A DNA stretch of 59,349 bases from an uncultured Chlorobiaceae bacterium (GTDB lineage: Bacteria; Bacteroidota; Chlorobiia; Chlorobiales; Chlorobiaceae). Shown here one piece after another: positions 1 to 59,349 of this stretch; positions within the stretch are counted from its first letter, which is position 1; each line of letters starts with the position of its first letter. The notes beneath the pieces were generated by a model, which searched no databases, had not been told where the DNA came from, and was given only the letters and a program-made list of their open reading frames with translations. The stretch is taken from contig CAIVSG010000072.1 in the NCBI GenBank assembly GCA_903908555.1, positions 1 to 59,349 on the forward strand, given 5' to 3'. The position numbers were made by a program, and so were the translations under genes.

Positions 1-84
1 AACTGCCAACTGCCAACTGCCAACTGCCAACTGCCAACTGCCAACTGCCAACTGCCAACTGCCAACTGCCAACTGCCAACTGCC
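1..84. repeat. Tandem heptanucleotide repeat (AACTGCC)x12
   Basis: Twelve perfect copies of AACTGCC run from the first base of the window and then degenerate to AACTCCC, so the array probably continues to the left. It lies just downstream of the 3' end of the minus-strand yjbQ gene and is followed at 100-117 by a different heptad (CTCAGCA-type). No coding potential was seen. Perfect copies suggest recent slippage. Confidence 0.95.
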
Positions 85-99
85 AACTCCCATTCCCCA

Positions 100-117
100 A
101 CTCAGCACTCAGCACTC
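100..117. repeat. CTCAGCA-type heptad cluster
   Basis: Two to three copies of a CTCAGCA heptad lie between the AACTGCC array and the yjbQ stop codon. The same heptad recurs at 628-660 and, inside a coding gene, at 4384-4407 and 7704-7737, so it is a dispersed family in this genome. Confidence 0.8.
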
Positions 118-122
118 TCTTT

Positions 123-542
123 TCACTCCCCAATAATCTTCACCAGCACCCTCTTCTTCCTCCGTCCGTCAAACTCGCCATAAAAAATCTGTTCCCACGG
201 TCCTAAATGCAGTTTTCCTTTTGTCACCGCAACAACCACTTCCCGCCCCATAATCTGTCGTTTATGATGGGCATCGCCATTATCCTCTCCCGATAGGTTG
301 TGGCGGTATCGGCTCAGAGGTTCATGTGGAGCAAGCTCCTCAAGCCAACGCTTGTAATCATGCTTCAACCCTGATTCGTCATCATTGATGAAAACAGAGG
401 CCGTAATGTGCATTGCATTCACCAGGCAGAGCCCTTCCTCAATGCCGCTCTCCCTGATCGCCAGCTCAACATCCCGGGTAATGTTCACAAAATCCATTCG
501 CGCCGGCACCTGCATCCAAAGTTCCTTATGGTACGATTTCAT
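123..542 (-). CDS. yjbQ: YjbQ/UPF0047 family protein (secondary thiamine-phosphate synthase-like)
   Basis: 139 residues, the usual length of the YjbQ/UPF0047 family. Recognisable family blocks are the [19 protein letters not shown] segment near residue 37, the [20 protein letters not shown] block near residue 76 with conserved His residues, and [16 protein letters not shown] near residue 112. Members form small trimeric proteins with a metal-like His cluster, and some have weak thiamine-phosphate synthase activity; the true role is unsettled. It is monocistronic here and faces the repeat array. The ATG at 542 gives the normal N-terminus. Confidence 0.9.
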
Positions 543-590
543 ATAGTTCTATTGAAATTGATAAAGTTCCTCCATCCCAAATCCTCCACA

Positions 591-660
591 ATGTCATTTC
601 GAAACGCAGTGAGAAATCTCTCTCAAGACTCAGCACTCACGTCTCAGTACTCAGCACTTA
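591..660. repeat. Dispersed repeat: TCATTTCGAAACGCAGTGAG element plus CTCAGCA heptads
   Basis: This gap between yjbQ and the next gene holds a short element reading TCATTTCGAAACGCAGTGAG followed by AAATCTC, of a kind common as a dispersed intergenic repeat in Bacteroidetes/Chlorobi, and then four imperfect CTCAGCA heptads. No gene was seen in 543-739. Confidence 0.6.
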
Positions 661-811
661 GAAGATTTCCTCTTCATCCGCCGCCAAAAAAGTATAAGCC
701 CTATTCCCATCTCTTCCCCATCTAAAGAAAATATTTTTATTGCAAACCTTAACTTATCCCTTATTTTTACCAACCTGTTCCCATTTTCCCGGAAATACAA
801 ACACTGTCGAC

Positions 812-1318
812 ATGCCTGAGGTTTTTCATTATCCCACAGCCTATCCCGCATGGTGGATGGATTCATATTTTCTGCTTACCTGGTGTCTTGGAATGCTCTT
901 TCTTAGTGTGGGCTGGGCTATATTTTTCCGATACGGCAAGTTTACTTACGGTGTCGATCTTGGCTGTTTTTGGAAAACCACCTTATTGCTTGTTCTCACA
1001 ACCATTTCCCTCGGTTGGCCAAATTACTACAATACCCGTTTTGTCGGGGAGCATGGTCAGGATGGAGATGCAATCAAAATATCCAGCGACAAACTGCTTT
1101 ATTTAGATCGCAAAGGGAATGAGAAAAAAATTAGTCTGGCTGATATTACCTCCATTTACCAGGAGAGTATTACTTACAACCCACCACCGAAAATTTTTAT
1201 TGTAGCGGGAAAAGCCCCTGTCAGAGATTCAATATTTGTAAAAACCAACCTTCCCGACTACAAGCGCTTTCTATCAGACCTGTCTAAAAAAACCGGTATT
1301 GAAGCAAAGCTGCACTGA
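812..1318 (+). CDS. Hypothetical two-helix membrane protein
   Basis: Not assigned to a named family. From the ATG at 812 it has 168 residues; an in-frame TTG at 740 would add 24 residues but lacks a clear ribosome-binding site, so the start is uncertain. Two hydrophobic helices lie near residues 19-40 (YFLLTWCLGMLFLSVGWAIF) and 54-72 (TTLLLVLTTISLGW). The remaining C-terminal ~95 residues are soluble, mixed charged and beta-rich, and look like a small membrane-associated PH-like domain. It is 27 nt upstream of coaX on the same strand and may be cotranscribed with it. Confidence 0.6.
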   Translation: MPEVFHYPTAYPAWWMDSYFLLTWCLGMLFLSVGWAIFFRYGKFTYGVDLGCFWKTTLLLVLTTISLGWPNYYNTRFVGEHGQDGDAIKISSDKLLYLDRKGNEKKISLADITSIYQESITYNPPPKIFIVAGKAPVRDSIFVKTNLPDYKRFLSDLSKKTGIEAKLH

Positions 1319-1345
1319 GTACTTTTGTTAAAAGGATACCCGAAC

Positions 1346-2164
1346 ATGCTTGATTCCAGCGAACCACCTCTTCAAGATGCGTTGCTCTTTGTTGTTGAAA
1401 TAGGCAACACCACCGCTTCCTTTGCAGTTTTTAAAGGAGATGAGTGCCTTGAAGTTCTTAAGGTGCCTTCCATAATGATCTCAGGATATGCCGATGTCAC
1501 TGCTCAGGTAGTTCCGATCCTTAAGAAGTATCCAGCCATGGTTGACGCTGCGCTCTGTAGTGTTGTCCCTTCAGTAGGTTCAACTGTCATCAACTTTCTT
1601 CGCGATCGTCTGACAGGCCAGGTGCTTGAGGTAACTTCCAGAGTGCAGCTGCCGTTTATGCTGCGCTACGACTCTCCGGAATCCTTTGGTGCCGACCGCA
1701 TTGCCCTGTGTGCCCAGAGCAGCAGACTCTACCCTGAAGAACCGGTTATTGCGCTTGATATCGGTACAGCTATCACCGTTGATGTGCTTGGCTCCGACAG
1801 GGTATATCTCGGAGGTCTTATTCTGCCTGGCCTTGACCTTATGGCAAAAGCTTTGAATGAACATACAGCCCGGCTTCCCTTGGTAAGTATGGATTTTCCT
1901 GATACACTCATAGGATTTTCCACATCGGAATGCATCCGGAACGGTATTATCTGGGGATGTGTATCAGGTCTGGAGGGGCTTCTTGTGAAGATAAAAACCG
2001 TGCTTCAGGAAGAGCACAACGCAGAGAATATCCATGTGCTTGCTACCGGTGGCAACGCGCCGCTTATTGCAGGTATGCTTGCGTCCTCACCAGTGCTTGA
2101 TGAGCTTGCAGTGCTCAGGGGCACCCGCTACCTCTTTACGCTCAATGCAAACGCTTCCCGCTGA
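1346..2164 (+). CDS. coaX: Type III pantothenate kinase
   Basis: Phosphorylates pantothenate, the first step of coenzyme A synthesis, in the cytosol. The ASKHA fold is shown by the N-terminal EIGNTTASFAVFK phosphate loop, the GADRIALCA motif, DIGTAITVDVL, and a C-terminal GGNAPLIAG. The usual aspartate of the D-[IV]-G-N-T motif is glutamate here, a conservative but noticeable change. The ATG at 1346 is preferred over a TTG at 1325 because AAAGGA lies about 9 nt before it. The 3' end overlaps the 3' end of aroB by 23 bp in convergent orientation. 272 residues is a normal length. Confidence 0.92.
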   Translation: MLDSSEPPLQDALLFVVEIGNTTASFAVFKGDECLEVLKVPSIMISGYADVTAQVVPILKKYPAMVDAALCSVVPSVGSTVINFLRDRLTGQVLEVTSRVQLPFMLRYDSPESFGADRIALCAQSSRLYPEEPVIALDIGTAITVDVLGSDRVYLGGLILPGLDLMAKALNEHTARLPLVSMDFPDTLIGFSTSECIRNGIIWGCVSGLEGLLVKIKTVLQEEHNAENIHVLATGGNAPLIAGMLASSPVLDELAVLRGTRYLFTLNANASR

Positions 2165-3239
2165 AGAATGTCTTGGACTCGTCAATAGCTTTCAGCGCCT
2201 GTTTGTCATCAACGTTTTCTTCCAGCAGAAAAGCTTCGCCCAAGGTTTTCAGCAGCACAAAACGCAGCTTTTTATCCAGTTTCTTCTTGTCAGAAAACAT
2301 GTTTTCAAGCAGGATGTTGCTGTCGATATCGAGAAACCTGCGTTTCAGTAGCCCTTTTGGAAAACGGAATTTCTTCAGGATAGAGAGCCCTCGCTCAAGC
2401 GATACCGTATCAAGATAGCCGAGATTGTGCGATAAAAAGAGAGCGCAGACCATGCCGATCGTGACCGCCTCACCATGACGCAAATGGCGGTACTCAGCAA
2501 GCTTTTCAAGCCCATGCGCAAAGGTATGACCGAAATTGAGGGTTGCCCTCAAACCATTCTCTTCCCTGAAGTCCTTTGTAACAACATCATCCTTGATGAA
2601 TGCACTCTTTTTGACTGCTTCAGTCAGCCATGGCTCCTGAAGTTCAGTAATGGCTTTGAAATGGAGGTCAAGGAACGAAAGGAAATCCTCATCGGCAATA
2701 AAGCCGTACTTGACCACTTCCGCCATTCCGGAATAGATTTCCCGCTCTGGCAGGGTCTTAAGGTATGAAGGATCAATCAGCACCAGTTCCGGCAGATGAA
2801 AAAACCCGATAAGATTTTTGCCGAGAGGATGGTTAATGGCAACCTTACCGCCAATCGAGCTGTCAGTCATAGCAAGTAGCGTCGTTGGAAGCTGAATAAC
2901 CGGTATCCCGCGGTAATAGCTTGCAGCTATAAACCCGCCGAGATCACCCACAACTCCGCCCCCGACCGCAAGCAGGTTCCAGCTTCGGTCAACATCCGCT
3001 TCGATCATAGTGCCGTAAAGACGGTAAGCCGCACTGAAACTTTTTGAAGCTTCCCTTGCCGGCACAACCAGCTCTTTGTATTGAAAGCCTTCATTGGTCA
3101 GCGTTCTAAGTAGCTCGTCTCCGTAAAGCTTACGGGTATGCTCATCAAAAAGCACTACGGTTTTTTTTGTCATGCCGTGTGTTGCAAACAATGCACCAAG
3201 TCCAGCGGTAACAGGCGTTCCTGCAATTATCGTACTCAC
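2142..3239 (-). CDS. aroB: 3-dehydroquinate synthase
   Basis: Converts DAHP to 3-dehydroquinate in the shikimate pathway using NAD+ and a divalent metal. Family marks are the NAD-binding GGGVVGDLGGFIAASY near residue 93, the KVAINHPLGKNLIGFFH loop near 133, and the LNFGHTFAHGLE metal-binding helix near 234. 365 residues is normal for the family. It follows aroK on the minus strand with only 18 bp between them, so the pair is very likely one operon. The C-terminus carries a ~20-residue tail of low conservation. Confidence 0.95.
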   Translation of the reverse strand: MSTIIAGTPVTAGLGALFATHGMTKKTVVLFDEHTRKLYGDELLRTLTNEGFQYKELVVPAREASKSFSAAYRLYGTMIEADVDRSWNLLAVGGGVVGDLGGFIAASYYRGIPVIQLPTTLLAMTDSSIGGKVAINHPLGKNLIGFFHLPELVLIDPSYLKTLPEREIYSGMAEVVKYGFIADEDFLSFLDLHFKAITELQEPWLTEAVKKSAFIKDDVVTKDFREENGLRATLNFGHTFAHGLEKLAEYRHLRHGEAVTIGMVCALFLSHNLGYLDTVSLERGLSILKKFRFPKGLLKRRFLDIDSNILLENMFSDKKKLDKKLRFVLLKTLGEAFLLEENVDDKQALKAIDESKTFFSGKRLH

Positions 3240-3257
3240 AACATGCGTGTTTAATGA

Positions 3258-3830
3258 TTAATCCGGTGTGCTGGATGATGCCTTTCTAACATACCGCTCT
3301 ATTTTCCTGGTCAATTCCTCGACTGTTGATCCAATGCGGTTAATATCAGTATGAACAGTGATGTCCGCGCTTTCATATCGAGGTTCCCGTTTGGAAAGGA
3401 TTCTCGAAATTTTATCCTCAATCTCTTCGCGCGAGAGCTTTTGCCCGTTTTTACCCTTCAAGAGTGGTCGATCGGTTTTGTTGTAAAGCCTTCTGGCAAG
3501 TATTTTTGAGGGAGATTTCAAATAGACCAGGGTCCCGGACTCTTTAATCAGGTCATAAGCGCGGTCATTTTCCAGTACACCACCTCCAAGTGAAATCACC
3601 AGGTTGGTTTGCTCAACCACGTCCTCGATTGTCTGATGTTCAAGATCCCTGAAATGCTCCTCTCCGCTTTCAGCAAAAATCCGGGTAATTGTTTTACCGG
3701 CGTGTTTTTCAATCCTCTGATCAAGGTCAATAAACTCATAGCCGAGCGAGTTAGCCAATAGCGGCCCTATCGTCGATTTACCAGATCCGCTGAACCCGGT
3801 TAAAAATATCAGTGAATGATGCTTCGTCAC
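3258..3830 (-). CDS. aroK: Shikimate kinase
   Basis: ATP-dependent phosphorylation of shikimate, the fifth step of the chorismate pathway. The sequence has Walker A GFSGSGKST (residues 12-20), the shikimate-binding DLDQRIEKHAG and FRDLE segments, LGGG near residue 82, and the lid RPLLKGKNG. 190 residues fits a shikimate kinase. It is the first gene of an aroK-aroB pair. The upstream gap 3831-4293 carries no other gene on the minus strand that I can support. Confidence 0.95.
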   Translation of the reverse strand: MTKHHSLIFLTGFSGSGKSTIGPLLANSLGYEFIDLDQRIEKHAGKTITRIFAESGEEHFRDLEHQTIEDVVEQTNLVISLGGGVLENDRAYDLIKESGTLVYLKSPSKILARRLYNKTDRPLLKGKNGQKLSREEIEDKISRILSKREPRYESADITVHTDINRIGSTVEELTRKIERYVRKASSSTPD

Positions 3831-4134
3831 GGTTGACTGTTAAAACTTTCCGGTTACGTCTGCCCCCCTCTACCTCTTGGTTTCCTTATTGCCGCAAATA
3901 TATACAATAAAGCAAAAAAAAGCACTCTTCGTCAGCAGTTTGAATCTATCAGCAATGTTCCCCATTATTATCTGTCATGCAGGCATACATAACCGCCCAG
4001 GTTGAAAGTTTCCGCAATAAAGGATGCAATGTCGATAATATGATCCTTAAAGTAACAGAAACCCCGTTTCCCCCAAGTGTGCTTCCCAATTTCCAACTCA
4101 TTGGTTCCAGCTTAGCGTATTTCCTTATTTTCAG

Positions 4135-4200
4135 CTGATTTCTAATATGCGATACGCAATATGCAGTGTAAGCGCGAGTTGCGTAAAGCAGGTTTTTGTC
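4135..4200. promoter_or_regulatory. Degenerate copy of the dispersed CTGATTTATGGTATGCAATA element
   Basis: This gap (3831-4293) contains CTGATTTCTAATATGCGATA followed by CGCAATATGC and then GTAAGCGCGAG. It resembles, with several changes, the much better conserved elements at 8275, 13613 and 22349. It sits about 140 nt upstream of the sensor kinase start. Function is unknown; nothing else was seen in the gap. Confidence 0.4.
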
Positions 4201-4293
4201 AGTATATTTGTACATTGGTGTCCAGCAACCCGGCTGTTATGGCCCCATGTCAGCTTGTTATTTCTCTTCGTCCTTTAAAGTAAGTTGCCCCTC

Positions 4294-7200
4294 ATGGCAA
4301 AAAAGCATACAAATATAAACCTTGCCGCCTCCAGCGAGTTACGCTCTCTGGCCCAAGAGCGCCTGGCGCAACAACACCTCACCACTCAGCACTCAGCACC
4401 CAGCACTACCTCCTCACTTGGTACTTCTTCCTCTCCCGATGAAATGCTAAGGGTTGTCCATGAACTCGAAGTTCAACAGATCGAACTTGAACTCCAGCAG
4501 GAGGAACTGCTTCTCTCGAGGCAGAAGCTGGAGGAAACTCTCGCTATGTACACTGATCTTTATGACTTTGCACCTCTGGGTTATCTGACCTTGGCGCAAG
4601 ATAGTACAATACTTGAGGCGAACCTGACTGCAGCAACAATGCTTGGCGTTGAGCGCTCTCGGTTACGAGGCATGCACCTTACAAGTTTTGTTATTCCTGA
4701 AGACCATCGGGTGATTGACGTACTGCTCGAAAAAGTGTTCATAGGTAAGATTGTCGGATATGATGAGGTTATGCTTCTGTCAAATAATAGCCTGGAAGCT
4801 ACGGTTCCGAAAATTTTCTCTGGTCGCACTGTTCGCCTTGATGCTGCCATAAGTCAAACCACTCCTGCATGCCGGATCATTCTCTCCGATATTACCAGAC
4901 AAAAACAAACGGAGGACGTTCTGCGCAGGCAGAGTCGAGCTCTTTTAGCAACCGACCATTGCAATCAGGCACTGATTCATTCCACCGATGAACTGGACTT
5001 GCTGCATCGAGTCTGCAATATTATGGTTGAAGTTGGCGGCTACCGGATGGCATGGGTTGGCTATGCTGAACATGACGAGAAAAAAAGCATCTCTGTGCTG
5101 GCCGAGGTAGGGTTTGTTGCTGATTACAAGCAACATCACAAGCTCTCCTGGGCTGACGTTCCGCAAGGGAGAGGCCCTGTGGGAGTTACCATCCGCACTG
5201 CTCAGTCAACAGCTGTTAATTATATACCGACCGATCCGATTTTTACACTATGGCGTGACGATGCGCTGCGTCATGGATTTGCTTCGCTTCTGACCTTGCC
5301 GCTCAAAGCCGGTAATAAAGCATTTGGCGTCCTGACTATCTATTCAGCTCAACCAGATGCATTTGATACCGACGAAACAAGGTTGCTTGGAGCACTTGCT
5401 GACAACCTCGCCTATGGAATCTCGACGTTACGAAGCCGTAAAAAGAAAGAAGAGGCCGAAAATGCACTACGCCGGAGTGAGCGTAACTTTCGTTCCATTA
5501 CTGAACAAATGACGGATGAAGTATTTCTAATTGACTCCATCGGAACCTTAACCTATGTTTCACCCGTTGTTGAGAAGCTTTTCGGCTATCTGCCACATGA
5601 GGTCATTGGCCACTCCTTTGCCGACTACATACTCGAACAAGACATCCCTCAAGCCTTAGAGGTATTCCAAAGCACCCTGCTGTACAAAACATCGAATCAG
5701 ATGTTCGAAGTCAGGTTAAAGAGAAAAGACAATTCACTCTTTGACGCAGAAATCCATCTGCAATATTATCAGGATCAGGATATCTCCGGAATGATCGGAT
5801 TGATCCGTGATATCAGTGATCGCAAACTGGCGGAGTCAAAAGCCAAGGAAATGAGTGCCCGCTTTAAGGCCACTATTGATGCGGCTAAGATTGGTACCTG
5901 GGATTGGAATGTGCAGACCGGTGAAGCTATCCTCAATAATCGCTGGTTTGAAATTGTAGGATACAGCCGCGAAGAACTTGCTCCTGTGAGCATTCAGACA
6001 TGGGTTGATTTGACACACCCCGATGATTTCAGAGAGTCAATGGGCATTGCCGAAAAGCTGTTCAATGGTGAATTGGACTATTATGAACACGAATGCCGGA
6101 TGAAACATAAAAACGGCACCTGGGTCTGGGTTCTTGATCGTGGCAGCCTGATAAGCCGAACTGCTGATGGCAAGCCATTGCGAGTGCTTGGAACTCATAT
6201 CGACATCAATGATCGCAAGCAGGCAGAGGCTGCATTGCGCGAAAGCGAAAGGCTGTTTCGTTCCACTATTGAACAGATTTCTGAGGTGGTTTTTGTCAAC
6301 AACTCCATTGGAGAGGTAAGCTATGTTTCACCCATAGTTGAAAAAATTACCGGTTATAAAGCAGATGAGTTAATTGGGCATACATTTTTTGAATACGTGG
6401 CGGAAGAGGATCTTTCCAGAGCTATTGCGGTTTTCACTGATGCCATGAAGCGTCAATTGACAAATCAGGTTGTTGAATTTAAGTACCGGAAAAAAGACGG
6501 TTCACTCTTTGATGCAGAAATTCATTCTCAATATTTTAATGACAACGGTTCTTGCGGAGTGATCGGCTTGCTCCGTGATATCAGTGAGCGTAAACTGTTT
6601 GAAAATCAACTCGTAAAACTCAGTGCGGCTGTAGAGCAAAGCCCTGCTGTTGTGGTTATTACAGATTCTCATGGTACAATTGAATATGTCAACCCGAGGT
6701 TTTCCAAACTTACAGGGTATTCGATAGAAGAAGCGACAGGCAAAAATCCACAGATTCTTCAGTCAGGTCTGACGCCAAAATCAGTGTATGACGACCTATG
6801 GAAAACTATACTGTCAGGGAATATCTGGCGTGGTGAGTGGCAAAACAAAAAGAAAAACGGTGAGCTCTTCTGGGAATCTGTTGTAATGTCAGCCATTCTA
6901 AATTCTGAAGGTATTATCACCAATTTTGTAGCGGTTAAAGAGGATATCACAGCACAGAAAAAAATGTTGCAGGATCTGATCGCTGCGAAAGAAAAAGCAG
7001 AAGAGAGCGACCGCCTGAAATCAGCGTTTCTTGCCAACATAAGCCACGAAATACGCACCCCGATGAATGGCATTCTTGGCTTTTCAGAACTGCTCAAAGA
7101 GCCTCACCTCTCTGGTGACGAAATGGCGGAGTTCATCGACCTCATACAGAAAAGCGGGCATCGGATGCTGAACCTCATTAATGATCTTATTGATATCTCG

Positions 7201-8103
7201 CGCATTGATGCCGAAGAGACAAAAGTGGAAATAACAGAAACACCCCTCAATGAGCTTTTGCAAGACATCCATGCCTTTTTCAAGCCTGACGCTCTCTCTA
7301 AAGGGTTGCGCTTAACCCTTACCACAGGGCTTTCAGACGGCGAAAGCCTCATGAACACCGATAGTGGCAAGTTGACCCAGATTTTGACAAACCTTGTCAA
7401 TAATGCTCTGAAATTTACTATAAAGGGTGGTGTTGATTTCGGGTATAGAAGAAAGGAAAACATGCTTGAGTTTTATGTTATTGACTCAGGTATTGGTATT
7501 CCCGTTGAGATGCGGGATAAGGTTTTTGACCGCTTTCAGCAGGTTGACAACTCCTTGACCAGAGGTTACGAAGGCGCAGGACTTGGCTTGAGTATTACGA
7601 ATTCTTTCGTTAAACTCCTTGGCGGAAAGATTCATGTTGAGTCAACCGATGGTGCCGGCACTACCTTTTCATTCACCCTCCCCTATAACCCTACGCAACC
7701 CGAACACTCAGCACTCAGCACTCAACCCTCAGCACTTTCTTTCTGCATTCTTATAGTCGAAGATGATGCGATGAGCACCCTCTTGCTTAAAAAGAACTTT
7801 AAAGACGAAAACTTTTGCATGCACTGTGCCGAAAACGGATGGGAAGCCGTAGAGATGATTCGGCATCACCCTGAGATCAATCTGGTGCTGATGGACATCA
7901 AGATGCCCGTCATGAATGGCTTTGAGGCAACAAGGCTGATCAAACAGCAGCGTCCAGACCTGCCGGTTATTGCCCAGTCAGCATTTACCTCAAAAGAGGA
8001 CAGGGATAAAGCCAGAGAAGCAGGCTGCGATGACTTCATTACCAAACCAATCAGCAAAAGCGAACTGCTCGAAAAGATGCACGCTCTGCTGCACTGGGAA
8101 TAA
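4294..8103 (+). CDS. Hybrid sensor histidine kinase, PAS/GAF/HisKA/HATPase/REC
   Basis: A cytosolic 1269-residue hybrid kinase; no membrane helix or signal peptide is visible. In order: a Ser/Thr/Ala/Gln-rich N-terminus, a coiled coil (HELEVQQIELELQQEELLL, ~45-65), PAS (~75-200), GAF (~205-385), four further PAS/PAC units (~395-890), HisKA with the phospho-acceptor in SHEIRTPMNG (His918), HATPase with DSGIGIP and GAGLGLSI, and a C-terminal receiver with LVLMDIKMPVMNG (phospho-acceptor Asp1201). The ATG at 4294 is preferred to a TTG at 4285. Two linkers (4384-4407 and 7704-7737) are encoded by CTCAGCA heptads. No partner response regulator is adjacent. The signal sensed cannot be told from sequence. 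Confidence 0.93.
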   Translation: MAKKHTNINLAASSELRSLAQERLAQQHLTTQHSAPSTTSSLGTSSSPDEMLRVVHELEVQQIELELQQEELLLSRQKLEETLAMYTDLYDFAPLGYLTLAQDSTILEANLTAATMLGVERSRLRGMHLTSFVIPEDHRVIDVLLEKVFIGKIVGYDEVMLLSNNSLEATVPKIFSGRTVRLDAAISQTTPACRIILSDITRQKQTEDVLRRQSRALLATDHCNQALIHSTDELDLLHRVCNIMVEVGGYRMAWVGYAEHDEKKSISVLAEVGFVADYKQHHKLSWADVPQGRGPVGVTIRTAQSTAVNYIPTDPIFTLWRDDALRHGFASLLTLPLKAGNKAFGVLTIYSAQPDAFDTDETRLLGALADNLAYGISTLRSRKKKEEAENALRRSERNFRSITEQMTDEVFLIDSIGTLTYVSPVVEKLFGYLPHEVIGHSFADYILEQDIPQALEVFQSTLLYKTSNQMFEVRLKRKDNSLFDAEIHLQYYQDQDISGMIGLIRDISDRKLAESKAKEMSARFKATIDAAKIGTWDWNVQTGEAILNNRWFEIVGYSREELAPVSIQTWVDLTHPDDFRESMGIAEKLFNGELDYYEHECRMKHKNGTWVWVLDRGSLISRTADGKPLRVLGTHIDINDRKQAEAALRESERLFRSTIEQISEVVFVNNSIGEVSYVSPIVEKITGYKADELIGHTFFEYVAEEDLSRAIAVFTDAMKRQLTNQVVEFKYRKKDGSLFDAEIHSQYFNDNGSCGVIGLLRDISERKLFENQLVKLSAAVEQSPAVVVITDSHGTIEYVNPRFSKLTGYSIEEATGKNPQILQSGLTPKSVYDDLWKTILSGNIWRGEWQNKKKNGELFWESVVMSAILNSEGIITNFVAVKEDITAQKKMLQDLIAAKEKAEESDRLKSAFLANISHEIRTPMNGILGFSELLKEPHLSGDEMAEFIDLIQKSGHRMLNLINDLIDISRIDAEETKVEITETPLNELLQDIHAFFKPDALSKGLRLTLTTGLSDGESLMNTDSGKLTQILTNLVNNALKFTIKGGVDFGYRRKENMLEFYVIDSGIGIPVEMRDKVFDRFQQVDNSLTRGYEGAGLGLSITNSFVKLLGGKIHVESTDGAGTTFSFTLPYNPTQPEHSALSTQPSALSFCILIVEDDAMSTLLLKKNFKDENFCMHCAENGWEAVEMIRHHPEINLVLMDIKMPVMNGFEATRLIKQQRPDLPVIAQSAFTSKEDRDKAREAGCDDFITKPISKSELLEKMHALLHWE
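4384..4407. repeat. In-frame CTCAGCA heptads in sensor kinase N-terminus
   Basis: Three imperfect heptads (CTCAGCA / CTCAGCA / CCCAGCA) encode the low-complexity stretch QHSAPSTTSS ahead of the coiled coil. Since 7 is not a multiple of 3, gain or loss of one unit would shift the frame. Confidence 0.75.
7704..7737. repeat. In-frame CTCAGCA heptads between kinase and receiver domains
   Basis: Three CTCAGCA heptads plus one CCTCAGCA-like copy encode the linker HSALSTQPSALS between HATPase and REC. A change by one unit would separate the receiver domain from the kinase by frameshift. Confidence 0.75.
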
Positions 8104-8274
8104 GGGGGGCATATTCAATGCTCGTCCCGCTCCAGGGACATGAAGATGGCGTACCAGTCTGTTACTGCTCATCTCTTTGCCTGATGTATCCCGTGTTGTG
8201 ACAACTGACTATAAAACACCCCTTCAAATCTTATGTGTCTCCCGAAAGACTAAACCATTCGAGTTTACATATAG

Positions 8275-8335
8275 CTGATTTATGGTATGCAATATGCCGT
8301 ATACACGGGATTTGTGTAGATCAATTTATTGCTAA
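8275..8335 (+). promoter_or_regulatory. Dispersed regulatory element, copy b
   Basis: CTGATTTATGGTATGCAATA is followed by TGCCGTATACACGGGATTT and an AATTTATTG tail. The core GGTAT-N5-ATGCC is an imperfect palindrome (8284-8298). Near-identical copies occur at 13613 and 22349 and looser ones at 45321 and 44699. It lies about 150 nt before the cysteine-rich leader peptide. Role (promoter, operator or start of a structured RNA) is unknown. Confidence 0.65.
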
Positions 8336-8432
8336 ATTTAAGCTCAATAAATATAGAGGCGATTAAAAATATTAGTGTAATCGATCAAGCATTATTGGTA
8401 TTCATTGGAGGATAAAATAAAGTGCAAGAATT

Positions 8433-8516
8433 ATGCTCTCAAATTATATATCAGATGGATCCTGTTGTCGTCATTTAAAGACAAGAATAGACAAAAAAGT
8501 TTTTGCGCTGCAATAG
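8433..8516 (+). CDS. Candidate leader peptide A with Cys-Cys (27 aa)
   Basis: A 27-codon ORF whose N-terminal part is MLSNYISDGSCCRHLKTR, with two adjacent TGT codons at 8463-8468 and a TAG stop at 8514. The stop abuts a hairpin (8517-8536), and an intrinsic terminator (8546-8579) follows before the flavoprotein gene. The layout matches leaders B, C and D, though this one has CC rather than CCCC. A competing short ORF starting at GTG 8422 has a better-placed GGAGG (8407-8411), so which frame is translated is open. Confidence 0.5.
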   Translation: MLSNYISDGSCCRHLKTRIDKKVFALQ

Positions 8517-8536
8517 TACTTGATTATATCGACAAG
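8517..8536 (+). promoter_or_regulatory. Hairpin 1 after leader A
   Basis: ACTTG (8517-8521) pairs with CAAGT (8532-8536) directly after the leader stop codon. The same ACTTGA/TCAAGT-like stem occurs at the same place after leaders B and C. Confidence 0.6.
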
Positions 8537-8545
8537 TTTATAAAG

Positions 8546-8579
8546 AAGCCGATTCTTGCTGTCAAAGGATCGGCTTTTT
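8546..8579 (+). terminator. Intrinsic terminator/attenuator A
   Basis: AAGCCGATTCTT pairs with AAGGATCGGCTT (one G-U), followed by a short T run, 50 nt before the structural gene. The 5' arm segment ATTCTTG (8552-8558) can instead pair perfectly with CAAGAAT (8482-8488) inside the leader ORF, a candidate antiterminator. Confidence 0.8.
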
Positions 8580-8627
8580 GTGTGTATGAATATTCAAACC
8601 AACATGTAAATACAAGGAGAAGAGGAA

Positions 8628-9089
8628 ATGAGTCAAACAGAAAACAAAACAGAAATTCAGAAATACATTTTGGCTTCAAGATATGCTCTACTCAACTATG
8701 TTCGTCATGATTTAACTCCGATATCGCGGGCAATCGGCAGTTTCGCTCCGGATGGAGATGATCTCTTTTTTTCTACAGGTAAAGAAAGTTCAAAAGTTGA
8801 GGAGATAAATAAAAACAAGCGTGTGTCGTTTTACTTTGAGCATGATAACCAGGTGCTTGAAGACTGGAAAAGTGTTCTTTTAATCGGCGATGCGGAGCCG
8901 GTCCAAGTTGGCTCATCCGATTATAACAAGGCAATTGACCGTTTGGGAGCAAAAAGTCCCCGTTTCAGGGAACGTGTAGCAAAAGGTGATCTGGATAGTG
9001 CACTTATCTATAAAATAAACACCAGGGAATTTGAATATCTCGATCGCAGTAAAGGATATGGTCCCCCGATTAAGATTGCTGTGAGCTGA
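8628..9089 (+). CDS. Pyridoxamine 5'-phosphate oxidase-like split-barrel flavoprotein
   Basis: 153 residues with the features of the FMN-binding split-barrel family: a substrate/flavin strand region near residue 37 (PISRAIGSF), FFSTGKESSKVEEINKNKR near 51-70 and VSFYFEH. A strong AGGAGAAGAGG precedes the ATG. It is the first structural gene after leader A. Members bind FMN, F420 or heme and reduce or oxidise small molecules; the substrate cannot be assigned. A second split-barrel protein (15415-15882) sits in the operon under leader B. Confidence 0.8.
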   Translation: MSQTENKTEIQKYILASRYALLNYVRHDLTPISRAIGSFAPDGDDLFFSTGKESSKVEEINKNKRVSFYFEHDNQVLEDWKSVLLIGDAEPVQVGSSDYNKAIDRLGAKSPRFRERVAKGDLDSALIYKINTREFEYLDRSKGYGPPIKIAVS

Positions 9090-9181
9090 TACGATAGGTT
9101 GAATTTGTTGATCCTGGGGCATGCATTAAAAATATTCACCCGCAAGGATTGTTCCTTTTTTGAATTACAGTATGTATTAAC

Positions 9182-11053
9182 ATGTCCGGACTACGGATTG
9201 TCGGCTCTTATTTCAGGCAAAACTGGATAATTTACTCAGTTGGTGTTAGCATGGTTGCTGCTGGCAGCCTTTTTGCGGCACAGATTCCAAGTATACTTGG
9301 TCACGTTACTGACAGCTTGCGCGATAGCAAGCTTGGGACGATGGAGATTGCTGCTTATGTTGGCCTGATAGCCTTGATTGGAGTGACTCGGGTTGCCACG
9401 GGCTGGGGTGGGCGCATTCTTGTGCACTACAAGGGGCGCCAGTTGACCTATCGTTTGCGCAAAGATTTATTTGAAAAATGGGGTACTCTTTCCCCCTCAT
9501 ACTATCATCGCCACAGTGTAGGCGACATGATCTCTCATGCCTTGAGTGATGTCGAAGTTGTTCGTGAACTTGTCTCCATGGGGCTTAATCAGGGAGTAAG
9601 CGGAATAGCTATGCTGATTGGAGCAACTTATCTGATGGCCGTGCATGTGGATTGGCGCCTGACGCTCGCAGGACTGGGCCCCCTGCTGTTCATTCCTCTC
9701 CTTGTGAAGCTGCTCGGTCCAAAAATCAGATTGCAATCCCAGCTTTCACAGGAAGCCCTTGGAGCTATGGCCCAGACAACGGAAGAGGTTATCGGTGGCA
9801 TTCGCACTGTCAAGGCTTTTGGGACAGAGCAAGTAGTTATTGGCAGATTTCAGAGCAGGGTGGATGCTATTGTTGATGAAAAGATGCGCTTTGTCCGGCT
9901 CTCTGCTTTGTTTGGTGCGTTGTTGCCATTACTGGTAAATATCGGCTTTATTTTTGTATTAGGATACGGTGGCTTTTTGGTGACTATGAAGGCAATTTCG
10001 CTGGGTGATTTTGTGGCATTCACTCTTTATGTTGCTATGTTGCGAATGCCTTTGGAGCAACTAGGAAACGTTATCAACCTTGTTCAGCGATCAATTGCAT
10101 CCCTGAACAGGATAGATGAACTGCTTCATGTTGTGCCCGAAGTCTTCGACAGGACAGGGCCGCTTATGGATATTCCTCTTCAGGGTTCCATACGTGTCAA
10201 AGGACTTACGTTCTGTTATCCTGGCAGTGACAGGGATGTCTTGAACAACATATCTTTCTGTGTCAATCCGGGCCAGACCCTTGGTATAATAGGTGCTATG
10301 GGCAGTGGCAAGTCAACCTTGGCCAATCTGCTGCTGCGTCTTTCTGATCCTCCTGAAGGAACAATCTTTGTTAATGAGCATGATATCCTGCACTATCCTC
10401 TTGCGCGTCTTCGAGATGGAATAGCCTATGTCCCTCAGGATGGCTTTCTGTTTTCCACTACGGTTTTAGAGAATATTGCTCTTTCAGACGAATATCCTGA
10501 TCGGGAGAATGTCGAACGTTGTGCAGGTATCACAGCAGTCCATAAAAATATTCTCAGTTTTCCCGAAAAGTATGATACGGAGGTAGGCGAACGGGGAGTC
10601 CGTCTATCCGGTGGTCAGAAACAACGGATAGCAATTGCCCGTATGATTTATAAAGATGCACCGTTCCAGATTATGGATGACTCATTGAGTGCGGTCGATA
10701 CCGCAACTGAACGTCGTATTCTGGACAATCTTCGAGAATTGTCAAAGTCCAGTCCCGGTCATGAAGAAGTGCACGATAAAGCCACTATCATTATTTCTCA
10801 CCGTCTGAGTGCGGTCCAGCGTGCCGATGAAATTCTTGTGCTTGATGAGGGGCGCATCATTGAACGAGGCAGTCATGCCCTCTTGATTTCTCAGGATGGG
10901 ATATATGCTGAACAGTGGTTCATGCAGGCCGGTCAGTTTGAGGAAGGTGAGTCAGATAAATCACCTGCAGACGTACAAAGAGAAATATCACAACTCGATC
11001 TTGATGTTGAGATAGAAGCTCTGGAAGCAGGTCGCTTAGAGGAGGCGTCATGA
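9182..11053 (+). CDS. ABC exporter half-transporter, degenerate-site partner (MdlA/BmrC-like)
   Basis: 623 residues: a six-helix transmembrane domain (residues ~15-320) followed by a nucleotide-binding domain with Walker A GAMGSGKST, signature LSGGQKQR and Walker B IMDDSLSAVD. The catalytic glutamate after Walker B is aspartate, typical of the non-canonical partner in heterodimeric exporters. The end overlaps the next gene by 4 bp, so the two subunits are translationally coupled. The C-terminus has an acidic extension (SQLDLDVEIEALEAG). Substrate is unknown. Confidence 0.9.
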   Translation: MSGLRIVGSYFRQNWIIYSVGVSMVAAGSLFAAQIPSILGHVTDSLRDSKLGTMEIAAYVGLIALIGVTRVATGWGGRILVHYKGRQLTYRLRKDLFEKWGTLSPSYYHRHSVGDMISHALSDVEVVRELVSMGLNQGVSGIAMLIGATYLMAVHVDWRLTLAGLGPLLFIPLLVKLLGPKIRLQSQLSQEALGAMAQTTEEVIGGIRTVKAFGTEQVVIGRFQSRVDAIVDEKMRFVRLSALFGALLPLLVNIGFIFVLGYGGFLVTMKAISLGDFVAFTLYVAMLRMPLEQLGNVINLVQRSIASLNRIDELLHVVPEVFDRTGPLMDIPLQGSIRVKGLTFCYPGSDRDVLNNISFCVNPGQTLGIIGAMGSGKSTLANLLLRLSDPPEGTIFVNEHDILHYPLARLRDGIAYVPQDGFLFSTTVLENIALSDEYPDRENVERCAGITAVHKNILSFPEKYDTEVGERGVRLSGGQKQRIAIARMIYKDAPFQIMDDSLSAVDTATERRILDNLRELSKSSPGHEEVHDKATIIISHRLSAVQRADEILVLDEGRIIERGSHALLISQDGIYAEQWFMQAGQFEEGESDKSPADVQREISQLDLDVEIEALEAGRLEEAS

Positions 11054-12807
11054 GTGAAGAATCACCAACACGCGCCTCTCTTACAACATGGATCCCATAT
11101 ATGAAGCCTCATAGATTGAGGCTCTTGCTGGTGTGTATTCTGGTTGTGGCTGTTGTGCTTATTGATCTGCTTCAGCCTTGGCTGGTCAAGGAGGTCATCG
11201 ATCGCTATGTTACGGTCTCCCATCCGGATTCCGGAGCAATCTTGAAAATGTCAGCAGCATACCTGGGGCTCGTATTGCTGGCCTTTGGTCTTACCTATTA
11301 TCAGGATATAGTACTACAGCGAATTGGGCTGTCAATCGTACGTTCTATTCGAATTGATCTCTTTAAGCACATTCAGAGTCTTTCCCTCCGCTACTTCGAT
11401 CAGAACAGCGCTGGTCGCATTATTACTAATGTGGTAAGCGATACCGAAGCGCTCAATAACTTTTTCACCCAGTTTCTGGCAAATACACTCAGGGGTATAT
11501 TTTCTCTTGTTCTGATCATGTTTTTTATGCTGCGCTTGGATGTTATCATAGCGCTCTACTGCTTTCTGCTCCTTCCACCTGTCGTAGTTTTAGCCTTCTA
11601 TTTTCAGAAAAAAATCAGGACGGTTAATGCGGAAGTCCGGCATCGTCTTGGTCTGGTTATAGGATTTTTAGCCGAGAACCTTAGCGGAATGGCCATTGTG
11701 CAGATATTCAACCAGGAGGTAAAACAGCAGAAACGTCTTGATGAAAGAAACAGAGCCTTGCTTGAATCGACCATCTTGGAGAATCGTTGGTTTATGCTCT
11801 TTTTTAATATCACCGAACTATTTGGAGACCTTGCAATTGCAGCACTTATCTGGTTTGGTGGAAAAGGCGTAATTGAGGGAACGATCTCTTTTGGGGTACT
11901 GTATGCATTCGTAGGGTATATCAGGCGTTTTTTCCAGCCGATTAATACCATATCGCAGCAGATGAATCCGTTACAGTCTTCAATTGTTGCATCCGATCGT
12001 ATCAGCCGAACCCTCCAGGAAGTGCCCGATATCAAAGAGGTTGCAGGAGCTAAAGCACCTGAACTTTCAGGACTGATTACTTTAGCGGATGTGTCGTTGG
12101 CCTATCGTTCAGGACATCCGGTGCTGCACAACATTAACTTAACAATCCAACCGGGTGAACGAGTCGGGTTTGTCGGGGCAACTGGAGCAGGCAAAACCTC
12201 TATTATGAATCTGATTACCAGGTTTTATGACGTCACTGCTGGGGCAGTGATCATCGATGGCAAGGACATTCGTGAGTGGCCGTTATCGGCATTAAGGCGT
12301 TCTGTCGGAATAGTTCAGCAGGACGTAACACTTTTTTCCGGCACTATTATTGACAACCTGCGATTCTTTCAGGCTGATATTTCTGGGGCACGGGTAAAGG
12401 AGGCCTGTAAGCTGGTTGGGGCAGAACCTTTTATTCTTCGACAGCCCCATGGTTACAATACCATCTTGTCAGAGCGTGGCAGCACCCTCTCTGCGGGTGA
12501 GCGTCAACTTCTTTCATTTGCCCGAGTCCTGATATTTGATCCCAGGATTTTGATTCTTGATGAGGCTACGGCTTGTCTAGATTCCCGGACAGAAGAAGTT
12601 CTTCAGCAGGCAATCCACAGGGTGTCGGCAGGTCGCACGCTACTGGTAATTGCTCATCGCTTGTCCACAGTGCAACAGCTGGATACCATTTGTGTTTTAG
12701 AACAGGGACGCATTGTAGAGAGCGGCAATCATAACGAATTATTAAGGCAGCGGGGGTACTACTGGCGGTTGCATGAATCTGGCATGCTTCTGGAAGAGGC
12801 TGCTTGA
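11050..12807 (+). CDS. ABC exporter half-transporter, canonical Walker B partner (MdlB/BmrD-like)
   Basis: 585 residues with a transmembrane domain (~1-320) and an NBD with Walker A GATGAGKTS, a variant signature LSAGERQL and canonical Walker B ILILDEATACLD. Together with the upstream subunit this gives one intact ATP site (its Walker A/B plus LSGGQ of the partner) and one degenerate site, the TM287/288-type asymmetric arrangement. It begins within the last codons of its partner. A radical SAM gene follows after 65 bp with no visible terminator. Confidence 0.92.
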   Translation: MSEESPTRASLTTWIPYMKPHRLRLLLVCILVVAVVLIDLLQPWLVKEVIDRYVTVSHPDSGAILKMSAAYLGLVLLAFGLTYYQDIVLQRIGLSIVRSIRIDLFKHIQSLSLRYFDQNSAGRIITNVVSDTEALNNFFTQFLANTLRGIFSLVLIMFFMLRLDVIIALYCFLLLPPVVVLAFYFQKKIRTVNAEVRHRLGLVIGFLAENLSGMAIVQIFNQEVKQQKRLDERNRALLESTILENRWFMLFFNITELFGDLAIAALIWFGGKGVIEGTISFGVLYAFVGYIRRFFQPINTISQQMNPLQSSIVASDRISRTLQEVPDIKEVAGAKAPELSGLITLADVSLAYRSGHPVLHNINLTIQPGERVGFVGATGAGKTSIMNLITRFYDVTAGAVIIDGKDIREWPLSALRRSVGIVQQDVTLFSGTIIDNLRFFQADISGARVKEACKLVGAEPFILRQPHGYNTILSERGSTLSAGERQLLSFARVLIFDPRILILDEATACLDSRTEEVLQQAIHRVSAGRTLLVIAHRLSTVQQLDTICVLEQGRIVESGNHNELLRQRGYYWRLHESGMLLEEAA

Positions 12808-12872
12808 TGCAATGATGTGTATTATTGAGATGTTTTAGCTAATAATTTGTGATGATCAATAAAGGAACCCTT

Positions 12873-13505
12873 ATGCATGAACAGAGAAAACAGACCATTC
12901 CTCCCCTTCAAACAGCAACTCTTGTCTATAAAATCGGGAACTCTCTCTACATCAATATCACAAATCGATGTACCAATGTCTGCATATTCTGTCCAAAGTT
13001 TAAGGAGTATAGACTGTATGGTAATGATTTATTGTTAAAGACTGAGCCCTCCTTTGAGGATGTTATGGCAGCTATTGGTGAACCGGTTGCAATTGATGAA
13101 ATAGTGTTCTGCGGATTTGGCGAATCGCTCCTTAGACTTGATTTACTTGTGCGCATAGCAAAAGAGCTCAAACTCCGATACACCTATCGAATTCGTATAA
13201 ATACCGATGGTCAAGCCAACCTCGTTTATGGTCGTAATATCATTCCTGATCTTGTTGGATTGATTGATTGCATATCCGTAAGTCTGAATGCCCCTGATCC
13301 CTCTACATACAGCCGTCTATGCAATACCCCTTTCGGAGCTGCTGGATTCAAAGGTGTTTGCGATTTTATTCTTGCCGCTAAAAATCAGATACCAGAAGTC
13401 ATAGCAACTGCGGTGAGTGTTCCTGGAGTCGATATGGAAGAATGCAGGTTACTGGCGGAATCTCTAGGAGTAGCGTTTAGAATCAGGGAATATTCTGTAC
13501 AGTAA
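12873..13505 (+). CDS. Radical SAM protein, TatD-associated type
   Basis: 210 residues from ATG 12873, chosen because AAAGGA lies 6 nt upstream; an in-frame GTG at 12849 has none. The canonical C-x3-C-x2-C motif is NRCTNVCIFC (Cys33, 37, 40), binding the [4Fe-4S] cluster that cleaves S-adenosylmethionine. FCGFGESLLR is the GGE-like motif. Length and sequence resemble the family often found next to TatD nucleases, whose function is not established. Here it follows the ABC exporter pair and ends at a terminator. Confidence 0.8.
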   Translation: MHEQRKQTIPPLQTATLVYKIGNSLYINITNRCTNVCIFCPKFKEYRLYGNDLLLKTEPSFEDVMAAIGEPVAIDEIVFCGFGESLLRLDLLVRIAKELKLRYTYRIRINTDGQANLVYGRNIIPDLVGLIDCISVSLNAPDPSTYSRLCNTPFGAAGFKGVCDFILAAKNQIPEVIATAVSVPGVDMEECRLLAESLGVAFRIREYSVQ

Positions 13506-13533
13506 ATGGTATTTTTCTTTCTTCTAGCGTCAT

Positions 13534-13570
13534 AAAAGATCCTTCCTTAATCAAGCAATCGGGATTTTTT
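13534..13570 (+). terminator. Intrinsic terminator after radical SAM gene
   Basis: AAAAGATCC pairs with GGATTTTTT (one G-U) across a 19-nt loop, ending in a T run. It closes the unit that starts at leader A. Confidence 0.55.
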
Positions 13571-13612
13571 TGACAAAGTCTTCATTTCTTCACAAATCTT
13601 TTTAAGTCCTAA

Positions 13613-13674
13613 CTGATTTATGGTATGCAATATGCCGTTTAAATGGGATTTATAAAGTTTAATTTATTGTCGAT
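13613..13674 (+). promoter_or_regulatory. Dispersed regulatory element, copy c
   Basis: CTGATTTATGGTATGCAATA then TGCCGTTTAAATGGGATTT, nearly identical to copy b. The imperfect palindrome GGTATGCAATATGCC is at 13622-13636. It lies 268 nt before the ATG of leader B, in an AT-rich 570-bp gap. Confidence 0.65.
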
Positions 13675-13785
13675 TATTAAGACGTCGATAGTAAAAAAGA
13701 TCCTCTCCTGGAATTTTTGCGTTTTAGTAATTTTACGCGACAGTAACTGATCTAATTTGAATGGTATATAATCCCACGTAACACG

Positions 13786-13801
13786 TACCTTATTTATGGT
13801 A
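13786..13801. promoter_or_regulatory. TACC-N8-GGTA palindrome, leader B
   Basis: TACC-TTATTTAT-GGTA lies 104 nt upstream of leader peptide B. The same 4-8-4 spacing is found before leaders C (22521) and D (48818) and beside the sulfate-binding-protein gene (44652), which suggests an operator for one regulator. Confidence 0.6.
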
Positions 13802-13889
13802 TTTATCGATAAAAGTTTTGTTTATATATAAAAATCGGTTTTGTTGAAATAATAAGCTTAATAAAATACCTGTTATAAACTCAAGTAAC

Positions 13890-13964
13890 ATGTCCAATAT
13901 TCAGTGTTGTTGTTGTTTAGAAAAATATTTTTATTTAAGAATTTTGCGATATTATAATACTTGA
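13890..13964 (+). CDS. Cysteine leader peptide B (24 aa, CCCC)
   Basis: ATG to TGA, 24 codons beginning MSNIQCCCCLEKYFYLR. Four TGT codons in a row occupy 13905-13916. Its pattern M-x-N-[IL]-x-CCCC-L-[EK] is shared with leader C. The stop overlaps a hairpin (13959-13978) and a terminator (13988-14023) follows 53 nt before the radical SAM gene. There is no strong Shine-Dalgarno sequence (CAAGTAAC precedes ATG). A role as a ribosome-stalling cysteine sensor is inferred. Confidence 0.7.
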   Translation: MSNIQCCCCLEKYFYLRILRYYNT

Positions 13965-13978
13965 AGAGATTTTTCGAG
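13959..13978 (+). promoter_or_regulatory. Hairpin 1 after leader B
   Basis: ACTTGAA pairs with TTCGAGT (one G-U) and contains the leader TGA stop, so a terminating ribosome would melt it. Equivalent hairpins follow leaders A and C. Confidence 0.6.
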
Positions 13979-13987
13979 TTTATAATT

Positions 13988-14023
13988 AAGCTAATTCTTA
14001 TTCTCAGAGAATTGGCTTTTTTG
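13988..14023 (+). terminator. Intrinsic terminator/attenuator B
   Basis: AGCTAATTCT pairs with AGAATTGGCT followed by six T. AATTCTTA in its 5' arm and loop (13993-14000) is perfectly complementary over 8 nt to TAAGAATT (13936-13943) within the leader ORF, 19 nt after the last Cys codon, giving a mutually exclusive structure. Confidence 0.8.
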
Positions 14024-14076
14024 TTTTTAATAATTAAGTCAAAGAAGTAATTAAAAAGATTATAGGAGATCAAGCT

Positions 14077-15339
14077 ATGTCCCTTGCTTTAAAACAAACA
14101 TATGAAAGAGAACTTTCTTTTGATGAAGTTGTTGCTAAATACCCTGAAGTTCCCCGTTTAATTATTGTCAAAATCGATGTTCAGCGTCGTGGCGTTCATT
14201 ACACTGATACGGCTCTTAGTGTTGTTGATCCTAAGATTCATCTTGTCAGAGATACTGGTACTCGTGAACTTTTTGGCGGAAGAGCTCAGGAAAAAAAGTC
14301 ATTACCAATCTCTCTTTTATTAAGGGATGGTACCTCAGTTATTACCAGTCCTACTCCACTCGAACAAAATCCTTATTTGGTTGATCTTGTTAATGGGCGG
14401 TTAGCATTGGTGGACAATGATGAAGTGATCGAGTATGTCGAATTGTGGAGAAGACCTCGCTACTACGATCTTAAAACCTCCTCTGGTATTCCGATGAGCC
14501 ATGTCCTGAGTGCACGGCCGCAGCGACTGAGCCTCACCCTGTCGAATTATTGCCATTTCTGGACGAAAAATCAAGGATGTCTTTATTGCGACAGCAATAG
14601 GGATAGCAAGCAGCTAAAAAAAGAGATTGGCATTCCTCGTGTCAAACCGCAAGACATTTCAGAAACCGTTCGAGAGGCACTGAAAGAGCCCGGGCGGTTT
14701 TCAACATTCTGTATTACAAGTGGCTCTATCCTTGCTGGCAATGAGCTCTTTGATAAAGAGGTTGATACCTACATTGAAGCACTGCAGGCGATAGGTGAGA
14801 ACTTTAAGACAAAAAAATTTCCCAGCCAAATGGTTGCTACAGCTTTTAACGAAAAGCAGTTGCAGCGACTTTATGACGAGACTGGAATTATGAGTTATAC
14901 CAGTGACCTTGAAGTGCTTAATGAAGAGAGATTCTCATGGATTTGCCCTGGAAAGGCTGAGAATGTTGGATATCAGGGTTGGAAACAGCGGGTAATTAGA
15001 GCGTTAGATATTTTCGGCAGGGGAAATGTTTCGAGTGGTTTTGTTGGAGGAGTGGAGCTAGCAAAACCTTATGGATTTATTCGTGAGGACGAAGCACTTC
15101 GTTCGACCCTCGAAGAGGCTGAATCGCTCGCAGAAAGTGGAGTTCCGGCCTTTTTTGTTGTTTGGGTTCCTCGTGCAGGATCTCCTTTTCATGACCAGCA
15201 AAGTCCTTCTCTTGATTATTTCGTACAGCTGGCGTCAGGTCTTCATCAGTTGAGGGTCAAGTATGGGTTGACCGTTGATTTTGATGACTATAGGCGTTGC
15301 GGGAATCATCCGGATACAGATTTATCCCGACTTCTATAA
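14077..15339 (+). CDS. Radical SAM protein with C-x8-C-x2-C motif
   Basis: 420 residues, first gene after attenuator B, with TAGGAGAT before the ATG. The probable cluster site is NYCHFWTKNQGCLYCDS: Cys159, 168 and 171, a C-x8-C-x2-C spacing rather than the canonical C-x3-C-x2-C. About 155 residues precede it and form a separate N-terminal domain; a C-terminal SAM barrel follows. I do not recognise a named family. The neighbours are a split-barrel flavoprotein and activase/HgdB-like proteins, suggesting a shared reductive pathway, perhaps C-S or C-C bond chemistry. Confidence 0.75.
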   Translation: MSLALKQTYERELSFDEVVAKYPEVPRLIIVKIDVQRRGVHYTDTALSVVDPKIHLVRDTGTRELFGGRAQEKKSLPISLLLRDGTSVITSPTPLEQNPYLVDLVNGRLALVDNDEVIEYVELWRRPRYYDLKTSSGIPMSHVLSARPQRLSLTLSNYCHFWTKNQGCLYCDSNRDSKQLKKEIGIPRVKPQDISETVREALKEPGRFSTFCITSGSILAGNELFDKEVDTYIEALQAIGENFKTKKFPSQMVATAFNEKQLQRLYDETGIMSYTSDLEVLNEERFSWICPGKAENVGYQGWKQRVIRALDIFGRGNVSSGFVGGVELAKPYGFIREDEALRSTLEEAESLAESGVPAFFVVWVPRAGSPFHDQQSPSLDYFVQLASGLHQLRVKYGLTVDFDDYRRCGNHPDTDLSRLL

Positions 15340-15414
15340 ATGGGTCTTCTAGTTATGTCCACTCTAATAGAATTATTGTCATTCAACCAATAACCAAAAG
15401 GGATAGAATATAAA

Positions 15415-15882
15415 ATGCCTATTCAATTATCACAGGAAGTAGTTTCACTTATAAATGACAAAGGAGCTTTTAAAGCACTCGCTACTGTCGATGAATCCGG
15501 GACTCCAAACGTTGTACAAAACGACTCCATTTACGTTGCAGAAAATGGAAATATCCATTATCTCGAGTTGCTCGAAACTTCCCGAACCAATCACAACCTA
15601 GTCAGGGCAATATGGTTTGACCGTAAAGTCTCAATTGTTGTCAGCGGAGCAGATCAAAAAAGTTTTCAGATTAAAGGGAAGGCAATTGAGGTGCACATAA
15701 CAGGTCCTCTTTACGAGAAACATTATGTCGAAATTCGCCAAAGACTCGGTGATGTTGATTTGTCAGGGGTGTGGGTAATCCAGCCAGAAGAGGTAATTGA
15801 TGAAAATTTCACTAATCGAAAAAATGAAGAGGAAACAAAACGACCTTTTTTCAGGCACTTGGATCGTTTAGCTAAAGTTTAA
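15415..15882 (+). CDS. Pyridoxamine 5'-phosphate oxidase-like split-barrel flavoprotein
   Basis: 155 residues. The first half (FKALATVDESGTPNVVQNDS, then a strand pair and a TSRTNHNL segment) fits the FMN-binding split barrel. AAGGGA lies before the ATG. It is 75 bp after the radical SAM gene and 112 bp before the activase, in one strand and probably one transcript. It may supply a flavin-dependent reduction or electron input to the activase system; this is inferred from position only. It is only distantly like the protein at 8628. Confidence 0.75.
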   Translation: MPIQLSQEVVSLINDKGAFKALATVDESGTPNVVQNDSIYVAENGNIHYLELLETSRTNHNLVRAIWFDRKVSIVVSGADQKSFQIKGKAIEVHITGPLYEKHYVEIRQRLGDVDLSGVWVIQPEEVIDENFTNRKNEEETKRPFFRHLDRLAKV

Positions 15883-15994
15883 GGCATTCAAGACTTTTTC
15901 TTGATCCATAGTAAAACCTTGTATGAGCGCAGACGTTCACAGGCAAAAATAGAGTTGTCAATGTATTCAAAAGAAAAAAAGAGGAGCGAATTAA

Positions 15995-16864
15995 ATGCAC
16001 AAAAATAAAATCCTGGCCGATGAGAAGGTTTCCGATCTGCTGCCAACCACAGTGATAGGTATTGACATCGGCTCACGTCAGGCAAAGGCGATTCTGGTTC
16101 ATGGCGACGAAATACATACGACAATCACGGCAAGCGGCGTTGATTCACAGGAAACCGCTGAGCGACTTATCAGAAAAGTTGTCAGGCAGACCGGAATTGG
16201 GCTCAAGGATATTGCCTATGTCGTCGGTACAGGTTACGGTCGTATTTCGCTTGAGTTTGATTCATTCCCGTCTGAAGTAGTAACCGAAATTTCATGTCAT
16301 GCAATGGGTGCTCATTTCCTTAATGCCGGCACCAGGACTATTATCGACATCGGTGGACAGGATTCAAAAGCCATCAAGGTCGATCCCGATAATGGCAGGG
16401 TAGTTGAATTTGTGATGAACGATAAGTGTGCTGCCGGTACAGGGCGCTTCCTAGAAAAGGTTGCTGAGTTGCTTGATTACAAACTCGAAGAGCTAGGGGA
16501 AAAAGCGTTGCTGGCACAAAAAAAACTTGAGGTTAGCAGCCAGTGTGTTGTATTTGCTGAGTCTGAAATCATTTCCCTTAAGGTCAAAGGCGAGCGACGC
16601 GAGGATATTGCTGCAGCAGTTCATTTTGCCTCTGCCCGACGCGTACGTAATCTGGTTAATCGTCTGGGATTGGAACCCGAACTCGTTTTTTCGGGGGGTG
16701 TAGCTAACAACCAGGGAATGCAGAAGGCTCTTGAAGAATTGATCGGCCATCCGTTTAAAGCCACAAAGCTCGATATGGTTTATGCAGGTGCATTAGGTGC
16801 CGCAGTGTTTGCCCAGCGTTATTATGAAGGTGTAAATTCCACATCAGAAAAGGAGGTCGCATGA
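15995..16864 (+). CDS. BadF/BcrA/HgdC-type ATPase (2-hydroxyacyl-CoA dehydratase activase)
   Basis: 289 residues of the ASKHA-fold activator family, which hydrolyses ATP to push one low-potential electron from a [4Fe-4S] cluster onto a partner enzyme. The sequence shows GIDIGSRQAKAILV (phosphate 1), TIIDIGGQDSKAI (phosphate 2) and two cluster cysteines in NDKCAAGTGRFLE (Cys145) and SSQCVVFAESE (Cys184); the cluster bridges a homodimer. Its 3' end overlaps the next gene by 4 bp. The next gene's N-terminal half is a close paralogue of it. Confidence 0.93.
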   Translation: MHKNKILADEKVSDLLPTTVIGIDIGSRQAKAILVHGDEIHTTITASGVDSQETAERLIRKVVRQTGIGLKDIAYVVGTGYGRISLEFDSFPSEVVTEISCHAMGAHFLNAGTRTIIDIGGQDSKAIKVDPDNGRVVEFVMNDKCAAGTGRFLEKVAELLDYKLEELGEKALLAQKKLEVSSQCVVFAESEIISLKVKGERREDIAAAVHFASARRVRNLVNRLGLEPELVFSGGVANNQGMQKALEELIGHPFKATKLDMVYAGALGAAVFAQRYYEGVNSTSEKEVA

Positions 16865-18894
16865 AACTCTCAGAAGTCATTGATCCAAGACTAGTCAATA
16901 AAATTGATAACAGCAGCGTACTTGGAGTAGATATAGGCTCTCGCGGAGCAAAAGCCGTCCTGTTGCATGGAGGTGAGCTTTTTGTTGCACAGGTGCCTAC
17001 AGGGGTTAATATGCAGGAAACAGCTGATGAATTGTTCGACGAGCTTCTTGATGTCGCTGGCATCACCCGCGACCAAATTCGTTTTATCGTCGGCACAGGT
17101 TACGGTCGTATTGCGCTTGAATTTGTCCAAATTCCACGAGAGATTGTTACTGAAATATCCTGCCATGCGATGGGAGCGCATTTTTTGAATGCTGATACAC
17201 GAAGCATTATTGACATAGGTGGTCAAGATTCTAAAGCCATCCAGGTTGACCCGAAAACCGGCAAGGTCACCAAATTCATAATGAACGACAAGTGCGCAGC
17301 AGGTACCGGACGCTTTCTGGAAAAAGCTGCGAGCTTACTTGAATACACGATAGCTGAAATTGGTCCAGCAGCACTTCAGGCAGAGTCAACACCTCTGATC
17401 AGCAGTCAGTGCGTAGTGTTTGCTGAATCTGAAATTATATCGCATCGTGCACGTGGTGAAACCCGCGAAGCAATTGCCTCAGGCCTTCACTATGCTTCAG
17501 CGAGGCGTGTGAAAAATTTAGTCAGCAAGATTCCGCTTGAGGGCGATCTTGTGTTCACCGGCGGCGTTTCGAATAATGTCGGTATGAAAAAAGCTCTTGA
17601 AGATCTGATTGGTCTGCCTATCAAAGCATTCAAACTCGATCCGGTCTATGCAGGCGCTCTTGGGGCTGCGGTGTATGCTCAGACGTTCTATGCAGAAAAG
17701 CGCATAGTTCTCTCAGAAAATGGAGAGGCCATCACAGCCGATATCCGCGATCTTATTGAGCGGACGACAGACGCTGAAAACGCATTTATCGAACGCAAGG
17801 ATGTGAAGAAAGTAGGGTACCTTTGCACGTACACTCCGATAGAGCTTCTCGCCGCATCAGGCGCAGCACATACCCGTCTCTTGAAATGCGGAGAACCGGA
17901 AGTGGTTTCACGTGGGGAACTGATCACCAAAAGCGTGTTTTGCGATTTCACCAAGAGTGTATTGGGACACTTTGCCGAAAAGGACCCTCTGCATGCAAGC
18001 CTCGACCAGGTTGTCACGTTCTGGACCTGTGACTCTATGAAAGCAACCTCAGAGGCGATCGATAACTTTTTTCAGCCTTCGGTAGGCTATGTTGTGCCTC
18101 GCAATGGCACTCGCGAAGCTGGTCGTAAGTTCTTTCGTCAGGAAATCCTCAATTTCCGAAAGGATCTTGCAAAACTCACCGGCAAACAGGTAACTGACGA
18201 CGAATTGTCTGAGCAGATTCACCAATACAACAAGATTCGCCGTCTGATCCGTGATATATCGGGACTGCGCAAGCGCGACAATCCACCGTTGGATGGACGC
18301 GATTTTCTTGAAATCACCAAGGCATTCTACTATCTGCAGCCCGAAGAACAGCTTGTACTGCTCGAAGATGTCTACCTTAGGCTCGCGAGTACACCACAAA
18401 CAGGAGTGGCTCCATTGCGCCTTATGATGTCGGGCGGTGTTGTCGCTGAGGGCGATCGGCGTATCCTTGACCTGATTGAAGACAACATTGGTGCACGAAT
18501 TGTAGTGGAAGATCATTGCTCAGGTCTCAGGCCATTTTACCATGAAACTGATGAAAAGATTGATCCTTGGCAGGCTCTGGCCAATGCCTATCTCGATCAG
18601 GCTCCATGCGCTCGACAGACTCCACTCGATACACTGCTGGATTTTTCTGTTCAGCTAGCTGAAGAATATCGAGTACAGGGCGTGATTTACACCTATCTCA
18701 AGTTTTGCCCATGCTTAGGCATGACGAAAAAGAGATTTATCAATCGCTTTGAAGACTTAGATATTCCTGTACTCGAGTTGGCTACTGATTATTCCAGTGG
18801 AGATATAGGCCAAATTACAACCCGTCTGGAAGCTTTTATAGAAGTTCTAAACGAAAAAAAGGAGATTTTAGATGTCGCTAATTACAGAGATTGA
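16861..18894 (+). CDS. Activase fused to dehydratase-like (HgdA/HgdB, DUF2229-like) subunit
   Basis: 677 residues. Residues 1-~280 are a second activase with GVDIGSRGAKAVLL, Cys145 in NDKCAAGTGRFLE and Cys184 in SSQCVVFAESE. Residues ~310-670 are a 2-hydroxyacyl-CoA dehydratase-type iron-sulfur domain, beginning KVGYLCTYTPIELLAASGA and carrying Cys in VFCDFTKS, FWTCDSMKA, DHCSGLRPF and KFCPCLGMTK. Activator and acceptor in one chain would tie ATP hydrolysis to cluster reduction. It overlaps the activase before it (4 bp) and the HgdB-like gene after it (23 bp), so all are coupled. No acyl-CoA genes are nearby, so the substrate need not be a CoA ester. Confidence 0.9.
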   Translation: MKLSEVIDPRLVNKIDNSSVLGVDIGSRGAKAVLLHGGELFVAQVPTGVNMQETADELFDELLDVAGITRDQIRFIVGTGYGRIALEFVQIPREIVTEISCHAMGAHFLNADTRSIIDIGGQDSKAIQVDPKTGKVTKFIMNDKCAAGTGRFLEKAASLLEYTIAEIGPAALQAESTPLISSQCVVFAESEIISHRARGETREAIASGLHYASARRVKNLVSKIPLEGDLVFTGGVSNNVGMKKALEDLIGLPIKAFKLDPVYAGALGAAVYAQTFYAEKRIVLSENGEAITADIRDLIERTTDAENAFIERKDVKKVGYLCTYTPIELLAASGAAHTRLLKCGEPEVVSRGELITKSVFCDFTKSVLGHFAEKDPLHASLDQVVTFWTCDSMKATSEAIDNFFQPSVGYVVPRNGTREAGRKFFRQEILNFRKDLAKLTGKQVTDDELSEQIHQYNKIRRLIRDISGLRKRDNPPLDGRDFLEITKAFYYLQPEEQLVLLEDVYLRLASTPQTGVAPLRLMMSGGVVAEGDRRILDLIEDNIGARIVVEDHCSGLRPFYHETDEKIDPWQALANAYLDQAPCARQTPLDTLLDFSVQLAEEYRVQGVIYTYLKFCPCLGMTKKRFINRFEDLDIPVLELATDYSSGDIGQITTRLEAFIEVLNEKKEILDVANYRD

Positions 18895-20146
18895 ACCCGT
18901 CGGGCTTGACATATCTTCGACAACACATGCCAAAATTGCGACTCGTTCTGAACTCCAGAACCAGCTGGAGTATATTAATGGCAGCAAAAGGGATCACAGT
19001 TACTCCCCTGGCATTGTCAAACTTTATGATTTAGCTCTAAGCTATGTCGAGGATGCCGAGCAGCATGCTAGGAATGGCGGTCGCGCAGCATGGGTAGGGG
19101 GAATATGGGAAGCTCCGCTGATGTATGCCTTGGGTATCGTTCCAATCTCTTTGACAGAGCTCGGTCGACTTGGTTCAAACGACGCCATGAGTGTAGCAGA
19201 AGATTACTTTCAATTGCCTAAAGAGTCTTGCTCCATGGTAGCCGCAGTGCTGGGCGAGTGGTATTTGCGTCGTAACCATCCGGTAAAGGATTTGATCGTT
19301 TTTAACAGGTCTTGCGAACCACTCAATCTTGGATGGGAGCTGATTGGAAAGGAAGGCTTTAATGTATACCGGATTGAGACTGTCAACCGACCACGTAACA
19401 ACGATCCAGAGCGACTTGCGGAGCATGTCACATTTCTGGCTGAAGAGTTTGCGGATCTGGCAATTCGGCTTACAGGTAAGCCTATAGATCAGGATCGCAT
19501 GGCAAACGAAATAGCGCGTCTGAATCGAATTTTAGGCAAAGTACGACAGATCCTCGAACTTCGTAAGAGTAATCCCCTCTACATCAAGAGTCTTGCCACC
19601 ATGTTCCTCATAATGGGTAGTGGTCACTATTTCGGTAAACCTGAACAATATGAGGCCACGCTCGACCTCTTGATCAGCGAACTGACGGTAGCGGACTTTA
19701 TTCCATCACCTCGCGGCAAGATTATTCCGCTTGCGTGGGTCGGAGGACGTGGTCAGGAATTCGGCGTTTACAAGACAGTTGATGATTGCGGTGGCGCAAT
19801 ACTCGCATGGAGCACTCCCAACATTTGGAGGTATGACTGGCCTGAGGCCAAGACTCCTTTGGAAACAATGGCCTTGCATATTCTTGGAGGAATCGGAGGG
19901 CATGGTGGCTCACCGGTTCACCGCCTGAAGCCGATTCAGAGGCTGATTGAAGAATACGGTGCACAGGGAATTCTCTTTTATTCCTACGTCGGATGTTCAT
20001 TTGCCGGAATTCACCATGAAGTCCAGCGTGAATATTTTCACAAACTGGGGATACGGTCAATCAGTTTGGAAGGTAGTTTTCAGGTCGGACCGCCGTCAGG
20101 TCAGTTGTTGACCAGAGTTAGAGCCTTCGTTGAAATGCTCACCTAA
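18872..20146 (+). CDS. 2-hydroxyacyl-CoA dehydratase/double-cubane-type (HgdB-like) subunit 1
   Basis: 424 residues of the HgdB/BcrC/double-cubane-protein superfamily. Cys120 (PKESCSMV), Cys148 (NRSCEPLN), Cys306 (VDDCGGAI) and Cys375 (YVGCSFAG) are all kept in the paralogue downstream, and three or more of them should bind an iron-sulfur cluster. A C-terminal QVGPPSGQLLTRVRAFVEML is typical. AGGAGA precedes the ATG, which lies inside the previous gene. It may pair with the dehydratase half of the fused protein. Whether the cluster is a [4Fe-4S] or a double cubane cannot be read from sequence. Confidence 0.88.
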   Translation: MSLITEIEPVGLDISSTTHAKIATRSELQNQLEYINGSKRDHSYSPGIVKLYDLALSYVEDAEQHARNGGRAAWVGGIWEAPLMYALGIVPISLTELGRLGSNDAMSVAEDYFQLPKESCSMVAAVLGEWYLRRNHPVKDLIVFNRSCEPLNLGWELIGKEGFNVYRIETVNRPRNNDPERLAEHVTFLAEEFADLAIRLTGKPIDQDRMANEIARLNRILGKVRQILELRKSNPLYIKSLATMFLIMGSGHYFGKPEQYEATLDLLISELTVADFIPSPRGKIIPLAWVGGRGQEFGVYKTVDDCGGAILAWSTPNIWRYDWPEAKTPLETMALHILGGIGGHGGSPVHRLKPIQRLIEEYGAQGILFYSYVGCSFAGIHHEVQREYFHKLGIRSISLEGSFQVGPPSGQLLTRVRAFVEMLT

Positions 20147-20231
20147 GCGTAAATTTCCGGAAGGATTATACCGGATTTTCCGGTACAGACTATCCTTTGC
20201 TGACTTGCCGATATTTCATCGAAAACAATAC

Positions 20232-20265
20232 AGCCTGTTATTTCCTGTCGCAGGAAATAACAGGC
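20232..20265. other. Perfect 16-bp hairpin between the two HgdB-like genes
   Basis: AGCCTGTTATTTCCTG and CAGGAAATAACAGGCT form a perfect stem with a TCG loop and no T tract after it. A smaller CCGGAA/TTCCGG stem precedes it at about 20156-20180. It may be an mRNA processing or stabilising element that sets the ratio of the two paralogues, or a remnant of the duplication. Confidence 0.75.
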
Positions 20266-20369
20266 TTACGTGCTCACAGTTGTCTGTCTGAGGGTTACAA
20301 TTTCAGAGGAGACAGCTCAATGGCGATTGTTGTTTATATAAGTTTTGAAAGAAAAAAGGGAGTTTATAG

Positions 20370-21647
20370 ATGTCGGTTACTACCGAAGTTAAGCCCAATG
20401 GGCTTGGAAAATCAGCGAATCCGGAACCCATAATTAAGACAAGGCAGGAGCTTAAAAACCAGCTTGACTATGTCAACTCAAGTAAAAAAGAACATAGTTA
20501 CTCTCCAGCCGTTGTCAAACTTTACGATCTTGCAATGACCTATGTTGAGGATGCCGAAAAACATGCAAAAAATGGTGGACGTTCAGCTTGGGTAATGGGA
20601 CTATGGGATGCTCCGCTGATGTATGCCTTGGATATAGTGCCAATATCTATGACGGAACTTGGTCGGCTTGGTTCAAATGATGCCATGTCGATAGCTGAAG
20701 ACTTTTTTCAATTACCTAAAGAAACCTGCTCGATGGTTGCTGCGGTGTTGGGAGAGTGGTATCTGCGTCGTAATAATACGGTTACTGACCTGGTTGTTTT
20801 CAACAGTTTGTGTGAACCACTAAACCTTGCTTGGGAACTGATTGGCGTCGAAGGCTATAAAGTATATCGTATCGAGACGGTCAATCGACCGCACGATAAC
20901 GATCCTGAGCGACTTGCCGAGCATATAAGCTTCCTTGCCGATGAGCTTGCCGATCTGGCTATCCGCCTTACAGGTAAGCCGGTAGATATGGATCGGGTAG
21001 CACACGAAATTAAACGGGCAAACCGCATTCTTGGCAAGGTCAGGCAAATCTTTGAACTGCGCAAAAGTAATCCTCTCTATATCAAGAGTCTTGCAACCAT
21101 GTTTCTGCTTATGGGTAGTGGTCACTACTTCGGAAAGCCAGAGCAATATGAGGCCACACTCGATTTACTGATCAGCGAACTGAAGGTTGCGGACTTTATA
21201 ATATCACCGCGTGGCAAGATTATTCCGCTTGCGTGGGTTGGAGGACGCGGTCAGGAATTCGGTGTTTACAAGACAGTAGACGATTGCGGTGGTGCAATAC
21301 TCGCATGGAGCACTCCTAATTCCTGGACACATGATTGGCCAGAGGCTAAGACTCCTCTCGAATCAATTGCCTCGCATATCCTTGGTGGAACTGGAGGGCA
21401 TGTTGTAGGTTCACCGGTTCATCGCCTGAAGCCCATAGAACGAGTAATTAAAGAGTACGGTGCAAAGGGCATCCTCTTCTACTCTTATGTCGGATGTTCA
21501 TTTGCCGGCATTCACCATGAAGTTCAGCGAGACTATTTCCACAAACTGGGGATACGTTCAATCAGTTTGGAAGGTAGTTTTCAGGTTGGACCACCGTCAG
21601 GTCAATTACTCACAAGGGTTCGCGCATTTGTGGAAATGCTTACGTGA
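20370..21647 (+). CDS. 2-hydroxyacyl-CoA dehydratase/double-cubane-type (HgdB-like) subunit 2
   Basis: 425 residues, a very close paralogue of the protein at 18872-20146 along its whole length. The four cysteines are kept (PKETCSMV, NSLCEPLN, VDDCGGAI, YVGCSFAG). AAAAAGGGAG precedes the ATG. It is separated from copy 1 by 223 bp with a strong hairpin. The pair may be two isoforms for one activase system, or two halves of a heterodimer. Differences cluster in the N-terminus and around residues 280-350 (IISPRGKI, HDWPEAKT, GGTGGHVVGS). Confidence 0.88.
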   Translation: MSVTTEVKPNGLGKSANPEPIIKTRQELKNQLDYVNSSKKEHSYSPAVVKLYDLAMTYVEDAEKHAKNGGRSAWVMGLWDAPLMYALDIVPISMTELGRLGSNDAMSIAEDFFQLPKETCSMVAAVLGEWYLRRNNTVTDLVVFNSLCEPLNLAWELIGVEGYKVYRIETVNRPHDNDPERLAEHISFLADELADLAIRLTGKPVDMDRVAHEIKRANRILGKVRQIFELRKSNPLYIKSLATMFLLMGSGHYFGKPEQYEATLDLLISELKVADFIISPRGKIIPLAWVGGRGQEFGVYKTVDDCGGAILAWSTPNSWTHDWPEAKTPLESIASHILGGTGGHVVGSPVHRLKPIERVIKEYGAKGILFYSYVGCSFAGIHHEVQRDYFHKLGIRSISLEGSFQVGPPSGQLLTRVRAFVEMLT

Positions 21648-21708
21648 AATTATGTAGACCATCTGTTGAAAAGTTTTCACAGCAACCAAATGATAAATAC
21701 AGAAAACT

Positions 21709-22254
21709 ATGATTGAGTTATTACGAAACCGCCGAAGTATCAGGAGATATACAAATGAAAAAATAGTTCCTGAAACCGTTAAAGTGATCATTGAAGCAGC
21801 ACTAAGAGCTCCATCGGCGCGGGGAATAAATCCTTGGCAATTTATTTTGGTTGATGAACCTGAACTGATTATCCAACTCTCCCAATCAAAACAATCTGGG
21901 TCAGAGTTTCTTAAAACAGCACCATTTGCAATTGTTGTATGCGCCGATAGTACCAAGACAGAGTTTTGGATTGAAGATTGTTCAATTGCAGCAACAATCA
22001 TCCAGCTTACAGCATCATCATTGGGGCTTGGCAGTTGCTGGGTACAAATTCGAACCCGTCAGCATGATGATTTAAAAACGGCTGAAACCTACATACAGGA
22101 GTTGCTGGGTTTGCCTGAGCATATAAAGATAGCTTCCATATTGGGCATAGGGTATCCGGATGAAACCAAGCCATCTGTACCAACAGACACACTTCAATAT
22201 GAAAAAATTAAATATAACCGGACTTCGATTGCCTTTAAAGAAACGATAGTATGA
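21709..22254 (+). CDS. Nitroreductase-family flavoprotein
   Basis: 181 residues of the FMN-dependent nitroreductase fold: RRSIRRYTNE near the N-terminus (FMN phosphate contacts), LRAPSARGINPWQFILV, and the C-terminal LGIGYPDETKPS. It starts 61 bp after the second HgdB-like gene and probably belongs to the same unit. It could provide NAD(P)H- or ferredoxin-linked flavin chemistry to the pathway. The ribosome-binding site is weak. Confidence 0.85.
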   Translation: MIELLRNRRSIRRYTNEKIVPETVKVIIEAALRAPSARGINPWQFILVDEPELIIQLSQSKQSGSEFLKTAPFAIVVCADSTKTEFWIEDCSIAATIIQLTASSLGLGSCWVQIRTRQHDDLKTAETYIQELLGLPEHIKIASILGIGYPDETKPSVPTDTLQYEKIKYNRTSIAFKETIV

Positions 22255-22348
22255 AATAATCGATTTGAGCTAAAATCCAATACTTTCCTGTAGCTGAAGT
22301 ATCGGTGACTGGGACGTATGAACAGACGACAAAGTGATATGGTATAAC

Positions 22349-22410
22349 CTATTTATGGTACACAATATGCCATGTAAAAGGGATTTGCAAATCGCTATTT
22401 ATTGTTGATT
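22349..22410 (+). promoter_or_regulatory. Dispersed regulatory element, copy d
   Basis: CCTATTTATGGTACACAATA then TGCCATGTAAAAGGGATTTG and CTATTTATTGTTGATTTTAA; core GGTACACAATATGCC at 22357-22371. It lies 271 nt upstream of leader C, the same distance as copy c from leader B. The 554-bp gap has no larger gene. Confidence 0.65.
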
Positions 22411-22520
22411 TTAATTGACTGGAAAGTAAGAGAAATATTTTCTTTGTTAATAGTTGTAATTGATAGTGCTGAGTCATTACGGAAGGGAAAGTGGATTTAA
22501 TAATTTTTAATAGTTGCCGG

Positions 22521-22536
22521 TACCATATATCCGGTA
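22521..22536. promoter_or_regulatory. TACC-N8-GGTA palindrome, leader C
   Basis: TACC-ATATATCC-GGTA, 107 nt upstream of leader C, matching the spacing of the palindromes at 13786, 44652 and 48818. Confidence 0.6.
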
Positions 22537-22627
22537 TTTTACTGAAATAAATTTTTATTATTGTTAAATAAGTTATTTCTTTTGTCTGGTTAAAAAATAA
22601 ACAATAAAACCTGTTAAATATAAAGTC

Positions 22628-22693
22628 ATGCTAAATCTCTCTTGTTGTTGTTGCTTAAAATATCATTATAGGAAAGTGTTTGTGCGAATGTAA
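22628..22693 (+). CDS. Cysteine leader peptide C (21 aa, CCCC)
   Basis: ATG to TAA, 21 codons beginning MLNLSCCCCLKYHYRK; the Cys codons are TGT TGT TGT TGC at 22643-22654. It is clearly related to leader B in its first 11 residues. The stop lies 2 nt before a perfect hairpin and 30 nt before a terminator that precedes the porin/ABC importer unit. No strong ribosome-binding site is seen. Confidence 0.7.
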   Translation: MLNLSCCCCLKYHYRKVFVRM

Positions 22694-22695
22694 TG

Positions 22696-22713
22696 CTTGA
22701 TTGGTTTATCAAG
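22696..22713 (+). promoter_or_regulatory. Hairpin 1 after leader C
   Basis: CTTGAT-TGGTTT-ATCAAG, a perfect 6-bp stem right after the leader stop codon, matching the hairpins after leaders A and B. Confidence 0.65.
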
Positions 22714-22722
22714 TAGAATAAG

Positions 22723-22758
22723 AAGCCGATTCTTTCTGTTAAAGATTCGGCTTTTTTT
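22723..22758 (+). terminator. Intrinsic terminator/attenuator C
   Basis: AGCCGATTCTTT pairs with AAAGATTCGGCT (one mismatch) followed by seven T, nearly the same sequence as attenuator A. CTTTCT (22732-22737) in the 5' arm can pair with GGAAAG (22671-22676) in the leader ORF, a weaker antiterminator than in A and B. Confidence 0.85.
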
Positions 22759-22814
22759 ATATCTGCAAATAATCAAATTAGAATATCTATTAATTATAAA
22801 TATCAGGAATGAGG

Positions 22815-24194
22815 ATGAGTAAAATAAAGTTTACAGTTCTTCTGCTTGGAAGTTTGTTGATTGGCAATGCGAATCTGCAGGCTGCTGCAAAGACGTCAAA
22901 ACATGTTTCTACGGAACGGAAAACCGAAGCAGAAGTAGTTGAGAAGGAGCCTGCGCCGGCGATCGAGACAACTGACGATGACAAGCTTGTAACACAAAGG
23001 GAGCTCCAGGGGTTAAATTCAGAAGTTGCACTTCTTAGAGATCAATTGACCCGGCAACTTGATCGGAATATCGCCAATAGTGCAAGGTCACTGACAATTA
23101 GCGGGATTCTCCAGAATCGTTATACAGGAGTGACATCCTCAAATGTGCCGCAAGCGTCTAATGGTTTTTCATTTGGGAGTGCCGCGGTTGTTTCATTTAG
23201 TGGCGCATTAAAGAAAGACTACGACGAAGGTCGTAATCTGACCTATGTGTTTTCGCTTAATGGTGCTATAGCACCATATAACGTGCAGCCCAATGATGTT
23301 TATTTGCAGTACTCGATTTTTCAGTCTCTTGACCCAGAAAAATCCACGTTGAATTTCGTGTTCGGACAACAGAAAAAACCCTTTGGACTTGAGCCTCAGG
23401 TAGGTGAAGACAAAACACCGGCCGCAAATACTGCAATTTTTGCTGGAGGAAGCGGTCTTAATCTTGCCGCGCGTGATTTTGGTATTCAGTTTAAAGGAGA
23501 TTTTTTCCCCGCCTATGACGCAGGATACAATTATCGAGTTCCGTTCATAGAATATGCTGTTGGGTTGTATAACGGATCGGGTGCAAATGCGACGGATACA
23601 AACAAAAGCAAGGATGTTGTCGCCAGGATAGCTCTCAATGCTCCTGTAGACTACAGTTCTGATTTCCGTGGTTTAACGTTCGGAAGTTCTATTTATACCG
23701 GTAAAAAGGATCTTGCTTTGAATAATGGAGGGACTCTTATTACTGGCGGTGGTGGTAGCGCTTCAAGAGTTCGCTATGGTCAGGATATCTCCTATGTAAG
23801 CTCTCCAATTGGATTTACGGCGGAATATGCTGTTGGAAGAGATGAGTCAGCTCTTTCAGGAACAACTATTGCTAATGCAGTAAAGTCGACAACGGAAAGT
23901 CGGGGTTATACGCTGACACTGTTCTATCAGTGGGGTGAACAGTTTTTGAAGCTGGCTCGCAATGAGGATCGTTTGGACGATTGGTGGCCAAAAACCTACC
24001 AGCCGTTTATTCGAATTGATCATTGGGATCCTAATACAGCTATTTCCGGAAACGAGACATCTATAGTTACGTATGGATTTAACTTGTTCTTTGCGCAAAC
24101 GACGAAACTGCAATTGAACTATAACGTGAGCAATATAAGAGCAACCAATACAAAGGCGAATCAATTCATTGCGCAATTCCAATTTGGATTTTAA
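22815..24194 (+). CDS. Outer-membrane porin (phosphate-selective porin O/P-like)
   Basis: 459 residues from ATG 22815, favoured because AGGA lies 7 nt before it; ATG 22809 is also possible. A signal peptide (KIKFTVLLLGSLLIGNANLQAAA) is followed by a charged region and a short coiled coil (LQGLNSEVALLRDQLTRQLD, typical of trimeric porins), then a beta-barrel ending in an aromatic residue (FIAQFQFGF). FGQQKKPFGLEPQ resembles the O/P porin family. First gene after attenuator C, so it likely admits the substrate of the ABC importers downstream. Confidence 0.82.
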   Translation: MSKIKFTVLLLGSLLIGNANLQAAAKTSKHVSTERKTEAEVVEKEPAPAIETTDDDKLVTQRELQGLNSEVALLRDQLTRQLDRNIANSARSLTISGILQNRYTGVTSSNVPQASNGFSFGSAAVVSFSGALKKDYDEGRNLTYVFSLNGAIAPYNVQPNDVYLQYSIFQSLDPEKSTLNFVFGQQKKPFGLEPQVGEDKTPAANTAIFAGGSGLNLAARDFGIQFKGDFFPAYDAGYNYRVPFIEYAVGLYNGSGANATDTNKSKDVVARIALNAPVDYSSDFRGLTFGSSIYTGKKDLALNNGGTLITGGGGSASRVRYGQDISYVSSPIGFTAEYAVGRDESALSGTTIANAVKSTTESRGYTLTLFYQWGEQFLKLARNEDRLDDWWPKTYQPFIRIDHWDPNTAISGNETSIVTYGFNLFFAQTTKLQLNYNVSNIRATNTKANQFIAQFQFGF

Positions 24195-24225
24195 CTGATT
24201 TAAAAAATTGAAAGGAGATTATAAG

Positions 24226-25257
24226 ATGAAAAAGTGGATAAAATATTTCCCCCTTGCACTGTTATTTTCTATTGGAGTTGTTGCTCAAGCGGCAGACAAG
24301 CCAGCAGAAATCAGGTTTTCAATACCGAGTACTTCTTTTCAGACCACAAACGCATTTTATCCTGTAGCCGAGTTGGTTATTGATCATAAACTATTGGAGA
24401 AGGAGTTTGCTGCTGATGGAATTAAAATTAAGTACTCAATTCTAAAAGGGGCCGGCCCTGCTGTGAATGAATCGTTAGCTGCTGGACTTGGAGACTTTGG
24501 TAATTATGGTGATTTGCCGGTGATACTTGGTAAAGCTGGTGGATTGCCGACCAAATTGGTTTTAGGGCATGAGCAAGGTGGTAACACCTTTATTCTTGCC
24601 CGGGCTGAATTGCATATCAACTCATTAAAAGACCTGAAGGGTAAAAAGATTGCAATCCAGAAAGGGACTGCAGGTGAAACAAACTTTTACAGGTTTATCG
24701 AAGCAAATGGCTTGAATAGTAAAGACTTTAGGATCGTTAATTTGAGTGGTGCAGATGGTCAGGCAGCGCTTGCAGCGGGAAGTATTGATGCTCTTTCAAG
24801 TGGCTATGATCGCCCTCTAGTTGACCAGGGTTTGGCGACTGTTGTGGCTGATACGCGAAAATTTCCTAATAGCATAAAATCAAGAGGTGCTTTGGTTGTT
24901 ACCGATGCTTTTGCCCGGAAGTACCCTGATATCACTAAAAGGGTTGTGAAGGTTTTTATCGAAGCAGCTCATTTTGTATCCCAGGATAAAAATCTTCCAG
25001 AATTATTACGTGTTACCACCAAGGCTGGTTACAAATATAAATACCAGAGAGAAGAATTAGTAAATACTTCATTGAAGGATAAATATAACCCTCTTTTGGA
25101 TCAGGATCTTGTTAATCATTATAAGGCAATAGTAGATTTTTCATTGCAGCATAAACTCATTAGATCGAAATTCGATGTTGACCAATTTGTTGACAAGAGT
25201 TACTCAGAAGCAGCCTTAAAAGAACTTGGCTTGCAGCACTATTGGGATAAGCATTAA
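24226..25257 (+). CDS. ABC importer substrate-binding protein (SsuA/TauA/NMT1 type), SBP1
   Basis: 343 residues from ATG 24226 with AAAGGAGA 7 nt upstream. A signal peptide ends at VVAQAADKP. The NMT1/SsuA fold is seen in GLGDFGNYGDLPVILGKA, LKDLKGKKIAIQKGTAGE and ALAAGSIDALSSGYD. Proteins of this family bind alkanesulfonates, taurine, nitrate, or pyrimidine precursors. The sulfonate reading is favoured by the cysteine-type leader upstream, but the ligand is not proved. Only 13 nt separate the porin stop from the preceding TTG. Confidence 0.85.
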   Translation: MKKWIKYFPLALLFSIGVVAQAADKPAEIRFSIPSTSFQTTNAFYPVAELVIDHKLLEKEFAADGIKIKYSILKGAGPAVNESLAAGLGDFGNYGDLPVILGKAGGLPTKLVLGHEQGGNTFILARAELHINSLKDLKGKKIAIQKGTAGETNFYRFIEANGLNSKDFRIVNLSGADGQAALAAGSIDALSSGYDRPLVDQGLATVVADTRKFPNSIKSRGALVVTDAFARKYPDITKRVVKVFIEAAHFVSQDKNLPELLRVTTKAGYKYKYQREELVNTSLKDKYNPLLDQDLVNHYKAIVDFSLQHKLIRSKFDVDQFVDKSYSEAALKELGLQHYWDKH

Positions 25258-25263
25258 TTTTAT

Positions 25264-25299
25264 AAAAAGGGAGAAGATATTCAAGGCTTCTCCCTTTTT
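25264..25299 (+). terminator. Strong hairpin between SBP1 and permease genes
   Basis: AAAAAGGGAGAAG and CTTCTCCCTTTTT form a perfect 13-bp stem ending in a T run, 6 nt after the SBP1 stop and 16 nt before the permease ATG. It likely gives partial termination or mRNA protection so that the binding protein is made in excess over the membrane subunits. Confidence 0.85.
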
Positions 25300-25315
25300 A
25301 AATATATCAGATACG

Positions 25316-26110
25316 ATGATTAAGAAAATATTTAAGCGATTAGGGTTAAAAGATAAGCTTCTTGGGCTTATAGTTCCGTTTCTGTTGCTGATTATTTGGC
25401 AGGGAGCAGTAACAAAACATTTATTTTCGGAACTACTGGTTGTCCCGCCTTTAACTTTGTTGAATACCCTTATTGAATTGGCCAAATCAGGGGATCTGTC
25501 TTCTAATATTTTAGCAAGCCTTAATAGAGTCTTGATTGGTTTTTTGATTGGCGCATCAGGCGGATTTATTCTTGGGATAGCTATGGGATTGTCACCAATT
25601 ATAAATAGAACTTTGTCTCCATTAGTCAAGGCACTGCAACAGGTGCCTGAGTTTGCTTGGATGCCCGTTATAATATTGCTTTTTGGAATTGATGAGTTTG
25701 CTAAAAATATTTTCATAGCCATTGGTGCCTTTTATCCAATGCTTTTTAATACATATCTAGGTGTTAGCGGTGTTCCGGATAAATATCATGAACTTGCGCA
25801 GGTGTATCAATACAAAAGCCATCGATATCTTGCAAAAGTTATACTACCGAGTGCATTACCATCAATAATTACCGGTATTCGTCTGAGTCTTGGTTTATCC
25901 TGGGTATTTGTAGTCGGAGCTGAGTTTTTTGGTACAGAGGCAGGAGTAGGTTTTATGATGATTTCTGGTCGACAGCTCTTCCAGATAGATGTAGTTATGG
26001 CTGGACTGGTTGTTATTGGGACAATAGGATTTTTGTTGAATTATGTTTTGCAATTGCTTGAAAAAAAACTTTCGGGTGGTCGTGTTGCCTTTGATGGAGG
26101 AATTGCTTGA
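25316..26110 (+). CDS. ABC importer permease (SsuC/TauC-like) 1
   Basis: 264 residues from ATG 25316; a longer frame from 25226 would run through the terminator and is rejected. About six hydrophobic helices, beginning LLGLIVPFLLLIIWQGA. The cytoplasmic coupling segment ELAQVYQYKSHRYLAKVILPSALPSI is the EAA loop that docks the ATPase. Its stop overlaps the start of the next permease (TGATG), so the two are coupled and probably form a heterodimeric channel. Confidence 0.9.
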   Translation: MIKKIFKRLGLKDKLLGLIVPFLLLIIWQGAVTKHLFSELLVVPPLTLLNTLIELAKSGDLSSNILASLNRVLIGFLIGASGGFILGIAMGLSPIINRTLSPLVKALQQVPEFAWMPVIILLFGIDEFAKNIFIAIGAFYPMLFNTYLGVSGVPDKYHELAQVYQYKSHRYLAKVILPSALPSIITGIRLSLGLSWVFVVGAEFFGTEAGVGFMMISGRQLFQIDVVMAGLVVIGTIGFLLNYVLQLLEKKLSGGRVAFDGGIA

Positions 26111-26889
26111 TGAATATCAGTAAAAGAACAAAATCAGTACTGGGCAGTATTTTATTACCCGTAGTTCTGATTATTCTATGGCAATATATCTTTTCTGCAG
26201 GTTATATCGCTTCTGCAATTCTTCCCTCACCCCACCAAGTCATTAAAACATTTATTATTCATTTTACTGAAAATGAGTATTCCTTTCATATTATCTCAAG
26301 TTTAAAGCGTGTGTTGAGTGGTTTTTTTATAGGTATTGTAAGTGGTTTTCTTTTCGGATTATTCATCGGATTATCTCGAACAGCAGAAAAGATATTTTCA
26401 CCCTCATTTAATGCAGTTCGGCAAATATCAATAATAGGATGGATTCCACTTATTGTCATGTGGTTCGGAGTAAACGAATTTCCTCGAATCATCATTATCG
26501 CCGCCGCTGCCTTTTATCCTATCGCACTTAATACTTTTGCTGGAGTGCGAAATGTCCCCAGAGAGTACGTTGAACTTGCCTCTGTATATGGTTATAACAG
26601 ATTGAAACTGATTACTCGAATTATTCTGCCATCAGCCTTGCCTTCAATTGCAACAGGTATTACCCTCGCACTTGGAATGTCATGGGCCATGTTAATGGCT
26701 GCAGAACTTTTCATACCAACAAATATTGGTATCGGTACACGAATTCAAATAGGGCGAGAAAAATTCAATATGGCATTGATTCTGGTAGGTATTATCACTG
26801 TAGGTTCACTCGGGTTTGCAATGACGTCGATAGTTGAAATCATAGCTCATGCAGCAGATCGAGGACGCATTCTTCGAAAAGAAATTTAA
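26110..26889 (+). CDS. ABC importer permease (SsuC/TauC-like) 2
   Basis: 259 residues, with GGAGGAATT upstream and start codon overlapping the stop of permease 1. Hydrophobic helices begin VLGSILLPVVLIILWQYIF. EAA loop: ELASVYGYNRLKLITRIILPSALPSIATG. Two different permeases with one ATPase imply a heterodimeric channel, which is less common for SsuC-type systems than a homodimer. Confidence 0.9.
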   Translation: MNISKRTKSVLGSILLPVVLIILWQYIFSAGYIASAILPSPHQVIKTFIIHFTENEYSFHIISSLKRVLSGFFIGIVSGFLFGLFIGLSRTAEKIFSPSFNAVRQISIIGWIPLIVMWFGVNEFPRIIIIAAAAFYPIALNTFAGVRNVPREYVELASVYGYNRLKLITRIILPSALPSIATGITLALGMSWAMLMAAELFIPTNIGIGTRIQIGREKFNMALILVGIITVGSLGFAMTSIVEIIAHAADRGRILRKEI

Positions 26890-26907
26890 ACACACAAGGA
26901 TAAGAAC

Positions 26908-27687
26908 ATGTCAGTTGAGAAAGGTACACTTGAGATCAGGAATCTTAGCAAAAGTTATGTTGTTGACAACAATCAATTGCAGATACTTAAAAATATCAAT
27001 ATAACCTTCCCTTCAGGCGCCTTTGTATCTATTCTCGGTTCCAGTGGTTGCGGAAAAACAACCTTGCTGCGCATTATGCTCGGTCTTGAAAAGCAATATG
27101 AAGGTGATGCCCTGATTGATGGTGAGAAGATAAAAGGGCCAGGATCGAACAGAGGAATAGTTTTCCAGGATCACCGTCTCCTTCCATGGCTTACGGTTGG
27201 GGAGAATGTTGCTTTTGGTCTTGATAAGCTTAACCGTAAAGAGAAGAAACTTCTTGTTGACGATCATTTAAAGCTTGTTGGTCTCAGTGGATTTGAGAAC
27301 GCTTATCCTTCAAACCTTTCAGGAGGAATGGCTCAGCGCGTAGCTATTGCAAGAGCTTTGGCGAACAAACCTGAAATACTTCTTCTCGATGAACCTCTCG
27401 GAGCATTGGATGCTTTGACGAGAATGTATATGCAAAAAGAACTCGAGAGATTATGGGAGTTTGAAAAGATTACCATGATCATGGTTACACATGATGTTGA
27501 AGAAGCAATTTATTTGAGTGACAAAATAGTCATTATGTCTTCTCGTCCAGGGGTCATCAAAAAAGTAATAGACATTCCATCAGCGAGGCCTAGGGATCGT
27601 GCAAGCTCTGAGTTTATGCATATAAAAGCCGAGATATTGAAAGAGTTCCATCTTGGTACCGAATACCCATTTGCTTATGCAATTTGA
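26908..27687 (+). CDS. ABC importer ATPase (SsuB/TauB-like) 1
   Basis: 259 residues. Walker A GSSGCGKTT (near residue 48), Q-loop VFQDHRLLPWLTV, signature LSGGMAQRVA, Walker B ILLLDEPLGALDA and switch His in MVTHDVEEA. AAGGA precedes the ATG. It energises the two permeases upstream. A 100-bp gap follows before SBP2. Confidence 0.93.
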   Translation: MSVEKGTLEIRNLSKSYVVDNNQLQILKNINITFPSGAFVSILGSSGCGKTTLLRIMLGLEKQYEGDALIDGEKIKGPGSNRGIVFQDHRLLPWLTVGENVAFGLDKLNRKEKKLLVDDHLKLVGLSGFENAYPSNLSGGMAQRVAIARALANKPEILLLDEPLGALDALTRMYMQKELERLWEFEKITMIMVTHDVEEAIYLSDKIVIMSSRPGVIKKVIDIPSARPRDRASSEFMHIKAEILKEFHLGTEYPFAYAI

Positions 27688-27787
27688 TTCTTTCATAAGG
27701 AGTTGGGCCTGTTAAGAAGATTCATTCGATATAAACATCAACAGTCCAATTCAGTGATAAATCTGATGAGAATATTTAGGAAAAACC

Positions 27788-28837
27788 ATGAATAACAAAG
27801 TAAACGTGATCATCGTAGCAGCTATTGCCATTGTGGTTACAGGTATTGGATGGTTTGCTGTCCAGAAGTCCACGTCCAGGACAGAACAGGTGGTAATTCG
27901 AGAACTTCAATCAACAGCTCCTGCACAATGGGAACTCGCTAAAAAACTCGCAGGGAGGGATATTCTTGCTGAAGAGGGTGTGAGAATAGAACTGATCAAT
28001 AGTATTCAGACTGGAGGAGGTACCGTGATACTCCAGGCTCTCCTTGCCAATAACATTGATGTTGGGGGTTCCGCCTGGCCCGCATGGATCAACATTATTG
28101 CTCGTGGAGGCAAGATCAAAGCGCTTCTTGGTACGATGGTATCAACAAAAGACAACGAGTGCAGCCAGCAGGGTCTGCTTGTTCTCAACGAAAGCAATAT
28201 TCACGAGATCAAGGATTTGGTTGGTAAAAGGATTGCGGTTAATGTGCTAGGTGCAGAAGCGGATTACGTTATTCGATTTTTTCTTAAAAAGCACGGACTT
28301 TCAATTTCTCAGGTACAATTAGTTGTGGTTCCAGGATCACAACAGGAAAAGATGCTGCGCAGCCGGCAGGTAGATGCAATAGCATTTGGAACCATAGCCG
28401 GTGTGGATTTTGACATGGCTGTAGCCAACGGTGGAGTGCGACAGATACCGGGCACTACAAACTATGAAACCAAGGGCGAAACCGTATTGGCCGGCATCGG
28501 TTTCAGGACTGATTTTATTGAAAAGCATCCTGATGCCGTGAGAAGATACCTTCGCGCGTATGATGGTGCCCGCCGTATAATTTACAATGAGTTCCAGAAA
28601 GATCCTGAACGGGTAAGAAAGGCCTACGCTGAAATAAGTGTTGAAAAAGGCAGCAATCCTCGCTTGGCAAAATATTTCCGTGCAACCCTTTGGAATCCTG
28701 ATTATCCGTTGATTGCAGACAATGATATTCAGTGGTGGTTTGATCGGTTTATTGAGGACGGTTTATTGAAACAGGGGCAGATAAAACCATCTGATATCTA
28801 TACGAATGAGTTCAATCCATTGTACAAGAAAAAGTGA
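27788..28837 (+). CDS. Membrane-anchored ABC substrate-binding protein, SBP2
   Basis: 349 residues of the NMT1/SsuA-like fold, with AGGA 8 nt before the ATG. The N-terminal helix (VIIVAAIAIVVTGIGWFAV) has no lipobox or clear cleavage site, so it looks like an uncleaved anchor facing the periplasm. Landmarks: LQALLANNIDVGGSAWPAW, GKRIAVNVLGAEADYVIR, LRSRQVDAIAFG and the C-terminal FNPLYKKK. First of four close paralogues (others at 30682, 31734, 32806). Its pocket loop lacks the SESAW of the others. Confidence 0.82.
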   Translation: MNNKVNVIIVAAIAIVVTGIGWFAVQKSTSRTEQVVIRELQSTAPAQWELAKKLAGRDILAEEGVRIELINSIQTGGGTVILQALLANNIDVGGSAWPAWINIIARGGKIKALLGTMVSTKDNECSQQGLLVLNESNIHEIKDLVGKRIAVNVLGAEADYVIRFFLKKHGLSISQVQLVVVPGSQQEKMLRSRQVDAIAFGTIAGVDFDMAVANGGVRQIPGTTNYETKGETVLAGIGFRTDFIEKHPDAVRRYLRAYDGARRIIYNEFQKDPERVRKAYAEISVEKGSNPRLAKYFRATLWNPDYPLIADNDIQWWFDRFIEDGLLKQGQIKPSDIYTNEFNPLYKKK

Positions 28838-28918
28838 ACTTCCCGCTGGTTTACGTCCTGGTGGATTGACAATACATGATGCGTCTCTTGAATATTTCAA
28901 TATTGAAAAAGTAAGGTT

Positions 28919-29755
28919 ATGGACATAATTGTAGCAAAGGACGTGCGAAAAAAATTCAAACTCAAGCACGGCCAGCAGGTGAAGAACAATGGAATTATCT
29001 CTAACGAGATTGATGCCTTGGGAGGTTTTGATCTGAATATTAAAAAAGGTGAGTTCCTTGTATTAGTCGGGCCGAGTGGTAGTGGGAAATCTGTATTTCT
29101 TGATATCGTAGGCGGATTAAGTGCTCCTACGAGTGGTGTCGTCTACCTTGACAACAAACCGGTAGATGCTCCTAGTGAAAAGACCGGTTACGTCTTTCAG
29201 CAGTATGCATTGTTCCCTTGGAGAACTGCTCTGTCGAATATTGAATTCGGGCTTGAGTCTCGAGGAGTCGTTAAAGAGGAACGGATAAAAATTGCCCGTG
29301 AACTGTTATCCCTTTTCGGACTCTCTGATTTTGAAGACCGCTATCCTTACCAGCTTTCCGGAGGTATGCAGCAAAGGGTCGCTATAGCTCGTGCTCTTGC
29401 TACTAAGCCGGAAGTATTATTGATGGACGAGCCTTTTGCTGCTCTTGATGCACAGACCAGGGAGATTCTTCAGAACGAACTTATCCGGATATGGGAGGGA
29501 ACCGATACCACGGTGATTTTCGTAACTCATAGTATTGATGAGGCGGTATTTCTCGCAGACAGGGTAGCTGTTGTTACTGCTCGCCCAGGAAAGATCAAAG
29601 AAATAATTGAGATAGATCTGCCAAGGCCAAGAAATGGAGATATCAGATCAAGCAGTGAATTTGCAGCTAACCGACATAAGGTGTGGGGAGCGCTCAAGGC
29701 AGAAGTCAACAAAGCTCAACAGGAATGGAAGCTCGCGCCAGGGTTTACCGATTAA
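28919..29755 (+). CDS. ABC importer ATPase (SsuB/TauB-like) 2
   Basis: 278 residues. Walker A GPSGSGKSV, Q-loop VFQQYALFPWRTA, signature LSGGMQQRVA, Walker B VLLMDEPFAALDA, switch FVTHSIDEA. An N-terminal extension of about 35 residues (KKFKLKHGQQVKNNG) is unlike ATPase 1. The upstream 81 bp contain a TTTCAATATTGAAA palindrome. Confidence 0.92.
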   Translation: MDIIVAKDVRKKFKLKHGQQVKNNGIISNEIDALGGFDLNIKKGEFLVLVGPSGSGKSVFLDIVGGLSAPTSGVVYLDNKPVDAPSEKTGYVFQQYALFPWRTALSNIEFGLESRGVVKEERIKIARELLSLFGLSDFEDRYPYQLSGGMQQRVAIARALATKPEVLLMDEPFAALDAQTREILQNELIRIWEGTDTTVIFVTHSIDEAVFLADRVAVVTARPGKIKEIIEIDLPRPRNGDIRSSSEFAANRHKVWGALKAEVNKAQQEWKLAPGFTD

Positions 29756-29793
29756 CTGAATTAAAACAATGCAAAGAATAAAGGAGATTTCTT

Positions 29794-30657
29794 ATGTCAG
29801 AAGAACTTACGGTACCTTCAGAGATCAGATTAAAACCCCGATCTATTGATATCAGTTTGTATACAAGAAAGTTAAAGCCTTTTATTGTTGGTCTGTACCA
29901 TTGGTCGCACGGTATTCCATTGGTTCTTGTGTTTTTTGCAGTATGGGAGGCCCTTCCTCGTCTGGGGATCATCAATCCACTTTTTCTGCCGACGTTTTCT
30001 TCAACTCTCCAAACGTTGATTGAACTGACTCTCTCAGGGCAATTATTGTTGCATGCATTGGTCAGTCTGCAACGAGCTGCCGCAGGGTTTGGTCTGGCAC
30101 TTGTGATTGCAGTGCCTTTTGGCTTTTTAATGGGTCATTACACTAAGTTTGAAAGATATACAGATCTACTCGTGCAAGGTTTGCGCAATGTATCGACCTT
30201 TGCCCTCCTGCCGATCTTTCTCCTCCTATTGGGCCTTGGGGAGTCATCGAAGATCGCCATCATATTCTATGCAGCAAGCTGGCAGATTCTCATGAACACT
30301 ATCAGCGGAGTTAAAAGTGTTGATCCCATTTATATAAAGGCGGCAAGGTCGATGGGGGTTTCTGATTTTGAATTGTTCACAAAAGTTATTCTTCCTGCAA
30401 GCATTCCTTCAATAGTTATTGGTGCCCGTTTAGGGGCGAAGATTGCTCTGATGGTGGTTATTGCAGCAGAGATGATCGGTGCCAAATCCGGACTTGGATT
30501 TTTTATCCAGAATGCAGAATTCAATTTCTTGGTACCTGAAATGTATGCCGGAATCTTGGCTCTGGCAATTGTTGGTTTGGTTGTGAATTATCTGTTGGTA
30601 TGGGTTGAAAAGAAAACAACCTCATGGAAGCGTGATATAAGCGGAGCAATTCAGTGA
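29794..30657 (+). CDS. ABC importer permease (SsuC/TauC-like) 3
   Basis: 287 residues, AAAGGAGATT before the ATG. Six-helix core with IPLVLVFFAVWEALPRLGI at the start and the EAA loop IKAARSMGVSDFELFTKVILPASIPSIV. As the only permease of the second importer it would act as a homodimer with ATPase 2. It lies between SBP2 and SBP3, so one channel may be fed by SBP2-SBP5. Confidence 0.9.
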   Translation: MSEELTVPSEIRLKPRSIDISLYTRKLKPFIVGLYHWSHGIPLVLVFFAVWEALPRLGIINPLFLPTFSSTLQTLIELTLSGQLLLHALVSLQRAAAGFGLALVIAVPFGFLMGHYTKFERYTDLLVQGLRNVSTFALLPIFLLLLGLGESSKIAIIFYAASWQILMNTISGVKSVDPIYIKAARSMGVSDFELFTKVILPASIPSIVIGARLGAKIALMVVIAAEMIGAKSGLGFFIQNAEFNFLVPEMYAGILALAIVGLVVNYLLVWVEKKTTSWKRDISGAIQ

Positions 30658-30681
30658 TAAATATGGTTTGAATACAAAAAA

Positions 30682-31737
30682 ATGAATAACAAGGCAAAGG
30701 CACTCTCTATTGTTCTCATTGCTATCGCTATTGCTATCGCTATTGCTGGGGCCGGATGGTTTGCTTATAAAAAGAGTGCGCCGAAAAATGAAAACGTTGT
30801 AATACGAGAGCTTGAATCTACTCTACCAACACAGTGGGAACTTGCTAAAAAACTTACGGGTCGTGACATCCTTCTTGAAGAGGGTGTGAAACTTGAGTTG
30901 ATTCGTAGTGTTCAGAGTAGTGGAGGTACCACAGCACTTCAGGCTCTTTTGGCTAATAATATCGATGTTACCTCTGAGTCAGCATGGCCTGCATGGATAA
31001 ACGTTATCGCACGTGGGGGTAAGATTAAAGCCCTTCTTCCTTTTAGGGTATCAACGAAAGATAATGATAGCAACCGTCATGGCCTATTAGTTTTGAATGA
31101 GAGCAGTATTCATTCAATCAAAGACCTTACCGGTAAAAGGATCGCAGTTAATGTTCTTGGTGCGGAAGCGGATTATGTTATTCGTTTGTACCTCAAAAAG
31201 AATGGACTCTCAATTTCGCAGGTACAGTTGGTTGTTGTTCCTGTTTCACAGCAGGAACAGATGCTGCGCAGCCGGCAGGTGGACGCCGCAAGCAGCGGGG
31301 GGGCTGAGTTTGAGTTAGCTGTTGCCAACGGTGGTGTTCGTCAGATACCAGGCACCAGAAACTATGAAACCAAAGGTGAAGCTGTAGCGTCTGGCATTGG
31401 TTTCAGGAATGATTTTATCGAGAAACATCCTGATGCCGTCCGAAGATACATTCGGGCTTATGACCTGTCCCGGCGCATAATCTACAGTAAGTTCCAGAAA
31501 GATCCTGAACGGGTAAGAAAGGCTTATGCCGTCATCAGTGTCGAAAAAGGCAGTAATCCTCGCTTAGCCAGATATTATCGCCCAAACCTTTGGACTCCGG
31601 ATTTTCCATTTATCGTTGACAAGGATATCCAGTGGTGGATTGATCGATTTATAGAGGATGGATTATTAAAACCGGGACAGATAAAGCCCTCTGATATTTA
31701 TACCAATGAATTCAATCCTCTTTATAAGAAAAAATGA
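30682..31737 (+). CDS. Membrane-anchored ABC substrate-binding protein, SBP3
   Basis: 351 residues, paralogue of SBP2. The anchor helix is lengthened by an in-frame GCTATC/GCTATT repeat coding AIAIAIAIAIAGAG. Pocket segments: NNIDVTSESAWPAW, STKDNDSNRHG and VDAASSGGAEFELAV, all different from the other copies. The last 4 bp overlap SBP4. The ribosome-binding site is poor. Confidence 0.82.
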   Translation: MNNKAKALSIVLIAIAIAIAIAGAGWFAYKKSAPKNENVVIRELESTLPTQWELAKKLTGRDILLEEGVKLELIRSVQSSGGTTALQALLANNIDVTSESAWPAWINVIARGGKIKALLPFRVSTKDNDSNRHGLLVLNESSIHSIKDLTGKRIAVNVLGAEADYVIRLYLKKNGLSISQVQLVVVPVSQQEQMLRSRQVDAASSGGAEFELAVANGGVRQIPGTRNYETKGEAVASGIGFRNDFIEKHPDAVRRYIRAYDLSRRIIYSKFQKDPERVRKAYAVISVEKGSNPRLARYYRPNLWTPDFPFIVDKDIQWWIDRFIEDGLLKPGQIKPSDIYTNEFNPLYKKK

Positions 31738-32777
31738 ATAGTAAAATAAAGATAAGCTTAGTTGTTGTCATTGGTTTGGTAATTGCATCCATCGGATGGT
31801 TTGCTTTCAAGAATACCAATTCCAACCCTGAAAACGTTGTAATACGAGAGCTTGAGTCTACTGCCCCGACACAGTGGGATCTTGCAAAAAAACTGACAGG
31901 TAGGGATCTACTGCTAGAAGAAGGTGTAAAACTTGAGCATGTTCTTACAGTCCAGAGTAGTGGAGGAACAACATCCCTTCAGGCGCTACTGGCTAATAAC
32001 ATTGATGTTTGCACAGAGTCAGCCTGGCCCCCGTATATAAATATTATTGCCCGCGGAGGAAAGATCAAGGCGCTCCTTGGTGTTACGGTATCAACAAAGG
32101 ACAATGAATGCAGCCGGCAGGGGCTGTTAGTTCTTGATGAGAGTAATATTTATACGATCAAGGATCTCCCCGGTAAAAGGATTGCAGTTAATGTTCTGGG
32201 TGCGGAATCGGATTATGTCATTCGGCTCTATCTCAAAAAAAATGGACTTTCAATCTCCCAAGTAGAACTGGTTGCTGTGCCACCCGAAAAACAGGAACAG
32301 ATGCTGCGTAGCAGGCAGGTGGATGCCATCTCCGTTACCAGAGTTCATTATGAAATGACTCTTGCAAACGGAGGAGTGCGTCAAATACCAGGTACAACAA
32401 ACTTTGAAACGAAGGGCGAAGCAGTATCAGGAGCACTCAGTTTCAGAAATGATTTTATTGAGAGACATCCTGAAGCCGTCCGAAAATATCTACGTGCATT
32501 TGATGGAGCCCGCCGCATAGTTTACAAAGAATTCCAGAAAGATCCTGAACGGGTAAGAAAGGCCTATGCAGATATCAGTGCCGAAAAAGGAAGTAATCCT
32601 AGCTTGGCAAAGTATTTTCAGGCTACCCTTTGGAATCCTGATTTTCCATTTATCGCTGACAAGGATATCCAGTGGTGGATTGATCGATATATAGAGAGTG
32701 GATTATTGAAACCCGGCCAGTTAAAACCGTCAGATATCTATACAAATGAATTCAACCCTCTTTATAAGAAAAAGTGA
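31734..32777 (+). CDS. Membrane-anchored ABC substrate-binding protein, SBP4
   Basis: 347 residues. The start overlaps the stop of SBP3 by 4 bp, so translation is coupled. Pocket segments: NNIDVCTESAWPPYI, STKDNECSRQG and VDAISVTRVHYEMTL. The framework (GKRIAVNVLGAESDYVIRLY, FQKDPERVRKAY, FNPLYKKK) is nearly unchanged from its paralogues. Confidence 0.82.
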   Translation: MNSKIKISLVVVIGLVIASIGWFAFKNTNSNPENVVIRELESTAPTQWDLAKKLTGRDLLLEEGVKLEHVLTVQSSGGTTSLQALLANNIDVCTESAWPPYINIIARGGKIKALLGVTVSTKDNECSRQGLLVLDESNIYTIKDLPGKRIAVNVLGAESDYVIRLYLKKNGLSISQVELVAVPPEKQEQMLRSRQVDAISVTRVHYEMTLANGGVRQIPGTTNFETKGEAVSGALSFRNDFIERHPEAVRKYLRAFDGARRIVYKEFQKDPERVRKAYADISAEKGSNPSLAKYFQATLWNPDFPFIADKDIQWWIDRYIESGLLKPGQLKPSDIYTNEFNPLYKKK

Positions 32778-32805
32778 ATAACCGGCATTACACGATTAAA
32801 AATAT

Positions 32806-33849
32806 ATGAATCGTACAACAAAGATAAGCTTGGCTGTTGTCATTGGTTTAGTGACTGCATCTATTGGATGGTTTGCTTTCAAGAAGACCACTCCGCAGAA
32901 CGATAACGTTGTAATTCGAGAGCTTGAGTCAACTGCACCGACACAGTGGGAACTTGCAAAAAAACTGACAGGCAGGGATATTCTTGAAGAAGAAAGTGTA
33001 AAACTAGAGCTGATTCGTAGTGTCCAGAGCAGCGGAGGTACAACATCACTTCAGGCGCTTTTGGCCAATAATATTGATGTTTGTTCTGAATCAGCATGGC
33101 CTGCATGGATAAATGTTATCGCCCGTGGCGGCAAAATTAAGGCGCTCCTTGATATTTGTGTAACAACAAAAGACAATGAGGGTGGGCAGCAGGGAATGCT
33201 AGTTCTTGATGATAGCAGTATTCATTCAATCAAGGACCTGCCCGGTAAAAGGATTGCTGTTAATGTGCTCGGTGCTGAATCGGATTATGTCATCCGCCAT
33301 TTTCTCAAAAAAAATGGACTTTCAATTTCACAGGTGGAGTTGGTTGTTGTGCCACTTGAACAGCAGGAGCAGATGCTTCGCAGTCATCAGGTTGATGCTG
33401 CTTGCATCGGCAGAGTTGCTTTTGACATGACTCTCGCTAGCGGTGGCGTAAGGCAAATACCCGGCACCACGAACTATGAAACCAAGGGCGAATCAGTAAT
33501 GTCCGGTTTAGGTTTCAGGAATGATTTCATCGAGAAACATCCTGATGCCGTTCGAAGATACATTAGGGCTTATGACATATCTCGCCGCATAATTTACAGT
33601 GAATTCCAGAAAGATCCCCAACGGGTACGAAAGGCGTATGCCGATATCAGTGTCGAAAAAGGCAGTAATCCAGTCGTGGCAAAATATTTCCGGGCTACCC
33701 TTTGGAATCCTGATTTTCCATTTATCGTTGACAAGGATATTCAGTGGTGGATCAATCGATTTGTTGATGACGGATTGCTGAAACTTGGCCAGTTAAAACC
33801 TTCAGATATCTATACAAATGAGTTCAATCCTTTGTATAAGAAAAAATAA
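32806..33849 (+). CDS. Membrane-anchored ABC substrate-binding protein, SBP5
   Basis: 347 residues, most like SBP4. Pocket segments: NNIDVCSESAWPAW, TTKDNEGGQQG and VDAACIGRVAFDMTL. Last gene of the importer unit. The 266-bp gap that follows (33850-34115) has only a weak GCTCAATAGAGC hairpin and no clear gene or strong terminator. Confidence 0.82.
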   Translation: MNRTTKISLAVVIGLVTASIGWFAFKKTTPQNDNVVIRELESTAPTQWELAKKLTGRDILEEESVKLELIRSVQSSGGTTSLQALLANNIDVCSESAWPAWINVIARGGKIKALLDICVTTKDNEGGQQGMLVLDDSSIHSIKDLPGKRIAVNVLGAESDYVIRHFLKKNGLSISQVELVVVPLEQQEQMLRSHQVDAACIGRVAFDMTLASGGVRQIPGTTNYETKGESVMSGLGFRNDFIEKHPDAVRRYIRAYDISRRIIYSEFQKDPQRVRKAYADISVEKGSNPVVAKYFRATLWNPDFPFIVDKDIQWWINRFVDDGLLKLGQLKPSDIYTNEFNPLYKKK

Positions 33850-34115
33850 AGCTCAATAGAGCAATTCGCACTTTTGAGATAGGGATGCCCTCATTATAGT
33901 TGGGTTTGTCTTTATCCAACGGAAGGCTTTTCCTGTCTTCCACAAGTCACACTTACCCCTGTTCAACCCTTTTAGAGTCAAAAGCTTCTACTCTATGAAC
34001 AATATAATGGATTCAATATACACTGGCAGTATTGCAGCATCAAAATACTTTTACAGCGGGATTGATTGGGATTCGTTCAATCAGTTCAATTCATTTGCCA
34101 GGGAGAATCTCTGAT

Positions 34116-35903
34116 ATGCAAAACCTTTACAAGCTCCGTTCATTTTCTAAACCGTATCGAGCAAAAGGGGTTGCCTCTTTATTTTTGCTGACGGCTGTTG
34201 TGATAATGGATCTGAGCATTCCACGTCTGATCCAGCAGATAATTGACCAAGGCATTCATCAGCATAACTTGCAGGTCGTTATGCATACAGGCTTACTTAT
34301 GTTGGGCATTACGGTGGTGAGTTTTCTTTTTGCAGTATGGTCTCACCTTTTGTCTGTTAATGTCTGCGAGAGCGTAGCTCGTGATCTTCGTGAAGCGTTG
34401 TTTTTGAAAATCCAGTCATTTTCATTTGGCAACATAGACCGCCTTAAAACTGGGCAGCTCATGGTACGCCTTTCAAGCGATACTGCAGCAGTTCAGCGTG
34501 TCGTATTGGTTTCTTTACGAATAGGTTCCCGTTCCATTATTTTGATGGTCGGCAGTTTTATTCTGATGTTTAAGACCAGTAGCACTCTTGCCTTGAATAT
34601 TCTTCCGTTGCTTCTTCTAACCTCTATACTGATTGCGTTTTTTGTTGTAAAAATGGAACCATTGTGGAGTTCAGTTCAGCAAAAGCTGGACCGGCTCAAT
34701 ACTGTTCTTCAGGAAAACATTGCAGGTATCCGCCTGATAAAGGTATTTGTCAGAGCCAATTTTGAGTTCAACCGATTTAATAGTGTGAATCAGGAGTTTA
34801 CAAGCGATTCTATCAGAGTCATGAAGTTTATGGCGAGTATCCCGCCGGTTCTGACACTATGTATCAATGCAGGGATGGTTTTGGTTATCTGGGTAGGGGG
34901 GCTTGATGTTATTCATGGTAACATGACAACCGGTCAAGTCGTAGCATTCACTAATTACCTGCTGACAACCATGGCACCGCTGATTTTTATGGCCAATTTT
35001 GCGAATATATTGGCTGGAGGGATCGCTTCATCAAAGCGCGTTGTCGAAGTGCTTGATGTTATTCCTGACATTCATGATCAAGTTGGCTCAAAGGTGATAT
35101 CTGAAAATATTCAAGGGAGGATTGTTTTTGAGAAAGTCTCCTTTGGGTACGAAAATCAAATTGATCTCCCTCATATCCTTGAAGATATAAGTTTTATAGC
35201 TGAGCCAGGGAAGATTCTTGCCATTCTCGGCGCTACAGGTTCTGGCAAATCGACGCTTGTGAACCTTATTCCAAGGTTTTATGATGTTTCATCAGGGAGA
35301 ATACTGATTGATGGTATTGATATTAGAGAGGTAACCCAGGACTCCCTTCTTCAGAAGATTTCTATTGTACCTCAAGAGACTATTTTATTCACGGGTACCA
35401 TTCGTGATAACATTCGCTACGGTGTTCCCGGTGCAAACCACGACGCCGTCATTCAGGCGGCAAAAGCAGCTCAGGCTCACGATTTTATTCTCAATCTTCC
35501 TCTCGGATATGATACCAGGGTTGAAGAACGCGGGGTTAACCTTTCAGGTGGCCAGAAACAGCGCATTGCTATTGCAAGAGCCCTTCTTGCAGCTCCTGAA
35601 ATTATAATTCTTGATGATAGTACCAGTGCTGTTGATATCGACACGGAAAACAAAATACAGGAAGCACTTAACACGGCAGCCAGAAGATCTACGCTGCTGG
35701 TCGTAGCTCAGCGGGTCAGCTCGGTACTGAACGCCGACAATATTATTGTGCTCGAAAAAGGGCGTATTGCAGGACAGGGTAATCACTCCTTGCTTATGCA
35801 GACCTGCTCAGTTTACCGGGAAATATATGCATCACAATTAGGCGGCGAACCCTCCCATGAAAGAGTAAAAGAGACGCTTGAAACAAGGGAGGAATTACAA
35901 TGA
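34116..35903 (+). CDS. ABC exporter half-transporter, degenerate-site partner
   Basis: 595 residues from ATG 34116, chosen because GGGAG lies 10 nt upstream; a longer frame from 34032 has no such site. Transmembrane domain ~20-310, then Walker A GATGSGKST, signature LSGGQKQR, Walker B IIILDDSTSAVD. The catalytic glutamate is aspartate as in the exporter at 9182. It overlaps its partner by 4 bp. Substrate unknown. Confidence 0.9.
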   Translation: MQNLYKLRSFSKPYRAKGVASLFLLTAVVIMDLSIPRLIQQIIDQGIHQHNLQVVMHTGLLMLGITVVSFLFAVWSHLLSVNVCESVARDLREALFLKIQSFSFGNIDRLKTGQLMVRLSSDTAAVQRVVLVSLRIGSRSIILMVGSFILMFKTSSTLALNILPLLLLTSILIAFFVVKMEPLWSSVQQKLDRLNTVLQENIAGIRLIKVFVRANFEFNRFNSVNQEFTSDSIRVMKFMASIPPVLTLCINAGMVLVIWVGGLDVIHGNMTTGQVVAFTNYLLTTMAPLIFMANFANILAGGIASSKRVVEVLDVIPDIHDQVGSKVISENIQGRIVFEKVSFGYENQIDLPHILEDISFIAEPGKILAILGATGSGKSTLVNLIPRFYDVSSGRILIDGIDIREVTQDSLLQKISIVPQETILFTGTIRDNIRYGVPGANHDAVIQAAKAAQAHDFILNLPLGYDTRVEERGVNLSGGQKQRIAIARALLAAPEIIILDDSTSAVDIDTENKIQEALNTAARRSTLLVVAQRVSSVLNADNIIVLEKGRIAGQGNHSLLMQTCSVYREIYASQLGGEPSHERVKETLETREELQ

Positions 35904-37723
35904 GCAGTCAGCATAATACTGTTCGAGATCGCCCTAAATCTATGGGGTTTGGGGGGCCTGCAATACCCGGCAGAATAGAAAAACCCCGGAACTCTGCCAT
36001 GGCAGTTAATCGATTGCTTGAATACCTCTCACCGTTCAGGTTCAGGCTTTGGGTAGTCTTTTTTTTGGTAGTATTCTATTCAATGCTTGGACTTGCCGGC
36101 CCATACCTCATGGGTGTTGCCATTGAACGTTTCATTGGTCAAAAAAATGTCAGCGGGCTTGAAATAATATCACTTACCCTGCTGTTGGTCTATCTCTCCT
36201 ATAACCTGTTTCAACTTATTGCGGGTTGGATTATAGCCAAGGTCTCTCAAACAGCCCTGAAACAATTGAGTGGCGATCTTTTCAGACATATCCAAACGTT
36301 GCCCGTCAGTTATTTTGACCGTAATCCGGCGGGCGGCCTGATGAGCAGGCTTACCAACGATGTTGATGCCATCAATCAGGCCGTTTCTCAGAACGTCACA
36401 ACTATGCTGGCCAGTGTACTTTCACTGGCGGGTATTATTGTCGCCATGTTTTTACTTGATGCATGGCTTGCTATGACCTCATTACTGGTTATTCCGCTGA
36501 TGCTCTGGTTTACTCAGTTTGTTGCCCGTTATACACGCAAAGGCTTCAGGGAGTTACAGAAACAGCTTGGAGACCTGAACGCTGTCATGGAAGAGTCGAT
36601 CAGTGGGCTTAAGGTCATAAAGGTATTCAGACGTAATGCCGAGGTGATTGAGACGTTCAGAAATCATAATAATGATGTTTTCAAAGCGGCGGTCTATGCG
36701 AACAACTATGCTATGATTCTCATGCCATTGACTAACGTCCTTGGTAATCTTTTTGTCATAGTTATTGCTGCTTTTGGAGGCTGGATAGCCTTGAAAGGGT
36801 TGGTTACGGTTGGTGTCATTGCCAGTTTTATTATGTACGGCCAGAACTTTATCCAGCCACTTCGCCAGCTTGCCACTATGTACAACACCATTCAGTCTGC
36901 ACTGGCAGGAAGCGAAAGAATATTTGAAATTCTTGATATTCCGTCAGAAGTTGATTTATCAGATGAAACAGGAGCATCGACTATTTCAGGGACTGTCAGT
37001 TTCGATCATGTTACGTTTGCTTATGAGAAAAATTTTCCTGTAGTGAAAGATATGACATTCAATGCTGATCCAGGTAAAACAATTGCCTTGGTTGGCCCGA
37101 CAGGGGCAGGAAAAACAACGATCATCAATCTTCTGACCCGTTTTTATGAGATAAGCAGTGGTGTTATCACTATAGCAGGAAAAGATATTCGCGATTACAG
37201 CAAAGCTGATTTGCGTCGGAAGATTGGTTTAGTGTTGCAGGATACGTTTTTATTTTCCGGAACCGTGCTTGAAAATATTCGTTTTGGTCGACTTGATGCA
37301 ACAGATTCAGAATGTCATCATGCAGCAAAACTTGCCGAAGCAGATGAGTTTATCCGCCAGCTTCCTGAGGGGTACAATACCATCCTGTCGGAACGGGCTG
37401 GCAATTTGAGCCAGGGGCAGCGTCAGTTGCTTGCCATAACCAGAGTTATTCTTGCAAACCCTGAGATCTTGATTCTCGACGAAGCCACCAGCAGTGTCGA
37501 TACCAGAACCGAGCTTCGTATACAGAAAGCGTTATTGACACTGATGAAGGGACGGACAAGCTTTGTTATCGCTCATCGGCTCAGTACCATTCGTGAAGCT
37601 GATCAAGTGTTGGTTATCGACAAAGGAACCATAGCTGAAAAGGGAACACATCAGGAGCTTCTTGATCAAGAGGGGATTTATTATGATCTCTACATGAGCC
37701 AGTTCAAAGGGTTGGCAATTTAG
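35900..37723 (+). CDS. ABC exporter half-transporter, canonical Walker B partner
   Basis: 607 residues. An N-terminal extension (~40 residues, Gly/Pro-rich, MGFGGPAIPGRI) precedes the six-helix domain. NBD: Walker A GPTGAGKTT, variant signature LSQGQRQL, Walker B ILILDEATSSVD. With the upstream subunit it makes an asymmetric heterodimer. Its last 7 codons are part of a 60-bp sequence repeated after the restriction enzyme gene at 42980. Confidence 0.92.
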   Translation: MSSQHNTVRDRPKSMGFGGPAIPGRIEKPRNSAMAVNRLLEYLSPFRFRLWVVFFLVVFYSMLGLAGPYLMGVAIERFIGQKNVSGLEIISLTLLLVYLSYNLFQLIAGWIIAKVSQTALKQLSGDLFRHIQTLPVSYFDRNPAGGLMSRLTNDVDAINQAVSQNVTTMLASVLSLAGIIVAMFLLDAWLAMTSLLVIPLMLWFTQFVARYTRKGFRELQKQLGDLNAVMEESISGLKVIKVFRRNAEVIETFRNHNNDVFKAAVYANNYAMILMPLTNVLGNLFVIVIAAFGGWIALKGLVTVGVIASFIMYGQNFIQPLRQLATMYNTIQSALAGSERIFEILDIPSEVDLSDETGASTISGTVSFDHVTFAYEKNFPVVKDMTFNADPGKTIALVGPTGAGKTTIINLLTRFYEISSGVITIAGKDIRDYSKADLRRKIGLVLQDTFLFSGTVLENIRFGRLDATDSECHHAAKLAEADEFIRQLPEGYNTILSERAGNLSQGQRQLLAITRVILANPEILILDEATSSVDTRTELRIQKALLTLMKGRTSFVIAHRLSTIREADQVLVIDKGTIAEKGTHQELLDQEGIYYDLYMSQFKGLAI

Positions 37724-37762
37724 GTTTATGCTCTATCCTTTTTCCATCAACCACCGATTAAA
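37703..37762 (+). repeat. 60-bp direct repeat, left copy
   Basis: Starts TTCAAAGGGTTGGCAATTTA and spans the last codons and stop of the ABC exporter gene plus 39 bp downstream. The right copy at 42980-43039 differs at 5 of 60 positions. The copies flank the restriction-modification gene. Confidence 0.9.
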
Positions 37763-37829
37763 TCCTTCAATCTTTGATCACTCAGTCTATCTGTTCAGAT
37801 CAGGCTATGACTAACTTGTAATATTGATT

Positions 37830-37872
37830 TTTAGTTTTGTTGGGGTGATTCCTGAACCCCAACAAAACTAAA
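37830..37872. terminator. Strong hairpin downstream of the ABC exporter
   Basis: TTTAGTTTTGTTGGGGT and ACCCCAACAAAACTAAA form a perfect 17-bp stem with a 9-nt loop. It lacks a following T tract on the plus strand; it may still insulate the inserted restriction gene from the exporter. The rest of 37763-38098 shows no gene. Confidence 0.65.
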
Positions 37873-38098
37873 GTTGTCCTGAGAGGATAGCTCTTTTCAG
37901 CCTGCAGGTAAAGTTTGCTTTCCATCTCTTATCTCAGCAAGCAAATAGAGGTGCCCATTATCTTTATCATGAAAGGGAAAAATAAAGTAATGGTAACTAT
38001 ATTAAGGCATTATCGATAGCGCCTGATTGCTCAAGAGACTCACCGGTCGAAAAAGGTATTTGGCATAGAAAAGTTTTTAATATTTATCTCCCGATCGT

Positions 38099-41000
38099 AT
38101 GTCTTTTCAGACCATCCTGACGAAATACAGAAAGTATTCATTCTCTGAACGCGACAAAGGTGACCGCTTTGAAAGGTTGATGCAGGCCTACTTGAAAACC
38201 GATCCAAAGTATGCGTACTTATTCAAAAAGGTGTGGTTATGGAATGAATTCCCCGGACGTGGTGATTTAGGTGGCGGGGATACCGGGATAGATTTGGTTG
38301 CTTTGACATTAGATGGCGACTATTGGGCAATTCAGTGCAAATGTTTTCATGAAAGGGCTACTATAGACAAACCAGCCGTTGACTCTTTCCTTTCAACGTC
38401 AAGCAGGGAGTTCAAGGATGAAAACCTGCAAACCACAACATTCTCGCAGCGACTCTGGATTTCAACGACCAATAAATGGGGGCCGAATGCAACAGAGGCT
38501 ATAAAAAACCAGAGCCCACCCGTTGCCCGCCTTAACCTCTATGAACTGCAAGAATCCGCAGTTGATTGGAAAAAATTAGATGAGGGCATTTACGGCGAAG
38601 CATCACGAACACCAAAAAAAATACTTAGGCCCCATCAGAACGAAGCTTTAGAAAAAGCTCACGAATATTTCAAAACAGCAGACAGAGGCAAGCTCATCAT
38701 GGCTTGCGGAACAGGCAAAACATTCAACTCCCTGCGCATTGCTGAGCATGAAACCAATGGGAAAGGCCTTATCCTGTTTCTGGTTCCCTCCATTGCCTTG
38801 CTTGGACAGACACTGCGAGAATGGTCCTCCGATGCCAACGAACCGATAAATGCTATTTGTATCTGCTCCGACAGTGAAGTGTCTCGCAAAAAAAGCAAGA
38901 ACGAAGATAGTGACTCATTCAGCATCGTGGATTTGGCATTACCTGCATCCACTGATGTCCGCTCAATTTTCCGCCAGTTCAAGCAAATACAAGCCAATGG
39001 ACATTCCGGCTTGACTGTCGTCTTCTCGACCTACCAATCTATTGCGGTGATTGCTCGTGCACAAGCTGAACTGCAGAAATCAAACGACAGCTATGGTGAA
39101 TTTGATCTGATCATTTGCGATGAAGCTCATCGAACCACAGGCGTGACCTTGTCAGGAGAGGATGAATCTGCATTCACAAAAGTGCACGACAACAATTTTC
39201 TCAAAGGTAAAAAGCGGCTCTATATGACCGCAACGCCAAGGCTTTACAATGAGGATACCAAAAGCAAAGCATCACAAGCCGATGCCATTCTTTGCTCAAT
39301 GGATGATGCCAGGTTATTTGGTGAAGAAATCTACCGCATTGGTTTTGGCGAGGCGGTAGAACGGGATCTGCTCAGTGATTACAAAGTGCTCATTCTGACG
39401 TTGAATGAAAATGATGTTCCACCGGCGGTACAGAAAATGATAACCGATAACGAAAGCGAAATCAATACCGATGATGCGTCCAAACTTATTGGTTGCATCA
39501 ATGCACTTTCAAAACAAATACTCGGTGATGCAGGTATTATCAAAGGCAGTGATCCGGAACCGATGAAACGGGCAGTCGCCTTTTGCCAAAGCATTGCTGT
39601 GTCAAAAAAAATAACCGCCACCTACAACACAGCTTCCGAAGCTTACCTCAATTCATTGCCTGAAAAAAGCCAGGAGCATATGGTCTCCCTCTCTTCCAGG
39701 CATATTGACGGCACCATGACTGCTCCCCACCGAGATGAATTACTGTCCTGGTTGAAGGCTGATACTGATTACAATGAGTGCCGCGTTCTCACCAATGTGA
39801 GGTGTTTAAGCGAAGGGGTAGATGTTCCCTCATTGGATGCGGTCATGTTCCTCTCTGCCCGCAACTCACAGGTGGATGTGGTTCAGTCTGTTGGGCGTGT
39901 TATGCGAAAAGCACCGGGTAAAAAATACGGCTACATTATCATTCCGGTCGTTGTTCCTTCTGATGTAGAAGCTGACAAAGCTCTTGACGATAACGAACGC
40001 TACAAAGTGGTCTGGACAGTCTTAAACGCTCTCAGAGCTCACGACGACCGATTCAATGCCACGGTCAATAAAATAGAACTCAACCGCAAACGTCCTGAAC
40101 AGATTTTGGTAGGCAGACCGGCCTATTCATGGGAAGATGGGCAGCAAGTTATTGAAGACCCCGGGGTGGCTTATGGAACAGACAAAGACATCAGCCAACA
40201 GCTTGCCTTGCAATTTGAACAATTGCAGCATGTTGTCTTTGCGCGTATGGTGCAAAAGGTTGGTGACCGTCGCTATTGGGAACAATGGGCTAACAATGTT
40301 GCCGAAATCGCTCAACGACAAGTCGAAAGAATTAATCGCCTTATTAACGCCGACGGGGAACACCAAAAGGCATTTCAGGAGTTTTTGACAGGTTTACAGA
40401 ACAACATCAACCCCTCCATCACCCAGCAGGAATCGGTTGAAATGTTGTCGCAGCACATCATCACCAAACCGGTCTTTGAAGCGCTTTTTAAGGGGTACTC
40501 ATTTGTTCAGAACAATCCCATATCGGTCTCCATGCAGAAAATGCTCGACCTGCTGGAAGCCCAGACCATCCAGGAGGATGCCGACACCCTGAACAAATTC
40601 TATGAATCAGTACGAATGCGTGCCGCAGATATCGACAACGCTGCTGGCAAACAACGCATCATTATTGAGCTGTACGACAAGTTCTTTAAAACGGCTTTTC
40701 CAAAAATGGTGGAAAAGCTTGGGATAGTTTACACTCCAGTCGAAGTAGTTGATTTCATCATCCACTCAGTCAACGACCTGCTCAAAACAGAGTTTGACCG
40801 CACCCTTGCCGATGAAAACGTACACATTCTCGACCCCTTCACCGGCACAGGTACCTTCATCACTCGCCTTCTGCAAAGCGGTTTGATCGGGCAGAATGAT
40901 CTTGAACGCAAATACCAGAAAGAGATACATGCTAACGAGATTGTGCTGCTTGCCTACTACATAGCAGCGGTCAATATCGAGAATGCCTTTCACGACATAA

Positions 41001-42976
41001 CGGGCGACGCCACATCCTACAAAGCCTTCGAAGGGATATGCTTGACCGATACCTTCCAGCTCGGTGAGACCGATGACAGCGCAGTACTTTTTTCAGATAT
41101 GTTCCCGCAAAACTCCGAACGAGTATCTGCGCAGAAGAAAACTCCACTGCGTGTCATTATCGGTAACCCGCCTTACTCCGTAGGACAGAAATCAGCCAAT
41201 GATAATGCACAGAACCAGAGTTATGCAAAGCTTGATAGACGGATTGCTGCCACCTATGCCGCAGCATCAAATGCAACTTTACAGAACTCCTTGTATGACT
41301 CCTACATCAAGGCATTCCGCTGGTCAACCGACCGACTTGATCCGGAGAATGGTGGTATTATCGCTTTTGTCTCAAACGGCGCTTGGCTTGACAGTAATAG
41401 TACTGACGGATTACGTCAATGTCTTCAAAAAGAGTTTACAAGCATATGGGTCTTCAATTTGAGAGGGAACCAACGCACAAGTGGAGAACTTTCTAAAAAA
41501 GAAGGAGGGAAGATATTTGGCTCCGGTTCCCGTACTCCCATTGCCATTACCCTGCTGGTGAAAAACCCTGACAAACCCTCAGGCAAAGCCATCATTCACT
41601 ATCTCGATATCGGCGAATACCACAACCGAGAGGAGAAGCTCGCAATCATCAGTAAATACAGTTCAGTTGGAAAACCTGACATGCCTTGGCAGACTTTGTT
41701 GCCCAATGAACACGGGGATTGGTTGAATCCGCGTAATAAACTGTTTGAGACATTTATCTCCTTGGGAGATAAAAATGATAAATCAAATAAAAGGACTTTT
41801 TTTTGGCCTTACTATTCAAATGGCGTCAAAACAAACAGAGATGCCTGGGTTTATGGCTACAACAATGAAGTTTTACAAAAAAATATTAATACAACAATAT
41901 CTTTTTATAATCAACAAACCCAATTATATCACGAATATAAAACGAACCACAAAGATTCATCAATTGAAAATTTTATCGCTTATGACAATCTCAAAATCAC
42001 TTGGACTAGAGAGATTAAAGGAAATGCTGAAAGGGGGTTAATACATTCATTTAATAAAGAAGATATTGTTAAAGCAATTTACCGACCATTTACTAAACAA
42101 TTTCTTTATTTTAACAAATATTGGAACAACTGCGTTTATCTAATACCAAAATTATTCCCAACACCAGACGTTAAAAATCTTGTCATCTCTCTTTCTGGAG
42201 TAGGATCAAACAAGGACTTCTCTACACTTATTACAGATTGTATTCCTGATTTACAGCTTCAATTTAATGGTCAATGCTTCCCCCTCTACTACTTCGAAGA
42301 GCGCCAGAAATCAAGCCCGACACTTTTTGATGCAGGCACAGAAAATGAGTTTATCCGCAGAGATGGCGTTTCAGACTTCATACTCGAAAGAGCACAGAAG
42401 ATGTACGGCAATCGCGTCACAAAGGAAGATATCTTCTACTACGTCTACGGCATACTTCACAGCCCTGAATACCGCATCCGCTTTTCCAACGACCTTAAAA
42501 AGATGCTCCCCCGCATCCCGCTTGTCGATGAACCTCGGGAATTTTGGTCATTCAGCAAAGCCGGTAGGGAACTGGCAGAACTGCACATCAACTATGAATC
42601 AGTGCCACCTTATGAAGGTGTAACGGTCACTGGTACTGAGAAAGGGCTTTTCAATGTCGATAAAATGCGCTTCCCGAAGAAAGGCCAGAAGGATACTATC
42701 CTTTATAACGGCTACATCACCATAACAGACATCCCTGACAAAGCGTACGAATACGTTGTGAACGGTAAAAGTGCCATAGAATGGGTCTTGGAGCGCTATC
42801 AGATCAGCACCCATAAAGAGAGCGGGATAACCAATGACCCTAACGACTGGGCCAAGGAGGTGGGTAATCCTCGCTACATCCTCGACCTGCTCCTGAGTGT
42901 GATCAATGTGAGCTTGAAAACGGTAGCGATTGTTGAAGAGTTGCCGGAGTTGATGTTCGAAGCCCCCACGGCTTAG
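38099..42976 (+). CDS. Type ISP-like single-chain restriction-modification enzyme
   Basis: 1625 residues, close to the ~1570-1620 of LlaGI/LlaBIII-type enzymes. In order: an Mrr-like nuclease (GDTGIDLVALT...WAIQCKCF, ~60-82), a superfamily 2 helicase/translocase with Walker A ACGTGKTF (~203), DEAH (~340) and MTATPRL (~375), a coupler, an N6-adenine methyltransferase with DPFTGTGTF (~912) and NPPYSVGQ (~1023), and a C-terminal target-recognition region. One chain both methylates and cuts DNA. The segment coding residues ~1215-1390 is much richer in A+T than the rest. The whole gene lies between 60-bp direct repeats, a sign of insertion. The start has a weak ribosome-binding site. Confidence 0.93.
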   Translation: MSFQTILTKYRKYSFSERDKGDRFERLMQAYLKTDPKYAYLFKKVWLWNEFPGRGDLGGGDTGIDLVALTLDGDYWAIQCKCFHERATIDKPAVDSFLSTSSREFKDENLQTTTFSQRLWISTTNKWGPNATEAIKNQSPPVARLNLYELQESAVDWKKLDEGIYGEASRTPKKILRPHQNEALEKAHEYFKTADRGKLIMACGTGKTFNSLRIAEHETNGKGLILFLVPSIALLGQTLREWSSDANEPINAICICSDSEVSRKKSKNEDSDSFSIVDLALPASTDVRSIFRQFKQIQANGHSGLTVVFSTYQSIAVIARAQAELQKSNDSYGEFDLIICDEAHRTTGVTLSGEDESAFTKVHDNNFLKGKKRLYMTATPRLYNEDTKSKASQADAILCSMDDARLFGEEIYRIGFGEAVERDLLSDYKVLILTLNENDVPPAVQKMITDNESEINTDDASKLIGCINALSKQILGDAGIIKGSDPEPMKRAVAFCQSIAVSKKITATYNTASEAYLNSLPEKSQEHMVSLSSRHIDGTMTAPHRDELLSWLKADTDYNECRVLTNVRCLSEGVDVPSLDAVMFLSARNSQVDVVQSVGRVMRKAPGKKYGYIIIPVVVPSDVEADKALDDNERYKVVWTVLNALRAHDDRFNATVNKIELNRKRPEQILVGRPAYSWEDGQQVIEDPGVAYGTDKDISQQLALQFEQLQHVVFARMVQKVGDRRYWEQWANNVAEIAQRQVERINRLINADGEHQKAFQEFLTGLQNNINPSITQQESVEMLSQHIITKPVFEALFKGYSFVQNNPISVSMQKMLDLLEAQTIQEDADTLNKFYESVRMRAADIDNAAGKQRIIIELYDKFFKTAFPKMVEKLGIVYTPVEVVDFIIHSVNDLLKTEFDRTLADENVHILDPFTGTGTFITRLLQSGLIGQNDLERKYQKEIHANEIVLLAYYIAAVNIENAFHDITGDATSYKAFEGICLTDTFQLGETDDSAVLFSDMFPQNSERVSAQKKTPLRVIIGNPPYSVGQKSANDNAQNQSYAKLDRRIAATYAAASNATLQNSLYDSYIKAFRWSTDRLDPENGGIIAFVSNGAWLDSNSTDGLRQCLQKEFTSIWVFNLRGNQRTSGELSKKEGGKIFGSGSRTPIAITLLVKNPDKPSGKAIIHYLDIGEYHNREEKLAIISKYSSVGKPDMPWQTLLPNEHGDWLNPRNKLFETFISLGDKNDKSNKRTFFWPYYSNGVKTNRDAWVYGYNNEVLQKNINTTISFYNQQTQLYHEYKTNHKDSSIENFIAYDNLKITWTREIKGNAERGLIHSFNKEDIVKAIYRPFTKQFLYFNKYWNNCVYLIPKLFPTPDVKNLVISLSGVGSNKDFSTLITDCIPDLQLQFNGQCFPLYYFEERQKSSPTLFDAGTENEFIRRDGVSDFILERAQKMYGNRVTKEDIFYYVYGILHSPEYRIRFSNDLKKMLPRIPLVDEPREFWSFSKAGRELAELHINYESVPPYEGVTVTGTEKGLFNVDKMRFPKKGQKDTILYNGYITITDIPDKAYEYVVNGKSAIEWVLERYQISTHKESGITNDPNDWAKEVGNPRYILDLLLSVINVSLKTVAIVEELPELMFEAPTA

Positions 42977-42979
42977 CGT

Positions 42980-43039
42980 TTCAAAGGGTTGGCAATTTAG
43001 GTTTATGCTCCATCCTTTTTCTATCAACCACTGGATAAA
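42980..43039 (+). repeat. 60-bp direct repeat, right copy
   Basis: Begins 3 nt after the restriction enzyme stop and ends 2 nt before the EamA-like ATG. It repeats the 3' end and downstream flank of the ABC exporter gene, including its stop codon, with 5 mismatches out of 60. Confidence 0.9.
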
Positions 43040-43041
43040 CA

Positions 43042-43464
43042 ATGAATAATATGTGGTGGACTTACGCGTTACTATCTGCTCTGTTTGCTGCCTTTACTGC
43101 CATACTTGCCAAAATCGGCATAAAAGGGGTTAACTCAGATTTGGCAACTGCGATACGAACAGTTTTCATTTTATGTATTGCATGGGGGATTGTTTTTGCC
43201 CGGAAAGAGGTAGATGGCATCCATCTCCTTTCAAAAAATAATTGGGTGTTTCTCGGTCTGTCGGGTGTTGCTACCGGTTTGTCATGGATTTTTTATTTCA
43301 AAGCGTTGCAGTTGGGCAAGGTTTCACAGGTTGCCCCAGTCGATAAAATGAGTGTTGCCATTGCAATCATTTTATCAGCGTTGTTCCTGCATGAAGTTCT
43401 GACATGGAAAATCCTTATGGGAGCACTCCTTATTATTGGAGGTTCTGTTCTGATTATCTTGTAG
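43042..43464 (+). CDS. EamA-family half-size membrane transporter
   Basis: 140 residues with about four to five hydrophobic helices (WWTYALLSALFAAFTAILAKIG, TVFILCIAWGIVF, WVFLGLSGVATGLSWIFYF, MSVAIAIILSALFL, ILMGALLIIGGSVLIIL). This is one EamA repeat, as in small drug/metabolite transporters of the COG2510 kind, which dimerise. Before the insertion it probably followed the ABC exporter directly. Confidence 0.85.
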   Translation: MNNMWWTYALLSALFAAFTAILAKIGIKGVNSDLATAIRTVFILCIAWGIVFARKEVDGIHLLSKNNWVFLGLSGVATGLSWIFYFKALQLGKVSQVAPVDKMSVAIAIILSALFLHEVLTWKILMGALLIIGGSVLIIL

Positions 43465-43500
43465 TGGATGATTCCGTGAGGGGTGAGTTTGATACCAAAG

Positions 43501-43535
43501 CAGAACGGGACAGTTTTTCTGCCCCGTTTTGCTGG
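43501..43535. terminator. Bidirectional terminator between EamA and sulfate-binding genes
   Basis: CAGAACGGGACAG pairs with CTGCCCCGTTTTGCTG around a TTTTT loop, one bulge and one mismatch. It sits between two convergent genes and can serve both. Confidence 0.65.
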
Positions 43536-43550
43536 TAATGTTTTGGTTCT

Positions 43551-44567
43551 TCAGGGAGTAGTAATCTGATCGAAAACCCCACCGTCACTGAAGTGTATTT
43601 TCTGTGCACTGCGCCAGTTCCCGAATACTTCCTTAAGAGTAAACAGCTTGATGTTCGGGAAGTTTGCTGCATATTTTTTCAGCGCAGCCGCATTTCTTGG
43701 CCGATAGGAGTTTTTTGCGATAATGTCCTGTGCCTCCGGAGTATAAAGGAAGTTCAGATAGGCTTCAGCGGCCTTACGGGTGCCATGTTTATCAACGTTT
43801 TTATCGACAATAGCCACAGGCGGCTCAGCCAGAATGCTGACAGGGGGAAGAACGATTTCATATTGATCCGATCCGAACTCTTTAAGAATCAGGTGAGCCT
43901 CATTTTCCCATGCCAGAAGAACATCGCCAATACCCCTTTGCGTAAAGGTAAGGGTTGAACCCCTGGCTCCCGTATCCAGTACCGGGACATTTTTATATAA
44001 AGCCTTGACAAATTTTTTAGCCTGATCAGTTGAGTTTGTCTGTTTTTGTTTGAAGCCCCATGCCGCCAGGTAGACCCAGCGGGCACCTCCTCCGGTTTTC
44101 GGGTTTGGTGTTATAACCGATACACCCGGCTTTACAACGTCATCCCAGCTCCTGATCTGTTTCGGATTTCCCTTGCGCACAACAAAAACGATTGTAGAGG
44201 TATATGGAGTGCTGTTATTGGGCAATCTTTTCTGCCAGTTTGGATCGAGAAGTTTGCTGTCGGCAATGGCATCAATGTCATTGGCAAGAGCAAGAGTGAC
44301 CACATCGGCTTCAAGTCCGTCAATAATGGCACGTGCCTGTTTACCGGAACCGCCGTGTGACTGGTTGATTGTCACAGTCTGGCCCGTTTTCTGTAACCAG
44401 TACTTTGCAAAAGCAGCATTTTCACTCTGATAGAGTTCCCTCGTAGGGTCATACGATACATTCAGCAGAGTAACATTTCCTGCGGCCTCTGCCAGAGTGA
44501 CCGGAAGTCCGGAGGTGAGAAAAAGCACACCGAACAGCGTAAATTTTTTTATCCAGTCATGACTCAC
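43551..44567 (-). CDS. sbp: Sulfate/thiosulfate ABC transporter substrate-binding protein
   Basis: 338 residues. A signal peptide ends near [10 protein letters not shown]. Family marks: [13 protein letters not shown] at the mature N-terminus, [28 protein letters not shown] and [21 protein letters not shown]. Binds sulfate or thiosulfate in the periplasm for a CysTWA-type importer. No permease or ATPase genes are adjacent here, so it is an orphan binding protein or its partners lie elsewhere. Its upstream region holds TACC-N8-GGTA like that of the cysteine leaders. Confidence 0.92.
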
Positions 44568-44651
44568 AGCTTTCTCCTTCTCTTATTGTTTAACGACCAA
44601 CTGGTAATAAAGCTCAATATTGGTAAGGCTTCCAAGCGTATACCATAAAAA

Positions 44652-44667
44652 TACCATAAACAAGGTA
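44652..44667. promoter_or_regulatory. TACC-N8-GGTA palindrome, sbp upstream region
   Basis: TACC-ATAAACAA-GGTA, 85 bp upstream of the minus-strand sbp start and shared with the divergent OsmC gene. Same spacing as the sites before leaders B, C and D. Confidence 0.6.
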
Positions 44668-44698
44668 TGGTGTTCACTGGCGCGCCCAGGCTACTCTC

Positions 44699-44723
44699 TA
44701 TGCGGTATACATATTACCGCATA
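44699..44723. promoter_or_regulatory. Perfect 25-bp palindrome TATGCGGTA-N7-TACCGCATA
   Basis: Perfect 9-bp arms, followed by GAAGGGATTT as in the dispersed elements b, c and d (core GGTAT-N5-ATGCC then GGGATTT). It lies 133 bp before the OsmC ATG in the divergent sbp/OsmC gap. Confidence 0.7.
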
Positions 44724-44855
44724 GAAGGGATTTACTTTGAGTTGACCCTGTCGGATATTAAAGAGGTGAAATCCTGAAAGATTTATTTGAGGGATACCTC
44801 AATCCACTCACCAATAGAATTTTTTTCCTCTTTAACCTAAAAAGGAAACACATAC

Positions 44856-45305
44856 ATGAGCAATTACCTGACATTCTCGACAAACGGGGCCAGCGAGAGC
44901 GCTACAAAGTTTGTGGCAAATTCACGAACATTCAGTTTCATTGTTGATGAACCGCCAACGCTGGGGGGGACTGATCATGGCGCAAATCCTGTAGAGTATT
45001 TGCTGGCAGGCTTTGCAGGGTGCTTAAATGTTGTGGCGCATTTAGTGGCCAAAGAACAGGGTATTAATCTTAAATCCCTGAAGATCAGTGTTGATGGAGA
45101 TATCAATCCTGCAAGACTGCTCGGATTGTCAACTGACGACCGTGCAGGTTTTCAGAGTCTTCGGGTACACTTGATTCCCGATACTGATGCTACGCATGTT
45201 GAGCTTAAAAAGTGGCTTGAAACAGTGGAGGATAGATGCCCTGTAAGAGATAACCTTGCAAACCATACTCCATTGCATCTTGGCGTACAGCTTGTTCCCG
45301 CGTAA
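44856..45305 (+). CDS. OsmC/Ohr-family protein
   Basis: 149 residues with the two OsmC cysteines in LLAGFAGCLNVVAHL (Cys54) and VEDRCPVRDNL (Cys~128). Such proteins reduce organic hydroperoxides or handle reactive sulfur species through a thiol. AAAGGAAAC precedes the ATG. It is divergent from the sulfate-binding gene and shares its upstream palindromes. Confidence 0.88.
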   Translation: MSNYLTFSTNGASESATKFVANSRTFSFIVDEPPTLGGTDHGANPVEYLLAGFAGCLNVVAHLVAKEQGINLKSLKISVDGDINPARLLGLSTDDRAGFQSLRVHLIPDTDATHVELKKWLETVEDRCPVRDNLANHTPLHLGVQLVPA

Positions 45306-45320
45306 CCCAAAATCAATAAT

Positions 45321-45385
45321 CGAATTACGGGATATAAAATGCCGTATAAGAGGTATTTCGAAACCGGCTATTATTGATGACTTTT
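45321..45385 (+). promoter_or_regulatory. Diverged copy of the dispersed element
   Basis: CGAATTACGGGATATAAAAT then GCCGTATAAGAGGTATTTCG and ATTATTGATGACTTTTAATT. It matches the layout of elements b-d loosely and lies about 100 bp before the cold-shock gene. Confidence 0.4.
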
Positions 45386-45440
45386 AATTGTGAAAAAGCA
45401 GGTTGCTCTATGATTTCCAGATAACTAAACAGAATGAGCT

Positions 45441-45650
45441 ATGGCACAAAGTAAAGTCAAATGGTTCAACGATAAAAAAGGCTATGGTTTTATCGTTAAT
45501 CCCGAGGGAGGAGAGGACATTTTTGTTCACTATTCCAACATTGATTCACATCATCGTTTCAAGATTCTCAAGCAGGATGCTAAAGTGCATTTTGAACTTG
45601 ACAATAAAGGGCAACGATTGCAGGCAAAGAAAGTCCGCGAGCTTCCATAA
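45441..45650 (+). CDS. Cold-shock-domain protein
   Basis: 69 residues, a single five-stranded cold-shock domain with RNP1 (KGYGFIV) and RNP2 (IFVHYSNI). It binds single-stranded RNA or DNA and may act as an RNA chaperone or antiterminator. Length is normal. It is preceded by a loose copy of the dispersed element. Confidence 0.9.
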   Translation: MAQSKVKWFNDKKGYGFIVNPEGGEDIFVHYSNIDSHHRFKILKQDAKVHFELDNKGQRLQAKKVRELP

Positions 45651-45722
45651 AAAAAGAAGCTATTTCTCAGGGCTGACAATACTGATGCCTTGATGGTTCG
45701 ATTTCCTGCTATATATTTTGAT

Positions 45723-45911
45723 CTACACCTTTATAATGCTCTCCCCGGGGCATACAGCAGCGCATGCTGGTTCACTATGATGGCCGACGCAGTCGACACA
45801 GAGCGCTTCATTGATGATATAGGTATCCTCTCCGGGAGAAATAGCGTTTACAGGGCATTCTGGTTCGCAGGCTCCGCAAAAAATGCAAGTATCAGTAATA
45901 CGATGTGCCAT
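45723..45911 (-). CDS. 2[4Fe-4S] ferredoxin, Chlorobium/Chromatium type
   Basis: 62 residues with CIFCGACEPECP and CVDCVGHHSEPACAAVCP. The second motif carries the extra insert between the second and third cysteine seen in green and purple sulfur bacterial ferredoxins, which have very low potentials. It can be reduced by the type I reaction centre and can feed ATP-driven activases. Monocistronic on the minus strand. This is one of the strongest taxonomic hints in the window. Confidence 0.93.
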   Translation of the reverse strand: MAHRITDTCIFCGACEPECPVNAISPGEDTYIINEALCVDCVGHHSEPACAAVCPGESIIKV

Positions 45912-46001
45912 AAGATCTTCTTTCTGGTATGATTATTAACATTTTGTCGTACCAGTATGGCATTTCTGGACGTCATTTCATAATTCATATCGACATTAAC
46001 C

Positions 46002-46037
46002 AAAAAGAGCCATCCCTTATGCGAGATGGCTCTTTTT
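46002..46037. terminator. Bidirectional terminator-like hairpin
   Basis: AAAAAGAGCCATC pairs with GATGGCTCTTTTTT around a 9-nt loop, with A and T tails on either side. It lies in the 248-bp gap upstream of the ferredoxin gene and before the DUF1847 gene; no gene is seen here, so it may end an unrecognised small RNA. Confidence 0.7.
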
Positions 46038-46159
46038 TCTTCTGGGTATGCAATAATTAATTCCCTGAAAAAAGCTATGGTTACGGTATTTATAATGACC
46101 GGAACAAGTTGGATATTGCATCTATTCAGTTTTGAGCTAAATAATAAAAGACTATCTCT

Positions 46160-46840
46160 ATGGCATCAAACAAACAGCACAAGAATTCAGCAGGCAAGGC
46201 ACTCAGTTGTTCTGATTGCGGTGTGCCGAATTGTTACAGGGAGGAGAAGAAATATCCTGATTTCTGTCTGACCGAAGCGGTTGAGCCCGCTGAGCTTGAT
46301 GGTATTACCAGCCAATACCGTGGCGATGATCTCGATGCCAGAATAGCAAGGGCTTCCGCTGAAGTTGAAGGCACCTATTATGGCCAGTTGACCCGTGTCG
46401 AGGAGACCATTGCGTTTGCCAATCGTATAGGAGCGAAAAAAATCGGACTTGCAACATGTATAGGTCTTTCAGAAGAAACCAGAATTCTGGTCAAGGTTTT
46501 AAAAATCAACGGACTGGAGCCCTACTCTGTCATTTGCAAAATTGGCGCTGTGGACAAGAGCGAAATCGGAATTGAGGATGAGTTTAAAATCCAGAAGGGG
46601 AGTCATGAATCCATGTGTAATCCCATCCTGCAGGCCCGACTGCTCAACGAACAAAAAACAGATCTGAATGTTATTATTGGATTATGTGTAGGTCACGATT
46701 CGCTTTTTATCAAATATTCAGATGCCCCGGTGACCACACTCATCGCCAAGGACAGGCTGCTGGCACACAATCCTGCAGCTGCACTCTACACAAGTGGATT
46801 TTACTACAAGCGTTTATTTACTGAAGGTCGTAATTTATAA
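46160..46840 (+). CDS. DUF1847 domain protein (Cys-rich, metal-binding)
   Basis: 226 residues. Conserved DUF1847 blocks: LSCSDCGVPNCYREEKKYPDFC near the N-terminus, GLATCIGLSEE, ESMCNPILQARLLNEQ, VIIGLCVGHDSLFIKYSDAP and LAHNPAAALYTSGFY. The many cysteines suggest a metal or iron-sulfur site. Function is unknown; members often lie by redox or sulfur genes. The preceding sequence has no clear ribosome-binding site. Confidence 0.88.
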   Translation: MASNKQHKNSAGKALSCSDCGVPNCYREEKKYPDFCLTEAVEPAELDGITSQYRGDDLDARIARASAEVEGTYYGQLTRVEETIAFANRIGAKKIGLATCIGLSEETRILVKVLKINGLEPYSVICKIGAVDKSEIGIEDEFKIQKGSHESMCNPILQARLLNEQKTDLNVIIGLCVGHDSLFIKYSDAPVTTLIAKDRLLAHNPAAALYTSGFYYKRLFTEGRNL

Positions 46841-46893
46841 GCCTCCTGAAACACACTTTGTAGCTCACTTCTATAACGTTCAACAGTAGAGAC

Positions 46894-48078
46894 GTGCCCC
46901 AAACAAGCCAACGCACAAGCCATTTTACAGAATCGATCATACGGAGAATGACCCGTGTGGCAAACTCCTGTGATGCTGTTAATCTCTCACAGGGGTTTCC
47001 TGATTTTAATCCTCCTGAAGCACTGCTTGCTGCTGCTGAGAAAGCCGGGAGAGAGGGGCCGCATCAGTATGCAGTGACGTGGGGCGCGCCGAACTTCAGG
47101 AGTGCTTTCGCCCGCAAACAATCTCGATTCATGGGTATTCCAATTGACCCTGAAAGCAATGTGGTTGTCACCTGCGGCAGTACGGAGGCGATGATGGCAG
47201 CCATGATGACGGCATGCAATCCGGGTGACAAGGTTGTGATATTCTCTCCCTTCTATGAAAATTACACCGCCGACACCATCCTGACCGGAGCTATTCCGGT
47301 CTATGTCCCGTTGCGTCCACCCGAGTTTGCCTTTGATCCAGAAGAACTTCGGCAGGCTTTCGAGCTGCATCGTCCAAAAGCATTGATTCTCTGCAATCCT
47401 GGCAACCCGACAGGCAAAGTGTTTTCAAAGAGTGAACTGGAACTCATTGCCGCTCTCGCCTGTGAGTTTGATGCATTTGTCATTACGGACGAGGTCTATG
47501 AGCATATTGTGTACGCTCCAAACGTCCATATAAGCATAGCAACACTTCCCGGGATGTTTGAGCGGACAATAACGTGCAGCTCGCTTTCAAAAACCTACTC
47601 AATCACTGGATGGCGACTGGGGACGGTGGTGGCGGCACCTCAAGTTATTGATGCTATCCGTAAGGTGCACGACTTTTTGACGGTCGGAGCTGCTGCACCT
47701 CTTCAGGAAGCAGCCGTTACCGCGCTTGAGTTTGCGGATTCCTATTATCTGGAGATCCAGGCAAGTTACACTGCCAAAAGGGATATTTTTCTCGGCTGGC
47801 TCCGCAAGGCAGGACTCTCCTATACGACTCCCCAGGGAGCTTACTATGTGATGGTAGATGTCTCTGAATTTGGTGTTTCAGATGACCTCGCATTCTGTGA
47901 GTGGCTGGCACGCAAGGTCGGAGTTGCAGCAGTTCCGGGATCAAGTTTTTTCCGTGAACCCGTTCATAACCTCATAAGGTTTCATTTTGCCAAACAGCCC
48001 GAAACCCTCAATGCCGCCGGCGAGCGTTTACTAAAGTTACGCTCTCATGCCAAAAGCTTCATAAATGAAGTTCATTAA
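46894..48078 (+). CDS. Class I/II PLP-dependent aminotransferase
   Basis: 394 residues from GTG 46894. CNPGNPTGKVFS (~165) and SSLSKTYSITGWRLG (PLP Lys ~230) mark the fold-type I family, and TDEVYEHI holds the PLP-ring Asp. Related to the aspartate/aromatic or methionine-type aminotransferases (AspB/YbdL-like); the exact substrate cannot be told. The last 20 bp overlap the convergent toxin gene. Confidence 0.88.
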   Translation: MPQTSQRTSHFTESIIRRMTRVANSCDAVNLSQGFPDFNPPEALLAAAEKAGREGPHQYAVTWGAPNFRSAFARKQSRFMGIPIDPESNVVVTCGSTEAMMAAMMTACNPGDKVVIFSPFYENYTADTILTGAIPVYVPLRPPEFAFDPEELRQAFELHRPKALILCNPGNPTGKVFSKSELELIAALACEFDAFVITDEVYEHIVYAPNVHISIATLPGMFERTITCSSLSKTYSITGWRLGTVVAAPQVIDAIRKVHDFLTVGAAAPLQEAAVTALEFADSYYLEIQASYTAKRDIFLGWLRKAGLSYTTPQGAYYVMVDVSEFGVSDDLAFCEWLARKVGVAAVPGSSFFREPVHNLIRFHFAKQPETLNAAGERLLKLRSHAKSFINEVH

Positions 48079-48355
48079 TACGGAGTAAACGGTGTCCTTG
48101 AAAAATGGTAAGAATTTCAATACGTAGAGAAGTGCGTCTATAAACTATCCGGTACTTCTCGACCAGTAATTCTCTGATTTCAGGATGAGAAAGTTCTGGA
48201 ACAACTCTTCCCATATTCGGAAATGACTGAATCAAATCGCCTTTCTCAAGAAGAATATCAATAAAAGCTGAAGCCCTTTCTGGGTTATCCTGACTAATAA
48301 ACTCCTCAATCTCTTCAAGTTTTTTGACAGCTTCGCTTGTCCAGACGACCTTCAT
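48059..48355 (-). CDS. ParE/RelE-family toxin
   Basis: 98 residues with the RelE/ParE layout: VVWTSEAVKKLEEIEEFI helix hairpin, PNMGRVVPEL and the C-terminal strands YRIVYRR and ILTIFQGHRLL. It overlaps its antitoxin by 4 bp. The family either cuts mRNA or poisons gyrase; sequence alone does not decide. Its 3' end overlaps the aminotransferase in convergent orientation. Confidence 0.88.
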   Translation of the reverse strand: MKVVWTSEAVKKLEEIEEFISQDNPERASAFIDILLEKGDLIQSFPNMGRVVPELSHPEIRELLVEKYRIVYRRTSLRIEILTIFQGHRLLRINELHL

Positions 48356-48642
48356 TGTTTTCTGGAGGTTTTTTTCGTGGCAAGCATCGCTCTTACCTCC
48401 TCTTTTCCATACACTTCCCCTGATTCTGCTGCAGCCAAGCCGCGTTCAACCGATTCAGTAAATTGTTTACGGTAAGCCAGGGCATCATATTCAGCAGGCG
48501 AAAGAAGCACTCCCGCCGGCCGGCCATTTTGGGTAATGATCAAAGGCTGGCCTGTAGCCTGAACCTTTTTCAAGCAGGAAGAGATTCCTGCCTTAAACTC
48601 ACCCAGAGGAATGATATCGCTTGAGATATGGATGGTTTTCAT
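48352..48642 (-). CDS. Phd/YefM-family antitoxin
   Basis: 96 residues. The N-terminal DNA-binding part shows IPLGEFKAGISSCLKKVQAT, then PLIITQNGRPAGVLLSPAEYD, typical of Phd/YefM. The C-terminal part (KEEVRAMLATKKTSRK) would neutralise the toxin. First gene of the pair; a palindromic operator lies just upstream. Confidence 0.9.
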   Translation of the reverse strand: MKTIHISSDIIPLGEFKAGISSCLKKVQATGQPLIITQNGRPAGVLLSPAEYDALAYRKQFTESVERGLAAAESGEVYGKEEVRAMLATKKTSRKQ

Positions 48643-48653
48643 AAAAGTAGTCG

Positions 48654-48667
48654 ATTAAGGCCTTAAT
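48654..48667. promoter_or_regulatory. Palindromic operator of the toxin-antitoxin pair
   Basis: ATTAAGGCCTTAAT is a perfect 14-bp palindrome 12 bp upstream of the antitoxin start, where Phd/YefM proteins usually bind to repress their own operon. Confidence 0.7.
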
Positions 48668-48816
48668 TTAATCCCTTTTTCAGTACTGAATATAGCTATT
48701 CTTTTCTTGAAACTGCCATGAATACCAAGTGAAAACCAGAAAACAAGTTTCCCCCCTGACTGCCAGCCACGTTCCCCCTTTTTTCCCTTGAATTGAGCAG
48801 AATACGGTCGTTTTCT

Positions 48817-48834
48817 ATACCATATTCATGGTAT
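48817..48834. promoter_or_regulatory. TACC-N8-GGTA palindrome, leader D
   Basis: ATACCAT-ATTC-ATGGTAT, the best palindrome of the TACC-N8-GGTA set (48818-48833), 91 nt upstream of the leader D ATG. A second GGTATA half-site follows at 48840. Confidence 0.65.
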
Positions 48835-48908
48835 TTTTATGGTATATGCTTGTAAATAAACAAGATAAAAGCCTCATTGTTAACAATCGAAATACAAATG
48901 ACACTCGT

Positions 48909-49013
48909 ATGAATGCTCAAGACTTATTCAATAAAGGACTTTTCAGCACGTCATCATGCTGTTGTTGTCTCTTTGTGGATGCTGATATATCGGATCCCGG
49001 ATTAATGACATAG
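48909..49013 (+). CDS. Cysteine leader peptide D (34 aa, CCCC)
   Basis: ATG to TAG, 34 codons beginning MNAQDLFNKGLFSTSSCCCC and continuing LFVDADISD. The Cys codons are TGC TGT TGT TGT at 48957-48968. It is longer and otherwise unlike leaders B and C, but has the same order: Cys run, stop codon, hairpin, terminator, structural gene. Confidence 0.65.
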   Translation: MNAQDLFNKGLFSTSSCCCCLFVDADISDPGLMT

Positions 49014-49015
49014 AT

Positions 49016-49031
49016 GCCCTGTTGATTGGGG
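49016..49031 (+). promoter_or_regulatory. Hairpin 1 after leader D
   Basis: GCCC-TGTTGATT-GGGC immediately after the leader stop codon, in the same position as the ACTTGA/TCAAGT hairpins after leaders A-C but with a different sequence. Confidence 0.55.
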
Positions 49032-49042
49032 CGGAATATTTC

Positions 49043-49077
49043 AAAGCCGGCTTTCAATATTAGAGCCGGCTTTTTTT
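49043..49077 (+). terminator. Intrinsic terminator/attenuator D
   Basis: AAAGCCGGCT pairs with AGCCGGCTTT followed by a T run, 65 bp upstream of the porin ATG. No convincing antiterminator pairing was found here. Confidence 0.85.
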
Positions 49078-49141
49078 ATGAAATTTTTTTCCTGAACACA
49101 TAACACACTACACTACAACCAATAAAAAGGAGTACAGTAAA

Positions 49142-50239
49142 ATGAAAAAGATGTTTTCACTAGCTGCGATGTTCGCAGTTCTCTCATACGCATCACCGGC
49201 TTCGGCTGAAGTAACGCTCAATGGTGAAGTTGGTTTGCGTCTTAGAAACGATTTCGGTAATTCGACAACAACTGCCGGTGCCAGAACAGTGACCGAAGAC
49301 CAGTATTTCCAGTACCGTGTTCGTCTGAAACCTTCAGCTGATCTTGGCGAAGGCTACTTTGTTAAGGCATTGTTTCAGGACGAAGGTGTTGCTGGAGCCT
49401 GGCGTGGTTTAGGGACTACCGGGGCAACTGCTAACAACACGGAACAATATTCGATAACGGCCTCGCAGTTTTACTTTGGACATGGCGATGCATGCAGCCA
49501 TTGGGTTGCCGGTCGTATTCCGCTCGGTAGTTTTGACAACCCTATTCTGGATCTGACTCTTTATGCAATTCCAGGTACCGGCCCTCAAGGAACAAAACTC
49601 TATGCGGTTGATACTCCGATTTCCACAAATCATTTTGACCGTCTATTGGGTTTTAATTATGGCACAAAGATCGGTGACGGTGATTTTAATGCTGTTGTTG
49701 TTAATTTTGACAACGTTTCGACAACCACTGCCGATAAAGGGCTTTTAAACGACGGGTACGGTTTCACTGCTAACTATAAGACCAATATTGGTGATGTAAC
49801 TATTGTTCCACAGGGCTTTATAACCTTGACTCATCTTGCCGATGGTCGTTCTCCTTACTCCTTTGGTACTCAGGCCTTCATTCCTGCAGGGAAATCCAAA
49901 GTTTCTCTCAGCGGATTCTATACCGGAGACAGTAATACCATTCCGAAGACGACGACAAAGATTGATTATAGCGGTTATATCTTCAGGGTTAAAGGTGAAT
50001 CCGGTCCGGTTCTTGCCTGGATAGATTACAACAGAACCAAAGACAATGCAGGCGCTACTACGTACAACAATACCTTTGTCTGGGCGCAGTATCTCATTAA
50101 GGTGCAGGACTCAAATAAAGGAACCTTCTCCCTGCAGCCGACAATCAGGTACCGTGCCTCTGGTTCAAAGACCGATGCAGGTCTCTCAACATCGAACGAT
50201 CTGTTCCGTGGAGAGCTCTACGCAACGGTAAGCTTCTAA
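49142..50239 (+). CDS. Outer-membrane porin
   Basis: 365 residues, with AAAAAGGAGT before the ATG. Signal peptide MKKMFSLAAMFAVLSYASPASAE has a clean Ala-x-Ala site. The mature part alternates polar and hydrophobic residues (EVTLNGEVGLRLRNDF, DQYFQYRVRLKPSADL, WVAGRIPLG) and ends in an aromatic residue (RGELYATVSF), as for a beta-barrel porin. Set behind leader D, so its level should follow cysteine supply if the attenuation model holds. Confidence 0.85.
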   Translation: MKKMFSLAAMFAVLSYASPASAEVTLNGEVGLRLRNDFGNSTTTAGARTVTEDQYFQYRVRLKPSADLGEGYFVKALFQDEGVAGAWRGLGTTGATANNTEQYSITASQFYFGHGDACSHWVAGRIPLGSFDNPILDLTLYAIPGTGPQGTKLYAVDTPISTNHFDRLLGFNYGTKIGDGDFNAVVVNFDNVSTTTADKGLLNDGYGFTANYKTNIGDVTIVPQGFITLTHLADGRSPYSFGTQAFIPAGKSKVSLSGFYTGDSNTIPKTTTKIDYSGYIFRVKGESGPVLAWIDYNRTKDNAGATTYNNTFVWAQYLIKVQDSNKGTFSLQPTIRYRASGSKTDAGLSTSNDLFRGELYATVSF

Positions 50240-50252
50240 CGTTTCTCTCCGG

Positions 50253-50336
50253 CATCCGGGCAGCAGTTGTAAAGTCATGTGGGGGCTTTACGGGTGTGTG
50301 TGCATCTTGTTATTAGTGCTGTCCGGATGTTTTTTT
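50253..50336 (+). terminator. Long-loop terminator-like unit 1
   Basis: CATCCGGGCAGC pairs with GCTGTCCGGATG (one G-U) and is followed by seven T. The enclosed ~53 nt hold an inner hairpin GTAAAG/CTTTAC with a G-rich loop. It lies after the porin and directly before the first tRNA. Confidence 0.7.
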
Positions 50337-50338
50337 AT

Positions 50339-50413
50339 GGCGATATGGCTGAGTGGTCTAAGCCAAGGGTCTCTAAAAACTCTGTATCACAAGTTCGAAT
50401 CTTGTTATCGCCT
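50339..50413 (+). tRNA. tRNA-Cys-like gene with CUA anticodon in an 8-nt loop
   Basis: Full cloverleaf: acceptor GGCGATA/TATCGCC, D-stem GGC/GCC with GG in the D-loop, anticodon stem AGGGT/ACTCT, T-arm ACAAG-TTCGAAT-CTTGT, U at position 73, no encoded CCA. The anticodon loop is CTCTAAAA (50371-50378), one base longer than normal, and would present CUA (50373-50375), complementary to UAG, or the quadruplet CUAA. It is a tandem duplicate of the tRNA-Cys downstream. It could be a UAG-reading or frameshifting tRNA, or a degenerate copy. Confidence 0.7.
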
Positions 50414-50446
50414 CAGTTTTTTCAGTATGCCGAAGTGTTTCTCCGG

Positions 50447-50530
50447 CATCCGGGCATCTGTTGTGAAGTCATGTGGGGACTCAAGGGTGTGTGTGTGCAT
50501 CTTATCTTCAGGGCTGCCCGGATGTTTTTT
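50447..50530 (+). terminator. Long-loop terminator-like unit 2
   Basis: CATCCGGGCA pairs perfectly with TGCCCGGATG, followed by six T. It is the second copy of unit 1, with a changed base pair in the stem (G-U to G-C), lying between the two tRNA genes. Confidence 0.7.
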
Positions 50531-50531
50531 A

Positions 50532-50605
50532 GGCGATGTGGGTGAGTGGTCTAAGCCAAGGGTCTGCAAAACTCTTTTTCACAAGTTCGAATCTTGTCAT
50601 CGCCT
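50532..50605 (+). tRNA. tRNA-Cys (GCA)
   Basis: 74 nt. Acceptor GGCGATG/CATCGCC, D-stem GGT/GCC, anticodon stem AGGGT/ACTCT with a normal 7-nt loop CTGCAAA and GCA anticodon at 50566-50568, T-arm ACAAG-TTCGAAT-CTTGT and U73, a cysteine identity base. CCA is not encoded. It would read both UGU and UGC, the codons repeated in the four leaders of this window. Confidence 0.92.
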
Positions 50606-50637
50606 CAGTATTGTTTGTCCAGTTATCTTCCTCCGCA

Positions 50638-50705
50638 CATCCGGGCTGCTGATAAAAAATGTTGTCGGGTGCATTTTTCTTCAGCGCTGTCCGGATGTTT
50701 TTTTT
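50638..50705 (+). terminator. Long-loop terminator-like unit 3
   Basis: CATCCGGGCTGC pairs with GCGCTGTCCGGATG (one G-U, one mismatch), eight T follow. An inner AAAAATG/CATTTTT hairpin is present. Third copy of the unit; it follows tRNA-Cys and meets the convergent DUF4405 gene. Confidence 0.7.
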
Positions 50706-50709
50706 CTCT

Positions 50710-51543
50710 TTAACGGCTGATCATTGTTTCCAGTATTTTTCGAAGCTCGTTCATTTCAAGTTTGTTGATTTCGGCAATGGATTTCAACGGGGTATCGATT
50801 TTTGCTTCTATTCCTTTCTGGTGTAAAGCAAGCTGTAGTGAAGTTGCTGAAACCCCACCCTCATCGGCTATGTCCTGTAATGTTTTTTTCCCGAAACCCT
50901 GCCCCTGTAACTTGTGCCCTTCTTTTTTTGCCGGAGCAATAACTTCATAGACTTGTTCAGCAGTCTTTCCATTTGAGGTTGCTATTTCAGCCAGGGTCTG
51001 ATCAAGAGAGGTAACTTTTAACCCGGCCTTTTCCAGCTTTGCTTTTAATGCGGCAGGATCACCACCAAGACCTAGCTGCTCTGCAAGTTGCGTAAGGGTC
51101 ATGAGTTCTGCATGTGGAACCGGGGCCTGTTTTTCCTGCCGTTCCCATGAGCCTGAAATTGCATCGCCAAACTTGATGACTGCCAGGAAGGGTTGGATAC
51201 CATAGTATGTTCCTATTCCAAAAAAAACAGAAAGTAATATGATGGTGAGCAGTTCTCCAGGGCTTTTCAGCCCCTCGGTTGTCTTTGATTTCAGGTAGGA
51301 GAAAAATGCTTTCCAGTTGATAACAAAGAGGTGAAACAGAGAAAGTATTAAAAAGGCAAACCCGAAGATTATATGCTGGTGTTGCCACCCCCTTTTTGTC
51401 AGACCTATCATCCTCCAGTCAGTCCAGTTGGCCACCCTTCCGGGAGGAGAGATATAAAGGATAACTCCTGAAACCAGCATCATGACTAACGCAATGAATA
51501 GTCCGAAACTTATAAATACCCGCCAATTGAATGATTTTTTCAT
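50710..51543 (-). CDS. DUF4405-domain membrane protein (cytochrome b-like)
   Basis: 277 residues. Three to four hydrophobic helices in the first half (VFISFGLFIALVMMLVSGVI, HIIFGFAFLILSLFHLFVI, LLTIILLSVFFGIGTYYG) with His residues (WQHQHIIFG, LFHLF) that could bind heme. The second half is soluble with helix-hairpin repeats (LTQLAEQLGLGGDPAALKAK, TLAEIATSNGKT, TLQDIADEGGV). Its start overlaps the upstream diheme cytochrome gene by 4 bp, so both likely work in one electron path. Confidence 0.8.
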   Translation of the reverse strand: MKKSFNWRVFISFGLFIALVMMLVSGVILYISPPGRVANWTDWRMIGLTKRGWQHQHIIFGFAFLILSLFHLFVINWKAFFSYLKSKTTEGLKSPGELLTIILLSVFFGIGTYYGIQPFLAVIKFGDAISGSWERQEKQAPVPHAELMTLTQLAEQLGLGGDPAALKAKLEKAGLKVTSLDQTLAEIATSNGKTAEQVYEVIAPAKKEGHKLQGQGFGKKTLQDIADEGGVSATSLQLALHQKGIEAKIDTPLKSIAEINKLEMNELRKILETMISR

Positions 51544-51773
51544 GGTTCAGTGATTGTTGGCTTCCAATGCCTGGTAGTGTGGCAAGTAGAGCAGTTTGCC
51601 TGTGACTGGATGTGCAGATTATCATCCGGCTGGTCACGTTTATGGCATCGTATGCACTGCGATGTAGCATTCAGTCTGCTATGGTCAAAACTTGCGTGCT
51701 GTTCAGTGGTTTTGGCTGCAATTGCTGCAGGATTGAACAGCACGGCTATGGTGATAAACAATAATCTTTTCAT
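51540..51773 (-). CDS. Small diheme c-type cytochrome
   Basis: 77 residues from the ATG at 51773 (a TTG at 51791 would add six). Signal peptide MKRLLFITIAVLFNPAAIAA, then two heme sites CIRCH and CSTCH with a further His (FDHSRL) as possible ligand. Ends within the start of the DUF4405 gene. Likely a periplasmic electron carrier for it. Confidence 0.82.
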   Translation of the reverse strand: MKRLLFITIAVLFNPAAIAAKTTEQHASFDHSRLNATSQCIRCHKRDQPDDNLHIQSQANCSTCHTTRHWKPTITEP

Positions 51774-51798
51774 GGTAGCAAGTGTTATCAAACCCTTA

Positions 51799-52218
51799 CT
51801 ACTGATTCATTCCCCGACCTCGACCCATGCCCATTCCCATACCTCGTCCCATACCCATATTCGGGTTGTACTGATCCCATACCCATTCAGCTACGGCTCT
51901 CAGTTCTGCATCCGGTAGTGGTTGAGCAGGCATAAGGCCAAACCTTGTAATGGCTTGAGGATCAATCGCTTTATCCTTGTTTGGCGATTTCAGGTAGGCG
52001 ACAAGATGATTAACACCATCTTTTTTTGTTGAGTATTTCTGATGATAGTGAGAAGCGAGAGGAGTAATAGGAGGTGCAGTTTTTGGTGGTGGCATAACGG
52101 AGTGACAGACACTGCAGTTCTTGTCAAAAATAGCTTTACCATTCAAAGCGCCTGTTGCCGCTTGTGCGACAGAATTGAGCGAAAATCCCATCCCCATTAT
52201 CAATAATAATCGTTTCAT
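51799..52218 (-). CDS. Monoheme cytochrome c with Gly/Met/Arg-rich tail
   Basis: 139 residues from ATG 52218; upstream in-frame starts lack a signal peptide context. Signal MKRLLLIMGMGFSLNSVAQAA, one heme site CSVCH, and a Met candidate ligand in RFGLMPAQPLP. The C-terminus is a repeat of GMGRGMGMGMGRGRGM, unusual for a cytochrome and possibly a metal- or membrane-contact tail. It is 25 bp upstream of the diheme cytochrome gene, probably in one operon. Confidence 0.82.
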   Translation of the reverse strand: MKRLLLIMGMGFSLNSVAQAATGALNGKAIFDKNCSVCHSVMPPPKTAPPITPLASHYHQKYSTKKDGVNHLVAYLKSPNKDKAIDPQAITRFGLMPAQPLPDAELRAVAEWVWDQYNPNMGMGRGMGMGMGRGRGMNQ

Positions 52219-52467
52219 GGCTAAATAGATCATTAAATTAATCTGAACATTTCTTTTCTGTTTCATATATCTATTTAATGTACTGAAATAATCAATTAAG
52301 CGCCAAATTATTGATTGGTATGTTTTTATATTTAAATGTAAATAATTTATAAGTTGTTTTATATTATAGGCTTATATCATCATTGAATATTGCTGACAAT
52401 GAGATTTTTTTTGTGCAGCTAAGATAGTTTTAATAATTTCAAAAGGTGTTATATGCCTATATCAGGT

Positions 52468-52519
52468 AACAATTGTGAATAATTATGCCGAATCAAATGC
52501 CATATTATTCGCAATTGTT
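52468..52519. promoter_or_regulatory. Long inverted repeat in a 510-bp AT-rich gap
   Basis: AACAATTGTGAATAAT and ATTATTCGCAATTGTT are 16-bp arms with one mismatch, around a loop containing two ATGCC copies (TATGCCGAATCAAATGCC). It lies between divergent cytochrome and DUF2892 genes. Nothing else was seen in 52219-52728, which is strongly A+T rich. Confidence 0.6.
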
Positions 52520-52728
52520 AATTAGCTATTTATATAGTTCTGTGATAGTTAAAAATTAAATTCATCGGTAATATAATCCTGTTTTATAGTGCTTAGAATC
52601 GTATCGCTGATCAAAAGCATGGGATTACAGTGTGAATTGTTTATCACTGGTTGATGTTGTATTATTGCTTGAATAAATATGTATTTGTTATCCTCAAACA
52701 TCACTCACCTTTTAAACAAATCGAGCTC

Positions 52729-52956
52729 ATGCAAAAAAATGTAGGGCAAATAGATAAAATAATCCGGATTGTTATCGGAGTAGCCGTTATTGCAGTAGGT
52801 GTCATCAATCAATCGTGGTGGGGAGCTGTAGGGCTTGTTCCGCTCTTGACTGCGTTTATAGGTTTTTGTCCACTCTACACTGTGCTGAAGATTTCGACAG
52901 GCGAAAATTGTGCCTGCAATGAAAAGCCGGGGAAGAACAGCTCTTGCAAGTTATGA
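52729..52956 (+). CDS. DUF2892 (YgaP-like) membrane protein
   Basis: 75 residues from ATG 52729. KNVGQIDKIIRIVIGVAVIAVGVI and a second helix WWGAVGLVPLLTAFIGFCPLYTVLKI match the DUF2892 two-helix fold, with the typical GFCPLY. A tail with three Cys (ENCACNEK, SSCKL) is added. Such proteins are often joined to rhodanese domains in sulfur metabolism. Confidence 0.85.
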   Translation: MQKNVGQIDKIIRIVIGVAVIAVGVINQSWWGAVGLVPLLTAFIGFCPLYTVLKISTGENCACNEKPGKNSSCKL

Positions 52957-53041
52957 TGGGTGAATGATTTTTCCCTCGAAAAGAAGAGATGTACAAAGCA
53001 ACTTTTGTATGGACTACAGGTTGCATTGTACATTTTCTGAG

Positions 53042-53245
53042 TCATTTGAATGCATGGCCGGGGACTACGCCGACAGCTTTAAGTATTTTGGCAAGAGGGC
53101 AGAAGCCGGTAAATGCTGCCTGAAAAAGGTTTGCTCCAACAAATCCGGTAAACCAGAGCCAGTTCTGGTTATGATAGATAGAGAGTAAAACGCTGGAAAG
53201 GATAAAGATACCAGCTATTGCAAAAACAAGACGATCGATATTCAT
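53042..53245 (-). CDS. DUF2892 membrane protein
   Basis: 67 residues, two helices ([19 protein letters not shown] and [27 protein letters not shown]) and the same FTGFCPL motif as the convergent neighbour at 52729. Short size is normal for the family. Confidence 0.82.
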
Positions 53246-53324
53246 AATGAAAAATATACAAGGTTATTGATGATATTGCTGTGCTATGTAGTCTGATCTA
53301 AATATTTGTACCACTACGTGTTGA

Positions 53325-53993
53325 TCAGTCCTTGACGCATCGGACCGAAAAACCGATGTTTTTATTGGCCATACCTCTTCGCAAAGCGGCATCGAAGTAG
53401 CCAAGCGACCGGCACCATGCACTCTTCGCTGAAGATTCTGTTGAAGACCATAATCGGCTGTATTCACCTGGTAGCATGAATTTACCGTCAGAGTCCCGCC
53501 TGGCTCCCGCAGGAAGCAATTCAAAGCCGTTTTTATTGTTCAGTTCATTCTTCTGATCTTTCCAAAGTTTTGATGCTTTCAGTGCTCCACCGGCATTTTC
53601 CATCCCGCCCAGCAAATCGCCTAGTGCACTCCATTCAGCATCAGAGGATACATGCCAGCCTTTAGGGGCAAGGCCTCGCTGATCATTGACTGCATACCAG
53701 TTATAGAGCCTTCCGTATATCCTTCCATTTTCCTGTTTGTTATCGTTATAGCACCAGGCACCGGTTTTAAGGCTTGCCCACTCTTTGGGGTCCTTTACTT
53801 CGGGAATTGCATCACCATTCCGGTAATGTGCGACGTCAAGATTTCTTCCTGTCCAGATCATAGAACCTATCTGAACAGCAGTGTAACTGTTGCCGTCACG
53901 ATCAACAACCTTTTCTGGCTGACCGCTGCATCCTGCTGTTAAAAGAATGACAGCAAGTATTCCGGTTACGACAAGAAGTCTCAGCTTATCCAT
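53325..53993 (-). CDS. Lipoprotein with Fibrobacter major paralogous domain (FISUMP)
   Basis: 222 residues from ATG 53993, preferred over a longer frame because a lipoprotein signal (LLVVTGILAVILLTAGCSG) starts there. The rest follows the FISUMP pattern: VQIGSMIWTGRNLDVAHYRNG, GRLYNWYAVNDQRGLAPKGW, LLPAGARRDSDGKF, SRLWSSTES and GFSVRCVKD. These domains are common in Bacteroidetes/Chlorobi/Fibrobacteres; role at the cell surface is unknown. Confidence 0.85.
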   Translation of the reverse strand: MDKLRLLVVTGILAVILLTAGCSGQPEKVVDRDGNSYTAVQIGSMIWTGRNLDVAHYRNGDAIPEVKDPKEWASLKTGAWCYNDNKQENGRIYGRLYNWYAVNDQRGLAPKGWHVSSDAEWSALGDLLGGMENAGGALKASKLWKDQKNELNNKNGFELLPAGARRDSDGKFMLPGEYSRLWSSTESSAKSAWCRSLGYFDAALRRGMANKNIGFSVRCVKD

Positions 53994-53997
53994 TATG

Positions 53998-54663
53998 CTA
54001 GAGTTTTTTATTATCAATTTTAGTCGCAGTAAGCAGAAATGCCGGATATGCGGCTGTTTTCCCTGATCTGTTTGTTTTGTTGAAGGTGTAAATAGTCTCA
54101 AACGATAGTGGTTGCAATCCTGCCACTTTCAGCATTTCAGCCAGTACCCTACGGTCAAACCCGTGATGAACCTTTTCAAGGGGGTCGTCATGAAACAGGC
54201 CGTCTTCAAGGTCGAGATCAGCCAGAGCCAACATGCCTCCAGGTGAAAGAAGCTTGGATATCCTGTTTAAAACCCCCGCAGTATCATCTATATGGTGAAG
54301 CGTCATGCTGCTGTAAATCAGCTCAAAGGTTTTATCAGTTCCAACGGTATCAGTTGGTGATGAAAGATCGGCGCAGATAGTTTCAATGGTTGACAATCCT
54401 GAGGCTTTGATTTTTTCCAGAAGCACAGAGAGCATTTCTCTGGAGGTATCAATGGCCGAAAGTGTTTTCACCAGTGGTGCGATTTCCATGGTAACCAACC
54501 CTGTACCACATCCAAATTCCAGGGCATGCATGCTCTTTTCAGGTTTTATTGCTGCGATGATAGCTTTTGCCACTTCAAGTGCAACTGCTCTGCGTTGAGG
54601 ATTTTCATCCCATTGAGCAGCTTCCCGGTTAAATTTTTCGGGACTGTTCCATGTGTCAGTCAT
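53998..54663 (-). CDS. Class I SAM-dependent methyltransferase
   Basis: 221 residues with SAM motif I LEFGCGTGLVTMEIAP (~45), an acidic motif II (LSAIDTSREML) and LIYSSMTLHHIDD (motif IV, ~110). Resembles UbiE/Tam-type small-molecule methyltransferases. It ends 5 bp upstream of the lipoprotein gene and may be cotranscribed with it. Substrate is not known. Confidence 0.9.
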   Translation of the reverse strand: MTDTWNSPEKFNREAAQWDENPQRRAVALEVAKAIIAAIKPEKSMHALEFGCGTGLVTMEIAPLVKTLSAIDTSREMLSVLLEKIKASGLSTIETICADLSSPTDTVGTDKTFELIYSSMTLHHIDDTAGVLNRISKLLSPGGMLALADLDLEDGLFHDDPLEKVHHGFDRRVLAEMLKVAGLQPLSFETIYTFNKTNRSGKTAAYPAFLLTATKIDNKKL

Positions 54664-54750
54664 AGCGTCAAGAGTAAAAAGTTATCATACCTGCAAATGA
54701 ATAATCAAGGTTGCTAAGGCAGTGTGCAGGCCTGCCGACCCGACTGGTTT

Positions 54751-55902
54751 TCACAGCCACAGTTTGGATAGTTTATAGTAGTGACCCCAGCTCTTTTTCA
54801 GCCAGTGACCGACAACAGGCAACGGGATAAACACCTCCCTGACACTGTTTTTATAGACAAACCCTGCGCCATCACCCATATCCATCACACAGAGTACATT
54901 CAAATGAGCCTGATACCCTTTCATTGCACCCTGCCTTCCCAGGTGCTCTATTGCGGCATTGCCGGCAGCATTATTTGCCATTAATTCAGCAATGTGCCCC
55001 TGTTTTGCTTTCCATTCAGGACCTTCAAGAGCTGCAGCATCGCCAACAGCATACCATCCTTTGACTCCCTCTATCCGGCAGTAATCGTCAATACAAATAA
55101 ACCCTGCGCTGTTTTGAGGCAGGTTTGATTTCCTGATTATTTCCTGTCCTTCACCGGCAGGAATAAACATGGTGAGGTCACTCTGAAGCATGCTCTGGTC
55201 TTCAAATACAACTCCATCCGCTTCAAAATGGCTGATTTTTTTACCAAAACAGGTTGAAATGCTTTTGGCATGAAACATTGCAGCCATGGCCGCAAGTGCT
55301 TTTTTCCCCATTCGTGCTCCAGGTTCAGCCATAGGAGCAAAAAAGGTTAACTCAAATTTCTTGCGGATCCCAAGTTTTTTAAGGTGATGATGCAGGTTGA
55401 ACAGGAGTTCAAATCCCGGTCCGCCACGCACAGCACTTGCATCTTTTGGATTGCCTCCAAATCCTAAAGCAATTTTGCCGCTTCCCAGTGCAACCAGCGC
55501 TTCAATTTTTTCCTTTAGCGCAAGCGACTCTTCAGGTTTGCCGCAAATGGAAGAGGTATGCTCCATACCTTCATGTTTCATTTTCGCAGCTCCAAGAGCC
55601 ACAACAACAAGTGCAGGGGAGTTCCGAACACCTGCTTTTTCAAGAGTTATACTCTTTTGTTCGCCATCAAGAGCTACAACCTTGTCGACAGTAAGTGAAA
55701 AACCGTGCTTGCGGGCCAGTTTTGACAGCGGCATTGAAACATCCTTGAACTGCATCCTTCCAACCGGTATCCAGATTGCCAGGGGATAGATAAAAAGATA
55801 GTCCCGTTCCGAAACAAGCTCTACCTCAAATCCCTGTTTCCGAAAAGCAATTGCCGAAGCAACACCGCCAATGCCTCCACCAAGAATCAATACTTTTTTC
55901 AT
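54751..55902 (-). CDS. FAD-dependent oxidoreductase, sulfide:quinone-reductase-like
   Basis: 383 residues. N-terminal dinucleotide-binding VLILGGGIGGVASAIAFRKQG, a second LVVVALGAA region, and a C-terminal YAVGDAAALEGPEWKAKQGH FAD motif. Overall layout is that of SQR/flavocytochrome c sulfide dehydrogenase proteins, but the paired redox cysteines of the best-known SQRs are not obvious (Cys in STCFGKK and FICIDDYCRIEG). It may oxidise sulfide or a polysulfide to a quinone. It is adjacent to an OsmC protein and a rhodanese, both sulfur-handling. Confidence 0.8.
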   Translation of the reverse strand: MKKVLILGGGIGGVASAIAFRKQGFEVELVSERDYLFIYPLAIWIPVGRMQFKDVSMPLSKLARKHGFSLTVDKVVALDGEQKSITLEKAGVRNSPALVVVALGAAKMKHEGMEHTSSICGKPEESLALKEKIEALVALGSGKIALGFGGNPKDASAVRGGPGFELLFNLHHHLKKLGIRKKFELTFFAPMAEPGARMGKKALAAMAAMFHAKSISTCFGKKISHFEADGVVFEDQSMLQSDLTMFIPAGEGQEIIRKSNLPQNSAGFICIDDYCRIEGVKGWYAVGDAAALEGPEWKAKQGHIAELMANNAAGNAAIEHLGRQGAMKGYQAHLNVLCVMDMGDGAGFVYKNSVREVFIPLPVVGHWLKKSWGHYYKLSKLWL

Positions 55903-55917
55903 TGATAAAGATGATGG

Positions 55918-56319
55918 TTACCGAGTGACCGTAGTTACGACAAATTCAGGGGGCGTCTGTATATGCTTTTTTACCGCACACAGATTAGCAGCACTGATAA
56001 CGGCATCCTTGTATTTTTCAGGGAAATCGTGTGGAAGCTCTATGGCAATCTCGATTTTTCCTATACCTCTGCCAGACTCATTGACTGTATGAGACTGAAC
56101 AATCCGGATATCATCTGTCGGGATGCCTCTCTGCTGGCAGAAGGACAAGACGAAGATACCTGCACAGGTACCGATTGAGGCAAGAAAAAGGGAAAAAGGC
56201 TCAGGGGCAGAACCCTCTCCTCCGGCATATTTTGCCTGGTCAGTATGAATGGTAAACCCGTTAAACTCGGCATTCACCTTCTTGCCGCCTCCAAACGTTA
56301 CAATCATTTCGCTTTTCAT
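55918..56319 (-). CDS. OsmC-family protein
   Basis: 133 residues from ATG 56319 (longer frame lacks support). VNAEFNGFTIHTDQA, PEPFSLFLASIGTCAGIFVLSFC with the reactive Cys, and AANLCAVKKHIQTPPEF are the OsmC blocks. It is 15 bp upstream of the SQR-like gene on the same strand, so the two probably act together on reactive sulfur species. Confidence 0.85.
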   Translation of the reverse strand: MKSEMIVTFGGGKKVNAEFNGFTIHTDQAKYAGGEGSAPEPFSLFLASIGTCAGIFVLSFCQQRGIPTDDIRIVQSHTVNESGRGIGKIEIAIELPHDFPEKYKDAVISAANLCAVKKHIQTPPEFVVTTVTR

Positions 56320-56478
56320 AATAGGACAAGAGTGAAAGTGTTTGCTATAAAAATAACGATCCACTATTGGCGTATGCTCATAATAAACCAACAGAAACGG
56401 AGTGGCCTATAAAAAATTGTGCAGTAGAATGAGTAAGCAACAAAAATCAGTTGGTTTTTTTCTTTGATTTCTCCATTT

Positions 56479-56503
56479 TATACCCATACATGGTATAGGT
56501 ATA
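56479..56503. promoter_or_regulatory. TATACC/GGTATA palindrome between OsmC and cytochrome c
   Basis: TATACC (56479-56484) and GGTATA (56498-56503) flank a further TACC-N7-GGTA pair. It is like the TACC-N8-GGTA set but with different spacing, and serves a divergent OsmC/cytochrome gap. Confidence 0.45.
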
Positions 56504-56554
56504 AGGTCATTATATAAATCGTCTGCTTAATCTCCAAGCCATAGAGGTCTGATT

Positions 56555-56932
56555 ATGAAACCGGTTCTGTTTTTTTTGATTGTTTGTCTTACTTTTCTCG
56601 GAGCATGCAGCCCTGAGAAGGTATCCGTCAACAAAGAAGTAACTGCCAACAAAGAAGCAACGTTGGGTGAACAAAAAATTGCATTGGGTAAGCAGGTTTA
56701 TGAGGCTAACTGCGCAGGCTGCCATGATGCCGGTGTGGCAGGAGCGCCTAAACCTGGAGATAAAGCAGCATGGAGTGAAAGAATTGCCCAGGGGGGGATG
56801 GATATGATCGTAAAGAAATCTATTGAGGGATATGATGGGAAAGCCGGAATGATGCCTCCAAAAGGTGGCAATGCAACCCTTGAAGACGGAGAGGTCATGA
56901 ATGCTGTTATTTACATGACCCGGAAACTCTAA
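56555..56932 (+). CDS. Cytochrome c5-family lipoprotein
   Basis: 125 residues. Lipobox FLGACS after a hydrophobic signal, then a spacer with EVTANKEAT and one heme site YEANCAGCHDAG. Candidate axial Met lies in MMPPKGGN and MNAVIYM. A small periplasmic electron carrier anchored by lipid, probably working with the SQR-like enzyme across the divergent promoter. Confidence 0.88.
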   Translation: MKPVLFFLIVCLTFLGACSPEKVSVNKEVTANKEATLGEQKIALGKQVYEANCAGCHDAGVAGAPKPGDKAAWSERIAQGGMDMIVKKSIEGYDGKAGMMPPKGGNATLEDGEVMNAVIYMTRKL

Positions 56933-57006
56933 ATGATCCCGAAGCCCTGGTGCTTGCCTGACTACGATGAACTGAACGATATAACAAGCAAAAATTAAAA
57001 GTTACC

Positions 57007-57384
57007 ATGAATACAGCCCACGAAGTCAGTCCCACGAAAGCCCTTGCTATGATTAAAAAAGGCGCACTGCTTGTCGATGTACGTCAACCCAGAGAAGTTG
57101 CAAAAAAATCATTTGATGTTTCCGAAATCCTCCTGATTCCAGTACGCGAGTTACAAAAGCGGTTTCATGAAATACCTGTTGACCGTAAGGTGATTATTGC
57201 CTGTCATGTTGGAAATCGAGGCTTGATGGCCACCCGTTTTCTTGTGAATCAGGGATACAGCAAAGCTGTCAATATGCAGCAGGGGATTGTTCGCTGGGAA
57301 AAGGAAGGGCTTCCAGTCAAAAGTGAGCTGAAACCAACATCCGGATCATGGCTGATGCAGATGTTAAAAAAAATCGGAGGCTAA
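57007..57384 (+). CDS. Single-domain rhodanese
   Basis: 125 residues. GALLVDVRQPREVAKKSFDV near the N-terminus and the active-site loop IIACHVGNRGLMATRFL with Cys68. Moves sulfane sulfur between thiols. A C-terminal tail (TSGSWLMQMLKKIGG) is hydrophobic and may touch the membrane. It is 74 bp after the cytochrome gene on the same strand. Confidence 0.9.
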   Translation: MNTAHEVSPTKALAMIKKGALLVDVRQPREVAKKSFDVSEILLIPVRELQKRFHEIPVDRKVIIACHVGNRGLMATRFLVNQGYSKAVNMQQGIVRWEKEGLPVKSELKPTSGSWLMQMLKKIGG

Positions 57385-57437
57385 GTTACAGCGAGCCAGA
57401 TGTAGCCATCGCTCAAGCGGCGTTTAGTTTTGATGGA

Positions 57438-57875
57438 TCAGGTATTTTTAATGAGCGCATACATGACACTATCGGTGAACTGACCGTCTTTGAATACACT
57501 CCGTTTCATAACTCCTTCTCGAATAAATCCTGCTTTTTCAAGCACATGCATAGAAGAAGGATTCCATGCGAACACAGGTGCTTCAAGCCTTTCGAACAAC
57601 GAATCAGAGAGTGCATGAGCGGCCATTCCGCGGGCAGCTGCGGTGGCTATGCCTTTGCCCCAGTGTGCTTCACCAAGCCAGTAACCGAAATGGCCGGTAT
57701 GGCGAGCGATGCCCTCACCGGCAATAATCCCGATCCCACCTGCGGCTGAACCGTCAATAGCAATGGCAAGATGAATACTTGGTGCAGCTTTATTCGCAAA
57801 GGTTATCCAGAACTCTGCGTCAGCCTGAGTGTAGGTTGCTCCTTTAGTATAACACCATGCAATAAATACCAACAC
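57438..57875 (-). pseudogene. GNAT acetyltransferase lacking its N-terminal start (possibly broken)
   Basis: 145 residues from GTG 57875. The RimJ/RimL-type core is intact (WLGEAHWGKGIATAAARGMA acetyl-CoA loop, VFAWNPSSMHVLEKAGF), but the usual first ~25-30 residues of the fold are absent, and an in-frame TAA lies 18 nt upstream of the GTG. It may be a 5'-truncated remnant or a short but active protein. The upstream gap 57876-58121 shows no other gene. Confidence 0.55.
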
Positions 57876-58121
57876 ATCTGATAGTTTTTTTTAAGCGTCA
57901 AACATACTGAAAATATATACATTGATACTTGATGTCTGATGTATAGGAGCCTGTTAGATTCAGAGTAAATAGTGACCTGCCGGTAAAGAAAATATTGAGT
58001 CATTCGATCTTCAACTCTACAAACTTCCGGGTATTTACATAAACGTGATCTTCACCTTCAGGTATAGATCAGTACCCTACAACCCTATTTGGTTTCGATT
58101 GTTTTTCTTACGTTAACTCCA

Positions 58122-59349
58122 TGAATCTATTAAAACGTAAAAAAGGAAGTCCCAGCCGGAGGATTCAGGCCTACTTCTATACTATTTTTAAGCGTAGCAG
58201 GTATTTCAAAGGGAATGCCAGTCAGATGTATCGCCTGACGCTCGATTATCTTCTTGTTCAGCTCAACCTCAATCAGGACATTCCTTTCCTTTTTGTTGCA
58301 GTTATTGTCGGGCTTATGACGGGCTATGTGGCGGTTATATTTCACGATGCCATCAAGATACTTAGCTCTTTCTGTTTTACTGGCCTTCACTCATTTGGAA
58401 AAGCCAGGATTATAGACAAATACTGGTCATTTATTCTCCCATTGATTCCTGCTTTGGGAGGTCTGCTTGTTGGGCTCTACAATGCTTTTGTCGTGAAAGC
58501 CCGGCCTGGACATGGCTTAGCATCTGTGATCAAGGCTGTTGCACAGAATGATGGGGTTATTGAAAAGAAATTATGGTTCCATAAAAGTTTAACCTCGGTG
58601 TTGAGTATCGGCACTGGCGGTGGCGGCGGACGTGAAGCCCCGATTGTCCAGGTTGGTGCTGCAATCGGGTCAACCGTTGCACAATTATTACGATTTTCAG
58701 CTACTCGAACAAGAACGTTGCTCGGATGCGGAGCAGCAGCAGGCCTTGCAGCCGTTTTCAATGCCCCAATCGGAGGTGTGATGTTTGCCATTGAGGTTCT
58801 CCTGGGGGATTTCAGTGTTAAAACCTTCAGCCCCATTGTGGTTGCTGCTGTTATTGGAACGGTAATGTCCAGAAGTTATCTCGGCAGTTCACCTACCTTT
58901 AATGTTCCTGAATACTCACTTGTGTCGAATACCGAGCTGCTTTTCTATTGTATTCTCGGCATTCTTGCCGGTCTTTCAGCTGTCATGTTTATCAAGATTT
59001 ACTATACAATAGAAGAGTGGTTCCAGAGGATGGAAAAACGATGGAAGATCCCTGTATGGGCCATGCCGGCTATCGGTGGTTTAATGAGCGGAGTGATCTG
59101 CATGTGGCTGCCCGAACTCTATGGATTTTCATACGAGGCAATCAATAATGCTGTTCGTGGCAATGAAGGTTGGCACAATATGATCGGTATCTATTTTTTC
59201 AAACCGGTTGTTGCTGCTCTGACTGTTGGTTCTGGTGGATCAGGCGGCATGTTTGCCCCTGCGATGAAAATGGGAGCCATGCTTGGCGGTATGTTCGGAA
59301 AAATTGTTCACATGGTTTTTCCCAAAATCACGGCGACCTCAGGAGCTTA
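58122..59349 (+). CDS. ClC-family chloride channel/antiporter (3' end outside window)
   Basis: At least 409 residues, open at the right edge. Multiple hydrophobic helices (FLFVAVIVGLMTGYVAVIF, WSFILPLIPALGGLLVGLYN). The ion-pathway motifs are seen: GTGGGGGREAPIVQVGAAIG, equivalent to G[KR]EGP with Ala for Gly but the gating Glu kept, CGAAAGLAAVFNAPIGGVMFAIE, and GSGGSGGMFAPAMKMG (GxFxP loop). The RBS before ATG 58122 is weak. A CBS domain, common in such proteins, would lie beyond the window. Confidence 0.9.

Follow-up and report, generated by a model that had tools for sequence, protein, structure and literature searches.

A predicted family of cysteine-codon transcription attenuators upstream of sulfur-acquisition genes in Chlorobiaceae

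Results and Discussion

A cysteine-codon leader with two predicted, exclusive folds

Leader B in the window, the 59,349-nt stretch of Chlorobiaceae DNA analysed here, is very probably a ribosome-mediated transcription attenuator responding to the supply of charged tRNA-Cys. The model is built on its elements and their positions, covariation, state-dependent folds and the sulfur-gene context, from which we infer stalling, termination and a cysteine response. When Cys-tRNA is scarce, the ribosome would stall on the TGT codons at 13905-13916 and leave the RNA from about position 13930 free, allowing strand a to pair around a separate hairpin, X, with the 5' arm and loop of the nascent terminator (strand d). 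This a:d pairing would block the terminator and permit transcription of the radical SAM/double-cubane operon. With ample Cys-tRNA, the ribosome would proceed to the stop codon at 13962, where its footprint would include the last part of strand a as well as the 5' arm of hairpin X; the terminator (13988-14018) would then halt transcription. Leaders A, C and D would act as equivalent switches on other sulfur operons. Because the RNA following the Cys codons can adopt two exclusive folds, expression of the downstream genes is probably confined to cysteine shortage.

The elements of the four window leaders are listed in Table 1. The leader B ORF carries no Shine-Dalgarno sequence and its stop codon falls within the 5' arm of hairpin X, which forms the tip of the antiterminator in one state and stands separately ahead of the terminator in the other. 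The original prediction had identified TAAGAATT (13936-13943) and AATTCTTA (13993-14000) as perfectly complementary, and both strings and coordinates are exact, as is the start of TAAGAATT 19 nt past the last TGT codon. AATTCTTA spans the end of the terminator 5' arm plus the first loop base and has TAAGAATT as its reverse complement. As to the shape of the antiterminator, the competing strand is real in B, but the helix is longer than the 8-nt match, interrupted, and encloses hairpin X.

For the other leaders, the picture was partly redrawn. The pairing proposed for leader A, CAAGAAT (8482-8488) with ATTCTTG (8552-8558), is exact and perfect over 7 nt, yet it was rejected as the functional strand since the stalled fold and the family register both favour 8490-8508, which probably fills this role. 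The shorter GGAAAG/CTTTCT match described for leader C is present (22671-22676). Leader D had been reported to contain no match, but it does have a predicted antiterminator, 48983-49000 with 49047-49062, and so is no exception; its a:d duplex, at -14.4 kcal/mol, is the strongest among the four window leaders. In dinucleotide shuffles of the post-Cys segment, the 8-nt longest perfect match of leader B is equalled in 8.7% and the 7-nt match of leader A in 10.3%, so that neither is significant alone and the proof has to be comparative.

Table 1. Coordinates of leader elements and associated genes in the window
Leader	Feature	Position	Strand	Details	Basis
A	Leader peptide A	8433..8516	+	MLSNYISDGSCCRHLKTRIDKKVFALQ, stop; Cys codons 8463-8468	
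A	Antiterminator strand a (putative), family register	8490..8508	+	GACA...AAG...GC; partner 8547-8563	Stalled-state MFE
A	Terminator A	8545..8579	+		
B	Leader peptide B	13890..13964	+	MSNIQCCCCLEKYFYLRILRYYNT, stop; ATG 13890, stop TGA 13962-13964	Sequence, translation
B	Four consecutive Cys control codons (TGT)	13905..13916	+		
B	Antiterminator strand a (putative)	13936..13947	+	TAAGAATT core 13936-13943 plus GC 13946-13947	Stalled-state MFE
B	Hairpin X	13951..13986	+	Core 13959-13979	Fold plus independent covariation signal
B	Intrinsic terminator B	13988..14028	+	12-bp stem (13988-14018), 7-nt loop 14000-14006, T-rich tail	
B	Strand d	13990..14000	+	Terminator 5' arm/loop segment pairing with strand a; includes AATTCTTA 13993-14000	
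B	First gene, variant radical SAM protein (NF045502)	14077..15339	+		
C	Leader peptide C	22628..22693	+	MLNLSCCCCLKYHYRKVFVRM, stop; Cys codons 22643-22654	
C	Antiterminator strand a (putative)	22667..22685	+	GGAAAG 22671-22676; partner 22725-22741	Stalled-state MFE
C	Terminator C	22720..22758	+	Ahead of porin-like gene 22809-24194 and sulfonate-type ABC cluster	
D	Leader peptide D	48909..49013	+	MNAQDLFNKGLFSTSSCCCCLFVDADISDPGLMT, stop; Cys codons 48957-48968	
D	Antiterminator strand a (putative)	48983..49000	+	TGATAT..GGA..CCGG; partner 49047-49062	Stalled-state MFE
D	Terminator D	49043..49080	+		
D	tRNA-Cys (GCA)	50532..50606	+	Final gene behind leader D and porin 49142-50239	

Size and anatomy of the leader family

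The GTDB genus of the window, within the Chlorobiaceae, was examined across 65 species, the window genome itself being 81% complete. The covariance model R1, built from leaders of relatives, identifies 116 leaders with Cys codons, distributed over 30 of the 65 genomes at up to about nine per genome, and none in 21 sister-genus genomes or in 12 genomes from the remainder of the class. R1 is not exhaustive, as leaders of the DUF4395 class are present in genomes that it missed. A script searching for a Cys-run ORF with a terminator places a leader before 24 of the 25 orthologous DUF4395 loci of the genus, compared with 1 of 23 such loci in the sister genus.

Runs of two to seven Cys codons occur at the matching position in 103 of 107 leaders, and both Cys codons are in use (162 TGT, 31 TGC). 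An intrinsic terminator, recognized as a fold with a T-tract, lies between the leader ORF and the first gene in 107 of the 116 matches. In the 103 parsed leaders, which share the start/Cys/stop spacing of leader B, the last Cys codon has a median position of -92 from the terminator loop centre, and the stop codon falls at -56 to -38 in 82 of them. In 19 of the 103, the stop comes early, shortly past the Cys codons, so that a ribosome terminating there would leave strand a uncovered. Shine-Dalgarno sequences are nearly absent from the leader ORFs, a 4-mer of the motif being found in 5 of 62. The leader ORFs, including those starting at window positions 8433, 13890, 22628 and 48909, often open with GTTATG, while AGGA-like sites precede the four window genes downstream of them. 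The near absence of Shine-Dalgarno sequences is compatible with leaderless initiation of the leader ORFs, which is possible.

Covariation between the antiterminator and the terminator

The duplex test compares how strongly each post-Cys region pairs with the 5' arm and loop of its own terminator and with those of other leaders. Among 71 non-redundant leaders, own a:d duplexes average -10.3 versus -9.0 kcal/mol for swapped partners, with none of 20,000 permutations as good, and the difference persists when partners are exchanged only between leaders that precede the same gene (-10.67 own versus -9.37, 0 of 20,000). With sliding 16-nt windows in 65 leaders less than 70% identical, double-centred to correct for composition, the own-versus-cross signal peaks sharply at -76 to -57 from the loop centre, with z = -6.1 at -72 to -57, and a reversed-arm control gives nothing stronger than -2.8. 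The TAAGAATT strand of leader B sits at -67 to -60, inside this family peak. In an unbiased map of all segment pairs, the signals are confined to the terminator (z -9.2), hairpin X (-5.0), the a:d antiterminator (-4.8) and the a:d continuation (-3.8).

A fixed-column covariation count for the a:d helix alone is marginal, as 34 of 500 shuffles score as high, which reflects differences in pairing register from leader to leader; the count is nevertheless above that of every slid register. A mutual-information map on the covariance-model alignment suffered from too much noise (effective number about 56) and gave a:d no high rank; it was therefore replaced by the register-free duplex tests. Comparative sequence evidence, with the fixed-column count only marginal, supports a predicted antiterminator that is exclusive with the terminator. 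The original prediction had named covariation among orthologous leaders as its check, and the register-free test on 65 diverged leaders provides it.

Folds predicted for different ribosome positions

Partition functions were calculated for 103 leaders with ribosome-covered RNA masked and the RNA ended at the terminator loop. When the ribosome is stalled on the last Cys codon, a mean of 12.6 a:d pairs is expected, compared with 1.3 for a ribosome at the stop codon and 7.7 for ribosome-free RNA. With strand a shuffled, the stalled value is 7.7 instead of 12.3 (SD of set means 0.56). All four window leaders are predicted to form, in the stalled state, a single long interrupted hairpin tipped by X; once the ribosome is at the stop codon, the terminator alone is predicted to remain. 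In silico, the position of the ribosome would decide between the two folds, in agreement with the proposal that a ribosome held on the TGT codons frees the strand behind them. The register-free covariation and the state-dependent folding together support the predicted competition of this strand with the terminator in leader B. With the full terminator present, a:d pairing drops to 2.7 expected pairs and the terminator is favoured at equilibrium, suggesting that antitermination must be kinetic, with the antiterminator forming first.

Leaders with short ORFs may depart from this arrangement. It is possible, though rather unlikely, that these keep cysteine sensing but use the run of Cys codons itself as a sequestering strand 1. 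The TGYTGY of the run resembles the terminator loop TTGCTGTC and would pair with strand a whenever the run is not occupied by a stalled ribosome. In the 19 early-stop leaders folded ribosome-free, strand a pairs mostly with -110 to -80, the Cys run, in about five pairs, and the expected ribosome-free a:d pairs number 3.6 versus 8.6 in late-stop leaders. The own-versus-cross signal for pairing of strand a with the Cys run is, however, weak (z -2.6), and ribosome-free leader B leaves strand a unsequestered, with 12.0 a:d pairs. A sequestering Cys run would supplement the main model and is no alternative for leader B.

It is very improbable that the leader RNA is instead bound by a protein, a tRNA (as in a T-box) or a metabolite (as in a riboswitch), with the Cys ORF being incidental. 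The terminator loop (CTGTCA) and hairpin X are strongly conserved in sequence, as would suit a bound RNA, but loop conservation is accounted for by pairing with strand a, in-frame Cys runs are near universal, both Cys codons are used and the spacing suits a ribosome. Rfam matches above threshold in the window are to tRNA only, with none relevant in ten leader loci.

There is likewise little to recommend chance complementarity in AT-rich sequence as the source of the 8-nt match in leader B. The frequency with which shuffles attain 8 nt, and the finding that the stalled-state pairing of B alone is equalled by 4 of 20 shuffles, speak for chance; the match nevertheless shares the position and register of the family strand and shows compensatory differences, UAAGAAUU/AAUUCUUA in B versus the consensus CUGACAUCAA/UUGCUGUCAG. 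Very improbable, too, are functional Cys-rich (e.g., metal-binding) micropeptides followed by ordinary terminators, as the peptides, though in frame with runs of 2-7 Cys, differ between classes outside the run, strand a is kept in early-stop leaders where it is no longer translated, and the covariation of strand a with the terminator would be left unexplained.

Relation to known attenuators

Enterobacterial attenuators of the trp/his type comprise a short leader ORF with tandem codons for the regulating amino acid and an antiterminator that competes with an intrinsic terminator. The mechanism of ribosome-mediated transcription attenuation has been described (PMC1183508). The Chlorobiaceae leaders resemble this type in their tandem codons, in the competing antiterminator and terminator, and in a stop codon placed for the terminating ribosome to block the antiterminator. 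They differ in having Cys codons, sulfur-acquisition targets and a host in the green sulfur bacterial phylum, in an antiterminator that encloses a separate conserved hairpin, in ORFs mostly without a Shine-Dalgarno sequence and in the lack, in most leaders, of a strong 1:2 anti-antiterminator.

The closest parallels in codon use are found elsewhere. The uORFC-8-2 motif upstream of cysS in Rhodobacterales likewise combines a tandem-Cys uORF with an intrinsic terminator, and has been proposed to sense Cys-tRNA (PMC8632094). As published, it occurs in alphaproteobacteria and only before cysS, with two stems and two Cys codons inside the first, whereas the Chlorobiaceae leaders precede many operons per genome and show antiterminator strand covariation; phylum, genes and structure set the two apart. 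Leader ORFs with runs of Cys codons ahead of cysteine genes are also known from Actinobacteria, in which no conserved terminator hairpin was found behind the polycysteine ORFs (PMC1262725). Those of mycobacteria are reported to be cysteine-responsive attenuators (Canestrari et al. 2020, cited in PMC13236596), are described as acting by translation attenuation (PMC13236596) and have a leaderless start. The Chlorobiaceae leaders fall outside the mycobacterial type, in which no terminator follows the Cys ORF, as terminators are present. The cysteine T-box of Firmicutes binds tRNA directly and has no leader ORF. It too senses tRNA-Cys charging through terminator/antiterminator switching, but no T-box match was obtained from Rfam in the window or the ten leader loci; at both gathering and permissive thresholds, Rfam 15 returned tRNAs plus unrelated sub-threshold matches only. 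The literature searched contains no description of Cys-codon leaders in Chlorobi. The kind of mechanism is known, and the Chlorobiaceae Cys-leader family appears to be undescribed, which would make it a seemingly new, large family of predicted cysteine-responsive attenuators in green sulfur bacteria.

Genes behind the leaders

The window genes fit sulfur acquisition and include SsuA-type binding proteins and permeases, a sulfate-binding protein, the radical SAM protein and the CoA-dehydratase activase and double-cubane reductases. Behind leader B, the radical SAM gene, whose top non-self relatives are from uncultured Chlorobiaceae (88% and 70% identity), is followed by a gene at 15415-15882, the CoA-dehydratase activase at 15995-16864 and double-cubane/HGD-D reductases up to 21647. 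Across the genus, first genes behind leaders include those for porin-like, radical SAM, NifH-like, arylsulfotransferase-like and DUF4395 proteins, double-cubane reductase activases and sulfonate-type ABC components. The best PDB match of the NifH-like (MarH-like) protein is the methylthio-alkane reductase complex 9FMG, ahead by 30 orders of magnitude. In the two genomes read further, DUF4395 heads a gene run of tRNA-Cys, O-acetylhomoserine sulfhydrylase (metY), a LuxR-type regulator, cysK and cysE, and in several genomes a leader, porin and tRNA-Cys lie ahead of sulfite reductase, cysH, cysD and cysN. Genes for synthesis or import of the sensed amino acid (cysK, cysE, metY, cysHDN, sulfite reductase, sulfonate uptake) are thus found downstream.

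PAPS reductase is encoded in 27 of 30 genomes with R1 leaders versus 19 of 35 without (p = 0.002), and an SsuA-like protein in 24 of 30 versus 2 of 35 (p = 4e-10); given the leaders overlooked by R1 and the non-independence of species, both associations are descriptive. Assimilatory sulfate reduction has been documented in photoferrotrophic Chlorobi (PMC5498476). The predicted regulon would link cysteine synthesis with both assimilatory sulfate reduction and organosulfur scavenging, as fits Chlorobia living on sulfate or organic sulfur and not on sulfide, by an RNA mechanism that is testable.

tRNA-Cys genes within the putatively controlled operons

Two leader classes are associated with tRNA-Cys. 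Of the 15 loci in the leader-D class, 12 have a tRNA-Cys (GCA) gene about 100 nt past the porin, and a contig end cuts two of the remaining three. In the DUF4395 class, it follows the gene by about 14-42 nt in 9 of 11 R1 matches. In the other leader classes, no tRNA-Cys was found within the sequence examined behind the leader. The tRNA-Cys is next behind the first protein gene in both the porin and DUF4395 classes (window 49142-50606; locus L141, 254-988; locus L281, 498-1236). As a canonical tRNA-Cys is encoded elsewhere in the window genome, the operon tRNA-Cys genes are additional. The chances are about even that a genus-wide Chlorobium cysteine attenuation regulon exists in which several controlled operons carry such additional genes. 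A Cys-tRNA-sensing switch over tRNA-Cys genes would also control the synthesis of non-canonical tRNA-Cys species, raising the question of whether the cell may regulate a tRNA through the codons that this tRNA reads.

Each leader-D operon tRNA is preceded, at a distance of 2-4 nt, by the end of a strong, repeated hairpin element with a T-tract that is conserved in 12 loci and is a candidate terminator or further regulatory RNA; its position makes co-transcription uncertain there. The element, CATCCGGGCA...TGCCCGGATGTTTTTT, is about 80 nt long, folds with -31 to -39 kcal/mol and occurs in the window at 50253-50336, 50447-50530 and 50636-50705. No such hairpin was seen before the tRNA in the DUF4395 class.

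Beside the tRNA-Cys of leader D, positions 50339-50414 encode a tRNA with a CUA anticodon and a tRNA-Cys-like body. Relatives carry at this place either a normal tRNA-Cys or a version with odd anticodons (caaa, aaa, caca), suggesting that the CUA tRNA is probably a degenerating duplicate, and a role in reading the TAG stops of many leaders was rejected because of this variability. The DUF4395-operon tRNA-Cys of L141 (254-330) has the discriminator G in place of the usual U and an unusual variable loop, and its charging by CysRS is doubtful.

Additional sequence elements in the window

A shared 60-nt box (ATTTATGGTATGCAATATGCCG...) is present at 8272-8331, 13610-13669 and 22345-22404, with weaker copies at 4139 and 45317. 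It lies 155-277 nt upstream of the starts of leaders A, B and C and occurs genome-wide only there and at one weak site. A part in the attenuator was rejected, since its distance and near restriction to A, B and C point to what is probably a distinct element at the promoter level, which may be a regulator site or a duplicated promoter. A 60-nt direct repeat (92% identical; 37703-37762 and 42980-43039) flanks a 1625-aa helicase/methyltransferase-like ORF (38099-42976), which, given this repeat, looks as if it were an insertion. At the contig end, positions 1-105 consist of a tandem repeat of the heptamer AACTGCC.

Follow-up and report, generated by a model that had tools for sequence, protein, structure and literature searches.

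Known sulfonate assimilation through SsuD and TauD requires O2, and how anaerobes acquire sulfur from stable organic compounds is a largely open question. An O2-free logic, in which ATP-driven reductive C–S cleavage supplies sulfur, is that of the methylthio-alkane reductase MarHDK (PMC12552129), and the same logic is proposed here for a catalytic family unrelated to it. Closer in family is the class I benzoyl-CoA reductase BzdNOPQ, which combines two activase domains with an N-type subunit, BzdN, whose six cysteines hold an [8Fe-9S] cluster, and an O-type subunit, BzdO, whose three cysteines bind the catalytic [4Fe-4S] cluster (PMC11971306). The same BCR I/HAD superfamily includes TudS, a 4-thiouridine monophosphate desulfidase that takes sulfur off an organic molecule (PMC11971306); it is a single-domain, sulfur-transferring protein with a [4Fe-5S] cluster, and differs in lacking the activase and two-subunit set described below. 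The double-cubane cluster protein (DCCP) with its reductase also performs ATP-driven low-potential reduction. No earlier report of HGD-type enzymes in organosulfur use was found in the non-subscription literature searched.

The stretch of DNA analysed here (the window; 59,349 nucleotides) comes from a Chlorobiaceae MAG with an 81% complete assembly. All of the genes named in a preliminary description are present at the positions given in Table 1, on one strand and mostly with overlaps or short gaps between them. Operon A (14077–22254) encodes a variant radical SAM protein, a PNPOx-like protein, an activase, an activase–HGD fusion, two HgdB-like proteins (82% mutual identity) and a nitroreductase, and family matches bear out the redox operon described previously; the split-barrel flavoprotein listed there exists as a gene, with a family assignment that is weak (its homologue in L126 matches PNPOx_N at E=1.6e-5). 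Operon B (22809–33849) encodes a porin, two SsuABC-type importers and five binding proteins. We think it probable that the two operons constitute one cysteine-responsive system that scavenges organic sulfur under anoxia, with the cluster of the HgdB-like subunit cleaving C–S bonds.

Table 1. Features of the window, with strand and supporting evidence
Feature	Position	Strand	Evidence
cysK-type box upstream of related unit (PNPOx, ABC pair, radical SAM)	8284..8313	+	GGTATGCAATATGCCGTATACACGGGATTT, exact match
Cysteine leader peptide (CC)	8433..8516	+	MLSNYISDGSCCRHLKTRIDKKVFALQ; then terminator ~8546-8580
Associated unit	8628..13505	+	PNPOx-like 8628-9089, ABC transporter pair 9182-12807, radical SAM 12849-13505; Pfam
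cysK-type box of operon A	13622..13651	+	Exact match
Cysteine leader peptide A	13890..13964	+	MSNIQCCCCLEKYFYLRILRYYNT; then terminator ~13990-14025
Variant radical SAM protein	14077..15339	+	NF045502, 210.5 bits (cut-off 125)
PNPOx-like (split-barrel) protein, weak assignment	15415..15882	+	PNPOx_N E=0.0014, below cut-off
Activase, BzdQ/BcrA-like ATPase	15995..16864	+	BcrAD_BadFG 203 bits; TIGR00241 245.7 bits, above cut-off
Activase fused to BzdN-like HGD subunit	16861..18894	+	BcrAD_BadFG 193 bits; HGD-D 260 bits
HgdB-like catalytic subunit, candidate 1	18872..20146	+	HGD-D 126 bits
HgdB-like catalytic subunit, candidate 2	20370..21647	+	HGD-D 130 bits
Nitroreductase-family flavoprotein	21709..22254	+	Pfam Nitroreductase 92 bits
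cysK-type box of operon B	22357..22386	+	Exact match
Cysteine leader peptide B	22628..22693	+	MLNLSCCCCLKYHYRKVFVRM; then terminator ~22723-22760
Outer-membrane porin	22809..24194	+	No Pfam match itself; 65% to L013 porin, which matches Porin_O_P at 41.9 bits
SBP1, SsuA-like binding protein	24208..25257	+	SsuA_fam 155.2 bits (cut-off 163.5)
Importer 1	25226..27687	+	Permeases 25226-26110 and 26107-26889; ATPase 26908-27687
SBP2, binding protein	27788..28837	+	NMT1 and SsuA_fam
Importer 2	28919..30657	+	ATPase 28919-29755; permease 29794-30657
SBP3, SBP4, SBP5, tandem binding-protein paralogues	30682..33849	+	74-79% mutual identity
ABC transporter pair	34032..37723	+	Pfam; recurs in related islands; 71-78% homologues in L130
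Sulfate-binding protein	43551..44567	-	NF008022, 500 bits (cut-off 288)
cysK-type box between sulfate-binding protein and OsmC genes	44704..44733	+	Exact match
Third CCCC leader peptide, upstream of second porin-like gene	48909..49013	+	Terminator ~49043-49078
Porin-like gene under third cysteine leader	49142..50239	+	Position and signal sequence; no Pfam match

Six cysteines of the fusion protein (C322, C361, C390, C553, C583 and C616), invariant in 13 of 13 sequences, align with BzdN C36, C73, C100, C263, C293 and C327. In HgdB-like candidate 2 the sole invariant cysteines, C120, C148 and C376, align with BzdO Cys95, 128 and 380, and the fold matches DCCP, HAD and BCR structures only, DCCP being the best match by sequence as well as by fold. 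On these two sets of cysteines and the fold, with the cluster assignments published for Bzd (PMC11971306), we base the enzyme side of the interpretation that the locus most likely encodes a BzdNOPQ-like, ATP-driven reductase that would free sulfur from imported organosulfur compounds; both the substrate and the C–S cleavage are ones that we infer. The resemblance to BzdNOPQ extends to the two activase domains, whereas in the window one activase forms a fusion with the N subunit, the BzdO catalytic His131 is missing (the aligned residue is L151), no BCR model is matched, and the setting is cysteine-regulated sulfur uptake with no CoA pathway. DCCP differs in being a homodimer, each subunit of which holds a double cubane, whereas here the six cysteines are kept by the fusion alone.

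Assignment to described equivalogs was rejected throughout. The BCR models gave 196 against a cut-off of 380 (BzdQ) and 126 against 454 (BzdN), with His131 missing, and among the NCBIfam equivalogs there was no BzdO model match; the fusion scored 91.8 against 700 bits on the HadC equivalog, and DCCP (NF040772) gave 215, 63 and 67 bits against 350. A second HGD type in relatives (G010, G013, G023 and G036), which in G010 and G036 is part of the transporter operon, aligns at just three of the six [8Fe-9S]-cysteine columns; the six-cysteine site was rejected for it, and a double cubane is therefore predicted only for the HGD type of this window. A role in carbon catabolism, with the enzyme working on a CoA ester as a benzoyl-CoA reductase or 2-hydroxyacyl-CoA dehydratase and the sulfur genes being incidental neighbours, is improbable: fold, cluster ligands and activases are the same, and betaproteobacteria that degrade aromatics have homologues, located on a plasmid together with acyl-CoA genes, but the island has no CoA ligase or acyl-CoA gene, every BCR and HAD cut-off is missed widely, His131 is missing, and the regulatory box is common to cysK.

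This box, with the pattern GGTANNNANNNTRCC-N8-GGGATTT, lies upstream of both operons and was defined partly from this window. It is present in 17 of 41 genomes (zero matches for a reversed control pattern); eight related species have it ~25–70 nt upstream of their cysK, and it adjoins sulfate-binding-protein genes too. The cysK of the window's own genome has a version with two mismatches. A gene for a LuxR-type regulator adjoins cysK. Between box and first gene, each operon has a cysteine leader peptide. The leaders are real but fall short of the near-identity described previously: MSNIQCCCCLEKYFYLRILRYYNT and MLNLSCCCCLKYHYRKVFVRM have in common a CCCC run and a terminator. Leader B also precedes the porin of L013, L014 and L015, in which a short Cys-run ORF followed by an intrinsic terminator, the arrangement of an attenuator, is conserved in orthologues; cysteine-run leaders with terminators are likewise conserved in orthologous and related operons (16 leaders aligned). 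The consensus fold of the leaders gives the terminator hairpin only, and no conserved antiterminator was recovered from it. The genes of the associated unit, which has its own box and leader, are found again in the islands of relatives.

The importers and binding proteins of operon B are as described previously, five NMT1/SsuA-type binding proteins, three permeases and two ATPases making up two importers, with SBP2–5 being paralogues (73–79% identical). Of the proteins scanned (SBP1–SBP4), SBP1 falls short of the SsuA_fam (TIGR01728) cut-off and SBP2, SBP3 and SBP4 score 76–105, so that 'sulfonate-type' denotes family resemblance only. NMT1-type proteins bind diverse ligands, which together with these scores could suit importers and an HGD system that handle a sulfur-free nutrient, the cysteine regulation reflecting only that the enzymes need much Fe-S or cysteine; this we regard as very unlikely, given that box and Cys leader stand on the porin/importer operon itself and that the system is linked to a sulfate SBP, cysK, a DmoA-type monooxygenase and rhodanese. 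The arrangement resembles SsuABC/SsuD and TauABC/TauD in placing similar ABC importers beside a putative sulfur-releasing enzyme under sulfur control, but SsuD and TauD require O2, and the 81%-complete assembly has no match to the Bac_luciferase (SsuD/SfnG) or TauD families, consistent with the absence reported previously. A counterpart of SsuD/TauD is one of several options.

Among relatives, L013, L014 and L015 have a porin/SsuABC-type operon directly beside the HGD genes, and L016 and L017 have one in the vicinity. The association extends to another phylum: Rhodovulum strictum carries, on one strand, genes for a DmoA-family monooxygenase, an SsuA-type importer, activase–HGD, HgdB, rhodanese and CysK (446.9 bits; cut-off 351), with a type 2A encapsulin, an Rrf2 regulator and a sulfate SBP near the locus. 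A broad search of the Rhodobacteraceae gave no further member (1 of 298), and no sulfur genes are visible around the three-gene core in Azoarcus, Aromatoleum and one betaproteobacterial MAG. The box common to cysK, the conserved cysteine leaders, the co-occurring nitrogenase-like genes discussed below and the co-linearity with cysK in another phylum argue for a role in sulfur acquisition, as the preliminary description had proposed for this activase/HgdB-type system; its substrate class (sulfonate, thioether or another) and C–S cleavage are at the level of prediction.

The radical SAM protein of operon A has an unusual C-x8-C-x2-C motif, and variant radical SAM genes are arrayed in tandem in related sulfur islands and stand beside MarHDK-like genes, also where HGD is absent (L126, L131); the pair of radical SAM and split-barrel genes stands beside Mar-like genes too (L126, L154). 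Sulfur might thus be scavenged with the variant radical SAM protein or the flavoproteins cutting the C–S bond, and HGD supplying very-low-potential electrons or later processing the carbon skeleton. We consider this rather unlikely, since the three-gene HGD core stands without adjacent radical SAM genes in L010–L012 and L018–L022, has a predicted catalytic-type [4Fe-4S] site and is directly linked to rhodanese and cysK in Rhodovulum.

In relatives the HGD system is often accompanied, frequently in its neighbourhood, by nitrogenase-like genes that come closest to methylthio-alkane reductase. Their best PDB matches are MarD and MarK (9FMG/9D9U), but the MarD-like protein of L015 has Asp and Ser at the positions of MarD Cys270 and His429, ligands of [Fe8S9C]; identification as a true methylthio-alkane reductase was rejected for want of these ligands, and the chemistry of the MarD-like neighbour is therefore uncertain. 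A MarK-like protein is found in seven of the eight HGD genomes tested, with none detected in the window's genome. The preliminary description had likened the system in logic to methylthio-alkane reductases built on a different enzyme family; the different family stands, but since relatives usually have both the HGD system and the nitrogenase-like enzymes, the first does not simply replace the second. Activases are known electron chargers, and with MarK-like proteins so often present the operon could use ATP to activate or mature another redox enzyme, for instance the nitrogenase-like HDK proteins, much as reductive activases do. We regard this as very unlikely, as the HGD system occurs in genomes with no detected MarK-like protein (G000, G064), some Mar-like genomes have no HGD system (G003, G006), and the HGD system has its own BzdO-like catalytic subunit.

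Against an HGD-type organosulfur reductase we count the betaproteobacterial cores lacking sulfur genes, the SBP scores below the SsuA cut-off, the missing His131, the partly window-derived box, the MarD-like protein lacking cofactor ligands and the lack of a detected MarK-like protein in the window's genome. If the system does work in this way, a shortage of cysteine would stall ribosomes at the leader Cys codons and the terminators would be bypassed; the porin and the two SsuA-type importers with their five binding proteins would then take up several related organosulfur compounds. ATP used by the two activase domains would drive ferredoxin-level electrons first into the BzdN-like domain, where a predicted [8Fe-9S] cluster would serve as electron reservoir, and then to an open-coordinated [4Fe-4S] cluster of the HgdB-like subunit, which would cleave the C–S bond reductively and release sulfur for CysK. 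Accessory functions, or action on related substrates, may fall to the radical SAM protein, the PNPOx-like protein and the nitroreductase.

A broader proposition, to which we give an even chance, is that this branch of the BCR/HAD superfamily is an ATP-dependent C–S-cleaving reductase of free, non-CoA organosulfur compounds, under a newly seen Chlorobiaceae cysteine regulon of box and cysteine-run attenuators, and that modular islands, which also hold nitrogenase-like enzymes and variant radical SAM proteins, have carried it between Chlorobiota and purple bacteria. The regulon and its enzymes now offer a concrete set for testing, and the box and leader cassettes are usable as search handles for further organosulfur enzymes. 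If true, the system would be a second ATP-driven solution, independent of nitrogenase, would extend BCR-type chemistry beyond CoA esters, and would explain how green sulfur bacteria of low-sulfide waters could feed cysteine synthesis.

The genes listed in the preliminary description are all present and on the same strand, including the split-barrel protein of the redox operon (operon A), although its family assignment is weak. The MAG to which the window (contig C72) belongs comprises 2.8 Mb at 81 % completeness, and its three proteins of the 2-hydroxyacyl-CoA dehydratase-type subunit family (HGD-D) are all encoded within operon A. Homologue searches place the nearest relatives of the HgdB-like proteins in uncultured Chlorobiaceae, the green sulfur bacteria. 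In class I benzoyl-CoA reductase, BzdNOPQ, six cysteines of BzdN bind an [8Fe-9S] cluster and three of BzdO bind the catalytic [4Fe-4S]-OH2 cluster (PMC11971306). All six BzdN ligands are kept in the activase-HGD fusion (C322, C361, C390, C553, C583 and C616), where they are invariant in 13 of 13 sequences, and no more than three cysteines are invariant in the HgdB-like protein (C120, C148 and C376), each aligning with a BzdO ligand. An AlphaFold model of the latter protein (pLDDT 77, pTM 0.81) matches only double-cubane cluster proteins, 2-hydroxyacyl-CoA dehydratases and benzoyl-CoA reductases before scores fall steeply. Thus the predicted enzyme is a BzdNOPQ-like complex that differs from its counterpart through the fusion of one activase with the N-type subunit, and through its active site, where Leu151 aligns with BzdO's His131. 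Among its relatives, TudS acts as a desulfidase (PMC11971306).

The three-gene core, made up of an activase, the activase-HGD fusion and an HgdB-like protein, is found again in betaproteobacteria, Rhodobacter viridis, Rhodovulum strictum and seven Chlorobiaceae genomes; at one of these loci (L021) a separate activase could not be resolved. The porin/importer operon (operon B in the window) adjoins the core at three loci of relatives (L013, L014 and L015) and lies near it at two (L016 and L017); genomes G010 and G036 house a second type of HGD (about 32 % identical, its activase 46-47 %) within that operon, where the genes run porin, SBP1, activase, HGD, permeases, ATPase. In Rhodovulum, of another phylum, a single strand carries a DmoA-family monooxygenase, an importer, activase-HGD, HgdB, a rhodanese and CysK, the last scoring 446.9 bits where the cut-off is 351. 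Close by are genes for an Rrf2 regulator, a sulfate-binding protein and a type 2A encapsulin, whose SrpI-like shell gene (533 bits) occupies 6061-6984 of R. strictum locus L150. The core copies of Azoarcus and Aromatoleum, around which no sulfur genes were found, count against this sulfur context. Of the proposed sulfonate-type importers, the binding proteins are present, but those tested fall below the curated SsuA cut-off; SBP2-5 share 73-79 % identity, and the short stretches in which they diverge may form the lining of the pocket. The claimed absence of SsuD and TauD held, neither luciferase-type nor TauD-type monooxygenase families having any match across the 81 %-complete MAG.

A 30-base box, GGTANNNANNNTRCC-N8-GGGATTT, precedes operons A and B. 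A search of 41 genomes gave 31 matches, with at least one in each of 17 genomes, and none for a reversed control pattern. Four of the five exact copies genome-wide fall in the window; because two of these helped to define the pattern, their clustering alone is not independent evidence. Independent evidence for a cysteine regulon is provided by boxes about 25-70 nt 5' of cysK in eight related species, while cysK of the window's own genome has a version with two mismatches. Among other genes with the box are those for SsuB-like ATPases, for a second activase type and for variant radical SAM proteins. A LuxR-type response-regulator gene immediately precedes the box in most of the eight species (in the order regulator, box, cysK at L087, L092 and similar loci) and is a candidate regulator of the box regulon. 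The sulfate-binding-protein/OsmC pair with its box (43551-45305) is duplicated on contig C175 of the same genome (94 % and 98 % identical).

Boxes and cysteine leader ORFs of the window
Feature	Position	Remark
Box	8284	
Box	13622	5' of operon A
Leader A ORF	13890-13964	Cysteine run, terminator after
Box	22357	5' of operon B
Leader B ORF	22628-22693	Cysteine run, terminator after
Box	44704	Between sulfate-binding-protein gene and OsmC gene

Short cysteine-run ORFs, each followed by a terminator, lie between the box and the first gene of both operons; the two leaders share a CCCC run and the terminator, but not the near-identity once ascribed to them. Such leaders are kept before orthologous porin operons (MSKIFCCCCLEYYDKKGFIPI at L013, MSKINCCCRSEYDDKKGFIPI at L014 and MSNIICCCYIQYHDRKGFIPM at L015). 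The consensus structure of 16 aligned leaders, among them the window's fourth (8433) and one preceding the second HGD type in G023, contains the terminator hairpin only; since no antiterminator was recovered from this alignment, attenuation upon Cys-tRNA shortage is a mechanism that we infer. Two more leaders with terminators occur in the genome, on contigs C42 (137-1402) and C236; one precedes an 81 %-identical paralogue of the window's porin-like gene 49142-50239 and the other, MCCCCCGLQKHSDKRISGSTT, a small predicted membrane protein.

Elsewhere in the window, a Type ISP restriction-modification enzyme (38099-42976) separates the sulfur operons from the sulfate-binding-protein region. A tRNA gene with a CUA anticodon (50339-50414), labelled tRNA-Pyl by ARAGORN, is almost identical to the neighbouring tRNA-Cys (50532-50606); its appearance is that of a tRNA-Cys copy, possibly an amber suppressor, and not of a pyrrolysine tRNA.

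Nitrogenase-like genes lie 5' of operon A at L013, L014 and L015. The best family for the L015 D and K subunits is methylthio-alkane reductase (152 and 283 bits; next-best families about 77 and 98 bits), and yet the name Mar is unwarranted and was rejected for the MarD-like protein, because it has Asp and Ser at the positions of Cys270 and His429, the residues that bind the cofactor of true MarD (PMC12552129). A MarK-like protein was found in seven of the eight HGD-bearing genomes tested; the Chlorobiaceae counts are six of eight HGD-bearing genomes versus five of 24 others of the genus (Fisher p=0.01, uncorrected for shared ancestry). At L132, L126 and L124, variant radical SAM paralogues (C-x8-C-x2-C), possibly substrate-diversified enzymes, stand beside MarHDK-like genes in tandem sets of three to five.

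The genes, ligand cysteines, boxes, leaders and their linkage are direct observations. In the mechanism that we propose, importers with paralogous binding proteins would take up several related organosulfur compounds, ATP-driven electron transfer would supply an open cluster, sulfur would be released reductively from the imported compound, and the freed sulfur would pass to CysK. That the system serves sulfur acquisition is very probable; that the HGD enzyme itself cleaves a C-S bond is a reading we favour with moderate confidence. No prior report of HGD-type enzymes in organosulfur use was found in the literature searched. The family, fold and cluster types of the operon A reductase are already known; its sulfur-scavenging role, the subunit fusion and the regulon appear to be new.

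Follow-up and report, generated by a model that had tools for sequence, protein, structure and literature searches.

A probable family of cysteine-responsive transcription attenuators upstream of sulfur-related operons in Chlorobiaceae

Leader C, its neighbours and the upstream box

The stretch of DNA analysed (hereafter the window) is a contig of 59,349 nucleotides from a 2.8 Mb genome that is 81% complete; the genome was searched both by pattern and by model, and the best named relatives of the genes in the neighbourhood are found in Chlorobiaceae genomes; the genus is probably Chlorobium. On the forward strand, positions 22628-22693 hold a short reading frame of 21 codons (MLNLSCCCCLKYHYRKVFVRM, here leader C) that begins with ATG at 22628, ends with TAA at 22691-22693 and contains, as codons 6-9, a run of cysteine codons (TGTTGTTGTTGC, 22643-22654). 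A hairpin, P1 (CTTGAT-TGGTTT-ATCAAG, 22696-22713), begins 2 nt past the stop codon and is followed on the same strand by a Rho-independent terminator at 22722-22758 (GAAGCCGATTCTTTCTGTTAAAGATTCGGCTTTTTTT; GAAGCCGATTCTTTC...GATTCGGCTTTTTTT), which leaves 50-56 nt to the start of the porin gene at 22809 or, more likely, 22815. Each of the parts named in the preliminary description of this locus – an MLNLSCCCC leader, a hairpin 2 nt past its stop and a strong terminator before the porin gene – is thus present and can be placed by coordinate. The leader C RNA folds better than all of 200 shuffled versions (z -3.3). Comparison of the whole window with Rfam at gathering scores returned two tRNAs only, and no known RNA family at the leaders. 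Four consecutive TGY codons are found four times in the window against an expectation of 0.18: at leader C (22643), at leaders B (13905) and D (48957), both described below, and at 49690, within the gene behind leader D. Plain matches to a TGY run in the genome lie mostly within genes or lack a terminator; one such candidate, L002, was rejected because it lies in a gene.

The porin gene (22809-24194, forward strand) is assigned to the Porin_O_P family: 10 of 13 homologues match the Pfam model, the window protein itself being sub-threshold. A structure model predicts 16 strands after a signal peptide and a coiled coil, its confidence is low (mean pLDDT 52.8), and the porin call therefore rests on Pfam. 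The importer genes follow on the same strand (24208-33849) and comprise an SsuA-like binding protein (24208), permeases (25226 and 26107), an ATPase (26908), an SBP (27788), a second ATPase (28919), a further permease (29794) and three more SBPs (30682-33849). Against TIGR01728 the binding protein at 24208 scores 155.2 bits, below the curated cut-off of 163.5, and is accordingly described as SsuA-related. Four of the SsuA-like binding proteins (27788-28837 and 30682-33849) are paralogues within the one operon, an apparent duplication. The porin and ABC importers reported earlier behind leader C are thus borne out, and by family membership the importers appear to be SsuABC-like; family and regulon together suggest that the imported compound may be a sulfonate or another organosulfur compound.

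Three further leaders lie on the forward strand of the window. Leader A (MLSNYISDGSCCRHLKTRIDKKVFALQ, 8433-8583; hairpin 8518-8537, terminator 8545-8579) stands before a PNPOx-like gene at 8628 and has two Cys codons only. It is the best match in its own genome to the covariance model described below, leaders A and C ranking highest and being followed by the leader of an RND operon on another contig and then by leader B. Next to leader A, 4285-8103 encodes a large hybrid sensor histidine kinase that contains several PAS domains. Leader B (MSNIQCCCCLEKYFYLRILRYYNT, 13890-14025, with the frame at 13890-13964; hairpin 13960-13978, terminator 13988-14022) precedes the radical SAM/double-cubane operon. 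Leader D (MNAQDLFNKGLFSTSSCCCCLFVDADISDPGLMT, 48909-49079), also with hairpin and terminator, is a weaker model match (E 4e-4) and precedes gene 49142, which encodes a second putative outer-membrane protein. The near-identity that had been claimed for leaders B and C does not hold: MLNLSCCCCLKYHYRKVFVRM and MSNIQCCCCLEKYFYLRILRYYNT have CCCCL and little else in common. What the two truly have in common is their architecture and an upstream DNA box.

This box (TTTATGGTACACAATATGCC), a candidate promoter or operator, lies at 22352-22371 on the forward strand before leader C, and is found again before leader A (8279-8298) and leader B (13617-13636). At up to three mismatches the pattern TTTATGGTAYRCAATATGCC occurs at three places in the 2.8 Mb genome, all of them before the poly-Cys leaders A, B and C, while the reversed pattern, searched as a control in the same genome, has no occurrence. 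Over a wider set, TTATGGTA is present in 42 of 76 regions upstream of leaders against 1.2 expected. The boxes lie 70-300 nt 5' of the Cys run, which makes a leaderless mRNA unlikely. As both the box and membership in the leader family are common to B and C, the two would share two layers of control, and leaders A, B and C probably all have in common a promoter or operator plus an attenuator. Co-control of the redox operon (B) and the importer operon (C), suggested in the preliminary description, gains support from a box unique to A, B and C. Synteny points the same way: among relatives, L114 and L115 carry both leaders in the same order. Other relatives have double-cubane genes without a detected leader of their own.

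In the form TTTATGGTATGCAATATGCC (GTTTAAACGGGATTT), the box at these three window positions is conserved before most leader operons; relatives have with it a GGTAT-N5-ATGCC element and a palindrome, CCGTTTAAACGG. The sulfate-binding protein gene at 43551-44567 of the window lacks a leader but has a related direct repeat (TTTATGGTATTTTTATGGTATA) at 44600-44680 (minus strand). This repeat is also present upstream of leader D and, in relative L211, upstream of a sulfate-binding protein gene that does carry a leader. Elsewhere in the window, 38099-42976 encodes a protein of 1625 residues that is weakly similar to DNA phosphorothioation restriction proteins and to type I restriction R subunits.

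Conservation of the leaders and of their reading frame

Porin loci were collected from 26 relatives of the same family, whose porins are 43-73% identical to the window protein; together with the window these make 27 loci. Their upstream regions were scanned for terminators and for short frames of any kind that stop ahead of a terminator, with no requirement for cysteine. This Cys-blind scan gave poly-Cys leaders at 20 loci, and the model described below added four at which the contig extends only a short way upstream, giving 24 of 27. At one locus (L187, 3779-4095) a tandem pair of complete poly-Cys attenuators precedes a single porin gene.

A covariance model was built from an alignment of 17 leaders. 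In this alignment nine pairs of P1 and the terminator show changes on both sides, a number reached by none of 500 shuffles, and the covariation score collapses once the pairing partners are slid. Model matches occur in 40 of 86 genomes of the family at E<=0.01; a genome has as many as ten of them, which often cluster in islands. A class-wide search at E<=0.001 confined the matches to the genus of the window and to one genome of a sister genus in the same family: it gave none in 12 genomes that represent seven further genera of the order, and none in any genus outside Chlorobiaceae. More distantly related double-cubane genes are present in Rhodobacter, Rhodovulum, Paenibacillus and Sporomusa, and no leaders were found at these either. 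The leader seen in the window is thus one member of a genus-wide family.

The position of the stop codon ties the frame to the RNA structure. Among the 72 model matches that have a Cys run, the frame containing the cysteines stops exactly 2 nt before P1 in 37 and no more than 6 nt before it in 43; in the other two frames a stop falls within 6 nt in three and two leaders, and there is no peak at 2 nt. Cysteine is encoded by both TGT (165) and TGC (32), so that the residue, rather than the DNA, is kept and synonymous change is tolerated. It is the commonest residue of the leader peptides and nearly the sole former of long runs, which partly reflects selection, the peptides having been picked for CC. 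In about one quarter of the leaders the frame closes shortly behind the Cys codons and 26-47 nt short of P1, and these early-stopping leaders must need a different version of the switch. A Shine-Dalgarno core is present at 6 of 68 leader starts, as compared to 14 of 23 genes in the window and 24 of 61 first genes behind leaders; given this rarity, translation of the leaders is assumed.

If the leader encoded a small functional cysteine-rich protein, one would have a ready reason for a real reading frame constrained for Cys. However, the peptides have no other conserved residue and vary in length between about 12 and 40 codons, and the frame tracks RNA pairing in its 3' part. The AAAGnTTTTTGC stretch, which is kept between the Cys codons and the stop, is in the L090-L096 group found past an early stop codon, and is therefore conserved as RNA. 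We regard a functional small protein as extremely unlikely.

Antitermination and the position of the ribosome

Opposite the terminator stands an antiterminator built on the post-stop hairpin, an element that goes beyond the preliminary description. It is an extended hairpin with P1 at its tip, below which helices of the type GACA..AAG..UUG pair with CGA..CUU..UGUC of the terminator (5' arm and loop). In leader C the 5' strand is predicted at 22671-22685 (forward strand): GGAAAG (22671-22676) would pair with CUUUCU (22732-22737), UUG (22680-22682) with CGA (22727-22729), and GC (22684-22685) with GC (22725-22726), with P1 at the apex. The partners of this strand are thus the 5' arm and the loop side of the terminator.

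RNAalifold, run on a shortened alignment, yielded no consensus antiterminator, because the register of this element varies among leaders. For this reason the antiterminator was examined by ribosome-masked folding against shuffles and by counts of named pairs. Each transcript was folded as far as the terminator loop, with a ribosome placed at either the Cys run or the stop codon and covering 15 nt downstream; a first set of 28 leaders was followed by one of 50 leaders in which the stop adjoins P1. In the 50, the mean probability that the terminator 5' arm is paired upstream is 0.64 when the ribosome sits on the Cys codons and 0.24 when it has reached the stop, the latter value being low partly because less RNA is left for pairing. 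When the intervening RNA is shuffled the probability is 0.45+-0.03, with a maximum of 0.52. Pairing of the arm is higher in the stall than in the stop state in 48 of the 50. In an independent alignment of 48 leaders, the named pairs of antiterminator and P1 are formed in 82.7% of cells, compared to 27-47% when slid, a figure that reflects conservation more than compensatory change.

These data suggest the following mechanism. With ample Cys-tRNA the ribosome would pass the Cys codons and reach the stop at 22691, where it would cover the 5' strand of the antiterminator (22671-22685) and the first arm of P1; the terminator (22722-22758) would then fold and the porin-importer operon would be off. 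If cysteine is short, the ribosome would wait on codons 6-9 and leave both the antiterminator strand and P1 free. P1 and the strand preceding it could then fold back onto the 5' arm of the terminator to form the extended antiterminator hairpin, and polymerase would read into the porin and importer genes.

In most leaders the terminator remains the favoured fold at equilibrium even when the ribosome is stalled, and antitermination would therefore have to be kinetic. A terminator that is stable in almost every state computed, and weak initiation signals at the leaders, would be expected if the terminator were constitutive or otherwise controlled (for example by Rho or by a protein antiterminator) and the short frame incidental. 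Such an incidental frame, however, does not account for in-frame Cys codons and a fixed distance from stop to hairpin across many operons with differing downstream genes, nor for antiterminator pairing well above that of shuffles, and we consider it very unlikely. Rather, it is highly probable that leader C is a cysteine-responsive, ribosome-mediated transcription attenuator, and that the same switch and the shared box run other sulfur-scavenging operons; having both in common, these operons would respond together.

Genes behind the leaders and comparison with known attenuators

The first gene was examined behind 79 leader matches, a set in which loci were partly chosen via porin or double-cubane genes and which, with a few duplicates, is not an unbiased census. 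The porin-SsuABC importer operon (19) and a radical SAM protein of the 14077 family (18) are the most frequent. They are followed by the double-cubane activase, the RND efflux adaptor and a NifH-like protein with two nitrogenase-component-1 proteins after it (8 each), and by a PNPOx-like protein (4), an ABC ATPase (3), the DUF4395-metY operon (3), an SDR (2) and an arylsulfotransferase-like protein (2); single cases include a sulfate-binding protein. Behind a CCCC(C) leader, the DUF4395-like operon has the order metY, response-regulator-like gene, cysK (L207, L209, L205 and L048), the cysK scoring 384 bits against TIGR01139 (cut-off 351), and is possibly the ancestral member. In L205 a sulfate-binding protein gene stands in place of cysK.

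Nitrogenase-like HDK operons lie behind poly-Cys leaders in L190 (11335-14952), L174 (16247-19892), L184 (9278-12927) and L178 (492-4140). Their H protein scores 406 bits to PDB 9FMG as compared to 280 for the next Fe protein, and their D protein 152 bits to 9fmg and 9d9u as compared to 77 for the next. 9FMG is the methylthio-alkane reductase MarDK2H2, an enzyme that scavenges organic sulfur; on these scores the HDK genes behind the leaders of relatives are closer to MarHDK than to nitrogenase. Mar was not found in the window's own genome, an absence that is weak evidence because that genome is 81% complete. Genes for cysteine and methionine synthesis, for uptake of the sulfate or sulfonate type and, probably, for C-S cleavage share the switch, and this would make cysteine the obvious signal.

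A different signal would be sensed if the poly-Cys nascent peptide itself bound a metal, a thiol oxidant or sulfane sulfur and stalled the ribosome, with no part for missing Cys-tRNA. Adjacent cysteines can bind metals, RND efflux adaptor genes lie behind some leaders, and the double-cubane and nitrogenase-like enzymes are metal-rich. Yet the peptide is conserved in its Cys run only, and that run is itself variable both in position and in form (CC to CCCCC, or CYC). Moreover, metY, cysK and the sulfate-binding protein belong to the regulon; sensing by the peptide is therefore unlikely. Attenuation through cysteine codons, as first proposed, is favoured by the comparative data, both the leader at 24 of 27 porin loci and the presence of metY, cysK and sulfate-binding protein genes in the apparent regulon. 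Together the leaders very probably form a large family of RNA switches that sense cysteine shortage in green sulfur bacteria and induce genes for sulfur scavenging.

The leaders match attenuators of the trp/his type in several respects: a short upstream ORF carries a run of control codons, an intrinsic terminator precedes the first gene, an antiterminator competes (as computed) with the terminator according to ribosome position, and the control codons fit the pathway (metY-cysK, sulfate-binding protein, SsuABC importers). They differ from the classical systems in that the Chlorobiaceae switch would be cysteine-specific, its antiterminator is an extended hairpin capped by the leader's own post-stop stem-loop, and it serves scavenging and uptake operons rather than just one biosynthetic operon.

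In mycobacteria, short polycysteine ORFs in front of sulfur operons are described as cysteine-responsive attenuators of operon expression (Canestrari et al. 2020, as cited in PMC9094748 and PMC13236596); like the present leaders, they carry consecutive Cys codons in a small frame ahead of the operon. The mycobacterial frames are reported to be leaderless, and the mechanism is called translation attenuation (PMC13236596). A comparative study of 2005 found the mycobacterial cases without conserved terminator hairpins and proposed Rho (PMC1262725). The Chlorobiaceae leaders, from another phylum, by contrast combine an intrinsic terminator with an antiterminator and with a post-stop hairpin that covaries; the presence of the terminator sets them apart from a leaderless poly-Cys frame without a conserved one. 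The 2005 study also predicted cysteine leaders in other Actinobacteria, listing cys operons of Mycobacterium and Propionibacterium acnes and cbs of Bifidobacterium (PMC1262725). These likewise place Cys-run peptides before cysteine genes, but the run lies near the stop and 'other attenuator elements are missing' (PMC1262725). An analysis of premature terminators noted an attenuator element at a sulfonate operon, for which the available part of the paper describes no Cys leader; the sole Chlorobia attenuator mentioned in that part is a hisS T-box (PMC2965389). The searched literature, which covers few subscription papers, contains no cysteine leader in Chlorobia and, for amino-acid attenuation in the phylum, a T-box only and no leader peptide. 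The switch family is previously undescribed in the searchable literature.

The Chlorobiaceae switch would thus be a cysteine-specific transcription attenuator with complete classical anatomy, serving a regulon of up to about ten operons. As it flags likely sulfur-starvation genes by sequence alone, it provides a handle on unknown genes: the radical SAM proteins, double-cubane reductases, PNPOx-like proteins and importers found behind it probably have functions in the scavenging of organosulfur. It also predicts that anaerobic phototrophs known for a sulfide-based life still run short of cysteine and then resort to nitrogenase-like chemistry, which is costly. A bolder proposal, which we put forward tentatively and with some doubt, is that the level of Cys-tRNA acts as the master signal for a sulfur-starvation regulon that spans the genus and includes ATP-driven reductases of two kinds, nitrogenase-like Mar and 2-hydroxyacyl-CoA-dehydratase-like double-cubane enzymes; the double-cubane operon of leader B would then encode a new system for cleaving a C-S bond in an organosulfur compound imported via the porin and importers of leader C.

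Two further observations concern other operons behind the leaders. An arylsulfotransferase-like protein is encoded behind a poly-Cys leader in L184 (4142-5584) and L183 (2427-3869). The leaders of RND efflux operons (L192, L193, L198, L202 and L191) often end in Cys codons (FLCCC or CYCYL before the stop), and in the window's own genome (L191) the RND leader is reduced to CYR before the stop.
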